Assembly (NCBI GenBank): GCA_947857085.1
Contig: CANUDF010000010.1
Span: forward strand, 1-36,617
Length of the DNA: 36,617 nt
Origin: Candidatus Gastranaerophilales bacterium
GTDB taxonomy: Bacteria > Cyanobacteriota > Vampirovibrionia > Gastranaerophilales > Gastranaerophilaceae
Direction: 5' to 3'
A model generated the notes under the pieces. The model was given only the letters and a program-made list of their open reading frames with translations, ran no database searches and was not told the origin of the DNA. Positions within the stretch are counted from its first letter, which is position 1, and each line of letters opens with the position of its first letter. Made by a program: the position numbers and the translations under genes. This document shows, piece after piece, positions 1 to 36,617 of the stretch.

Positions 1-19
1 CGATTTTTCTTTTTTGCAT
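1..19 (-). CDS. 5' end of an unidentified gene (partial)
   Basis: Only the first six codons (MQKRKI) lie in the window; the rest runs off the left edge. The start is well supported: an AAGGAGG Shine-Dalgarno site at 27-33 sits 7 bases before the ATG on the minus strand. It is co-directional with and 26 bases downstream of the YjbQ-family gene, so it is probably the next gene of the same operon. Product unknown. Confidence 0.55.
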
Positions 20-45
20 TTTAATTCCTCCTTTTTAATTAATAG

Positions 46-462
46 TTAATACAAAATTTGAACATGCACAGTCCTTGTTCTCGCTTTATTATCAAAGTCA
101 ATCAAAACTATTTGCTGCCACTGACCTAATTGCAAAGCACCATCAAGCAGAGGAACCATAGTTGAATTCCCGACAATAGATGCACGAACATGAGAATAAC
201 CGTTACCGTCGTGCCACATAGCATCATGATGATAATTTTTCTCAACAGGAGCTATCTTTTCCAAAGCCTCCGGCAAATCTTCTAAAAGTCCAGGTTCAAA
301 CTCGATATTTGTTATTGAAACAGTACTGCCCGCAACATAAACATACACAACAGCATTATGTAAAGAATGACGATAGACAACATTTTTAACGTCTTTTGTT
401 ATATCGATTATATCAGTATTACCTTTTGTGTGTACTGTAAATTTTTCACAAATTAATGTCAT
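46..462 (-). CDS. YjbQ/UPF0047 family protein
   Basis: A 138-residue protein, the full length of the UPF0047 (YjbQ) family. The family hallmark is seen in the second half: a histidine-rich stretch (YHHDAMWHDGNGYSH), then a VPLLDGALQLGQWQQIVLID core and a terminal KARTRTVHVQIL strand. The E. coli homologue has weak thiamine-phosphate synthase activity, but the physiological role of the family is unsettled. The start codon overlaps the stop of the upstream amidohydrolase-like gene by 4 bases, so the two are translationally coupled. The family is clear; the function is not. Confidence 0.88.
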   Translation of the reverse strand: MTLICEKFTVHTKGNTDIIDITKDVKNVVYRHSLHNAVVYVYVAGSTVSITNIEFEPGLLEDLPEALEKIAPVEKNYHHDAMWHDGNGYSHVRASIVGNSTMVPLLDGALQLGQWQQIVLIDFDNKARTRTVHVQILY

Positions 463-1772
463 AAGCTAAACCTGATATCCCCTCTTTTAACAATTTTTCT
501 GCCGCGTGAATAAGTTGAATACGGGAAATGCTTATTAACCAATGCATGATAATCTTCATTATCGTTCAGCTTAAACACGTTGAAGTCAGCATCCTTGCCA
601 ATTTCAATAGTACCGGTAAGATGTTCAAGTCTCAAAATCTTAGCAGGATAAATCGTTAAGTATTTAATAAGTTCAACCACATCAAGCTGATTTTCATTAT
701 TACATTCAACAGCAAGCTTCAACAGACTGAAATCCTTATCCTTTTTAAAACTTTGGGTTGAAAATCCGAAGTTTTTGCCAAAGTATTTTAAAACAGTATT
801 AAAATCAAGTTTTTTGTTGCAAATTTCTTCACTGTATCTTGGCTGATACACATACTTGACACCTGTATCAGCAAGTTCCTTCAAATCTTCTTCAGGGACA
901 TAGTTTGCATTGGCAACAATAACTTTCTTTGTCAAAACTTTTAAATCATCAAGATATTCAACTGGATCCTCTGTTCTCTTATATGGTGTAATTTTACGAA
1001 ATCCCATAAACTTATGCAGCAGGTCAATATCAGAAAAACCATGTTCAAGCCATTCCATTTCATCTTGAGCTTCAACAAATCGTGTCATTAGAAGCATGTT
1101 GTGCTTACGGCAATATTTAGAGAACAATTCCCATAATTTTTTATGTACACCGGGAATAGAGTGAAGCATAATACCGATATGAGTATTTTCACCTTTGTGG
1201 AAAATATAGTTTTCAACTTTACTACGCAAAGCTTTAAACCTTTTTTTACTTTTATCTGAACTATCGGCAAAAACTTCGAAAAACATATAATTTTTAATCG
1301 GAGCTTTGTTTATTATCTCAAAGTATTTATCTTCTTTAGATACTTGTGCAATACAAGTTGTACCGGCTTTAATTGATGCAGTTAAGCCATCTTTAAAGGA
1401 TTGAATTTTTTCATTTCTATCCAGAACAAAATAATCACTTAAAATATTTGCCCATTTTCTGCTGTAATTATTTTGGTTAACGCCTGCAAACGTATATTTT
1501 TTAGCAATATTCTGCAAGAAGTATTTTAAATTATTTTTAATGCCAAGGGGCTTGACAACACCAATATCTGTATATTGATACTGTGTAAACATATCAATAA
1601 ATCCTGGAGTAACAACTGCATTGCCCAAATCTTTTACATATTTTTCTTCAAACTTTGAAGCATCCTCAACAGGGATAATATCAACTATTTTTCCCTCGTC
1701 GACGACTATTGCTTTATTTTCCAAGACCTCATCAGTTGATGTCAATATCCATCTTGCCTTATAGCACTTCAT
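459..1772 (-). CDS. Amidohydrolase-fold protein lacking all metal ligands (probable pseudoenzyme)
   Basis: A 437-residue intact protein with the architecture of the S-adenosylhomocysteine/aminofutalosine deaminase branch of the amidohydrolase superfamily: an N-terminal beta-sandwich, a PGFID turn at 56-60, a barrel, and a C-terminal GTIEIGKDADFNVF strand typical of the family. Every expected metal position is replaced. The HxH after PGFID is F62-T-Q64, the HIHLAE histidine is R231 (in MTRFVE), the next His is N288 (in ANANY) and the catalytic Asp of the GTDS motif is Q340 (in STQS). The reading frame is clean, so this is not a decaying gene. Start ATG 1772 has AAGGGG 6 bases upstream. It is first in an operon with the YjbQ-family gene. 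A binding or scaffold role is inferred from the missing residues; no substrate can be named. Confidence 0.75.
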   Translation of the reverse strand: MKCYKARWILTSTDEVLENKAIVVDEGKIVDIIPVEDASKFEEKYVKDLGNAVVTPGFIDMFTQYQYTDIGVVKPLGIKNNLKYFLQNIAKKYTFAGVNQNNYSRKWANILSDYFVLDRNEKIQSFKDGLTASIKAGTTCIAQVSKEDKYFEIINKAPIKNYMFFEVFADSSDKSKKRFKALRSKVENYIFHKGENTHIGIMLHSIPGVHKKLWELFSKYCRKHNMLLMTRFVEAQDEMEWLEHGFSDIDLLHKFMGFRKITPYKRTEDPVEYLDDLKVLTKKVIVANANYVPEEDLKELADTGVKYVYQPRYSEEICNKKLDFNTVLKYFGKNFGFSTQSFKKDKDFSLLKLAVECNNENQLDVVELIKYLTIYPAKILRLEHLTGTIEIGKDADFNVFKLNDNEDYHALVNKHFPYSTYSRGRKIVKRGDIRFSL

Positions 1773-1794
1773 GTTATACCCCTTTTTAAGATTT

Positions 1795-1823
1795 AGAATA
1801 GCAAATAAAAGTCAAAAAAGCAA
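1795..1823 (-). promoter_or_regulatory. Promoter of the amidohydrolase-like/yjbQ operon
   Basis: On the minus strand there is a -35 TTGCTT (1823-1818), a 17-base spacer and a -10 TATTCT (1800-1795). The predicted start lies near 1788, giving a leader of about 16 bases that contains the AAGGGG ribosome site of the gene starting at 1772. Confidence 0.5.
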
Positions 1824-1850
1824 GTATTCAATACACATATAACAAAAAAC

Positions 1851-3134
1851 TTATGAATACATTTGATCTTCGTAATATTCCATTTCAAGATGTCCTATAA
1901 CAATAGTATCACCGTCTTTTACACCTTGTTTTTTAAGCTCTTCAAATACCCCCATACCGGTCAATATATTTTGTAATCTTAAAATCTGTTCAGTATTACG
2001 CGCATCAGTAACAGCCGCAAGACGTTTTATTTTTCCTCCTTCAACAATGTAAGTATCCTTTGCAGCTTTATAAATTTCATAAGCACTATCATCATTGTTA
2101 TAAGCGTCTAAATCTTCTTCGACGACAATATCGGATTGATGTTTTTCGATTTCATCTACTTTTAATGACATAAAATCAACAAGTTTATCGATATTTTCGC
2201 CTGTAACAGCAGAAATCATAAATACATCTGAAGAAACATGTTTAAATTCATCATATAATTCTTTTTTCCTGTTTTCATCAATAGCGTCAATTTTGTTCAA
2301 AGCAACTATTTGATAAAGATTAGCAAGTTTTTCAGAATGTTTTTCCAACTCGGAATTAATAACTTTGTAGTTTTCCATAGGATTTTCAGATGTTGAGTCA
2401 ACTAAATGCACCAAAAATCTACAGCGCTCAATATGGCGTAAAAAGTCATGGCCAAGTCCCACACCCTCGCTTGCTCCTTCAATTAATCCCGGTATATCAG
2501 CAACCACATAGCCGTCACCGGAACGCTTTCTTACAACCCCGAGATTTGGAATTAACGTAGTAAACGGGTAATCTGCAATTTTAGGTTTTGCAGAAGAAAT
2601 TCTGCTTATAAGCGTCGATTTGCCAGCGTTCGGCATACCAAGCAAACCTACATCTGCAATTAATTTAAGTTCAAGCTCTAACTCGCGTTCAATACCCGGT
2701 TCACCCGGTTCGCAAAATTGCGGCGCACGTTTTTGTGCAGTAGCAAATCGTGCATTACCTCTGCCGCCTCTGCCACCTTTTGCTACAAGCACTTTTTGTT
2801 CATGTTCAATTAAATCCGCAATAGCATTTCCTGTTTTTAAATCCCTGACAACAGTACCAACAGGAACTTTTATTAACAAATCTTTTGCACATTTGCCGTG
2901 CATATTTTTTATACTTCCGTTTTCACCGCTTTCAGCCTTAAAAACGGATTTGTATTTAAAATCCATAAGAGTAGACATATTTTCATCTGCAATCAAATAG
3001 ACATCACCGCCGGAGCCGCCGTCACCGCCGGCCGGTCCGCCTTTATCAACGTATTTTTCCCTGCGCCAGGCAACCATTCCGTTTCCGCCGCGTCCTGAAA
3101 TAATTCTTATTTTTGTTTTGTCCAAAAATTGCAT
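1851..3134 (-). CDS. obgE: Obg-family ribosome-assembly GTPase
   Basis: 427 residues, full length. Residues 1-158 are the glycine-rich Obg fold (GRGGNG, GGPAGGDGGSGG, GGRGGRGNARF). The GTPase domain starts about 160 with the P-loop GMPNAGKS (166-173), switch FTT at 191-193, DIPGL at 213-217 and NKID near 288. The C-terminal OCT domain (about 345-420) contains YIVEGGKI and a VKDGDTIVIG segment. Obg binds the 50S subunit and couples ribosome maturation to GTP and stress signals. ATG 3134 has AAGAGG about 8 bases upstream. The gene is divergent from tsaD, and the -35 of the tsaD promoter overlaps its first codons. Confidence 0.98.
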   Translation of the reverse strand: MQFLDKTKIRIISGRGGNGMVAWRREKYVDKGGPAGGDGGSGGDVYLIADENMSTLMDFKYKSVFKAESGENGSIKNMHGKCAKDLLIKVPVGTVVRDLKTGNAIADLIEHEQKVLVAKGGRGGRGNARFATAQKRAPQFCEPGEPGIERELELELKLIADVGLLGMPNAGKSTLISRISSAKPKIADYPFTTLIPNLGVVRKRSGDGYVVADIPGLIEGASEGVGLGHDFLRHIERCRFLVHLVDSTSENPMENYKVINSELEKHSEKLANLYQIVALNKIDAIDENRKKELYDEFKHVSSDVFMISAVTGENIDKLVDFMSLKVDEIEKHQSDIVVEEDLDAYNNDDSAYEIYKAAKDTYIVEGGKIKRLAAVTDARNTEQILRLQNILTGMGVFEELKKQGVKDGDTIVIGHLEMEYYEDQMYS

Positions 3135-3157
3135 TTATTTTCCTCTTTGTATACAAT
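3129..3157 (+). promoter_or_regulatory. Leaderless promoter of tsaD
   Basis: -35 TTGCAT (3129-3134), 17-base spacer, -10 TACAAT (3152-3157). Six bases then separate the hexamer from ATG 3164, so the predicted +1 is the A of the start codon. No Shine-Dalgarno sequence precedes that ATG. The -35 overlaps the start of obgE on the other strand. Confidence 0.6.
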
Positions 3158-3163
3158 AATACT

Positions 3164-4204
3164 ATGAAAATGATAAAAAATACATTATTTAGCAAAACAC
3201 CTGTATGTATAGGTCCGGAAAGTGGATACGATAATTATATTATGGCTATTGAATCAAGCTGTGATGAAACAGCCTGCGCAATAGTTAAAAACGGACGAGA
3301 AGTTATATCAAATGTTGTTGCTTCACAAATAAAAACTCACGCACAATACGGCGGAGTTATTCCTGAGATTGCAGCAAGAGAACACTTAGAATCTATTAAC
3401 GTTGTAATAGATGAAGCCTTTAAACAAGCAGATATGAAGCCTAAACAAATAACAGCATTTGCGGGGACAGTAGGCCCCGGGCTTGTAGGGTGCCTGCTTG
3501 TCGGATTAAATGCTGCCAAGACGCTGGCTCTCGTTCATGACAAACCGTTTATAGGTGTTAACCACCTTAATGCACATCTTTGCGGAAATTATATTGATAC
3601 TGATTTAAACCCGCCTTACATAGCGCTTCTGGTAAGCGGCGGGCACACACAGATTATAGATGTCAAATCATATTCCGAGCAGCAAATAATCGGGGAAACT
3701 ATTGATGACGCTGTCGGAGAAGCATATGACAAAGTTGCAAGATTAATCGGATTGCCGTATCCGGGCGGACCTGTTTTAGATAAACTGGCAAAAGAGGGCA
3801 ATCCTAATGCATTTAAGCTTCCCGAAGGTAAAGTTGACGGATATAATTTCAGTTTCAGCGGCTTAAAAACAGCTGTCTTAAGACTTGTAAAATCATTTGA
3901 CGGAAAGGAATTACCTGTAAATGATATATGCGCAAGTTTTCAAGAATGTGTTTCTTCAACATTATTCAAAAAAGTTAAAAAAGCACTTGAAGAAAGCGGT
4001 TATAAACAGGTTGTTATAGCAGGCGGAGTTGCGGCAAATTCCGAAATCCGCAGAAAAATATTTGAACTTGAAAAAGAGGGGTACAGAGTTAATGCGCCTG
4101 CAATGAAATATTGCACAGATAACGCTGCAATGGTAGCTTCTTGTGCTTACTTCAACACAAATACTTTTGATGATGTCGATGTTGAGGTTTTCTCTAGAGC
4201 TTAG
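3164..4204 (+). CDS. tsaD: tRNA N6-adenosine threonylcarbamoyltransferase TsaD
   Basis: TsaD transfers threonylcarbamoyl from TC-AMP to A37 of ANN-decoding tRNAs. Seen here are the MAIESSCDETACAIV N-terminal ASKHA motif, GGVIPEIAAREHLE, the metal-binding HLNAH, LVSGGHTQI, the DDAVGEAYDKVARLIGLPYPGG segment and the terminal AGGVAANSEIR and CTDNAAM motifs. Homology to the family begins near the ATG at 3242, so the 3164 start gives an extra leader of about 26 residues (346 aa in total). 3164 is preferred because it sits exactly 6 bases after a good -10 with a -35 at 17-base spacing. 3242 is also 6 bases after a GATAAT and cannot be excluded. The 3' end overlaps the convergent gene by 11 bases. 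Confidence 0.95.
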   Translation: MKMIKNTLFSKTPVCIGPESGYDNYIMAIESSCDETACAIVKNGREVISNVVASQIKTHAQYGGVIPEIAAREHLESINVVIDEAFKQADMKPKQITAFAGTVGPGLVGCLLVGLNAAKTLALVHDKPFIGVNHLNAHLCGNYIDTDLNPPYIALLVSGGHTQIIDVKSYSEQQIIGETIDDAVGEAYDKVARLIGLPYPGGPVLDKLAKEGNPNAFKLPEGKVDGYNFSFSGLKTAVLRLVKSFDGKELPVNDICASFQECVSSTLFKKVKKALEESGYKQVVIAGGVAANSEIRRKIFELEKEGYRVNAPAMKYCTDNAAMVASCAYFNTNTFDDVDVEVFSRA

Positions 4205-4571
4205 CTCCGCTTAAGAAATCAAATGCTGCTTTTACAGAAGAACTGATTGTATTAATTGGTGATTCCGGGTTTAATCTTTCTGGTTTAACGGCAATATAAA
4301 CTGAATCACCCGTATCATGTTTAACTGCATAATCCGGAATATCTGTAATATGCTCATATCTAGATTTTGTCATTATGGCGAAATCCGTATATTGGCTGCC
4401 TTTATTTATTGGTTTAAACTTTACGTCAACGCCTTTTATCCCTGCCAGTTTATCAAGCTCTTCATACAAGTCTGAATTTTGAATTGATCTTTTCTGTACT
4501 TTAGAAAATTTGTTTGATAAATGAATATTGCTCAAACCTAATGCAGAACGTACACTTTTAACAGAAACCAT
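4194..4571 (-). CDS. Hypothetical small soluble protein
   Basis: 125 residues, no signal peptide or membrane segment, no domain recognised. It is basic at the N-terminus, with a central region of alternating charged and aromatic residues (YTDFAIMTKSRYEHI, DSVYIAVKPERL) and a C-terminal AAFDFLSGAKL helix. The start is firm: AGGAGG lies 8 bases before ATG 4571. It is transcribed alone, convergent with tsaD (11-base overlap). Probably lineage-restricted, since no known family is apparent. Confidence 0.7.
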   Translation of the reverse strand: MVSVKSVRSALGLSNIHLSNKFSKVQKRSIQNSDLYEELDKLAGIKGVDVKFKPINKGSQYTDFAIMTKSRYEHITDIPDYAVKHDTGDSVYIAVKPERLNPESPINTISSSVKAAFDFLSGAKL

Positions 4572-4654
4572 AAATATAACCTCCTGATCTTTAACTTTAT
4601 AAATTTATAGTAAATTAAATACAAGCGTTTTGTTAGGATTGGTTGTTATTATTT

Positions 4655-5629
4655 TTACATAACTTTACTCAACAAAGAGGCTTCTACAATCTGTTCTATT
4701 TTATCAATTATAAGCTTTTCAAAATTTATATGAAACGCATTATTAATTTCTTTGATAAAATAACATGGACTTGTAACATTAACTTCCAAAATTTTTCCAT
4801 CTACAACATCAAGACCAGCCATAAATATATTTCTTTTATTCAGTTCTCTGGCAAGTTTAGTAAACTCTTCTTTTTCCTGAGAACTCAAAACATCTTTCTT
4901 TATACATTCATCCTTGTGTTCATTGAACTTAAAGTCGTTGTTACTCGGAAGTTTTCTGACACAATAATCATAAACAGTATCACCGACAATCAATACCCTT
5001 TTATCACCGTAAACAGCAGACGGCAAATATTTTTGTACCATTACCAGATTTGTTCCGCTATTTGTAATTGTATTTATAACTGCAGCGGTATTCTTATCAT
5101 TTTCTTTCAGATAAAAAACGCCGGAGCCGAAACATTTGTTCAAAGGTTTTAAGATAATCTCGCTGTTCTGCTTCAAAAATTCAATAATATCTGCTTTGGA
5201 AGAAGTAACAATATTTTCAGGCATCAAATCATTGAATAATACAGCATGAAGTTTTTCATTAAAATCACGTATAGCTTTTGTATCATTTAATATTACGGTT
5301 TTACTCCTGTCAACAAAATCAAGAACATAAGTAGCGTTAATATAATCTAAATCAACAGGCGGATCCGGTCTAAACATAACAAGCTGAAAGTCTTCAATTT
5401 TGTGCTGAAGTTCATTTTCCTTGTCATAAAAAATATTATTGTCTTTGATAAAAGAGTTATAACCTGTACAACACGGGATTCCGGCTTTTAAAGATAACTT
5501 ATCAATAGTTGTTATAAAAACTTCATTACCGCGTTCCAAAAATTCTTTTATAAACCAAAAATTAGTCACAAGATTATTGAACTCAAAATACTTAAGTTCC
5601 ACCCTGTCAATAACAAATAAAATATTCAT
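4655..5629 (-). CDS. gshB: Glutathione synthase-like ATP-grasp ligase
   Basis: 324 residues, the usual GshB length. GshB ligates gamma-glutamylcysteine and glycine with ATP. Family marks seen are the N-terminal MNILFVIDRVE strand, MFRPDPPVDLDYINATYVLD (MRKDPPF-type motif), the IILKPLNKCFGSGVF lysine/glycine loop of the ATP-grasp domain, GDKRVLIVGD, and the terminal AGLDVVDGKILEVNVTSPC metal-binding strand. The glycine-rich loop is less glycine-rich than in E. coli (CFGSG for GMGG). No gshA is in the window. A GTGAGG site precedes ATG 5629. The gene lies 25 bases downstream of the UPF0173 hydrolase gene, likely in the same operon. A related ATP-grasp ligase is the alternative. Confidence 0.85.
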   Translation of the reverse strand: MNILFVIDRVELKYFEFNNLVTNFWFIKEFLERGNEVFITTIDKLSLKAGIPCCTGYNSFIKDNNIFYDKENELQHKIEDFQLVMFRPDPPVDLDYINATYVLDFVDRSKTVILNDTKAIRDFNEKLHAVLFNDLMPENIVTSSKADIIEFLKQNSEIILKPLNKCFGSGVFYLKENDKNTAAVINTITNSGTNLVMVQKYLPSAVYGDKRVLIVGDTVYDYCVRKLPSNNDFKFNEHKDECIKKDVLSSQEKEEFTKLARELNKRNIFMAGLDVVDGKILEVNVTSPCYFIKEINNAFHINFEKLIIDKIEQIVEASLLSKVM

Positions 5630-5654
5630 AATGCCTCACTTCACCTGAACAATA

Positions 5655-6317
5655 TTATATCTGGTCAGGATTTAAAACACCTACTGTGGTATTGTTCATA
5701 TTAACAAGCTTTATAAACTTCTCGACATCCGCCTCTATTTCAGGGAATGTACCGTAGTGCATAGGAATAACTGTTTTAACACCGAGCCACTTTGCGGCTA
5801 TTGCGGCATGTTCAACATCCATTGTATAGTTTCCACCGATAGGAAGCATTGCTATTTGCGGAGCGTAAAGTTCTTTCACCATCTTCATTTCAGAATTTAA
5901 ACACGTGTCTCCGGCATGATAAATTCTTGCCCCGGCAACATCAAGAAATATGCTTGCAGGACATCCGCCGTATCTGCCGTCTGGCAAAGAACTTGAATGA
6001 AACGCCGGTAAAAATACTGCTTTTCCCCATGTAAAATTTAACCAGCAGCCTAAAGATATTGATTTAGCTTTTGCCCCCTGCTCTCTGCAATATCCCGCAA
6101 GTTCCGGTACTGCCGTTATTTCTATATCCAAATCTTTTGCAATTTCAATTGCCTGACCAAGATGGTCTGCATGTGCATGTGTCAGCAAAATATCTTTCAG
6201 CGGTTCTTTTTTCCAATCATATTTGGAATTTTGTTTTACAAAAGGGTCAATTATAACTGCATTTTCTTCATTTGTAATTTGAAAGGCACTGTGCCCTATA
6301 TATTTAATATCAACCAT
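5655..6317 (-). CDS. UPF0173 metal-dependent hydrolase (metallo-beta-lactamase fold)
   Basis: 220 residues, matching the UPF0173 (YtkL-like) family. The N-terminal IKYIGHSAFQI strand, the metal-binding THAHADHLG (HxHxDH), FLPAFHSSS, IYHAGDT and PMHYGTFPEIEAD motifs are all present in order, so the dinuclear metal site appears intact. The family's physiological substrate is unknown. ATG 6317 has an AAGGAG site. It is the first gene of the gshB operon and divergent from ribD. Confidence 0.93.
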   Translation of the reverse strand: MVDIKYIGHSAFQITNEENAVIIDPFVKQNSKYDWKKEPLKDILLTHAHADHLGQAIEIAKDLDIEITAVPELAGYCREQGAKAKSISLGCWLNFTWGKAVFLPAFHSSSLPDGRYGGCPASIFLDVAGARIYHAGDTCLNSEMKMVKELYAPQIAMLPIGGNYTMDVEHAAIAAKWLGVKTVIPMHYGTFPEIEADVEKFIKLVNMNNTTVGVLNPDQI

Positions 6318-6363
6318 AAAATACTCCTTTTAATTTCCCCTTTAAATCTACCACGTTTTAATG

Positions 6364-6369
6364 TAAAAT
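6364..6369 (+). promoter_or_regulatory. -10 element of a leaderless ribD promoter
   Basis: TAAAAT ends 6 bases before ATG 6376, so +1 is predicted at the A of the start codon. A weak TTTAAA lies 17 bases upstream (6341-6346). No Shine-Dalgarno sequence is present between this element and the gene. Confidence 0.5.
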
Positions 6370-6375
6370 ACAATT

Positions 6376-7410
6376 ATGCAACAAAAGTATATGAAAAAGT
6401 GCATAGAACTTGCAAAAAAAGCTGAGGGGCTGACTTCCCCAAACCCTCTTGTAGGCTGTGTTATAACAGATGAATTTGATAACATAATTGCAACAGGTTA
6501 TCACCATAAATACGGTGACAATCATGCAGAACGCGACGCTCTCTTAAAAATCAATAAGGGCGAGGGAGAGACTCTCTATGTAAATTTAGAGCCCTGTTCT
6601 CATTTTGGGAAAACACCGCCTTGTACAGATATTATTATAGAAAAAGGGATTAAAAATGTTGTAATCGGTATGCTAGACCCAAACCCCTCTGTATCTGGCG
6701 TTGATATACTAAAAGAAGCTGGTATTGACGTTACAACAGGAATACTTGAAGACGAATGCAAAAAACTTAATGAAGTATTTATCACAAACATGCGCGACAA
6801 AAAAACTTTTATCGCAATAAAAACAGCAGCAACCTTAGATGGCAAAATCGCCACCTCAACAGGGTCTTCAAAATGGATTACATCAGAAAAGGCTCGCGAA
6901 GAAGTACGGAAAATCAGAAATAAATATGACGCTATAATGACAAGCTCAACTACTGTTATTGCTGACAACCCGACTATGGAACACAGAAAAAAAATAATAA
7001 TAGACAGGGAACTTAAGACTAATTTAAATTCTAAAATATATCAGCAGGGAGAAATATTTATTTTTAACGAAAAAACAGAAAACAGGTCAAGAAACATAAA
7101 TTTTATTAAAACACCGGTAAAAGATGGAAAAATAAGCCTAGAATTTGTTTTTGAAAAGCTTTACCAATTAGGCATAATGAGCATCTTAATTGAGTGCGGC
7201 GGAAAACTTAACGGAAAAGCTCTCAAATATGCGGATAAAATTTATCACTTTATTGCTCCTAAAATAACAGGTGATAATTCGTGTAAATCATGTTTTGATT
7301 ATAAAAATATTACAGAGATTTCAGAATGCTCAAATTATAGAATTGATAGTGCCGAATTTTTCGGACCGGATATTTTATTAACATATTATCCAATAGGAAA
7401 AAGATTATAA
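6376..7410 (+). CDS. ribD: Bifunctional riboflavin biosynthesis deaminase/reductase RibD
   Basis: 344 residues in two domains. The N-terminal deaminase has the zinc site H50-A-E52 and P-C74-SHFGKTPP-C83, acting on the pyrimidinone intermediate after GTP cyclohydrolase II. The C-terminal reductase domain starts about residue 136 (TFIAIKTAATLDGKIATSTGSS, KWITSEKAREEVRKIR, a TVIADNPTM segment) and reduces the ribosyl side chain with NADPH. The DPNP-SVSG-VDIL loop is slightly shorter than usual. ATG 6376 is chosen over 6391 because the promoter spacing fits it and the N-terminal helix is needed. No other rib gene is adjacent; a MEMO1-family gene follows with its own promoter. Confidence 0.96.
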   Translation: MQQKYMKKCIELAKKAEGLTSPNPLVGCVITDEFDNIIATGYHHKYGDNHAERDALLKINKGEGETLYVNLEPCSHFGKTPPCTDIIIEKGIKNVVIGMLDPNPSVSGVDILKEAGIDVTTGILEDECKKLNEVFITNMRDKKTFIAIKTAATLDGKIATSTGSSKWITSEKAREEVRKIRNKYDAIMTSSTTVIADNPTMEHRKKIIIDRELKTNLNSKIYQQGEIFIFNEKTENRSRNINFIKTPVKDGKISLEFVFEKLYQLGIMSILIECGGKLNGKALKYADKIYHFIAPKITGDNSCKSCFDYKNITEISECSNYRIDSAEFFGPDILLTYYPIGKRL

Positions 7411-7412
7411 TC

Positions 7413-7421
7413 TGTTATAAT
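7413..7421 (+). promoter_or_regulatory. Extended -10 promoter, leaderless, for the MEMO1-family gene
   Basis: TGT-TATAAT: a perfect -10 hexamer (7416-7421) preceded by the TGn extension. Six bases then separate it from ATG 7428. There is no ribosome-binding site and no clear -35, as expected for an extended -10. Confidence 0.6.
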
Positions 7422-7427
7422 GCTTTT

Positions 7428-8159
7428 ATGAAAATAATACCCGCCGCACAAGGAATATTTTATCCTGAGACAAAAGAATTACTATTATCTTCGTTAAACC
7501 AGTATAAGGCTGAAATTTGTAATAGAGAAACAAACCTGATAATTGTACCGCACGCCGGATTGGAATATTCTGGACAATTAGCATTTCAAGCTTACAATTT
7601 AATTGAAAAAGACACGAAAGACTTTGTGATTATCGCACCTGCAATATACAGCAGGATATACGGATGCGTAACCTGTAATGAAGAGGCTTTTGAAACACCT
7701 CTGGGAGATATAAAAATAAAACCTGCTGAACTTGAGATAAATAATTCTATATTTGAATGCGAAAGTTCTTTAACAGTTCAATTGCCTATTATAAAATATA
7801 TTTTTCCCGAAGCTGCTGTAACACCTGTTATTTATGGTTGTGAAGACTATAAAAACATAGCCAAAATCATACAAAAATATATAAAACATAGTGCAGTCGT
7901 TATAGCAACCAATTTAAGCAGATTTGTACCTGAAAGAGAAGCTGTCAAGCTTGACGGACAAACCGCAAGAATGATAGAACGCAAACAGACACAGGATTTT
8001 GATAATGAACTTGCTGACGGGGCAGCCGGCATATGTGCTGCCATAGAGTATGCAAAAGAAAACAATATGGATTTTATACAGATTGGTCTTACAAATTCAT
8101 CAAAAATTAATGAAGATACCTCAAGCGTAGTAGGATATGGAGCCTGGGCATTAATCTAG
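7428..8159 (+). CDS. MEMO1 family protein (AmmeMemoRadiSam system protein B-like)
   Basis: 243 residues. The fold is recognised from IIVPHAGLEYSGQLAFQAYNLI (the PHAGxxYSG metal/active-site motif related to extradiol dioxygenases), a VIIAPAIYSRIYGC segment, VVIATNLSRF, LDGQTARMIE, GAAGICAAIEYAKENN and a C-terminal GYGAWAL. In other prokaryotes this family is often encoded with AMMECR1 and a radical-SAM enzyme; neither is seen in this window. The enzymatic role is not established. The 3' end overlaps convergent dnaX by 9 bases. Confidence 0.9.
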   Translation: MKIIPAAQGIFYPETKELLLSSLNQYKAEICNRETNLIIVPHAGLEYSGQLAFQAYNLIEKDTKDFVIIAPAIYSRIYGCVTCNEEAFETPLGDIKIKPAELEINNSIFECESSLTVQLPIIKYIFPEAAVTPVIYGCEDYKNIAKIIQKYIKHSAVVIATNLSRFVPEREAVKLDGQTARMIERKQTQDFDNELADGAAGICAAIEYAKENNMDFIQIGLTNSSKINEDTSSVVGYGAWALI

Positions 8160-9977
8160 CAGTTTGCCGTCAAATAAATCTACTACCATATTTACCATAT
8201 CAGAGTGCATAGACGTAAAGTTTTTTGCTTTAGAAAAAGTAGCCGTTTCTCTGGCATCTTGAATTTCTTCATCAGAAACAATTTCCGCATCCGGAGTTTT
8301 TTCTTCTCTAACGGGCTCAGCTGATGGCGGAGCCGCTTTAGGCTTTGGGGCTGCCGCCTTTACCGGTTTATCGTCCGGCTGCGGAAGCCGCACAAGCACA
8401 TTTGAGTCACTCTGGGCAAATAGATTGTTTACAGCATCAGTTAAAATTTTACGCTTATTACCTTCTACAAATTGCTTTAAAAGATTTTCACTGTTAATGC
8501 TTATAACAACACTTTCAGGTGACAATTCCACAGGATTAGCCCACTGTTTTAAAAGTGATTTTGTCGGAGGACTGGAAATATTATCAAGCAATTTGCCCCA
8601 CAAAACTGAAATATCAGCAGATGAATCAGCAGATTGCGCTTTAGGCATAGGTGCAAAATCCTCAACAATTTGCGGCTCCGGCTTGACACTTTCAGCAGGT
8701 TTCGCCGGTTCCTGCATAACAGGTTCAGTCTTTTTAGGTTCCGGCTTATGAATAATTTCAGGCTTTGAAACCGGTGCCGGCGGAGTTTTATAAGAAGGTC
8801 CGTGAGGTGCAGAGTGAATTTGAGCACTTTCCAGTACATTAATACGTTTTTGCAAATCAGCTAATGAAGTATTTTCACTTAAATTTGCAAGGTCAATAAT
8901 ACCGACCTCCAGCCAGAGTCTCGGATTGTTTGTCAATTTAACTTCTTTAATATAATCTGCGCATTTATCAATAAGTGAAACAATCTGATGGGTTTCTATA
9001 TTTTCTGATTGTCCTTTTAAGGCTTTTAACTGCGCTTCATTCAATTGTGTAAGTTCAAAAATAATCTCCTGCCTGCAATTTTTAACAATAAGCAAATTTT
9101 TCAGGTAATCAAGAAGATTAGAAAGAATTTGAACTGGTTCATTTCCTGAATTATAAACATTTTCAAGCATTTCGATTGCATCTTGCGGTTTTGAAGCAAT
9201 AACAGCGTCGGAAAGTTTGTTCAAAACATCAAAAGAAATTCTGCCGAGAAGTTTATTGATATCTTCCGTATCGATTGCATTTTCACCGCCTAAGATACTT
9301 AGCTGATCAAGCAATGCAATACTGTCGCGCATACCGCCTGCTGAGTTTTTGGCAATGGTGAATAAAGCATCATCTGTTATGTTAATTTTTTCAACATCGG
9401 AAATATAACGCAGGTGTTTTACAATATCATCCGTTGTAATTCGTCTGAAATCAAATCTCTGGCAGCGGCTTTTTATTGTGTCCAAAACTTTGTGAACTTC
9501 TGTTGTTGCCAGAATAAAAATTACATTTTCAGGCGGTTCTTCAAGAGTTTTTAACAATGAATTAAACGCCGTATTTGAAAGCATATGAACTTCATCAATA
9601 ATATAAATTTTGTACTTTCCGTAAACAGGAGCATAAAGTATTTTTTCAAGAATATTCTGGGTGTCTTCTACTTTTCTGTTACTTGCCGCGTCGATTTCAA
9701 TAACATCCATAGGAACAGCATTTGCAATATCAACACAGCTTTCGCATTCCCCGCAAGGAGAAATTGTAGGACCGTTTTTACAATTTAAAGACTTTGCAAA
9801 AATACGTGCGGTGGAAGTTTTGCCGGTTCCTCTGGGACCTGTAAATAAGTATGCATGAGAAATTTTATTCAGCGCAATCGCATTGGATAACGCATTCTTT
9901 ATATGTTCCTGACCGACTAATTCTTCAAGTTTTTGCGGTCTGTATTTACGATATAAAGGTATATATTTTTCATTCAT
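8151..9977 (-). CDS. dnaX: DNA polymerase III subunits gamma/tau
   Basis: 608 residues from ATG 9977 (MNEKYIPLYRKYRP). The AAA+ clamp-loader core has Walker A GPRGTGKT (47-54), a zinc module C66-x8-C75-x2-C78-x2-C81, Walker B DEVHML and sensor ATTEVHKVLDTIKSRCQRF. A Pro/Lys/Glu-rich linker at about 390-450 and a second acidic/Pro-rich linker near 555-585 flank a tau-like domain. It loads the beta clamp and, as tau, couples the polymerase to the helicase. An upstream in-frame start at 10013 is rejected because it precedes the family N-terminus and overlaps the promoter. No frameshift motif making gamma was identified. Divergent from ldcA. Confidence 0.97.
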   Translation of the reverse strand: MNEKYIPLYRKYRPQKLEELVGQEHIKNALSNAIALNKISHAYLFTGPRGTGKTSTARIFAKSLNCKNGPTISPCGECESCVDIANAVPMDVIEIDAASNRKVEDTQNILEKILYAPVYGKYKIYIIDEVHMLSNTAFNSLLKTLEEPPENVIFILATTEVHKVLDTIKSRCQRFDFRRITTDDIVKHLRYISDVEKINITDDALFTIAKNSAGGMRDSIALLDQLSILGGENAIDTEDINKLLGRISFDVLNKLSDAVIASKPQDAIEMLENVYNSGNEPVQILSNLLDYLKNLLIVKNCRQEIIFELTQLNEAQLKALKGQSENIETHQIVSLIDKCADYIKEVKLTNNPRLWLEVGIIDLANLSENTSLADLQKRINVLESAQIHSAPHGPSYKTPPAPVSKPEIIHKPEPKKTEPVMQEPAKPAESVKPEPQIVEDFAPMPKAQSADSSADISVLWGKLLDNISSPPTKSLLKQWANPVELSPESVVISINSENLLKQFVEGNKRKILTDAVNNLFAQSDSNVLVRLPQPDDKPVKAAAPKPKAAPPSAEPVREEKTPDAEIVSDEEIQDARETATFSKAKNFTSMHSDMVNMVVDLFDGKLLD

Positions 9978-9983
9978 GATATA

Positions 9984-9992
9984 ATTATAGCA
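9984..9992 (-). promoter_or_regulatory. Extended -10 promoter, leaderless, for dnaX
   Basis: On the minus strand, TGC-TATAAT (hexamer 9989-9984) is followed by 6 bases and then ATG 9977, so +1 falls on the A of the start codon. A weak TTGTCC lies about 18 bases upstream. No Shine-Dalgarno sequence is present. Confidence 0.6.
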
Positions 9993-10016
9993 AAAGATTG
10001 CCAAAAAGGACAATAT

Positions 10017-10910
10017 ATGAACTTAATTAAACCTAAAAAGTTACAGCAGGGAGATACAATAGGAATATTGGCAACAGCAGGTGCCGTTGAAGAAAAAGAA
10101 AATGTTCTGCGTGCCAAAAAGTTTTTTGAAGCAAAAGGATTCAAAGTTGTTTTAAGCGATAACTTATTTGATGAATTCAGATATCTTGCAGGTACAGATG
10201 AACAGAAAATCGGAGCAATCCATAAGTTTTTCTCTAATCCAGATATTGATGCCATAATCTGCATACGCGGAGGATACGGTGCAATAAGGCTTATAAAAAA
10301 ACTTAATTATGAATTAATACGCAATAATCCGAAAATCTTTTGCGGATACTCTGATATTTCGGCATTGTCTGCTATGTTTTTGAAAAAATCAAACCTTATG
10401 ACTTACTGGGGGCCTCTTGCACAAAGTGATTTCGGAGTAGAAAATCCGAACGATTTTACAATAAACTCATTTTTTAAAGCGGTTACTTCAAACGAACTTA
10501 TATACACTCCCGCAAAAAATAAGGTTTATAATAAAGGTGAGGCAAAAGGGATTTTGTGGGGCGGCAATCTTGCAACAATTGTTTCATTATGCGGGCAGGA
10601 TTTTATTCCTGATGATGATTTTATTTTCTTTGCGGAAGATTTAAATGAAACAGCTTACAAAATTGATAAAATGATGACCCAGCTAATGAATATCGAACAA
10701 TTTACAAAGTACGTAAAAGGTATTGTTCTTGGCGATTTTTTAGATATGGATAATGAACAATGGCTGGATCAATTATTTATTGAAATCGGCAAAAAATTAA
10801 ATATACCTGTAATAGGCGGATTTAAAATAACACACTCTGTGGAAAAAATAACCTTGCCCTATGGTGCAGATGCAATTTTAACCCCTGAAGAATTAAAGCT
10901 CATATATTAA
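10017..10910 (+). CDS. ldcA: LD-carboxypeptidase (peptidase S66)
   Basis: 297 residues, full length for the LdcA/MccF family, which cleaves the terminal D-Ala from murein tetrapeptides during cell-wall recycling. The catalytic triad is visible: Ser112 in CGYSDISAL, Glu207 in FFAEDLNE and His273 in ITHSVEKITLPYG. RGGYGAIRLI (nucleophile-elbow support) and WGGNLATI are also conserved. There is no signal peptide, so it is cytoplasmic. The start has an AAGGA site 6 bases before ATG 10017, so unlike divergent dnaX this gene is leadered. MccF-type self-immunity is a less likely role, as no microcin genes are near. Confidence 0.92.
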   Translation: MNLIKPKKLQQGDTIGILATAGAVEEKENVLRAKKFFEAKGFKVVLSDNLFDEFRYLAGTDEQKIGAIHKFFSNPDIDAIICIRGGYGAIRLIKKLNYELIRNNPKIFCGYSDISALSAMFLKKSNLMTYWGPLAQSDFGVENPNDFTINSFFKAVTSNELIYTPAKNKVYNKGEAKGILWGGNLATIVSLCGQDFIPDDDFIFFAEDLNETAYKIDKMMTQLMNIEQFTKYVKGIVLGDFLDMDNEQWLDQLFIEIGKKLNIPVIGGFKITHSVEKITLPYGADAILTPEELKLIY

Positions 10911-10939
10911 AAATTAAGTTTATATTAATAAAATTTCTT

Positions 10940-10956
10940 ACTCAATATTTTTGAGT
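10940..10956 (+). promoter_or_regulatory. Inverted repeat upstream of nifU (possible operator)
   Basis: ACTCAA-TATTT-TTGAGT is a perfect 6-bp inverted repeat with a 5-base centre, 41 bases before the nifU start and outside any gene. Its right half, TTGAGT, resembles a -35 element. There is no T-run after it, so it is not a terminator for ldcA. Control by an iron-sulfur-responsive repressor is a guess from the neighbour. Confidence 0.4.
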
Positions 10957-10997
10957 TAAAATGAAATTATAGATACACAAAACGGAGTATAAATATC

Positions 10998-11828
10998 ATG
11001 TGGGATTATTCTGAAAAAGTAATGGATCATTACAGAAACCCGAGAAACGTAGGGAAAATAGATAATGCTGACGCGGTAGGGATTGCAGGTTCTCTGGCTT
11101 GCGGCGACCAGCTGAAAATATATTTAAAAATTGAAAATAATATAGTTACTGATGCAAAATTTCAAACTTTCGGATGCGGCTCTGCGGTTGCAAGTTCGAG
11201 CATCTTAACAGAAATGATTATCGGTAAAACTGTAGACGAAGTCAAAAAAATTACAAATAAAGATATTGCAGACCAATTGGGCGGCCTTCCTCCTGAAAAA
11301 ATGCATTGTTCTGTTATGGGTTATGAAGCCTTGGAAGATGCTTTGAAAGGCTATGGCGATGACTATCAGGATTTAGATGATTTGTTTGAGCCTGAAAAAC
11401 CTGAAAAAATTGTCTGCACCTGCTTTGATGTAACAGAAAATGTTATCTGGGATGCAATTAAGCAAAACGGCTTAAAAACTGTTGAAGAAGTTACAAATTA
11501 TACAAAAGCCGGCGGTGCCTGCGGTAAATGTAAAGGCTTAATTCAAGATATAATTGACACATATTATGCAAAAGAAAAATCCGAAACACAATTATCGCCT
11601 ACACAAAGAATTTTGAAAATAAATAATATTATAGAAACACAAATATCACCGGAACTTCAAAAAGACGGCGGAGACATAAACCTTGTAGATATAAAAGACA
11701 ACAAGGTTTATGTAAAACTTCATGGCAAATGTTCTTCCTGCAAAAATGCTACTTTAACTATTAAAAGATTTGTAGAGCAGACACTTAGAACTGCTATGGA
11801 TGAAAATATCGAGGTTATAGAAGTATGA
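10998..11828 (+). CDS. nifU: NifU iron-sulfur cluster scaffold (three-domain)
   Basis: 276 residues with the complete NifU layout. The N-terminal IscU-like scaffold has C35, C60 and C104. The central [2Fe-2S] ferredoxin-like (BFD) domain has C140-x-C142 and C175-x2-C178. The C-terminal Nfu domain has the CSSC pair C245/C248. It assembles transient clusters with sulfur from the cysteine desulfurase encoded immediately downstream. An ACGGAG site lies about 10 bases before ATG 10998. No nitrogenase genes are seen, so this is probably the general cluster system, as in several anaerobes. The stop overlaps the nifS start (ATGA). Confidence 0.96.
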   Translation: MWDYSEKVMDHYRNPRNVGKIDNADAVGIAGSLACGDQLKIYLKIENNIVTDAKFQTFGCGSAVASSSILTEMIIGKTVDEVKKITNKDIADQLGGLPPEKMHCSVMGYEALEDALKGYGDDYQDLDDLFEPEKPEKIVCTCFDVTENVIWDAIKQNGLKTVEEVTNYTKAGGACGKCKGLIQDIIDTYYAKEKSETQLSPTQRILKINNIIETQISPELQKDGGDINLVDIKDNKVYVKLHGKCSSCKNATLTIKRFVEQTLRTAMDENIEVIEV

Positions 11829-13015
11829 TATATTTAGATAACAATGCAACAACAAAAATTGACGATAAAGTTCTTGAAGCCATGATGCCATACCTGACTA
11901 CAGAGTATGCAAACCCGTCAAGTATTTATAATTTCAGCAAAAAAGCTTCTAATGCCCTTAAAGAATCAAGAGGAATAATTAAAGACTTTTTGAATGCAAA
12001 AGACGAAAAAGAAATAATATTTACCTCTTGCGGCTCTGAAAGCGCAAATACTGCAATAAAAGGTGTTTTAAATTATAACAAGGGTAAAAAACATATTATA
12101 ACAACAAAGGTAGAACACCCTTGCGTATTAAATTTATATCAAGTACTTGAAAAACAAGGCTACAAAGTTGATTACATAGGTGTGAATTCAAACGGTGATT
12201 TAGACCTTGAACAGCTTGAAGCGGCTATAAATTCTGATACCGCCCTTGTTTCAATAATGTGGGCAAATAACGAAACAGGTGTGATATTTCCAATACAAAA
12301 AATTTCGGAAATCATAAAATCTAAAAATCCGGAAACAAAATTCTTTGTTGATGCGGTTCAGGTTGCAGGTAAAATTCCAATGGATGTTCAGGAAATGGGC
12401 ATTGACTTACTGGGAATTTCAGGACATAAATTTCATGCGCCTAAAGGCGTCGGTGCTTTGTATGTAAATTCAAAGACACTGATAACACCTTTGATTGTTG
12501 GAGGGCATCAGGAACGCGGCAAACGTGCGGGAACTGAAAATGTACCTTATATTGTTGGTTTGGCAAAAGCAGCCGAACTTGCTATGGACGGATTAAAATA
12601 TGAATTAACCGAAGTTAAGCGTCTGCGTGATAAATTAGAAACAAATATTTTGAAAAATATTTATAATTCAAGACTTAACACAGGTGTTTCAAACCGTGTA
12701 CCAAATACTTCAAATATCGGTTTTGAATATGTTGAAGGTGAGCTCATTCTATTACACATGAGTGATTTAGGTATTTGTGCAAGCTCAGGCAGTGCATGTA
12801 CATCCGGTTCACTTGAACCAAGCCATGTTCTGCGTGCAATGAATGTGCCGTTTACGGCTATTCACGGAAGTATAAGATTTTCTCTGAGCAGATATACAAC
12901 AGAGGCTGAAATTGACTATGTATGCGAACAAATGCCTAAAATCATTGAAAAAATTACTGCAATTTCACCTTACCAGGATGAACTTGCTGCGTTGAAAGCA
13001 CTTAAACAAAAATGA
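11825..13015 (+). CDS. nifS: Cysteine desulfurase NifS
   Basis: 396 residues, PLP-dependent class V aminotransferase fold. Seen are the N-terminal YLDNNATT, the His of VEHP (H98), ANNETG, the PLP lysine K202 in SGHKFHAPKG, and the catalytic loop Cys325 in SSGSACTSGS. It converts cysteine to alanine and passes persulfide to NifU. The NifS/IscS group is supported by the partner gene, with which it shares a 4-base overlap. A terminator follows at 13043. Confidence 0.96.
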   Translation: MIYLDNNATTKIDDKVLEAMMPYLTTEYANPSSIYNFSKKASNALKESRGIIKDFLNAKDEKEIIFTSCGSESANTAIKGVLNYNKGKKHIITTKVEHPCVLNLYQVLEKQGYKVDYIGVNSNGDLDLEQLEAAINSDTALVSIMWANNETGVIFPIQKISEIIKSKNPETKFFVDAVQVAGKIPMDVQEMGIDLLGISGHKFHAPKGVGALYVNSKTLITPLIVGGHQERGKRAGTENVPYIVGLAKAAELAMDGLKYELTEVKRLRDKLETNILKNIYNSRLNTGVSNRVPNTSNIGFEYVEGELILLHMSDLGICASSGSACTSGSLEPSHVLRAMNVPFTAIHGSIRFSLSRYTTEAEIDYVCEQMPKIIEKITAISPYQDELAALKALKQK

Positions 13016-13042
13016 TAAACTATTTTATTATTTAACCTAAGC

Positions 13043-13078
13043 AAAAAGCACTAGATATTTTTTTATTTAGTGCTTTTT
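13043..13078 (+). terminator. Rho-independent terminator after nifUS
   Basis: AAAAAGCACTA (13043-13053) pairs perfectly over 11 bp with TAGTGCTTTTT (13068-13078). The A-rich 5' arm and T-rich 3' arm make it potentially bidirectional. Confidence 0.8.
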
Positions 13079-13177
13079 ACTTACGCATAAATACCTGACT
13101 TCTGCTTTTTTGAAACTCCAGAAATGTAGAATAGTATTCATTCATAAATAAATCTATTCTGATTTTAAGGAGTAATT

Positions 13178-14113
13178 ATGAAAAAATTTGTAATAGTTTT
13201 AACGGCATTAATTACGGTAAATTTATGCACCTATGCAAGTACATACACTCCCACTTTGGGAAAGATTGAAAATGTTTTATACGGTTTTCAATACGACAAT
13301 GAAGATGACAGTACAAGGCTGAACAGAATTGAAAATAGTGTATATGGCAATACTTCAAGCGGTAATATTGGTCAAAGACTCGGCAAACTAAGAAATGACC
13401 TTTCGGCAGACCTTATAGGACAGGAAATTACTCCGACGGAAGACACTTTTGCAGATGAAAACGAAAGCATTGTAAGTGAAGAACCGGCGGCTGATGCAAA
13501 TATTCAATATCCTGCTGTAGATGAGCTCGAAGAAAGAGTTTTTAATCAAAAATTTGCGAGTAAAGATATTAAAGCCAGACTTACAGCACTTGAAGAAAAA
13601 ACTTTTGGCAAAGCATACAATGATGATTTAGCTTCAAGAGTTGACAGGCTTAAAGCAGAATTGAAGCCAGATAGTTTTATGAATAACGGCATAGCACAAT
13701 CTTCCAATGATTTTTTTGATAATGAAGACGTCATAGCACTTGAAAAAAACTATCATTTAGACAGATATGAATCACCTAACCAATTTGATTATGAGGCATA
13801 TAATGCAGCACATGGCAGTAAAAAAGGTTTGTTTTCCACAAAAAAAGCTAACATATCAACTGTAGAGAATGCCATTTTAAGCCAGTCATTTAAAAATGAT
13901 ACTATGGAAAACAGATTATCAAGACTTGAAAATGCAATGTTTGGAACTGAGTTCAGTAATGATGACAATCAAACAAGAGCTGAACGTATTGCAAGTGCAT
14001 ACCGTGCACAAAAAAGTGCTAGCAGATATGACAGCAATAAATTTTCACAAAACATGGCAACAGCAGTTCAAATAGGTACTCTACTGCTTATGGTATTAGC
14101 ATGTATTCTTTAA
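13178..14113 (+). CDS. Secreted or membrane protein with three LExxxFG-type repeats
   Basis: 311 residues. A signal peptide covers about 1-20 (ending TYAS) and a hydrophobic C-terminal tail (about 292-311) could anchor it. In between are three degenerate repeats with a common core: an IEN/LEE helix, a V/F-Y/F-G-or-N turn, then R-L-x-x-L/I-E and a second G turn. Examples are IENVLYGFQY...RLNRIENSVYG (about 26-56), LEERVFNQKF...RLTALEEKTFG (about 116-147) and VENAILSQSF...RLSRLENAMFG (about 227-259). No catalytic motif is seen. AAGGAG precedes ATG 13178. The gene is monocistronic and convergent with the AsmA-like gene (4-base overlap). An envelope structural role is an inference. Confidence 0.75.
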   Translation: MKKFVIVLTALITVNLCTYASTYTPTLGKIENVLYGFQYDNEDDSTRLNRIENSVYGNTSSGNIGQRLGKLRNDLSADLIGQEITPTEDTFADENESIVSEEPAADANIQYPAVDELEERVFNQKFASKDIKARLTALEEKTFGKAYNDDLASRVDRLKAELKPDSFMNNGIAQSSNDFFDNEDVIALEKNYHLDRYESPNQFDYEAYNAAHGSKKGLFSTKKANISTVENAILSQSFKNDTMENRLSRLENAMFGTEFSNDDNQTRAERIASAYRAQKSASRYDSNKFSQNMATAVQIGTLLLMVLACIL

Positions 14114-17100
14114 AGTTTAAATAAATTTTTCAAATTTTCCTTCACATTTAGAATCTGCTGTTTAGTGTCGTCAACAGAATTTTTTATAGCTTCTGCAGTA
14201 TTATTAATTTCGCTTTTTATATCCAGTGCAGAAGTATCACAATCAGAAAGCCATTTAAATGATTTCACGGATGATGCACTTTCTATACCGCCGTTAAATT
14301 CAACTTTAAAATCTTTATAATTTTCAGTCCCTGTTGATAGAGCCGGAAGAGCTGCAATATTTTCATTTTCCGGATTACTTGTCATAGAATCAATCAACAC
14401 AGCAGTCAAATCACCAAATTTAGGCAGATAAGACGTTAATTTATCAACAGACAATTCACCCAGAGGTCCCAGCAAAGAAACAACCTTTTCATCAAGACGT
14501 CCAAGAATAACAAGCTCGGTAGTACTATTTAAAATGTTGTATTGTCCTGTGACATAATAAGCCATAAGCGGTCCGCTTGTTGTAATTGAATCTATGACAG
14601 CCCAGCCTCTATTAAAATTCAATTTACCGTTAATATTCTTAAACTCTGCTGTATTCTGAATTAACGGCAAATTCGCAACAGAGGTTACAGCCGATTTTAG
14701 AACAGCATTACCAATTATATTTTTTGCATATAGTAAATTATCAAAACGCCCTACATTCATAAACTTACCGTTAATAATTTCAAAAGTAAGGTTTCCTGCT
14801 AAATTTTTAATTATCTCAACATCTGTAGCACCTTTTGAAACAACATCCGCAGCAAATGATAAAGTGCCTGACATTGCATTTTTAATACCCGCAGCACCCT
14901 CTATTGTTTTTAATGCAGACATATCAGAACCCGTCATATTTACCGTAAATCTTCCATTATTAAAAGCATAGGAAATATTACCGGCTATCTTGCCGCCAAA
15001 TGCATCTCCTACTAAATTTTTAATATAAAAGATATTGTAATTTTTTAACTCAAATTCAGAAGCAATATTTTCGGCAGCTAAACCGCCTGATTTAAGATTT
15101 TGAATTGTTGCGTTTCCTTTTAACAATGGCCCGTTTATATTTGCAACAAGATTATTAATACTTAATGCAATATCAGGAATAGATAAAACAGGCATACTGA
15201 ATAGTCCGTTTAAGTATGGATTGGATATTGTACCGGTAATATCGACATCTCCCCTTGTTATGAGACTTGAATTTTTAAAACCGGGAACAGACATTGCAAT
15301 CCGTTTAGGTACAGATAATCTCAAATTTAGTTTTTGGTCTTTTGAAAGATTATTTATGGAACCTTCAATGGACAGAATAGAATTATTCAAGTTATTAATA
15401 AAAATACCTGTGTCAGTAAACTTAACAGAATCATCAAAAAATCTTACATCAGAATGAATAATTGTATTTTTATCTTTTAAAGCAGCAATATCAATTAATG
15501 AAATAAAATTTTGCGGGGACGAAGTTATATTGAACTTTAAATCCTGAACCTTTTTATTACCGGAAATCGCAATATCTAAAGGAAGCTTTCCGGCAGCCGC
15601 AACTAAACCGCGCACATCTTTTGGCAGCAATGTTTTAAGATCGTTTGCCAGCAGATTACCGTTAGCATTAACAGCAATTTTCATCTTATCACTTACATAG
15701 TTTGCAATTTTACCTGTAATATCAATTCTAGAATTATTCAATAATATATAGGCCTTTTCAATATCAATGTCTTTGCGGCCTATATCGATTTTAACTTCGG
15801 GAACCGATAAAACTGTATCAGAATTAGTAATTTTTAAATTCTCTGATAATAAGATTCCATTAAATTCTTTATCATCAGTATTAAAAATTAATTTTGCATT
15901 AGGAAGTTTAACACGTGTATTGTATGGTAAATTTTTAATATCAAGATTATCAATTGATAAATTTAACGCAGGAGTTAACTTAGCTAGTTTACCGCTTAAA
16001 GATGCCTCCAGATTTAATGTTCCTGATTTAAAATCATTTTCATTTAAAAGCTGCACCTGCCCGGCAGCAGCAATAAGTCCTTTTATTAATAGATTGTCAG
16101 CAGTTACATGCAAATCCGTGTTTGAGTTATTATTGATTACCCCGTAAACTTTTAACGGGTGGCCTAATATTTCAAAACCTGCATCTTTAATATTTAGCAT
16201 GTTATTTAAATCAACATCAGCTTTAATATTTTTTATTGCAATATTAAATAATCCATAACTGATGCTTGATGGAGAAATTTTAAAATAACCGGAAGATTTT
16301 ATTTTCTTCATATTTGTGTTGATAATAAAATCAGCATTAATTCCACCGGTTGCAGACAATGTTTTAAGTTCATTAAAATTAAAAGCTTCTGCTAAATTAT
16401 TTAAAATTTTAAAAAGGTTGTTAAATTGCATATTAGATTTAAACTGCACATCTATATTTGGATTTCTGCCGTTTTTAAAATTACCTGTAATTAAAGTATG
16501 TTCATTTGGGGCTGTGAATAAGTTCAAATTAAGGCTTGATTTTCTCCCTTTTGAACTAAATTTGATATAGCTGTCAGGAAGTTTTTCATTATCAACCAGC
16601 ATTGAAATCTTATCTGCAAAAATATAACCTTTCATAACCGGATTTTTAAATGTTCCAGAAGTGTTAAGGTTCATCTCAAAATTAGCGGTCAACTCCGTTT
16701 TATCTAATGATTTAAACAATTCAATAATATTAAAGACGAAATCCTGTTCCGTCTTTGTTTCCTGGGGTTTAGGGCTAAACACTAAATCATTCAATGCAAT
16801 CTCCGGCATCAATTTATTAAATAGTTTTATATCAAAATTTAATCTTTCATTAGAGTTTAAAGTAAGTTTCCCTTTAGTTGAAAATTTTATTTTTTTATCT
16901 AATATGAAATCTGACAACCTCAAATTTTGACCGGACAAGGTATACTCGCTTTTAGATTGCATATCAATAAAAGTTACAATATAATCCTTAATAGTAATAT
17001 TTGGTAGCCTGTTAGACAATTTAAATCCTAGAGGCAAAGGTTTGACTGTTTCAACACTTTTATCAGGATCAGGCTGGGGTAAAAATTCTTCAATAAGGAA

Positions 17101-17481
17101 TCTACCGTCTTGTCTCACCTGTAAATTAGCACTGAGACTATCTATAGACACTGAATCGGCTTCTATTCTGCCGATTAATACGGGCAATAACGAAAGACTT
17201 ATCTTACAATTCTCAGCTTCAAAAAATTCTTCACCCGTAGGTATCATTAATTCTGCAGACTTTATCTTTATTCCTGCAGTAAGCTTAGGAGTTGTTACAA
17301 CAGACAATTTTTCAAGTTTCACTTTATAACCTGTTGCTTCCTCTGCAAGAGCCTCTATTTTGTCACTGTACGAGTTTAAAATTGGTGATAAAATTAATGG
17401 AATCAATAAAAACACAATATAAACAGAAGCAATCACAGCTACGGTTATCTTGCCTGCCTGTTTCAAGTTATTTATATTCAT
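14110..17481 (-). CDS. AsmA/TamB-like envelope protein
   Basis: 1123 residues from ATG 17481, which has an AGGGG site 6 bases upstream (a TTG at 17487 is less likely). One N-terminal transmembrane helix (about 8-32) is followed by a long periplasmic region of short beta-strands. The N-terminus follows the AsmA pattern (LEKLSVVTTPKLTAGIKIKSAEL, then LPVLIGRIEADSVSID). The C-terminal part has the AsmA-like strand set GNLTFEIINGKFMNVG, GKLNFNRGWAVIDS and TTELVILGRLDEK. Such proteins form hydrophobic grooves that carry lipids between inner and outer membranes, so the gene is good evidence for a diderm envelope. It follows miaA by 41 bases. Exact subfamily is uncertain. Confidence 0.78.
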   Translation of the reverse strand: MNINNLKQAGKITVAVIASVYIVFLLIPLILSPILNSYSDKIEALAEEATGYKVKLEKLSVVTTPKLTAGIKIKSAELMIPTGEEFFEAENCKISLSLLPVLIGRIEADSVSIDSLSANLQVRQDGRFLIEEFLPQPDPDKSVETVKPLPLGFKLSNRLPNITIKDYIVTFIDMQSKSEYTLSGQNLRLSDFILDKKIKFSTKGKLTLNSNERLNFDIKLFNKLMPEIALNDLVFSPKPQETKTEQDFVFNIIELFKSLDKTELTANFEMNLNTSGTFKNPVMKGYIFADKISMLVDNEKLPDSYIKFSSKGRKSSLNLNLFTAPNEHTLITGNFKNGRNPNIDVQFKSNMQFNNLFKILNNLAEAFNFNELKTLSATGGINADFIINTNMKKIKSSGYFKISPSSISYGLFNIAIKNIKADVDLNNMLNIKDAGFEILGHPLKVYGVINNNSNTDLHVTADNLLIKGLIAAAGQVQLLNENDFKSGTLNLEASLSGKLAKLTPALNLSIDNLDIKNLPYNTRVKLPNAKLIFNTDDKEFNGILLSENLKITNSDTVLSVPEVKIDIGRKDIDIEKAYILLNNSRIDITGKIANYVSDKMKIAVNANGNLLANDLKTLLPKDVRGLVAAAGKLPLDIAISGNKKVQDLKFNITSSPQNFISLIDIAALKDKNTIIHSDVRFFDDSVKFTDTGIFINNLNNSILSIEGSINNLSKDQKLNLRLSVPKRIAMSVPGFKNSSLITRGDVDITGTISNPYLNGLFSMPVLSIPDIALSINNLVANINGPLLKGNATIQNLKSGGLAAENIASEFELKNYNIFYIKNLVGDAFGGKIAGNISYAFNNGRFTVNMTGSDMSALKTIEGAAGIKNAMSGTLSFAADVVSKGATDVEIIKNLAGNLTFEIINGKFMNVGRFDNLLYAKNIIGNAVLKSAVTSVANLPLIQNTAEFKNINGKLNFNRGWAVIDSITTSGPLMAYYVTGQYNILNSTTELVILGRLDEKVVSLLGPLGELSVDKLTSYLPKFGDLTAVLIDSMTSNPENENIAALPALSTGTENYKDFKVEFNGGIESASSVKSFKWLSDCDTSALDIKSEINNTAEAIKNSVDDTKQQILNVKENLKNLFKL

Positions 17482-17522
17482 ATACAACCCCTTTTTATAA
17501 AATTAATAATAACAAATTTTTA

Positions 17523-18398
17523 TTATTTTTTCAACTTTTCAGGATACACATTCCATTTTATATTCGGATTTTTTCTGAACCATGTAAGCTGGCGTTTTGC
17601 ATAGCGCCGCGTATTCTGTTTTAATTTTTCTACGGCTTCCTGTAATGTCAAATCACCATCAAGATATGCAACCATTTCTTGATAGCCGATAGTATATAAT
17701 ATATTATCAATACGTCCATGTTTATTCAGCAGGGTCTTTGTTTCTTCAATGAGCCCATTTTCAAGCATTTTATCAACACGCGTATTAATACGCCTATAAA
17801 GTTCTTCTCTGGGATAGTTCAATCCAATCCATTCAACATCAAAATCCGGACTATTTTTCCCCCTGACCTCAGATATGCTCTTCCCGGTAGTTTTAACTAT
17901 CTCAATTGCTCTGATTAATTTCTTTTTATCATTAGGATCAATATTTTGTGCAGCTTCAGCATCTATTTTTTTTAAAATATCAAATAAATTATCAGTTTTT
18001 TTCAACCGGCTTCTTAGTTCATAATCAGGTTCAACTTCCGGCAAATCATAATTCATTAATAAAATATTTATATACAATCCCGTACCTCCAGTAACAATGG
18101 GTGTTTTACCGCGAGATAATATATCATTAATTATTCTCTTTGCCTCTTTAACATAAAGCCCTGCCGAATAATCCTGCTGAGGGTCCGCAATATCAATCAT
18201 ATGATGTGGGATACCAGAGCGCTCTTCAATTGTTGGTTTTGCGGTACCTATATCAAATCCTTTATATACAAGTCTTGAATCAGCTGAAATGATTTCGCCA
18301 TTCAACTGTAAAGCCAAATTTATTGAGTATGAAGTTTTTCCGCTGGCTGTAGGCCCGACAACTGCTATTACTTTATTCTTCTTCAAATTCCCTGTCAT
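17523..18398 (-). CDS. miaA: tRNA dimethylallyltransferase MiaA
   Basis: 291 residues. Seen are the P-loop VVGPTASGKTS near 14-24, DSRLVYKGFDIGTAKP, GIPHHMID, the GGTGLYI motif and the IGYQEMVAYLDG segment followed by the TRRYAKRQLTWFRKNPNIKW tRNA-binding C-terminus. It adds a dimethylallyl group to A37 of UNN-decoding tRNAs. The start overlaps the 3' end of the upstream membrane-protein gene by 26 bases and lacks a Shine-Dalgarno site, so translational coupling is likely. Confidence 0.97.
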   Translation of the reverse strand: MTGNLKKNKVIAVVGPTASGKTSYSINLALQLNGEIISADSRLVYKGFDIGTAKPTIEERSGIPHHMIDIADPQQDYSAGLYVKEAKRIINDILSRGKTPIVTGGTGLYINILLMNYDLPEVEPDYELRSRLKKTDNLFDILKKIDAEAAQNIDPNDKKKLIRAIEIVKTTGKSISEVRGKNSPDFDVEWIGLNYPREELYRRINTRVDKMLENGLIEETKTLLNKHGRIDNILYTIGYQEMVAYLDGDLTLQEAVEKLKQNTRRYAKRQLTWFRKNPNIKWNVYPEKLKK

Positions 18399-19206
18399 AA
18401 TATAAGAATATTAACATAACCAAGTAAACAAGAAAATAAAAGTAAATCACCATCATTACAAAATATAAAACAGGATTTATAATTGAAAAAGTATTTATAA
18501 AAGAAAGCACAAAATTAAGTACTGTCATAAATATAAATAACTTTATAGTCTTTCCAGGCTTTAAAAATATCTTTTTAATTGATTCAATTAAAGCGGCAAA
18601 AGGATTTTTTGTCTGAAAAACTATCTCAGGTATCCATAACAGAAATAAAAAGGACATTATAGTTGTAGAAACTAAAAATAACAAATTCCAGTTATTGAGC
18701 TTTATCAACTGCTCAAAAGATAGCGAATCCAAAAATGCTTTCATGTCAGAAGCAGATGTTAAAACACTCTTAAGCTGGTTAGGATCCAAATCTAAACTGC
18801 CTATAGTATGAATACCAAGCTGAAAAACAAGGGAACCTGCAACTGATATAATTAAAATAGAAAAAATAATCATACCGGAAAACGAAAGGAAATATTTTCC
18901 AATTCCTGATGGTATAGTTTTCAGCAAATTGAATGTAGCTTTTGTCTTATCAATATCTAACACAAAAACTTGTTTTGAAAGTTTAACAGCTTTTTTTACC
19001 ATATAAAACCATCCTGCAAAAAATGCTGCCGTCATAACAAGAATTGTAACTGAGGACAATAAGAGCAACGGCAATGAATTAACAGTTTCTCTGGAAAAAG
19101 CAATATATAAACTAAGCACCCACATAAAAATTATTAACGGCGGCGCAAGAATAATGTTATCATTTGTTATTTTTACCGTTTCTCTAAAAAGTTTCAGCAT
19201 ACTCAT
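18373..19206 (-). CDS. Polytopic membrane protein of unknown function
   Basis: 277 residues with about six hydrophobic segments (roughly 20-40, 46-70, 105-130, 175-200, 215-240, 245-270 counted from ATG 19206). A conserved-looking cytoplasmic stretch lies between the second and third (VKLSKQVFVLDIDKTKATFNLLK). No enzyme or transporter motif is recognised; the layout resembles DUF4013/glycerophosphodiester-membrane-domain-like proteins but is not assignable. GAGGTA lies upstream; ATG 19206 or ATG 19200 could be the start. It sits between the CoA-activase-related gene and miaA in a tight operon. Confidence 0.65.
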   Translation of the reverse strand: MSMLKLFRETVKITNDNIILAPPLIIFMWVLSLYIAFSRETVNSLPLLLLSSVTILVMTAAFFAGWFYMVKKAVKLSKQVFVLDIDKTKATFNLLKTIPSGIGKYFLSFSGMIIFSILIISVAGSLVFQLGIHTIGSLDLDPNQLKSVLTSASDMKAFLDSLSFEQLIKLNNWNLLFLVSTTIMSFLFLLWIPEIVFQTKNPFAALIESIKKIFLKPGKTIKLFIFMTVLNFVLSFINTFSIINPVLYFVMMVIYFYFLVYLVMLIFLYYDREFEEE

Positions 19207-19230
19207 TATATACCTCAAGTTTATAGTTTA

Positions 19231-20376
19231 TTACATTACCGAACTACTTAATTGTTTTTCTTCAATTATTTTTTTACGTTTACGTCTTTTCATCAAGTCT
19301 ACAAAAGCTTCCAGACGGGTCAAATATCCAGCTTTACCTGTCTGTTCATCCATAATGAGCGGCAAAATAGGGATTTCGCAATTTTCTCGCATAGCAGGAA
19401 AAATATTTTGCGACATTATTTCAGGCATGCAGGTGAAAGGACTTATATGAATTATTCCGTCGATGCCGCGCTCATTCGCGTAAGCAACATCAGAAACACA
19501 TTCCAGAGCATCACCGCCTATATCCCGCATAAGATAAGGTTTAGCAAGTCTGTTTGCTCTCTGAAGATGTGTTTCACCCTTTCTAAAGATTTTTGGAATG
19601 ATTGCATCTTTTAAAAAACTGCTTACCGTTAAACTTTTCCTGACCTGCACTCCCATCTTGCCCAGTTCTTTTTCAATATTCTGGTTTGAGAAAGGATCAC
19701 ATACAAGAAAAATTTCACCTGTTATATCAACATATAAAACTTCTCTGTCTTTATCAATTTTAACCTTATCCATTTCAGCGAAAGCAAGTTTTTTAGCTTT
19801 TCTTAAACCAAATAATGAATCTTCCGCCTCAACAATTTTTAAAGCTTTATTAAAAGCTTTTTCCGCATCACCTGTTCTTATCTCTCTTGCACGCAAATAT
19901 GCAAGTTTTGTTTCCAAATCATCAACCAGAAAAACTTTTCTTATTGCGGTTATGATTGCGTTAATAAACATCAAGGGCCTGTTTTTTCCTGTTATTTGCT
20001 TTAAAAATCTGTACATCCCCGCAATGCCGTCATATAATTGCAATTCAACATACCTTGCATCATACCCGAGGTCATGAAGTGCGTTCTGAATACACTTTCC
20101 ATACTCGCCAAGTCTGCAAATTCCTGGAGATGTAATCATTGCAACATAGTCAGTTCCGCCCTCAAGTGCTTCTATAAAATTCCCCAGAATTAATTTATAT
20201 GGCAGACAAATTGCCTCGGGAGAATGTTTTGTTCCTAATGAGAGCGTTTTTTTACTTGTGTAAGGCGGAATATATGGTTCAAGCCCAACTTTCCTTAACG
20301 CAGCCGACCAGGCTACATATATTAATCCCATATGAGGGAATGCTACTTTTTTCTTTCGTTGTTTTTTTTCAGTCAT
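19231..20376 (-). CDS. Acyl-CoA dehydratase activase-related protein (COG3581/DUF2229-like)
   Basis: 381 residues. It resembles the family of predicted nucleotide-binding proteins related to 2-hydroxyacyl-CoA dehydratase and its activator. The N-terminal KVAFPHMGLIYVAWSAALRK strand is followed by SPEAICLPYKLILGNFIEAL, GICRLGEYGKCIQNAL and, near the C-terminus, IIHISPFTCMPEIM plus LIMDEQTGKAGYLTRLEAF. Cysteines in these motifs are positioned to bind an iron-sulfur cluster. The canonical activase ATPase domain is absent, so it is a stand-alone member. It starts 4 bases after the gcvPB stop, which points to co-expression. The reaction is unknown. Confidence 0.75.
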   Translation of the reverse strand: MTEKKQRKKKVAFPHMGLIYVAWSAALRKVGLEPYIPPYTSKKTLSLGTKHSPEAICLPYKLILGNFIEALEGGTDYVAMITSPGICRLGEYGKCIQNALHDLGYDARYVELQLYDGIAGMYRFLKQITGKNRPLMFINAIITAIRKVFLVDDLETKLAYLRAREIRTGDAEKAFNKALKIVEAEDSLFGLRKAKKLAFAEMDKVKIDKDREVLYVDITGEIFLVCDPFSNQNIEKELGKMGVQVRKSLTVSSFLKDAIIPKIFRKGETHLQRANRLAKPYLMRDIGGDALECVSDVAYANERGIDGIIHISPFTCMPEIMSQNIFPAMRENCEIPILPLIMDEQTGKAGYLTRLEAFVDLMKRRKRKKIIEEKQLSSSVM

Positions 20377-20380
20377 TGTT

Positions 20381-21805
20381 TTATTCCGTAAATTTTAAAT
20401 CAGGGTGTCTTGCTGCAAGGGTTTCATCAACACGCTTAACCGGTGTTGAATGAGGAGCTGAAATCAATTTTTCGGGATTAATTTTAGCTTCCTCTGCAAT
20501 TTTAATCATAGTTTCTACAAAATTATCCATAGTCTCTTTTGTTTCTGATTCAGTAGGCTCAATCATTAATGCCTCATGAACAATCAACGGGAAATATACT
20601 GTCGGCGGATGGGTATTTTCATCCATAAGAGCCTTTGCAATATTTAAGGTAGAAACGCCGTTTTCATGTTTTTGTTTTTCACCTGATAGTACAAATTCAT
20701 GCATACAGGGCTCATCATATGGTAAATCAAAATATTTTTTTAATTTTTCTTTTAAATAATTTGCATTTAAAACGGCATTTTCAGAAGCATTTTTAAGATT
20801 TTTACCCATCATCAATATATATGCATATGCCTTTACAAGAACGCCAAAATTACCGTAGAAAGCCTTAACGGCACCAATTGAATGTTTTATATCATAATTT
20901 CTGTAATATTTATTACCGTCAAACTTAATTACGGGAGCCGGTAAAAATTCTTTAAGCTCATCAACAACACCAACCGGTCCTGCTCCGGGTCCGCCGCCGC
21001 CATGAGGCGTTGACATAGTTTTATGTAAATTTAAATGTACAACGTCAAAGCCCATCAATTTAGGATTTGTATATCCCATAATAGCATTAAAGTTAGCACC
21101 GTCATAGTATAAAAGCGAGCCATTATCATGCATCAGTTTTGAAATTTCAAGCACATTTTCTTCATAAATTCCCAGCGTATTAGGATTTGTCATCATAATT
21201 GCCGCTACATTACTATCCAAAACAGCCTTTAAAGCATCAATATCAACCTGCCCTTTTTCGTTGGATTTAATTTCTACAATATCAAATCCGCACATTTTTG
21301 CACTGGCAGGATTTGTCCCGTGGGCAGAATCCGGAATAATAACCTTTTTACGATTTTCACCTTTAACTTCAAAATATTTTTTAATAATCATCATGCCGGT
21401 TAATTCACCATGTGCACCAGCAGAAGGCTGTAAGGTTACAGCATCCATTCCAGTAATTTTTTTCAAGGCTTCCTGAAGATTATACATTAATTCTAAAGCG
21501 CCTTGAGCTTCATCATCTTCTGCAAGTGGATGAAGATTACAGAAACCTTCTAATGAAGCAAGAAACTCATTAACTTTGGGATTATATTTCATTGTACAAG
21601 AACCAAGCGGATAAAACCCTTTTTCTATACAAAAATTTCTGTCTGAAAGGGCTTTATAATGTCTCATAACTTCCAGCTCGCCGGTTTGAGGCAACCCGAT
21701 TGAGCCATTTCTTATACAGCTGTCTTCCAGGAATGATAGGTTAATTTTTTCATCAGTCAAATTTATCCCGTCAGTTCCGCTGCTTTTTTCAAATATTGTT
21801 TTCAT
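20381..21805 (-). CDS. gcvPB: Glycine dehydrogenase (decarboxylating) subunit 2
   Basis: 474 residues, the PLP-carrying beta subunit of the split P-protein. Seen are [25 protein letters not shown], the [10 protein letters not shown] motif, and the PLP-lysine segment [20 protein letters not shown]. It decarboxylates glycine and passes aminomethyl to lipoyl-GcvH. The alpha subunit (gcvPA), gcvT and gcvH are not in this window. ATG 21805 follows the stop of the sigma-factor gene with no intervening base (TAG-ATG), and an AGGGGA site lies inside the sigma-factor 3' end. Confidence 0.97.
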
Positions 21806-22411
21806 CTAAATAATCCCCTGTTTCGCCAAGTCTCTTTTTATTTTATCCAATCCCGCCTGAATTATACGAGAAATTCTTGATTGGGATATATTAAATTCTT
21901 CAGAAATTTCTCTAAGTTTTTTTTCTTTGAAAAATTTATACTCGATTAATTCTCTTTCCCTTGCTGGAAGTTTTTTCATTGATTCCATTATTTCATTTTT
22001 AAGCTCTAAAAATTCAATTGATTCTTCAGGATTTCTGTCATCAGACTTAATCTGCGTAGGAACTTCAGCATCCTGCATTTCATCAATCGAAAGAATAGTT
22101 TTATAAACTTCTTCTCTTAAGTTATTATCATATTCTTCCTCAGTCTGTTTTTTATTTTTTAAGGAATACCACTTATAACGGCGCCTAACTTCATTTCGAA
22201 TGGCCCATTTTATAGCTGTCGATAAGTAAGTATTATTAAAGCTATCTGGTTTATTATTTTTGAATAATATGTATAAAGTATGATTACCTATATTAATTAA
22301 TTCAGGCAATTCAATAAGGTGAGAAACTGAAAATTTTTGATACTCCACCTTAGCAATCATTTCAATTAAATCTTTATATTCTCTTAAATTAATTTTTTGC
22401 TCCGCCGGCAT
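21806..22411 (-). CDS. Sigma-70 family RNA polymerase sigma factor (group 3-like)
   Basis: 201 residues. Region 2 is at about 25-85, including NNTYLSTAIKWAIRNEVRRRYK, the core-binding and -10-reading helix. An acidic linker follows (about 95-130), then region 4 (about 138-195) with LPARERELIEYKFFKEKKLREISEEF and the helix-turn-helix NISQSRISRIIQAGLDKI. There is no region 1.1, and region 3 is reduced or absent, which fits an alternative FliA/SigF-type factor rather than the housekeeping one. TAGGGA precedes ATG 22411. It heads the operon sigma-gcvPB-activase, so it may be co-regulated with glycine metabolism; no anti-sigma gene is adjacent. Confidence 0.85.
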   Translation of the reverse strand: MPAEQKINLREYKDLIEMIAKVEYQKFSVSHLIELPELINIGNHTLYILFKNNKPDSFNNTYLSTAIKWAIRNEVRRRYKWYSLKNKKQTEEEYDNNLREEVYKTILSIDEMQDAEVPTQIKSDDRNPEESIEFLELKNEIMESMKKLPARERELIEYKFFKEKKLREISEEFNISQSRISRIIQAGLDKIKRDLAKQGII

Positions 22412-22524
22412 GAAACAATCCCTAACTAAAATTTACAATTATATAATATCAGAAAAAACTATAGCAGACAAGAGGATTTAATTTTCCTTAACATAATTTA
22501 TTTTAAAAATAAAAAGGAGGACTC

Positions 22525-23403
22525 ATGAGAGTATTATTTTGTACGGACGGTTCAAAAATAAGTTACAATGCAATAAAGAATTTTTCACTATGGACCAAAA
22601 CAGATACTATAGTCGATATAATATGCGTAATAGATTGGAGCTTTCTTCCGGATGAAGCTGTTATAGAGGAAGCCGGATTTATTAACAATTGCAGAAATGT
22701 TGCAGATAACATTCTTGACTATACAGAAAAAATTATAATTGACTTAAATTTAGAATTAGGTGAAAAAATAAAATTATGCGGTACAGCAGTAGAGAGTATA
22801 CTTGAACAGCTAGATGCAAAAAAATATGATGCTGTAATAATGGGGTCACACGGTAAAAAAGGTATACAGCGATGGCTGGGGTCAGTATCTAGAGAAGTAT
22901 TAGAAGCTACAGAAATTCCTGCATACATTTCAAAAAACAAAAACGAGAGTAAAAATATTTTATTTACTACTGACGGTACTGAATGCTCCTACAAAGTTGC
23001 ACAAAAAGCAATTGAAGAGCTTAAACTTGATGATAAAGAAGTTTATATTTGCACAGTTGTTGAAAATCCAGATTTATTATTTCTTGAGGGAACATTAGAC
23101 ACAAATTGGATGATGGCAATTAGAGCACAACAAGAAATCTATTCTGATAAAGCATTAAAGACAATGATAGAACTGTTTGACCAGTATAGTATAAATATAA
23201 AACAAAGCCGGATATTAGAAGGAGTTCCTGCACAGAGCATTTTAGATTATGCTATTGAAAAAGAAATTGATTTAATAATAGTCGGAACAACTGTAAAAAG
23301 TAAAATGCATCGTTTTCTGCTGGATTCTGTAAGTAAAAGAGTGGTAGAAAACGCGAAAAGTGATGCATTTGTAATTAGAATACAAGATGAAATAACCAAA
23401 TGA
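22525..23403 (+). CDS. Tandem universal stress protein (two UspA domains)
   Basis: 292 residues made of two UspA folds (about 1-140 and 148-292). Domain 1 has the ATP-loop GSHGKKGIQRWLGSVS, close to the G-2x-G-9x-G(S/T) signature but one residue shorter. Domain 2 has VGTTVKSKMHRFLLDSVS, where the glycines are lost, so it probably does not bind ATP. A strong AAGGAGG lies 5 bases before ATG 22525. Divergent from the sigma-factor gene; the 113-base spacer between them carries back-to-back TATAAT hexamers (22442-22447 on plus, 22443-22438 on minus). Confidence 0.9.
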   Translation: MRVLFCTDGSKISYNAIKNFSLWTKTDTIVDIICVIDWSFLPDEAVIEEAGFINNCRNVADNILDYTEKIIIDLNLELGEKIKLCGTAVESILEQLDAKKYDAVIMGSHGKKGIQRWLGSVSREVLEATEIPAYISKNKNESKNILFTTDGTECSYKVAQKAIEELKLDDKEVYICTVVENPDLLFLEGTLDTNWMMAIRAQQEIYSDKALKTMIELFDQYSINIKQSRILEGVPAQSILDYAIEKEIDLIIVGTTVKSKMHRFLLDSVSKRVVENAKSDAFVIRIQDEITK

Positions 23404-23421
23404 TAGATAAGATTAATTTTA

Positions 23422-23430
23422 TGATATAAT
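23422..23430 (+). promoter_or_regulatory. Extended -10 promoter, leaderless, for the ABC permease operon
   Basis: TGA-TATAAT (hexamer 23425-23430), then 6 bases, then ATG 23437. +1 is predicted on the A of the start codon. No Shine-Dalgarno sequence is present. Confidence 0.6.
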
Positions 23431-23436
23431 AAGTCT

Positions 23437-24309
23437 ATGTTTAAGTATTATGGTAAATATGCACCATATTTGTTTTTGTTACCTGCAGGACTTTTACTGG
23501 TAATCTTCTTTTTTATCCCGTTCTTTCAGACAATTGTTTTAAGTTTTCAAGATTACAGCAATAACATATACAATCCTGTTTTTGCAGGTTTACACAATTA
23601 TATCAGGCTATTTCAAACCCCTGTTTTTTATAAGGTTATGGCAAACACTTTTATTTATCTTATTGTTGCTGTGCCTATTCTTGCAATATTTCCGCTGTTA
23701 CTTGCCATACTGTTAAATCAGAAAATACGCGGGATAACCTTATACAAAATTTTAATATATTTGCCTGTAATTGTTTCGATTGTAGTTGCGGCAATTGCTT
23801 TTAAGTGGCTTTATGCAGAACAGGGAATTCTAAATTATATAGTAACATCACTTGGGTTCAACTCAATAGGCTGGCTGACAGATCCCAATTGGGCGCTTTA
23901 TTCCGTTGTCATAGTCACAATTTGGAAAGGTATCGGATACTATATGATGATTTACCTTGCGGCCTTAATGAGTGTTCCAAAAGAATTATATGAAGCCTGT
24001 GATATTGACGGGGCTGATTTTATAACCAAACATTTGACTGTAACCATTCCGCATATATTGCCGACAATTGCACTTGTTGTAACAATAAGTTCTATTTCCG
24101 CAATGAAAGTCTTTGCTGAAATTTATGTTATGACAAAAGGAGGCCCGTTAAATTCAAGCAAAACTATTGTTTATTATATTTATGAACGGGCATTTGAAAA
24201 TCTCGATTTGGGATATGCCTCTGCAATGGCTGTTGTTCTGCTTATAATCGTAATGATTTTTTCACTCATAAATATATTGTTCTTTGAAAGGAAAAAATAT
24301 CAGTTATGA
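23437..24309 (+). CDS. Sugar ABC transporter permease, MalF/UgpA type
   Basis: 290 residues with six predicted membrane helices. The family start YAPYLFLLPAGLLLVIFFFIPF and the EAA loop EACDIDGADFITKHLTVTIPHILPT (about 189-213), which docks on the ATPase, are clear. A LGYASAMAVVLLIIVMIFSLI last helix follows. The CUT1 class imports oligosaccharides or glycerol-phosphate derivatives. The second permease follows with an ATGA overlap. No binding protein or ATPase is encoded nearby, so these are supplied elsewhere; the substrate cannot be named. Confidence 0.93.
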   Translation: MFKYYGKYAPYLFLLPAGLLLVIFFFIPFFQTIVLSFQDYSNNIYNPVFAGLHNYIRLFQTPVFYKVMANTFIYLIVAVPILAIFPLLLAILLNQKIRGITLYKILIYLPVIVSIVVAAIAFKWLYAEQGILNYIVTSLGFNSIGWLTDPNWALYSVVIVTIWKGIGYYMMIYLAALMSVPKELYEACDIDGADFITKHLTVTIPHILPTIALVVTISSISAMKVFAEIYVMTKGGPLNSSKTIVYYIYERAFENLDLGYASAMAVVLLIIVMIFSLINILFFERKKYQL

Positions 24310-25148
24310 AAAAAATACTAGGAAAAATTACTACACATTCTATATTAATTTTTGTTTCTATTTTGTCTATTTTTCCATTTATATGGCTGATATCAACATC
24401 TTTGAAAGGTGCGGGTGAGAATATTTTTGCGTATCCGCCGGTATTAATTCCCGAAGATTTTACTTTTGAAAACTACATAGGAGTCTGGCATAGAGTAAAT
24501 TTATTAGGTTATTTTATAAACAGTATGATAGTTGCTGCCGGCACAGTCTTATTAAATCTTATTTTATCTTCACTTGCGGCATATCCTCTTGCCAGAATGG
24601 AGTTTAAGGGTAAAAAAATTACTTTCTTTGCCATTCTTGCAACTATTATGATACCATTTCAGGCTATTATGCTACCGGTATATTTAATTACAATCAAACT
24701 GAATTTGATAGACAGTGTAAGCAATTTTACAGGTTATATAGGTCTTATTATGCCATTTGCAGTAAGTGCATTTGGAATATTTTTGATGAGGCAGGCCTTT
24801 CTTGGAATTCCCAGAGAAATGGAAGAAGCCGCGATTGTCGACGGATGCAATGTGTTTCAGGTATTTTGGCGGGTGCTGCTGCCTATGGTAAAACCATCTC
24901 TGGCAGTGCTTGCTATATTTACGTTCATAGGTTCGTGGGGGGAATTTTTATGGCCGAGTATTGTGCTTACAAAAGAAGCATTGTATACACTTCCTGTCGG
25001 CGTAAATAATTTGCAGGGTATGTTTAGTTCAAACTGGCGGTATATTGCTGCAGGTTCAATAATTTCTATTATACCGATAATTATTTTCTTTTTATCTATG
25101 CAAAAATATTTTATTTCAGGCGAAAACGAGGGGGCTGTTAAGGGTTAA
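24306..25148 (+). CDS. Sugar ABC transporter permease, MalG/UgpE type
   Basis: 280 residues, six predicted helices. It has the MalG-type N-terminus (ILSIFPFIWLISTSLKG), the MIPFQAIMLPVYLI helix, the EAA loop MEEAAIVDGCNVFQVFWRVLLPMVKP, and a C-terminal SGENEGAVKG tail. It forms the heterodimeric channel with the upstream permease (4-base overlap). The 3' end overlaps the convergent TPR gene by 4 bases, with no terminator visible. Confidence 0.93.
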   Translation: MKKILGKITTHSILIFVSILSIFPFIWLISTSLKGAGENIFAYPPVLIPEDFTFENYIGVWHRVNLLGYFINSMIVAAGTVLLNLILSSLAAYPLARMEFKGKKITFFAILATIMIPFQAIMLPVYLITIKLNLIDSVSNFTGYIGLIMPFAVSAFGIFLMRQAFLGIPREMEEAAIVDGCNVFQVFWRVLLPMVKPSLAVLAIFTFIGSWGEFLWPSIVLTKEALYTLPVGVNNLQGMFSSNWRYIAAGSIISIIPIIIFFLSMQKYFISGENEGAVKG

Positions 25149-26191
25149 TCCTCATCAAGAAATATCTTTTTCGAACCGCAAGTACTAAAATTTTTCAAAA
25201 TAGCTTTATCCAAAGCGTCGGAATAAACTATTTTGCCATTTACATAAGTAACACCAGAAGATAATTTGTCTTCATCTGCAACTTTATCCACCATATAATC
25301 CTTTTCGCTGTCAGATAATATAGTGCGTGTCACATCATTCATTACATCAAAAACATATCTCTGGCGGTTAGAATTACCTTGACTATCTGTTATGAGAGCT
25401 GTCGCCTTTTCCAATTCATCAAGTGATTCTTTATAGTACTTCATATGTCGCAGCAAAATTGCAAGATTATAATGGGCCTCATAGTTCATAGGAGCAATTT
25501 TAATTGCCTTACAATAAGTTAAACCCGCATTATTATAATCGCCTATCAAATGATATGCCAATGCCAGATTATAACGTGCATCATAATCTTTTTTGAGAAT
25601 TTTTATTGCATTTTTGTAAGCCTCAATAGCCTTTTCCAGAAATTGGCGTTGTAAACGCCAGTCATCACCGGCATATAATGATTTTTGTCTATATGCAACA
25701 CCCATATTATAATAAGCAATTCCCTTATTCATTTTATAACTTTTTCTGTTGCTGTAAACAAAGGGAATAGATATAAGATGTCTTTTTGTTTTAATTATTT
25801 CATTATACTGGTCAATGGCACCGTCAAAATCACCGAGTTTTTCGGCAGAGACAATTCCGTAATTCATGCGAGCAATCATCATTTTAGGATTATAATTTAT
25901 AGCCTGTTCATAAGCATCCACAGCAGAATAATAATCCTCATAAACAACATATATATTACCAAGATTAAACCACGCACTATAGTGTTCCGGATATAATTTT
26001 AATGCGGAATTATAAAAATCGATTGCTTTTTGCAGTTTTAAACGAGCAAAAGCTTTATCTCCTTTATGGATATAATACATACTGCACATTTTATCGTATT
26101 GTTTCAAAAACCATTCCTGATTAAAAAATACGACAGCAGCCGCTGCAAGTGCTAATAAAAATAAAAATATTTTATAAAGTTTAACTTTCAA
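25145..26191 (-). CDS. TPR-repeat protein with N-terminal membrane anchor
   Basis: 348 residues. A single hydrophobic N-terminal helix (about 5-24, LYKIFLFLLALAAAAVVFF) is followed by at least five tetratricopeptide repeats (about 38-270) with the W/Y-x2-LG...Y/A-x4-A-x3-Y/A pattern, for example SAWFNLGNIYVVYEDYYSAV and AHYNLAILLRHMKYYKESL. The C-terminal 80 residues lack repeats. Such proteins scaffold envelope complexes; no partner can be named. The start is TTG 26191, preferred because GAGGTA lies 5 bases upstream with a promoter behind it and no ATG fits. Confidence 0.8.
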   Translation of the reverse strand: MKVKLYKIFLFLLALAAAAVVFFNQEWFLKQYDKMCSMYYIHKGDKAFARLKLQKAIDFYNSALKLYPEHYSAWFNLGNIYVVYEDYYSAVDAYEQAINYNPKMMIARMNYGIVSAEKLGDFDGAIDQYNEIIKTKRHLISIPFVYSNRKSYKMNKGIAYYNMGVAYRQKSLYAGDDWRLQRQFLEKAIEAYKNAIKILKKDYDARYNLALAYHLIGDYNNAGLTYCKAIKIAPMNYEAHYNLAILLRHMKYYKESLDELEKATALITDSQGNSNRQRYVFDVMNDVTRTILSDSEKDYMVDKVADEDKLSSGVTYVNGKIVYSDALDKAILKNFSTCGSKKIFLDED

Positions 26192-26208
26192 AGTATACCT
26201 CTATTTTA

Positions 26209-26237
26209 ATCATACAATTAAGCTTTTAATGTGGCAA
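26209..26237 (-). promoter_or_regulatory. Promoter of the anchored TPR gene
   Basis: Minus strand: -35 TTGCCA (26237-26232), 17-base spacer, -10 TATGAT (26214-26209). The predicted start near 26202 gives an 11-base leader containing AGAGG, so this is a leadered gene with a very short 5' UTR. Confidence 0.5.
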
Positions 26238-26366
26238 ATATGTAAACGAAATAAGTAAAATGTTAACAAATATTAAGCTATTTTTTATTAATAAAGCAAT
26301 TTAATACGAACAAAAGTTTTTATATAAGTAAGGTAGGTTAGAAAACTCAATTTGGAGGTTAGGATT

Positions 26367-27164
26367 ATGTCAGGCTACAATGTAGCAGCAATAAATGGTA
26401 TGTATCCAATGTATAACAACTATTTTAATCAAGCTGCACTAAGCAATCTATATGATATGGATTATGGCCCGATGGGAATGAACGGAAGTCTATTTGGCGG
26501 GATGATGCCATTTATGCCATCATTTGGCGGCGGACTGAATTACGATTCATATTTTAATAATATGAAAAGTTACCTGAACTTCACATCTGATTATAATTTG
26601 CAGATGGTAGAAAATCAAAGACGAAATGATTTGAGAATTAATGCAACTGATGAAGGCATCCAAAATGCAGCAGCAGTCTTGAAAGAAAAGATTGATGCAA
26701 ATGAACAAGAACAGATACAGGCAGCTTTTGCAGCATATGTAAAATCAGTGGCAGCAAAATATCCCGGTGAATCCAAACAAAATATAATTAATCGTGCTAA
26801 AAGTTTATATACAAACCTGTACAATATCAGCATAAATGATGATATTAGGGCAAAAGGCAACAATTCATTCAAGCAAGGTTTATACCAAACATTAACACTA
26901 GGTCTGGCTGACAATACGACAGCAGAAGAAAACATTGCAATATTAAGCGGTCAACCGGTATCAAGAACAGAACAAACAAATAAAGTTCTTGGCAGAGCAG
27001 CAGGCGGTTTTATAATGGGTACAGGTGCAGTACTTGGCTTAAGCCAGATAAAAGCCCTAAAACATCTGAAAGGGAAATGGGCAGTACTCGGAGGTATTGC
27101 AGGTGCGGCAATTTCAGGAATAGGCGCTCTGTTTGGCGGAACAAGAAAAACAGAACAAGTATAA
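26367..27164 (+). CDS. Hypothetical protein with Met/Tyr/Asn-rich N-terminus and C-terminal glycine-rich hydrophobic helices
   Basis: 265 residues. Residues 1-70 are unusually rich in Met, Tyr, Asn and Gly (MYPMYNNYFNQ, GGMMPFMPSFGGG). Residues 75-150 are helical and charged. The C-terminus (about 212-258) has two Gly/Ala-rich hydrophobic stretches (AAGGFIMGTGAVLGL, AVLGGIAGAAISGIGALFGG), like glycine-zipper membrane segments. No signal peptide. GGAGG lies 9 bases before ATG 26367; an in-frame TTG at 26352 is rejected. I recognise no family; the composition resembles lineage-specific proteins of gut Melainabacteria. A terminator follows. Confidence 0.7.
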   Translation: MSGYNVAAINGMYPMYNNYFNQAALSNLYDMDYGPMGMNGSLFGGMMPFMPSFGGGLNYDSYFNNMKSYLNFTSDYNLQMVENQRRNDLRINATDEGIQNAAAVLKEKIDANEQEQIQAAFAAYVKSVAAKYPGESKQNIINRAKSLYTNLYNISINDDIRAKGNNSFKQGLYQTLTLGLADNTTAEENIAILSGQPVSRTEQTNKVLGRAAGGFIMGTGAVLGLSQIKALKHLKGKWAVLGGIAGAAISGIGALFGGTRKTEQV

Positions 27165-27206
27165 GCCCCTTAAATCGTAAAAGTGTGTAGATATAATGTG
27201 TGTAGC

Positions 27207-27230
27207 AGGCTGGCAATCGTCAGCCTTTTT
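27207..27230 (+). terminator. Rho-independent terminator
   Basis: AGGCTG (27207-27212) pairs with CAGCCT (27221-27226) across an 8-base loop, followed by TTTTTATTTTG. It closes the gene ending at 27164. Confidence 0.8.
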
Positions 27231-27244
27231 ATTTTGTAAAAAAG

Positions 27245-27277
27245 AATTCCTCCGGCAAGGAGTGAGCCGAAGGAATT
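27245..27277. repeat. Inverted repeat (hairpin) between terminator and TPR promoter
   Basis: AATTCCT-C-CGGC pairs with GCCG-A-AGGAATT (7 bp, one C/A mismatch, 4 bp) around a 9-base loop. No T-run follows on either strand, so it is not a normal terminator. Function unknown. Confidence 0.5.
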
Positions 27278-27332
27278 ATATCAGTAAAAGAGACATCGAT
27301 AACATTATGAAATATGTTTTTTAAAAGTCAAA

Positions 27333-27361
27333 TTGATGTGAGAAAATTTTTAATATATAAT
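27333..27361 (+). promoter_or_regulatory. Leaderless promoter of the TPR/HAD operon
   Basis: -35 TTGATG (27333-27338), 17-base spacer, -10 TATAAT (27356-27361), then 6 bases to ATG 27368. No ribosome-binding site. This is the cleanest backbone example of the leaderless arrangement. Confidence 0.7.
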
Positions 27362-27367
27362 TTTGTT

Positions 27368-27937
27368 ATGAAAAAGATTTTAGCTATATTCACAATACTA
27401 ACAATAGGTATAAATGTTTGTTTTGCAGATGAACTTAATGACAAAATAAATATTTTTTATGCGGAAAATAACATTAAAGAAGCATTTAGTTTACTTTTAA
27501 GTATACCCGAAGAAAATCGTACTGCTCAAAATTGGCTTTTAATGGGTAATATTTTACAAGATGAAAGAAAAATTGATGAAGCTGCATTTATGTTTAATCA
27601 GGCAATTGCAGCTGATTCAAAATATTATAAAGCCTATTACAACTTAGGCAATATTTATATGCTTCAGGATAAGCCCAATATGGCAATAAAAGAATATAAA
27701 AAAGCATTAAAATACAATCCTGATTTTGCATATGGTTATTATAACCTTGGATGCGCATATCTTAAGATTGGAAAAATAAAATCTGCCAAATGGGAATTTT
27801 TCAAAGCAATTGACTTAAATAATCAGGTAGCGGATTTTCACTATAATCTAGCATACACTTTCAAGCAATTAAATAAGGAAAAGCAGGCTAAAACTTATCT
27901 AGAATACTACAATAAAATCATTGAACGGGAGCAATAA
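27368..27937 (+). CDS. Secreted TPR-repeat protein
   Basis: 189 residues. A signal peptide (MKKILAIFTILTIGINVCFA) precedes three to four TPR units (about 50-180), including the consensus segments YKAYYNLGNIYMLQDKPNMAI and FAYGYYNLGCAYLKIGKIKSA. Likely periplasmic. The upstream ATG at 27314 lies inside the promoter and is rejected; the signal peptide and promoter spacing both favour 27368. A HAD phosphatase follows after 7 bases. Confidence 0.85.
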   Translation: MKKILAIFTILTIGINVCFADELNDKINIFYAENNIKEAFSLLLSIPEENRTAQNWLLMGNILQDERKIDEAAFMFNQAIAADSKYYKAYYNLGNIYMLQDKPNMAIKEYKKALKYNPDFAYGYYNLGCAYLKIGKIKSAKWEFFKAIDLNNQVADFHYNLAYTFKQLNKEKQAKTYLEYYNKIIEREQ

Positions 27938-27944
27938 TTAATAA

Positions 27945-28616
27945 ATGAGAGGCATCATATTTGATTTTAACGGAACATTATTTTGGGATTCACAGCTTCA
28001 TCTTGACGCCTGGAGAGATTATTCAAAAAAACTAAGAGGCACCCCTTTTACCGATGAAGAAATGCTTAAATATATGTTTGGCAGAACTAACGAAGATATA
28101 ATTGCGTATGCTATTGGGAAACAGCCGTCTCCTGAAATAGTTAAAAATATTGCAGATGAAAAAGAAGCATATTACAGAAATAAGTGCTTACAAAATCCAG
28201 AAGAATTTAAGCTTGCGCCAAATGCCGTTAATTTTTTAAACTTTTTAAAAGAAAATAATATTCCTCGCACAATTGCAACAATGTCCGAATGGAGTAATGT
28301 TGAATTCTATATAAAAGAATTCAATCTGGCACAATGGTTTGATATAGATAAAATAGTATATTCAGACGGAAGAATTCCCGGGAAACCGGCTCCTGATATT
28401 TATGAGATAGCAGCAAAAAATCTCGGATTAAAGCCGGCAGAATGTATAGTTATTGAAGATGCTATATCCGGTATTGAAGCGGCAAAAGCCGCAGGAATAG
28501 GAAAAATCATTGCAATAGCCTCACGTGAACCGGTTGAGTTTTACAAAGATATTTCGTGTGTTTCACAAATAATTACTGATTTTGACCAAATTGACAGGAG
28601 TTTATTAGGCATTTAG
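27945..28616 (+). CDS. HAD-family hydrolase with a DxN motif I
   Basis: 223 residues, subfamily IA (beta-phosphoglucomutase/phosphatase-like). Motif I is D7-F-N9-G-T, with Asn replacing the second, acid/base Asp of DxD. The cap domain is helical (about 15-85). Motif II lies in RTIATMSEW, motif III is K in GKPAPDIYEIA and motif IV is VIEDAISGIEAAKAAG. The nucleophile D7 and the motif IV acids are intact, so phosphate binding is expected, but turnover may differ from phosphatases. The start lies 7 bases after the TPR gene, with GGGAG somewhat distant upstream. The substrate is unknown. Confidence 0.85.
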   Translation: MRGIIFDFNGTLFWDSQLHLDAWRDYSKKLRGTPFTDEEMLKYMFGRTNEDIIAYAIGKQPSPEIVKNIADEKEAYYRNKCLQNPEEFKLAPNAVNFLNFLKENNIPRTIATMSEWSNVEFYIKEFNLAQWFDIDKIVYSDGRIPGKPAPDIYEIAAKNLGLKPAECIVIEDAISGIEAAKAAGIGKIIAIASREPVEFYKDISCVSQIITDFDQIDRSLLGI

Positions 28617-28767
28617 TGAGAGGGGAGATTCAAGATAAAATTATGAAAACTCTTGATATTCAGGCCTGACTTCAGTAGTTTTTTAATTGTTTAAAAATAA
28701 CATTTATAATTACCCTGTTAGCTAAGTTCAAAATATCCATGTGTATGGTACAGTTTCTTTGATAAAT

Positions 28768-30399
28768 ATGAGGATTGAAAAGGTGAACTTACAAAAAGCA
28801 GCTGTACTAACCATGGCAACTTTTACCATGTTGAATCTAAAGGCTTATGCGGCATTTGATAATATATTTCAGGCAAATCAACAAACAGGAGATAGAACTT
28901 ATGAAGTAAAAATAGGGACTGAATCCCTGACACAGTCTTTATCTCAGACAGGATATGGCACACTGAATGTAATAGGCAGCGGCAAAGACTCCATTCTTTC
29001 AGGCGAAATTAATTCTTCTACAAATGGAAGTTTTTTCAAATTAACATCTACAACACCAACAACACTTAACCTTAAAGATTTAACTATTACACAAGCAATA
29101 CAAAACAATGCCGGCGGATCTGTTATAGTTTTGCAAAACGGGAATACAGCTAATTTGGATAATGTAACCTTAAAAGAAAATTCTGCTTTTGCAAGTGGTG
29201 GAGCAATATACAGCAGCAACGGGAATCTAATAATAAATGACTCCATTTTTGATAATAATAGTTCTACAAACAGCACTGCAGGAGTTATTGTTGTCTATGG
29301 AAATAACGGAAACACTGAAATATATAATTCGATTTTTGAAAATAATAAAGCTCCTAACACCGGCGTAATTTATATCACAAGTAGTAATTTAATTTTAAAA
29401 GATTCAGTATTCAGAAATAACGAAAGCAGTTCAACTCTGCCAGGCAGCAATCCCGGGGCTATACGGCTTGGCAATGGAGATGGAGTAACCTCATTAATTG
29501 AACGATGCTCATTTGATAATAATATATCAGGAAACAATGCCGGAGCTGTTTATAGTTATGGAAATACGACAATAAAAGATTCTTCTTTTACAAATAATTA
29601 TGCAAACTTTAGAGGAGGAGCCCTGATTGTAGGGACTCAGAGCAATACCCAAATTACAGGAACAACTTTTAATGGAAACCAATCACAGGAATTTGCCGGA
29701 GCTATTTATAATGATGGGAATTTAACAATAGATAACAGTACTATATCAAATAATAAGGCATTGCATCATGAACCAACGCTGCAAGATGGACGAGGAGGTG
29801 CTATTTATAATAGCGGCACGGGTATTCTTAACCTGAACCAAGGTACACAACTTATTAATAACAGCGCTGCAGGTGAGGGAGGTGCAATAGCAAATTCAAC
29901 AAACGGTATTGTTAATATCACCGGAACAAACATTATAGGCAATAAATCAGATACTGATGGCGGAGGCATTTGGAATATAGGTCAAGTTACAATAAACGGC
30001 GGAACCAATATAGCAGATAACAGCGCCAAAGGGCAAGGCGGAGGGATTTATAACACAGGAACGGTCAATTTAACATCAGATGAAAACGGAAATATTATTT
30101 TTCAAAACAATAATTCATCAGCTGGGGCTAACGATATTTACAATACAAAACAAATTAACGTGAACGGTGAAACCGGAGCAGTTGTAATAAACAGTGGGGT
30201 TTCAGGCCAGGGATTTATAAACAAATACGGAGACGGTGCATTGCTTTTGCACGGCGACAACTCTAATTATACAGGAACCTTCAATCAAAATGACGGAACT
30301 ACTGCAATTTCGGATGGAAAATGGTTTACGGGTGACAGCAGTATTGAAGGTGGAACACTAGAATGGGGGCAAATGCACAAAAAACAGGTGGAGTTATAA
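28768..30399 (+). CDS. Autotransporter-like passenger, N-terminal part (frameshifted before the barrel)
   Basis: 543 residues. A signal peptide (about 1-27, ending LKAYA) is followed by a long right-handed beta-helix made of polymorphic-outer-membrane-type repeats: GGAIY, GGAL, GAVY, GGGIWN and similar turns, alternating with FxxN(N/S) motifs such as FDNN, FENN, FTNN and FNGN. The frame breaks at 30364-30371 within the helix and ends 28 bases later with an unrelated tail (MHKKQVEL). A TATAAT lies at 28705-28710 with a leader of about 50 bases. ATG 28768 is chosen, although GTG 28741 and GTG 28783 remain possible. With the next ORF it forms one protein of about 1,099 residues. Confidence 0.8.
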   Translation: MRIEKVNLQKAAVLTMATFTMLNLKAYAAFDNIFQANQQTGDRTYEVKIGTESLTQSLSQTGYGTLNVIGSGKDSILSGEINSSTNGSFFKLTSTTPTTLNLKDLTITQAIQNNAGGSVIVLQNGNTANLDNVTLKENSAFASGGAIYSSNGNLIINDSIFDNNSSTNSTAGVIVVYGNNGNTEIYNSIFENNKAPNTGVIYITSSNLILKDSVFRNNESSSTLPGSNPGAIRLGNGDGVTSLIERCSFDNNISGNNAGAVYSYGNTTIKDSSFTNNYANFRGGALIVGTQSNTQITGTTFNGNQSQEFAGAIYNDGNLTIDNSTISNNKALHHEPTLQDGRGGAIYNSGTGILNLNQGTQLINNSAAGEGGAIANSTNGIVNITGTNIIGNKSDTDGGGIWNIGQVTINGGTNIADNSAKGQGGGIYNTGTVNLTSDENGNIIFQNNNSSAGANDIYNTKQINVNGETGAVVINSGVSGQGFINKYGDGALLLHGDNSNYTGTFNQNDGTTAISDGKWFTGDSSIEGGTLEWGQMHKKQVEL

Positions 30400-32066
30400 A
30401 ACTAACAAACAGCAACTTATATGTGCATAAAGATGCAATACTTGACTTAAATAATACAGCCGATACAATTGAACAAAGTGCTGCAATTTATCTTGATACC
30501 TATGGTGTAATAAACAATATTGGGACTGTAAACTTTAACGAGGATGATATTTGGAACGGCAGGGTAAATAACACCGGCACACTTAATTTAAATAATATCA
30601 ATGCAAATAATGCAAAATTTTCCCATAGTGACGGCAGCCTTAATTTGAATAATAGTTCACAGCTTACAGTCAACAATGACAACAAAATAACCGGCGGGGA
30701 TATGAGTATAAATTCAGGCAGTACGTTAAATATCAGTAGTGGAAATTTTGCAGTCAATAACTTATCAATGAATAATGGTACAGTTAATTCATTAAACAAC
30801 ATAACTGAAGTCAGTAATATTGCTGATAGCTTTAATGTTGAAGACGGCGGAGCGCATTTTAATATTGATTTTGACGGTGATAAGAAACTTTCAGACCAAT
30901 ATCTTGCTGGAAACTTTACAGGAACAGGAACAATTTCAATCGACAAATATAATGTTTCCGGTGCCCCATATGACTATAGAATACCGTTTGACGTATTCAA
31001 CGGGAGCAACGTTGAGAACATGAATTTTGCAGCGACAAATGATCTAGTTAATACCCCGTTATACAGATATAGTCTTGTTTCCGAAGGAAGCGGCATTTAT
31101 TCGCTTATAAGAGGCACACAAAACCCCTCAATTAATCGTGGAGCAGAATCCGCGCAATCTGTTTTCTTAAACAATATTGGTGTAATCAATAAAATTTTTG
31201 AACACGTTTACATAGACAGTGAACAGTTAACCCAAATCAGAAAAAGCAAAAAAAACTTCAGTACAGTTTATATGCCATATCAAGACATAAACCATGAAGA
31301 TGGAAGCATTTGGTACAAGCCATATATAAGTTATGACAGATTTTCACTGCAAAACGGCAATATGATTTATAACACCTCTTACGGGTCTATTATAGGTTTT
31401 GACTTCCCTACACAGAAATTAAGAAATGAATGGAAATTTCTTCCGACAACATTCATAACATATCAGGGGGCAAGACAAGGCTCACACGGGGATAATTACT
31501 ATCAAAATGGCGGTATGGGTGGCTTTATGGGTACAATATTCAAAGGAGATTCAATATCTTCGCTTCTTGCATATGCAGGAGGCTACGGCAACGAAATGCA
31601 AGGCTATGGTTATGAAGATAAAACAGGGAACTGGTATGCTGGCGGGGCGGCAATCAGTGCATATAACTTTCACCCCAAGAAAAATATCATAATCCAACCG
31701 ATATTTTGGGCAACATATAATATTTTAGGTAAACAAAACTGGAGAAGCAGTTATGGCAATGTTCCAATGTCAACGGGATATTTAAACGGACTTGCAGTAT
31801 CACCAGGGTTAAATGCTTTTTATGGTACCGACAAATGGAGTATTTACGGTACAATTTCATATATATTCACAATAAACGACCATACAAAATCTTTTGCAGG
31901 TCCTGTGGAAATTGATTCTGCAAGATTAAAATACGGATTTTTACAATACGGTCTCGGCTATATAAGAACATGGAAAGATAGATTTCTCGCATATGGTCAG
32001 CTAACATTTAGACAAGGCGGCATGACAGGTGTAGGTTTCTGGGGCGGCATAACTTACAGGTTCTAA
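30363..32066 (+). CDS. Autotransporter C-terminal part: end of beta-helix and outer-membrane barrel
   Basis: 567 residues with no signal peptide. About 1-240 continue the Asn/Gly-rich helix. From about 300 the sequence turns into amphipathic strands with alternating aromatics (IWYKPYISYDRF, GYGNEMQGYGYEDKTGNWYAGG, WSIYGTISYIF) and ends YRF, with the terminal Phe of outer-membrane barrels. Its apparent start (MGANAQKTGG) is not a real start: no ribosome site precedes it, and adding one base to the G5 run joins EWG from the upstream frame to ANAQKTGGV. The two reading frames are therefore one gene. Confidence 0.8.
   Translation: MGANAQKTGGVIKLTNSNLYVHKDAILDLNNTADTIEQSAAIYLDTYGVINNIGTVNFNEDDIWNGRVNNTGTLNLNNINANNAKFSHSDGSLNLNNSSQLTVNNDNKITGGDMSINSGSTLNISSGNFAVNNLSMNNGTVNSLNNITEVSNIADSFNVEDGGAHFNIDFDGDKKLSDQYLAGNFTGTGTISIDKYNVSGAPYDYRIPFDVFNGSNVENMNFAATNDLVNTPLYRYSLVSEGSGIYSLIRGTQNPSINRGAESAQSVFLNNIGVINKIFEHVYIDSEQLTQIRKSKKNFSTVYMPYQDINHEDGSIWYKPYISYDRFSLQNGNMIYNTSYGSIIGFDFPTQKLRNEWKFLPTTFITYQGARQGSHGDNYYQNGGMGGFMGTIFKGDSISSLLAYAGGYGNEMQGYGYEDKTGNWYAGGAAISAYNFHPKKNIIIQPIFWATYNILGKQNWRSSYGNVPMSTGYLNGLAVSPGLNAFYGTDKWSIYGTISYIFTINDHTKSFAGPVEIDSARLKYGFLQYGLGYIRTWKDRFLAYGQLTFRQGGMTGVGFWGGITYRF
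30372..30376 (+). other. Approximate site of -1 frame change in the autotransporter gene (G5 run)
   Basis: The upstream frame reads GAA-TGG-GGG-CAA and the downstream frame GGG-GCA-AAT. One added G, or a -1 slip by the Gly tRNA on GGG (which re-pairs perfectly), restores one continuous protein. The run lies in TAGAATGGGGGCAAAT, a few bases after 30360. Whether it is slippage, variation or a sequencing indel cannot be told from one sequence. Confidence 0.6.
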
Positions 32067-32102
32067 GACTAATACAATACGCCTCTTGCCGTATTCAGCA
32101 AA

Positions 32103-32234
32103 TCAAATACAAAGTTTAATTACTATCGGAGAGAGTATCACTGAATTGCGTTCACAGCACTCTAATAATGCTTGTTTCATTTTGTCTTCCATATTTTTCT
32201 CACTTTCTTTTTTCACGAAAACACTTGTTTTCAT
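32103..32234 (-). CDS. Possible 43-residue peptide encoded inside repeat copy 1
   Basis: The frame on the minus strand reads MKTSVFVKK...MEDKMKQALLECCE and ends LCI. Its N-terminal two-thirds are encoded by the repeat that recurs at 33172. In the other copy, the two substitutions within MKTSVFVKK are both synonymous (AGT/AGC, TTC/TTT), and MEDKMKQALLECCE is identical. A 2-base indel breaks the frame between them there, leaving a 30-residue frame at 33122-33214. No good ribosome site is seen. It may be a fossil of a coding gene carried in the repeat. Confidence 0.3.
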   Translation of the reverse strand: MKTSVFVKKESEKNMEDKMKQALLECCERNSVILSPIVIKLCI

Positions 32235-32265
32235 GTTTCTTTACATTTCTACTTTCTATACTTGA
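32150..32265. repeat. Direct repeat copy 1 (upstream of higBA)
   Basis: Matches 33172-33290 in the same orientation. The first 43 bases are identical, and the following ~65 differ by six substitutions and a 2-base indel. The repeat ends at the -35 element of the toxin-antitoxin promoter (CTTGA). Confidence 0.9.
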
Positions 32266-32290
32266 CAACCGTAAGTTTACAGTTTATAAT
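32262..32290 (+). promoter_or_regulatory. Leaderless consensus promoter of higBA
   Basis: Perfect -35 TTGACA (32262-32267), 17-base spacer, perfect -10 TATAAT (32285-32290), then 6 bases to ATG 32297. The spacer carries GTAA-GT-TTAC (32271-32280), a short inverted repeat that could be the antitoxin operator. Confidence 0.8.
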
Positions 32291-32296
32291 ATATAT

Positions 32297-32575
32297 ATGA
32301 TTAAAAGTTTCAAACACAAAGGGCTTGAAAAATTTTATACGACAGGTAATACCAAAGGCATTCAGGCTATTCAAGCAAAAAAATTAAGACAATTACTCAC
32401 TATACTTAATGCAATGACTTCAACTGATGATTTAAAATTACCGTCACTTCGATTTCACCAATTACAAGGTCACAAAAAAAATCTTTATTCAATTACTGTT
32501 CAAGCTAACTGGCGTTTAACTTTTGAATTCGATAACGAAAATGTTTATATTCTTGACTATATCGATTACCATTAA
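32297..32575 (+). CDS. higB: HigB-type RelE/ParE-family toxin
   Basis: 92 residues, the usual HigB length. Family marks: the IKSFKHKGLEKFY start, KKLRQLLTILNAMTSTDDL helix, the LPSLRFHQLQGHKKNLYSI strand (killer-protein motif) and the RLTFEFDNENVYILDYIDYH C-terminus. HigB toxins are ribosome-dependent mRNA endonucleases. The toxin gene comes first, as is typical for higBA. A longer in-frame reading from 32168 runs through the repeat and promoter and is rejected. higA follows after 17 bases. Confidence 0.93.
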   Translation: MIKSFKHKGLEKFYTTGNTKGIQAIQAKKLRQLLTILNAMTSTDDLKLPSLRFHQLQGHKKNLYSITVQANWRLTFEFDNENVYILDYIDYH

Positions 32576-32592
32576 ACAGAAAGGATAACATT

Positions 32593-32877
32593 ATGGATAT
32601 GTATAACCCAACACACCCTGGTGAAATTTTAAAAGATTTATATCTACCGGATTATAATTTATCCGTTACTGCTTTTGCTTTAAAACTTGGTGTTTCAAGA
32701 ACAACTGCATCTGAACTTGTTAACGGCAAGAATGGTGTTTCTGCCGATATGGCTTTAAAACTTGCAAAAGCGTTCAAAACAACTCCGCAATTTTGGCTCA
32801 ATATGCAACAAACTTACGATTTGTGGCTGGCTAAACAACGTGTTGACCTCAACAATGTTGAAGTTATTGCATTGTAG
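32593..32877 (+). CDS. higA: HigA antitoxin (XRE-type DNA-binding)
   Basis: 94 residues. The family N-terminus NPTHPGEILKDLYLPDYNLS is followed by a helix-turn-helix (TAFALKLGVSRTTASELVNGKNGVS) and the PQFWLNMQQTYDLWLAKQ dimerisation helix. It neutralises HigB and represses the operon. AAAGGA lies about 7 bases before ATG 32593. Its 3' end overlaps a convergent fragment by 14 bases. Confidence 0.95.
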   Translation: MDMYNPTHPGEILKDLYLPDYNLSVTAFALKLGVSRTTASELVNGKNGVSADMALKLAKAFKTTPQFWLNMQQTYDLWLAKQRVDLNNVEVIAL

Positions 32878-33064
32878 ATAATTCGGCTCGATATGCCATA
32901 ACTTTGGCTTCAACCTCTTTTAATTTTTCTATATCATCCTCTGTTGCTGTGCCCTCAACTTTAGCATGCAACGGACGGATTGCCTGTGCATCCAGTTTGG
33001 CCGTTTCTGCATCTACATAAAAATTTTCCCCTTTGATTGCTCCCTCATAGTTTACTTCCGGCAC
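32864..33064 (-). CDS. Unidentified 66-residue ORF or gene fragment
   Basis: GTG-initiated frame with coding-like composition: ENFYVDAETAKLDAQAIRPL, then a charged helical C-terminus (DDIEKLKEVEAKVMAYRAEL). The frame opens only a few codons upstream of the GTG and has no ribosome site, so it may be the 3' end of a truncated gene. No family recognised. It is convergent with higA, inside the unit bounded by the two repeat copies. Confidence 0.35.
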   Translation of the reverse strand: MPEVNYEGAIKGENFYVDAETAKLDAQAIRPLHAKVEGTATEDDIEKLKEVEAKVMAYRAELSTMQ

Positions 33065-33171
33065 TATCTTATTTGTTAAATCTTATAGGGCTTAGAAAGA
33101 ATCTTTTACATAAATACTATATTATTTTCTTAATAATAAAGTTACCAAATTTAATTTGTAAAACAAACCAA

Positions 33172-33290
33172 GTTCACAGCACTCTAATAATGCTTGTTTC
33201 ATTTTGTCTTCCATGTTTTCCACATTTTCTTTTTTTTCACAAAAACGCTTGTTTTCATGTTTCTTTACATTTCTACTTTTTATTACTTGA
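33172..33290. repeat. Direct repeat copy 2 (upstream of hicAB)
   Basis: Second copy of the 32150-32265 repeat, starting GTTCACAGCACTC and ending at CTTGA of the hicA -35. The distance between copy starts is 1,022 bases, and the unit between them holds higBA and the 66-residue fragment. Confidence 0.9.
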
Positions 33291-33315
33291 TAATTGATAG
33301 CAAATATGCTATCAT
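33287..33315 (+). promoter_or_regulatory. Leaderless promoter of hicAB
   Basis: -35 TTGATA (33287-33292), 17-base spacer, extended -10 TGC-TATCAT (hexamer 33310-33315), then 6 bases to ATG 33322. The geometry is identical to that of higB. Confidence 0.65.
33295..33314 (+). promoter_or_regulatory. Palindromic operator in the hicA promoter
   Basis: TGATAGCA-AATA-TGCTATCA: a perfect 8-bp inverted repeat with a 4-base centre, filling the spacer and overlapping the -10. It is positioned for autorepression by the ribbon-helix-helix domain of HicB. Confidence 0.65.
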
Positions 33316-33321
33316 AATAGT

Positions 33322-33564
33322 ATGAGCAAACGAGAAAAACTGATACAAAAAATCCTTAAAGGAAATTCTGAAATTACACCGGGTGAAGCAAGAAAAATTC
33401 TTGAAAGCTTCGGTGATGCTGCAGAAGGACCCGCAGGAGGTAGCTCTCATTTAACTTTTAGAAAAGCAAATAGACCGTCAGTTACAATCGTTTTAACTCA
33501 AAATCCTTTAAAACCTTACATGGTTGCTAAAATACAGGCAGTATTAAAATTCGAGAGATACTAA
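33322..33564 (+). CDS. hicA: HicA mRNA interferase toxin
   Basis: 80 residues. The dsRBD-like HicA fold is recognised by the GEARKILESFG helix, GGSSHLTFRK with the catalytic His, and the terminal KPYMVAKIQAVL helix. HicA cleaves mRNA independently of translation. It has no Shine-Dalgarno site, in keeping with the leaderless promoter. hicB begins 1 base after its stop. Confidence 0.92.
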   Translation: MSKREKLIQKILKGNSEITPGEARKILESFGDAAEGPAGGSSHLTFRKANRPSVTIVLTQNPLKPYMVAKIQAVLKFERY

Positions 33565-33565
33565 T

Positions 33566-33928
33566 ATGAAAAAAAATCTTGATTACTACATGAATTTACC
33601 TTACAGTTACATTGTTGAATGGAGCGATGCCGATGAGTGCTATCTTGGCAGTATTGTCGAAATCGAAAAAAATATGACCTGCGGAGATTCTCCTGAAGAA
33701 GTTATTACAAACTTAAAAGAAGCTCTTGAAGCATATGTTAATACTAGCATTGCTAACGGTATGGATATTCCTGAACCTATTAAAATGGCTGACTATAAAG
33801 GCAATATTACTTATAGGACAACTGGACTAAAGCATTACCGTCTTGCCAAAATTGCTAAGCTTAAAGGTATGAGCATTAATGCCTTTATTGATGAAGCTGT
33901 TGAAGAAAAGCTACAAGAAACTGCATGA
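33566..33928 (+). CDS. hicB: HicB antitoxin
   Basis: 120 residues. The partial RNase-H-like HicB domain is at 1-75 (YSYIVEWSDADECYLGSI, PEEVITNLKEALEAYV). A C-terminal ribbon-helix-helix DNA-binding part is at about 88-120 (KHYRLAKIAKLKGMSINAFIDEAVEEKL). It blocks HicA and probably binds the 33295 palindrome. Translationally coupled to hicA. Confidence 0.92.
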   Translation: MKKNLDYYMNLPYSYIVEWSDADECYLGSIVEIEKNMTCGDSPEEVITNLKEALEAYVNTSIANGMDIPEPIKMADYKGNITYRTTGLKHYRLAKIAKLKGMSINAFIDEAVEEKLQETA

Positions 33929-33935
33929 TTACAAG

Positions 33936-33960
33936 ATTTGTATTTTTTTACAAATTAACT
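33936..33960 (+). terminator. Possible terminator after hicAB
   Basis: ATTTGTA (33936-33942) pairs with TACAAAT (33949-33955) over a T6 loop. The stem is AT-only and the following T-run (ACTTTTT) is slightly distant, so it is weak. Confidence 0.4.
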
Positions 33961-33968
33961 TTTTACAC

Positions 33969-33997
33969 TTGAAAAACTACAAAAAATCATAAATAAT
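33969..33997 (+). promoter_or_regulatory. Promoter of a putative small RNA
   Basis: -35 TTGAAA (33969-33974), 17-base spacer, -10 AATAAT (33992-33997). +1 falls at G34004, the first paired base of the following long hairpin, and no open reading frame of note follows. Confidence 0.5.
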
Positions 33998-34003
33998 GAG
34001 CAT

Positions 34004-34120
34004 GTAGGGGGGAACCCTAAGAAAAGGACGTTTTCCTTAGAGTTCCACTTCATACCTACAATGAAAGAATTGCTAAAATTAATTTAGCTAAAAGCTCTAG
34101 TATTACTAGGGCTTTTATTA
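34004..34120 (+). ncRNA. Putative small RNA of about 117 nt
   Basis: The predicted transcript begins with a long hairpin. GTAGG (34004-34008) pairs with CCTAC (34055-34059). After an asymmetric internal loop, GG-AAC pairs with GTT-CC. CTAAG (34017-34021) pairs with CTTAG (34036-34040) and AAAA with TTTT around a GGACG loop. A single-stranded AU-rich linker follows (34061-34089), containing an 8-codon frame MKELLKLI without a ribosome site. It ends in a strong terminator hairpin: AAAAGC-T-CTAGTA (34090-34102) with TACTAG-G-GCTTTT (34104-34116), then ATTATTG. No known RNA family recognised. Located 75 bases after hicB, so an antitoxin, regulatory or replication-control RNA is possible. Confidence 0.5.
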
Positions 34121-34192
34121 TTGTTACCAATAATACTTTCATAGCTTACCACGCCCCTCTCGTTCATTTCATTCATTGTCCTGTAACGGAGT

Positions 34193-34219
34193 GGTAGTAA
34201 GTTGTAGATACTTACTACC
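34193..34219. repeat. Perfect 10-bp inverted repeat
   Basis: GGTAGTAAGT pairs with ACTTACTACC around a 7-base loop (TGTAGAT). There is no T-run on either strand. On the minus strand the stop codon of the 42-codon frame lies within it. It could be a binding site or an RNA processing hairpin. Confidence 0.6.
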
Positions 34220-34343
34220 CAAGTAATCCCTGCAAGCCTATAATATAATCTCCTATTGCTTCAAACTGTGTATTAATTGCTTCAAGCGGTATTCCTGCCC
34301 CCCCCTGGGCAAAGACCTCTAATGATTTCATATATTTAAGCAT
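34215..34343 (-). CDS. Possible 42-residue peptide with a G8 tract
   Basis: The frame reads MLKYMKSLEVFAQGG, then AGIPLEAINTQFEAIG and DYIIGLQGLLG. The composition is coding-like: amphipathic, with a Gly-Gly turn at 14-15 that resembles a double-glycine leader site, though a short one. The GG is encoded by an uninterrupted run of eight G (C8 at 34298-34305 on plus), which is prone to length change. No ribosome site is seen, and a terminator-like hairpin lies just upstream. No transporter or processing gene is nearby. Confidence 0.3.
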   Translation of the reverse strand: MLKYMKSLEVFAQGGAGIPLEAINTQFEAIGDYIIGLQGLLG

Positions 34344-34351
34344 TTTAATCT

Positions 34352-34388
34352 AAAAAAGATGGTAATCCTTTCGGATACCATCTTTTAA
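34352..34388 (-). terminator. Strong hairpin terminator
   Basis: AAAAGATGGTA-(A)-TCC (34354-34368) pairs with GGA-TACCATCTTTT (34373-34386) around a 4-base loop, with one bulged A. On the minus strand it is followed by TTTTTTA, so it most likely ends the lipoprotein/membrane-protein transcript coming from the right. The plus strand has only four T. Confidence 0.65.
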
Positions 34389-34500
34389 GCTTATTTAATT
34401 AAAAAATATAAATTATGGTAAAAAATTTAAAAAAATTTTTCTTTGTAATCAATATATAAATTAATTTATTAATTTATATTATTTACTTTAATTTATAGCA

Positions 34501-34544
34501 TATGCACAACCTATGCAGACAAAATGCATTGTATATGCAACGTA
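34501..34544. repeat. Four tandem 11-bp-spaced TATGCA repeats in AT-rich DNA
   Basis: TATGCA, TATGCA, AATGCA and TATGCA start at 34501, 34512, 34523 and 34534, an exact 11-base period. The surrounding 34389-34633 is gene-free and almost entirely A/T. The arrangement is like iterons or helically phased protein-binding sites. No other content is seen in this stretch. Confidence 0.55.
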
Positions 34545-34633
34545 TTATATAAATTTATACATTGCATTATTATTGTATATTCAAATAGTAATATACAGAA
34601 TTTTTTATAATAATTTATTAATATTCAAAAAAT

Positions 34634-35109
34634 TTATACTTGTATATCTTCACTATTTTGTTTTTCCGGGGGTTTAAATAAAGCAACAAGCCATAATATC
34701 CCAGCTATAAAACCGAATATAGCTAAGATAATAGATAAATATCTATTTCCAATAAAATCAGGAAGAACCAAATTTTGATAACTTAATTCTAACTCTTTTT
34801 GCAATTTTAATTCAAGTAGTTTATTATGAATTTGGAGCAGAACCCCAGAAATAATTACTAACCCTGCAAAAAAATACGCTTTTAATTCAGATATATCAAA
34901 AGCGTCAAAAAATCTTTTTTTATAATTAAAAACTTTTAAAATTAAGACTGCAGTGACTGATAGTAAACACATAATATAATTGATTTTTTTTGTGGAGTTA
35001 CAGAGAGTAAAACAATTGGCAATACTCCCAAAATGAAAAGAATAAAAGCGTTAATTGCAAAAAATAACCTATTTATTTTGCCTTTTGGTGAAAAAATATT
35101 CTTATTCAT
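34634..35109 (-). pseudogene. Frameshifted membrane protein gene (DUF805-like N-terminus)
   Basis: The true start is ATG 35109, with AAGAGGA 7 bases upstream. The first frame reads MNKNIFSPKGKINRLFFAIN and a first membrane helix, then goes out of frame after TPQKK, stopping at 34942. A second frame (112 codons from 34972 to 34634) carries the remaining hydrophobic helices and a polar tail. Adding one A to the A8 run (34984-34991) joins them as PQKKINYIMCLLSVT, a protein of about 158 residues with four helices. The FSPKGKINR start resembles DUF805 proteins. It follows the lipoprotein gene by 23 bases. Confidence 0.6.
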
Positions 35110-35132
35110 TTATTAATCCTCTTATAAAATTA

Positions 35133-35570
35133 CTACATAATAACTTTGATATGTTGCTTAGTATCATCTACCGGAGGTTTGTTCCGTATTTCGTTATAGT
35201 ACTTTTGCTTAAATAAATTTATAGTCTTCTCTCTTTTAGCAACAGAAAAAGTGATTGTTTCGTTGCGGTTAGTAAAGGCTTTGCCTTCTGTTTGTCCGCC
35301 CATTAATTTTCCTGTAATGGCTCTGCCGTCAGAACAGGTCAAGTCAAAAGTCCACATTGGCGGTACATAAATTATCGATTTTCCTATGCACAGTGCACCT
35401 GTTTTGTTTGCTCTTACTTCAATAACTGCTCTAGCATAAAGCGGATCATAATAAGATTTTCCCGAAAAAGTTTCATTGTAATTATCATACTTTGCTGTAA
35501 TATTAGACGTACATCCTGAAACAATTAATGGTAATATTGCAAATAACATACAATAAAAAATCTTCTTCAT
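35133..35570 (-). CDS. Lipoprotein of unknown function
   Basis: 145 residues from ATG 35570, with AAGGAG 8 bases upstream. A lipoprotein signal peptide (MKKIFYCMLFAILPLIVSGC) has its lipobox cysteine at residue 20. The mature part has a GALCIGKSIIYVPPMWTFDLTC strand pair and a KREKTINLFKQKYY helix near the end. No known domain. An upstream in-frame start at 35663 is rejected because it would bury the signal peptide. It is probably co-transcribed with the membrane protein gene downstream. Confidence 0.7.
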   Translation of the reverse strand: MKKIFYCMLFAILPLIVSGCTSNITAKYDNYNETFSGKSYYDPLYARAVIEVRANKTGALCIGKSIIYVPPMWTFDLTCSDGRAITGKLMGGQTEGKAFTNRNETITFSVAKREKTINLFKQKYYNEIRNKPPVDDTKQHIKVIM

Positions 35571-35709
35571 ATCATACTCCTTTTTATATATTTTTACCAC
35601 AAAATCAACCAAAAGTGTTAGGGAAATATAACAAAAATAAACTAAAATTTGTATTATATCCATGTGGTTATATCGTTTTTAGATTTAAGAAGAAGAAAGA
35701 GGTACTTTT

Positions 35710-35997
35710 ATGTCTAATTTTATTTTGGAGTTAAGTGCAGGATTGAAAAAGATGTTTAGAGAAAAAATCAATATAGTAATTTTTCTTGTAATACTATCAC
35801 TCGGGTTTAATGTTTATAGTTATGTTGATATAAAAGGATCAATTACTGAGAACACAACTTTAATAAAAAAGAAAATTGACTACAGATATTTCAATACAAC
35901 TAAAACATTAGAACAAATCCATAATGTAGATGTCAACACATATAACGATGAGCTCAAACCCAAAATTAATCGTTATGTTTATTCAACAACTGCTTAA
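35710..35997 (+). CDS. Small single-pass membrane protein, unknown
   Basis: 95 residues with one transmembrane helix at about 21-39 (NIVIFLVILSLGFNVYSYV), a short amphipathic N-terminus and a polar C-terminal region likely outside the cytoplasm. AGAGGT lies 8 bases before ATG 35710. Divergent from the lipoprotein gene; its 3' end overlaps the convergent regulator-like ORF by 32 bases. No family recognised. Confidence 0.55.
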   Translation: MSNFILELSAGLKKMFREKINIVIFLVILSLGFNVYSYVDIKGSITENTTLIKKKIDYRYFNTTKTLEQIHNVDVNTYNDELKPKINRYVYSTTA

Positions 35998-36226
35998 TTT
36001 TTAAAATTTCATCCGTACTCAAACTGATATTATTTCCGGCTTGAGTATTTTTTTCAACGGTTTCTCCATATAACAGTTTGTCAATACTTATATCAACATT
36101 ACATTTTATTGCATTTACTTCATCTAAACTCGGTTCTTCAGAATTAAGAATAAATTTTTCAATTCTGCTTTCTTTTATTCCTGTTCTTCTGGCAAAATTA
36201 TAAGGTGTTTCCTCATTTTCAGACAA
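35966..36226 (-). CDS. XRE-like helix-turn-helix protein, N-terminus uncertain
   Basis: 86 residues from TTG 36226, which has AGGA 6 bases upstream. The segment NEETPYNFARRTGIKESRIEKFILNSEEPSLDEVNAI fits a Cro/CI-type helix-turn-helix, followed by a linker and a C-terminal LSTDEILKIKQLLNK helix. Upstream in the same frame the sequence still reads like protein (NWGKRLGQIL, the usual first helix), but two TAA codons separate it from ATG 36277. The original start has therefore probably been lost, leaving a shortened or inactive form. It may be the repressor of the decayed element. Confidence 0.5.
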   Translation of the reverse strand: MSENEETPYNFARRTGIKESRIEKFILNSEEPSLDEVNAIKCNVDISIDKLLYGETVEKNTQAGNNISLSTDEILKIKQLLNKHND

Positions 36227-36263
36227 AATTTGTCCTAAACGTTTACCCCAATTTTAAATTTAA

Positions 36264-36596
36264 AAGCGCTTTTTCATTCTTAATCAGAGCATGAGTATTT
36301 TCACAATTGTTAAAAAACTAGAAGAACGTAAACAAAAGAGCAAAATTTTATATAATAAATTGAGTTTAATTATGGCATTCTGCAACCAATTGCCAGAACT
36401 GTTCAGATTGGCGACACCGCAAGTAAAAAGAGAAATTATACAAACTTGCGTCCGAACCCTTACATATAATGGCGAAACCCTTAAAATAGAATTATTTCCA
36501 GTATTCTATAAGATGAAATACTGGAAAAATGTTAAAAATGGGGCGCCTGATGGGATTCGAACCCATGCATATCGGAACCACAATCCGAGGTCTTAA
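36264..36596 (+). pseudogene. C-terminal remnant of a probable serine recombinase
   Basis: The open frame begins abruptly after a stop at 36261 and has an ATG at 36291 without a ribosome site. KKLEERKQKSKILYNKL followed by FCNQLPELFRLATPQVKREIIQTC and a final YNGETLKIELFPVF strand pair resemble the coiled-coil and distal end of large serine recombinases. The catalytic and zinc-ribbon domains are absent. The last 18 codons run antisense through the tRNA-His gene and are not original protein sequence. It may mark the right end of an integrated element. Confidence 0.5.
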
Positions 36597-36615
36597 CCGC
36601 TTGACGACAGGCGCC
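36539..36615 (-). tRNA. tRNA-His (GTG)
   Basis: A 77-base cloverleaf on the minus strand. The acceptor includes the extra G-1 opposite C73, diagnostic of tRNA-His, and an encoded CCA (36541-36539). The anticodon stem TCGGA/TCCGA encloses the loop TTGTGGT with anticodon GTG. The T-arm GGGTTCGAATCCC is intact. Its 3' end faces the accessory island. Confidence 0.97.
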
Positions 36616-36617
36616 AT

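What the first reader, a model, noticed from the sequence alone, without database searches (positions are those of the whole stretch)
3129..33324. A recurrent leaderless promoter class: -10 hexamer exactly 6 bases before ATG at eight genes
Seen: tsaD (TACAAT), ribD (TAAAAT), MEMO1 (TGT-TATAAT), dnaX (TGC-TATAAT, minus strand), ABC permease (TGA-TATAAT), TPR gene (TTGATG-17-TATAAT), higB (TTGACA-17-TATAAT) and hicA (TTGATA-17-TGC-TATCAT) all have the hexamer ending 6 bases before the ATG and no Shine-Dalgarno site. Known: +1 is normally 7 bases after the hexamer, so each transcript would begin with AUG. Other genes in the window have clear AAGGAG sites, so two start classes coexist. Inferred: leaderless translation is a standing feature of this lineage, spanning housekeeping genes and toxin-antitoxin operons. 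I know of no such description for this group.
Basis: partly seen in the sequence, partly recalled or inferred. Interest (0 to 1): 0.8.

Follow-up and report, generated by a model that had tools for sequence, protein, structure and literature searches.

The report
Leaderless gene starts in gut Melainabacteria
In this lineage of gut-dwelling, non-photosynthetic relatives of cyanobacteria, roughly one gene in twelve carries its promoter so close to the start codon that the messenger RNA should begin directly with AUG; this is a known way of starting genes, but I found no description of it for this group.

Summary
The window belongs to a Candidatus Gastranaerophilales genome. All eight sites exist as described. 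In 837 kb of the same genome, TATAAT-to-start-ATG spacing peaks at exactly 6 bases (34 sites, against a mean of 4.8 at other spacings; p about 5e-18). The class also has a pyrimidine at -1 (86%), almost no Shine-Dalgarno sites (3% vs 29%), a -35 element at 17 bp, more TGn extensions, and operon-first position. In relatives the -10 stays 6 bases upstream even where the start codon has moved: ribD 46/46 over five start positions, tsaD 70/80, higB 26/30. All 62 sampled genomes of the family show an excess at spacing 6 over spacing 9. The 62 sampled genomes with a photosystem gene show none (1810 vs 1743), and tsaD lacks the arrangement in 30 photosynthetic genomes. The best explanation is sigma-70-type promoters that start transcription at the A of AUG, giving leaderless mRNAs for about 7-9% of genes (housekeeping genes and higB toxins). 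5' ends were not mapped. The mechanism is known (Actinobacteria, Deinococcus-Thermus); this is a new lineage for it. hicA's identity and conservation are weak.

The parts
3129..3163 (+). tsaD leaderless promoter: -35 TTGCAT 3129-3134, 17 bp, -10 TACAAT 3152-3157, N6, ATG 3164
   Evidence: 70 of 80 Gastranaerophilales orthologues keep TAnnnT at N6, including 30 of 32 whose ATG lies two codons later
3164..4204 (+). tsaD, 346 aa (frame open from TTG 3113, leaderless ATG at 3164)
   Evidence: Pfam TsaD 2e-96
6364..6375 (+). ribD -10 TAAAAT 6364-6369 plus N6
   Evidence: 46 of 46 orthologues keep TAnnnT at N6 over five start positions
6376..7410 (+). ribD, 344 aa
   Evidence: Pfam RibD_C 1e-32 and deaminase
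7416..7427 (+). Memo gene extended -10 TGT-TATAAT (hexamer 7416-7421) plus N6
   Evidence: 17 of 20 orthologues at N6
7428..8159 (+). Memo-like gene, 243 aa
   Evidence: Pfam Memo 3e-27
9978..9989 (-). dnaX extended -10 TGC-TATAAT (hexamer 9989-9984) plus N6
   Evidence: 17 of 29 orthologues at N6 and 4 at N7
8151..9977 (-). dnaX, 608 aa from leaderless ATG 9977 (frame open from TTG 10013)
   Evidence: Pfam DNA_pol3_delta2 4e-47, DNA_pol3_gamma3
23425..23436 (+). ABC permease extended -10 TGA-TATAAT (hexamer 23425-23430) plus N6
   Evidence: the single orthologue found has TAAAAT at N6
23437..24309 (+). ABC transporter permease, 290 aa
   Evidence: Pfam BPD_transp_1 2e-15
27333..27367 (+). TPR gene promoter: -35 TTGATG 27333-27338, 17 bp, -10 TATAAT 27356-27361, N6
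   Evidence: 3 of 3 orthologues at N6
27368..27937 (+). TPR-repeat protein, 189 aa
   Evidence: Pfam TPR families
32262..32296 (+). higB promoter: -35 TTGACA 32262-32267, 17 bp, -10 TATAAT 32285-32290, N6
   Evidence: 26 of 30 HigB loci of the family at N6, many with full TTGACA at 17 bp
32297..32575 (+). higB toxin gene, 92 aa (longest frame opens at ATG 32168, but the Pfam domain fills the 92-aa product)
   Evidence: Pfam HigB-like_toxin 7e-23, residues 3-92
33287..33321 (+). 'hicA' promoter: -35 TTGATA 33287-33292, 17 bp, TGC-TATCAT (33310-33315), N6
   Evidence: only 2 of 9 HicA-family genes of the family with an ATG start have it
33322..33564 (+). small gene before a HicB-like gene, 80 aa, HicA-like by position only
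   Evidence: no Pfam or NCBIfam match
33566..33928 (+). HicB-like antitoxin, 120 aa, downstream gene of the pair
   Evidence: Pfam HicB_lk_antitox 1e-6, HicB

Best explanation
Gastranaerophilales have a second class of gene starts. A housekeeping (sigma-70-type) promoter (-35, 17 bp, often TGn-TAtaaT) is placed so that its transcription start is the A of the start codon. RNA polymerase then makes mRNAs that begin with AUG (at most a nucleotide or so of leader), without a Shine-Dalgarno site, and the ribosome starts at the 5'-terminal AUG. The class covers about 7-9% of genes, nearly all at the head of transcription units, and coexists with a larger Shine-Dalgarno class. Shown: promoter anatomy, spacing, sequence marks and conservation. 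Inferred: the exact transcription start and translation from a leaderless mRNA.
For: Spacing peak at exactly 6, p about 5e-18. In the spacing-6 class -1 is a pyrimidine in 86% (T 81%) vs 51% at other start ATGs; Shine-Dalgarno in 2.7% vs 29%; best -35 match at 17 bp. -35 of 4/6 or better at 16-18 bp: 31/73 vs 94/484 (p 4e-5); TGn: 23/73 vs 70/484 (p 7e-4). Leaderless-class genes are rarely within 20 bp of a co-directional upstream gene (6% vs 49%) (part of this follows from the room a promoter needs). Orthologues: ribD 46/46, tsaD 70/80, memo 17/20, dnaX 17/29, higB 26/30 at N6, with the -10 moving in step with the ATG. All 62 family genomes have N6 > N9 (7403 vs 3341); 62 photosystem-bearing genomes 1810 vs 1743. 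tsaD in 30 photosynthetic genomes: 0.
Against: No RNA 5' ends or proteomics are available for this lineage here, so the leader could be 1-2 nt (spacing 7 also has a modest excess). About 20 of the 73 sites are expected background. N9 was the only spacing control in the phylum-wide scan. My gene calls are simple open-frame calls on fragments.
Confidence: 0.9

Rival explanations
1. Chance: in AT-rich DNA, TATAAT-like hexamers fall 6 bases before ATGs by accident and the reader picked the good ones.
For: The bare pattern is not enriched in the window (33 found, 43 expected), and some hits lie inside genes.
Against: At real starts the spacing histogram has a single sharp peak at 6 in the whole sampled genome, in 62 of 62 relatives, and is conserved gene by gene.
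Confidence: 0.02
2. The promoters are real but give short-leader mRNAs (1-5 nt) rather than truly leaderless ones, with starts spread over spacings 6-8.
For: A smaller excess at spacing 7 (16 vs 4.8 for exact TATAAT), and dnaX orthologues at N7.
Against: The peak at 6 with a -1 pyrimidine in 86% points to the A of ATG as +1; spacing 8 shows no excess.
Confidence: 0.2
3. The -10 elements are secondary or internal promoters, and the main mRNA starts far upstream with a leader read by a non-Shine-Dalgarno route (for example ribosomal protein S1).
For: Some genes in the class lie co-directionally behind another gene, so read-through transcripts are possible; such initiation has been proposed for cyanobacteria (PMC5607370).
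Against: Strict spacing to the ATG under conservation, and the -10 moving with the ATG, would have no reason if translation used an upstream leader.
Confidence: 0.06
4. The arrangement belongs to mobile toxin-antitoxin modules and a few families, not to the lineage.
For: HigB genes, which are mobile, have it in 26 of 30 loci.
Against: Housekeeping genes in the class include tsaD, ribD, dnaX, mnmG, dnaG, tmk, radA, rimI, hemW and hisS. HicA-family genes mostly lack it (2 of 9).
Confidence: 0.03

Closest known systems
Bacterial leaderless genes with a TA-like signal about 12 bp upstream of the start (Zheng et al. 2011, PMC3160421)
   Same: TAtaaT-like box whose first T lies about 12 bp upstream of the start codon (here exactly -12 to -7), no Shine-Dalgarno, coexisting with Shine-Dalgarno genes; medium-GC groups there show the fuller TAtaaT consensus, as here.
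   Different: That survey lists no cyanobacterial genome with such genes and says many Cyanobacteria use neither signal. Here the non-photosynthetic relatives have it and the photosynthetic ones do not.
The -10 motif adjacent to ORFs in Deinococcus-Thermus (PMC12340547)
   Same: -10 motif 6-7 bp before the start codon; shown there by mutation and reporters to act as a promoter for leaderless mRNA.
   Different: In Deinococcus about 30% of ORFs, mostly without a -35. Here about 7-9% of genes, often with a -35 at 17 bp and a TGn extension.
Leaderless transcriptome of Mycobacterium tuberculosis (Cortes et al. 2013, PMC3898074)
   Same: TANNNT -10, leaderless mRNAs including most toxin-antitoxin pairs; several tRNA synthetase genes leaderless.
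   Different: There mapped by RNA sequencing, about a quarter of genes, no -35 and few TGn. Here no RNA data, and -35 and TGn are enriched.

Membership tests
Bacterial leaderless genes (TA-like signal class) | -10-like TAnnnT starting about 12 bp upstream of the start codon, far above chance | tested here: met
   Sharp peak at spacing 6; 144 vs 57 genome-wide
Bacterial leaderless genes (TA-like signal class) | No Shine-Dalgarno site upstream of the start | tested here: met
   2.7% vs 29% of other start ATGs
Bacterial leaderless genes (TA-like signal class) | First gene of its transcription unit | tested here: met
   Only 6% within 20 bp of a co-directional upstream gene vs 49% of Shine-Dalgarno genes; the class definition favours this in part
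Bacterial leaderless genes (TA-like signal class) | Signal conserved at orthologues with the same spacing | tested here: met
   ribD 46/46, tsaD 70/80, memo 17/20, dnaX 17/29, higB 26/30, hisS 19/30
Bacterial leaderless genes (TA-like signal class) | Transcription starts at the first base of the start codon | not testable with these tools
   Needs 5'-end mapping; indirect support from the -1 pyrimidine in 86%
Bacterial leaderless genes (TA-like signal class) | Translation starts at the 5'-terminal AUG | not testable with these tools
   Needs ribosome profiling or N-terminal peptides
Sigma-70 promoter | -35 element (TTGACA-like) about 17 bp upstream of the -10 | tested here: met
   Mean match peaks at 17 bp (2.58 vs 1.78); 4/6 or better at 16-18 bp in 31/73 vs 94/484
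Deinococcus-type -10 motif | -35 usually absent | tested here: not met
   -35 enriched here, so it works like the Deinococcus class but is not the same subtype

The most novel reading that the evidence does not exclude
Leaderless gene starts are an old feature of the phylum, present in Gastranaerophilales and in at least part of a second non-photosynthetic class, and lost in the line that became oxygenic Cyanobacteria.
Probability: 0.3. Interest if true: 0.6.

Novelty: new member of a known kind. Interest (0 to 1): 0.47.

Why it matters
It adds a major gut lineage to the short list of bacterial groups with a standing leaderless class, and places the difference inside one phylum, between photosynthetic and non-photosynthetic members. 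It also corrects gene starts (tsaD, dnaX and higB here would be called too long by the first-start rule), gives a sequence rule for predicting promoters and 5' ends in uncultured genomes, and offers pairs of orthologues (hisS) that appear to have switched between leaderless and Shine-Dalgarno starts.

Tried and rejected
Counting the bare pattern in the window: not enriched, so uninformative on its own. Asking whether leaderless starts avoid GTG/TTG: no excess at GTG or TTG, but Shine-Dalgarno starts are also almost all ATG (excess 187 vs 2), so no special AUG rule can be claimed. Reading the anti-Shine-Dalgarno end of 16S rRNA: no 16S gene found in the assembly. Whole-genome E. coli control: record not held, so photosynthetic cyanobacteria and other spacings were used as controls. 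A HigA operator in the higB promoter spacer: inverted repeats clear in some loci, but on average hardly above shuffles (arm 4.97 vs 4.16), so left as a lead. HicA as a conserved leaderless toxin: rejected (2 of 9).

Full report
What the window is. The window is one contig (C10, 36.6 kb) of a 1.75-Mb, 88-contig genome. TsaD relatives of 92-95% identity lie in genomes labelled Candidatus Gastranaerophilales, the gut lineage of non-photosynthetic relatives of cyanobacteria (Melainabacteria/Vampirovibrionia). The window is 33.7% G+C.

The observation. Pfam confirms seven gene names; the hicA name rests on the HicB-like gene behind it. The bare pattern is not enriched in the window (33 against 43 in shuffles), so only position relative to real starts is informative.

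Is it more than chance? In 837 kb of the same genome (771 open-frame gene calls), exact TATAAT before start ATGs occurs 34 times at spacing 6, 16 at spacing 7, and on average 4.8 times (max 11) at the other 39 spacings from 0 to 40. With one mismatch allowed in the three middle bases the counts are 73, 36 and 20.7. Poisson p for spacing 6 is about 5e-18 and 4e-19. GTG and TTG show no peak. Whole genome: 144 at N6 and 57 at N9. The excess corresponds to about 7% of sampled genes at spacing 6, about 9% if spacing 7 is added.

Independent marks of a start site at the A of ATG. In the spacing-6 class the base before ATG is a pyrimidine in 86% (T 81%), against 51% at other start ATGs. A Shine-Dalgarno core is present in 2.7% against 29%. 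The -35 match peaks at 17 bp. -35 elements of 4/6 or better at 16-18 bp and TGn extensions are about threefold enriched (odds ratio) over other -10-like hexamers. Class genes are rarely close behind a co-directional gene (6% within 20 bp against 49%), although the room a promoter needs contributes to that. Shine-Dalgarno starts form a clear second class with the usual spacing.

Conservation. In relatives the -10 keeps its 6-base distance even where the start codon has moved. ribD: 46 of 46 at N6 over five start positions. tsaD: 40 of 46 with the same start and 30 of 32 with a start two codons later. Memo 17 of 20; dnaX 17 of 29 plus 4 at N7. HigB genes from the family: 26 of 30 at N6, many with full TTGACA-17-TATAAT-N6-ATG. 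hisS: 19 of 30, and several of the more distant ones have a Shine-Dalgarno site instead, which suggests turnover between the two classes. HicA-family genes: only 2 of 9.

Distribution. In 146 genomes of the phylum, the ratio of N6 to N9 is 2.2 in the window's family (7403 to 3341; 62 of 62 genomes above 1). It is 1.04 in 62 genomes carrying the photosystem reaction-centre family PF00124 (1810 to 1743; 31 of 62 above 1). In a second, non-photosynthetic class some families show an excess (f5 213 to 95; f13 36 to 10; f9 24 to 6) and others do not (f3 20 to 19; f16 251 to 212). tsaD itself has the arrangement in 0 of 30 photosynthetic genomes and 0 of 16 loci of that second class. The N6/N9 index uses exact TATAAT only and would miss degenerate boxes in G+C-rich genomes.

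Which genes. Besides the window genes, the class contains mnmG, dnaG, tmk, radA, hydE, a D-aminoacyl-tRNA deacylase, rimI and mazG, hemW, a YifB-type ATPase, a LysR-type regulator, histidine kinases and prepilin-like genes, and hisS (named from its sequence; relatives).

Mechanism. Shown by sequence: a sigma-70-type promoter at a fixed distance from the start codon, without a ribosome-binding site, under conservation. Inferred: transcription from the A of AUG and translation of a leaderless (or nearly leaderless) mRNA. The strongest argument is that promoter and start codon move together, which has no purpose if translation uses an upstream leader.

Comparison with what is known. The same arrangement was predicted across bacteria by Zheng et al. 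2011 (PMC3160421), shown by mutation in Deinococcus (PMC12340547), and mapped in M. tuberculosis, where toxin-antitoxin pairs are mostly leaderless (PMC3898074). The 2011 survey found none in Cyanobacteria; Nakagawa 2017 (PMC5397173) mentions Cyanobacteria among phyla reported to have leaderless mRNAs. No paper in the held library contains both leaderless and Melainabacteria or Gastranaerophilales; most subscription papers are not in that library, so novelty for the group is likely, not proven.

Verdict. This is a known kind of gene start in a lineage where I found no description of it, with a sharp contrast to photosynthetic relatives. Mapped 5' ends remain the missing proof.

Noticed in passing
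window 32262-32290 and HigB loci L143, L149, L151, L153, L156, L166: Several higB promoters have inverted repeats between or overlapping the -35 and -10 (for example AACCGTTAGTTTACGGTT), a possible HigA operator; over all 30 loci the repeats are hardly above shuffles.
   Followed up: partly
window 18398-18410 (minus strand): miaA (IPP transferase) also has TATTCT-N6-ATG, but it overlaps the upstream co-directional frame and the box is poor, so it is probably a coincidence.
   Followed up: partly
G000 C2:66497, C15:25029, C24:34, C31:13257 (and C25:9909 with one change): The same 15-mer TATAATGCCTGTATG recurs, which suggests a repeated element or gene family carrying a leaderless-type start.
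   Followed up: no
L233, L236, L241, L248, L250 (hisS orthologues): In the more distant relatives hisS lacks the spacing-6 box, and in several a Shine-Dalgarno site stands in its place, a natural switch between the two start classes.
   Followed up: partly
L039 (JAMPCZ010000066.1): This contig is titled Muribaculaceae but carries a TsaD 85% identical to the window's and the same leaderless-type start; it looks like a mislabelled or misbinned Gastranaerophilales contig.
   Followed up: no
genome handles G004, G010, G018, G032, G038 (f5), G013 (f9), G026, G044 (f13): A second, non-photosynthetic class of the phylum also shows an N6 excess, although its tsaD genes do not have the arrangement.
   Followed up: partly

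Follow-up and report, generated by a model that had tools for sequence, protein, structure and literature searches.

The locus and its neighborhood

The window analysed here is a stretch of 36,617 nucleotides of contig CANUDF010000010.1, from a Candidatus Gastranaerophilales genome (GCA_947857085.1). Downstream of its hicAB genes lies a predicted small RNA gene on the plus strand, overlapping a short ORF on the minus strand. The promoter of the RNA (33969..33997, plus strand) consists of TTGAAA (33969-33974), a 17-nt spacer and AATAAT (33992-33997), matching the consensus at 10 of 12 positions; promoter-like sites are by themselves not rare (2 observed vs. 1.6 expected in shuffles), but this one is conserved in relatives. 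The predicted RNA of about 115-120 nt (34004..34122, plus strand) has a minimum free energy of -38.9 kcal/mol, against -23.2 for dinucleotide shuffles (z -4.79, equalled by none of 200), and relatives keep the unit. Its 5' hairpin (34004..34059, plus strand) combines a GTAGG..CCTAC closing stem, which adjoins the antisense of the stop codon of the minus-strand ORF, with inner stems. An intrinsic terminator (34089..34122, plus strand) follows, with a perfect 13-pair stem at 34089-34117 and a T-rich tail; the terminator scan found one, where 0.3 were expected.

These elements had been proposed in a first-pass annotation made from the letters alone, and they stand: the promoter is where it was placed, folding of 34004-34122 reproduces the long hairpin with its inner stems, the strong terminator does end near 34120, and a noncoding RNA of roughly the 117 nt foreseen is well supported. 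The accompanying statement that no sizeable ORF lies here is correct for the plus strand but leaves out the minus strand, which carries a conserved ORF of 28 codons, MKVLLVTIIKALVILELLAKLILAILSL (34056..34142, ATG at 34142). The RNA is antisense to this ORF, a putative toxin gene, and its terminator lies within it, so the term free-standing does not apply. The plus-strand terminator corresponds, on the minus strand, to a palindrome internal to the ORF and is followed by TTTTATTAT, the antisense of ATA ATA AAA (Ile-Ile-Lys). Of the toxin gene, the RNA spans the 3' UTR and roughly the final 20 codons, leaving the ribosome site outside. The antitoxin side of this copy looks intact from its sequence.

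The 28-residue window peptide is hydrophobic (GRAVY 2.27). Upstream of its ORF, sequence comparison gives a weak ribosome binding site GAGAGGGGCG (34152..34161, minus strand; GAAAGGAGGTG in relatives), and folding gives a 10-pair leader hairpin GGTAGTAAG..CTTACTACC (34193..34219, minus strand), with a similar element in locus L003. The 3' arm of this hairpin can alternatively pair with GTGGTAAG directly upstream of the start codon; the two folds are predicted at -26.0 and -16.6 kcal/mol, and this exchange is a possible two-state switch. By analogy with relatives, the leader (34143..34234, minus strand) presumably begins near GCAGGG at 34234. The region expected to hold the toxin promoter (34236..34290, minus strand) has only a weak candidate (best score 8.6, 19-nt spacer), and the search upstream of the leader (34236-34290) found no well-spaced promoter.

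We also noted features elsewhere in the window. A near-identical repeat of about 110 bp occurs at 32150-32259 and 33172-33283, 1,022 bp apart, the copies preceding two different type II pairs, one HigBA-like (32168-32877) and the other HicAB (33322-33928). On the minus strand both copies contain the beginning of the same short ORF (MEDKMKQALLECCE...), whose two versions diverge afterwards. Beyond adjacency, no link between hicAB and the small RNA was found. The overlapping ORFs at 28741-30399 and 30363-32066 look like a single autotransporter-type gene split by a frameshift.

A many-copy family in Gastranaerophilales

Among 59 genomes, comprising the window's own and relatives, 14 gave matches in a DNA search. 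Some of these matches were limited to the promoter and 5' hairpin, others to the terminator. On the opposite strand, loci of both kinds follow one plan: a leader with a ribosome site, a short hydrophobic ORF, a hairpin, and a promoter pointing back. We built a covariance model (R1) from six loci, excluding the window, to cover the toxin leader together with codons 1 to 5 of the ORF. Of the 146 genomes in the window's family, 69 contain units that R1 recognises, 160 in all. This total includes five in the window genome besides the window copy, three of which lie at spacings of about 300 bp; a DNA search using the window unit as query does not find these five, which are too divergent. Elsewhere in the order R1 gave one plausible unit (G051), with a typical 3' hairpin, and its sole match elsewhere in the phylum (G274, E 1e-4) was rejected as its sequence looked like chance. 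The family seen by R1 appears lineage-restricted, and more distant leaders would escape the model. R1 gave no match to the window's own leader. The nearest relatives of the window unit by peptide include L143, L122, L021, L029, and L026; L143 and L122 have the typical leader, from which that of the window differs.

The sequence downstream was analysed for 94 leader matches, where both the promoter and all of the ORF after codon 5 lie outside R1 and form an independent test. All but two leaders, which lack any ORF, precede an ORF of 15-45 codons (92 of 94), yielding 84 distinct peptides with median GRAVY 1.61; family peptides are 18-35 aa and mostly hydrophobic. In 84 of the 92 units an antisense promoter reaching 10 of 12 or more lies past the stop codon, always by 43-73 nt; the control direction gave 4 of 92. 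At L053 and L054 (1501-1590) there is an ORF only if ATA is accepted as start, while leader, in-ORF palindrome, and antisense promoter are kept, which suggests lost toxin start codons. A 32-residue class ending like KEKAPELELLELFLKS (L114, L120, L121, L123, L127, L139, L140, L144, L146, and L155) has the same leader and antisense promoter and is among the less hydrophobic ORFs.

A search of GTDB genomes with the palindrome pattern gave matches that include records of Candidatus Gastranaerophilales, Melainabacteria, and Cyanobacteria. Palindrome matches in records named as Bacillota (L025) and Clostridia (L032) were dropped, having no in-frame start codon. The palindrome AAAGCCCTAGNNNTNCTAGAGCT also occurs in 31 viral contigs (L073-L103), inside a 12-codon frame MFKKKALVLLEL. 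Because these contigs lack a good ribosome site and show no consistent antisense promoter, they were taken as unrelated, and the leader pattern was not found in the viral contigs; the element is probably a conserved phage terminator, or a tiny ORF, outside the family.

Covariation and selection

Three structural elements were examined for compensatory changes, using separate alignments of nearer members. The leader hairpin has them at all 17 pairs, scoring 0.431 against 0.057-0.102 for slid controls (90 distinct leaders), in an alignment fitted to R1, which favours this result. At the in-ORF terminator they occur at 9 of 14 pairs (0.469 vs. at most 0.145 slid; ungapped alignment of 33 related ORFs), and at the 5' hairpin at 10 of 17 (0.264 vs. 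at most 0.109 slid; 37 sequences including the window). None of 500 shuffles reached the score of any of the three, a control that is inflated by relatedness. RNAalifold on MAFFT alignments of distant members did not yield a structure, owing to sequence differences between the hairpins. The two antitoxin elements pass the covariation check suggested in the first-pass annotation, and the leader points at the family level to a structured toxin mRNA whose ribosome site would be masked by an SD-masking hairpin.

The in-ORF palindrome was compared with synonymous recodings using window codon usage. Recoding weakens the fold: of 91 ORFs, 87 have z below -2. The perfect in-ORF stem has a median of 14 pairs, where recoded ORFs average 5.1, and the 13-pair stem of the window ORF is attained by none of 200 recodings. 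The palindrome is therefore no by-product of the peptide. Exactly ATA ATA AAA is used in 29 of the 41 ORFs that contain IIK. The peptide itself is, on these sequence ratios, under purifying selection, with pN/pS at 0.30 for the subfamily that contains the window copy and at 0.45 for a second subfamily, values that the overlapping antisense gene could distort.

A proposed toxin-antitoxin family and its relation to known systems

Of the origins that the first-pass annotation had offered for the RNA, an RNA antitoxin is the one favored by the evidence. Layout, conservation, covariation, peptide selection, copy number, and the presence of a genomic RNase III gene (236.9 bits vs. a cut-off of 166.25) are read from sequence, and from them we infer transcription and toxicity. 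With good confidence we interpret the locus as a cis-encoded type I toxin-antitoxin pair of a new family, its small RNA being very probably the antitoxin to one of a family of tiny toxins. The window and family peptides are small and hydrophobic like type I toxins, which usually have fewer than 60 aa, and the sequence predicts that an RNA complementary to the toxin mRNA is transcribed separately, from a promoter of its own. Units also form tandem clusters, as in other type I families.

The minus-strand mRNA would carry a leader that hides the ribosome site and would encode a peptide of 21-32 residues, in most cases hydrophobic and probably inserted in the membrane. From the strong promoter just past the toxin stop codon the plus-strand RNA of about 115 nt would arise. 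It would form its hairpin first, continue in antisense orientation across the 3' portion of the toxin ORF, and terminate at the in-ORF palindrome, which doubles as code for mid-peptide. Because the antitoxin falls short of the ribosome site, we propose that it probably pairs with the mRNA's 3' half, the duplex leading to RNase III cleavage and/or holding the mRNA in a closed fold. Duplex formation with RNase III cleavage is the most likely route, by analogy with the 3'-overlapping systems bsrG/SR4 and yonT/SR6 (PMC8309996, PMC5848175). Matching AGGG and CCCT motifs occur at the leader and 3' end of the toxin mRNA, and their pairing could close it end to end, as in aapA (PMC6733600). The membrane target and cellular role assigned to the pair are likewise inferred.

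For the window copy itself, the toxin may be weak or decaying, because of its weak ribosome site, its divergent leader, missed by R1, and the lack of a clear toxin promoter. A degenerate remnant, in which the RNA is kept, possibly to act in trans, and the toxin is no longer made, is a tenable but doubtful reading of this copy, and one compatible with the type I reading of the family. The five other units in the genome also speak for it; their divergence from the window unit, however, speaks against action in trans, and the window peptide is intact, with 7 synonymous and no non-synonymous differences from L143 in the last 22 codons.

It is improbable that the family is no toxin-antitoxin system and that the antisense RNA controls a non-toxic small membrane or signalling peptide. 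Toxicity is a prediction, peptide sequences vary widely, and small hydrophobic membrane proteins are common; yet the features here are all typical of type I loci: the ribosome site is masked, the antisense promoter is strong, numerous copies lie in tandem arrays, the peptide diverges freely, and L053 and L054 retain the RNA after loss of the start codon. A regulatory RNA with no tie to the opposite strand is very improbable, since the ORF, leader, and selection on that strand are conserved along with the RNA in relatives, although a hairpin and terminator alone would give such an appearance. We give almost no credence to a palindromic mobile repeat (MITE or REP type) carrying a short ORF by chance: copies are many per genome and some are tandem, but structure and reading frame persist despite strong sequence divergence, pN/pS is below 1, and the promoter has a fixed direction and distance. 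The earlier idea of a control RNA left from a plasmid-like element found no sign in its favor, with no match in plasmid or phage collections.

Returning to the type I reading, we think it reasonably probable, with less assurance than for the locus, that the Gastranaerophilales units form a superfamily in which leader hairpin, antisense promoter, and 5' hairpin are fixed while unrelated hydrophobic peptides turn over, each encoding the palindrome of the antitoxin terminator. If so, toxin protein sequence and antitoxin termination would make one co-evolving element. The in-ORF terminator is an unusually clear example of an overlapping RNA signal shaping protein sequence.

The family matched none of the libraries searched. 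The Rfam search that the first-pass annotation had advised found no covariance model at the window site, nor at five family loci. Seven peptides had no match in Pfam and NCBIfam up to E 10, Fst-type families included, such profiles being weak at these short lengths, and five more family peptides had none in Pfam. PHROGs and PDB sequence searches gave no family, the one weak PHROG (E 0.033) being of unknown function. As the genes are also too short for ordinary gene calling, a leader-based model is a practical means of finding them. In the literature searched, with most subscription journals outside its scope, no report joined type I toxin-antitoxin systems with Melainabacteria, and the two that mention Gastranaerophilales and toxin-antitoxin systems concerned, judging from title and abstract, other subjects. 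The family is apparently undescribed, though subscription journals may hold an earlier description. A 2025 paper states that type I systems were known only from Proteobacteria, Firmicutes, and Tenericutes, and proposes the first candidate in Cyanobacteria (PMC12390103). A many-copy Gastranaerophilales family would extend type I systems to a little-studied gut and environmental lineage.

The closest parallels are found in several known systems. Like the Gastranaerophilales units, aapA/IsoA of Helicobacter and other Epsilonproteobacteria (eLife 47549, PMC6733600; PMC8309996) has a membrane peptide of about 30 aa, a similar-sized cis antisense RNA opposite the ORF, a masked ribosome site, and several copies per genome. 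The antitoxin promoter of aapA3/IsoA3 lies within the toxin ORF, going by the Figure 1B legend and its promoter mutations (PMC6733600), whereas the units here have the promoter past the stop codon (43-73 nt in 84 of 92) and the terminator in the ORF. The in-ORF element here being a terminator and not a promoter, membership in aapA/IsoA was rejected.

The txpA/RatA, bsrG/SR4, and yonT/SR6 pairs of Bacillus subtilis are described as likewise convergent and overlapping at the toxin 3' end, with RNase III degrading the duplex in bsrG/SR4 and involved in yonT/SR6 (PMC8309996, PMC5848175). Their toxins are given there as longer (BsrG 38 aa, YonT 58 aa), and we saw no comparable conserved in-ORF palindrome in these descriptions, which address the point only in part. 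Fst/RNAII (par of pAD1) shares a small hydrophobic toxin, antisense RNA control, and a masked ribosome site; its RNAs meet at their intrinsic terminator loops, pairing then extending to direct repeats at the 5' ends (PMC8309996), while the Gastranaerophilales antitoxin terminator sits in the ORF. A further parallel is msoT1/msoA1 of Microcystis aeruginosa, also a candidate type I system of the cyanobacterial phylum, where overlap with the coding sequence and 3' UTR of the toxin is described for 6 of 10 candidate antitoxins (PMC12390103). The toxins there differ in having 39-81 aa and one or two predicted transmembrane helices (PMC12390103), and the present family is, by contrast and from the R1 search of order and phylum, essentially confined to the window's own family.
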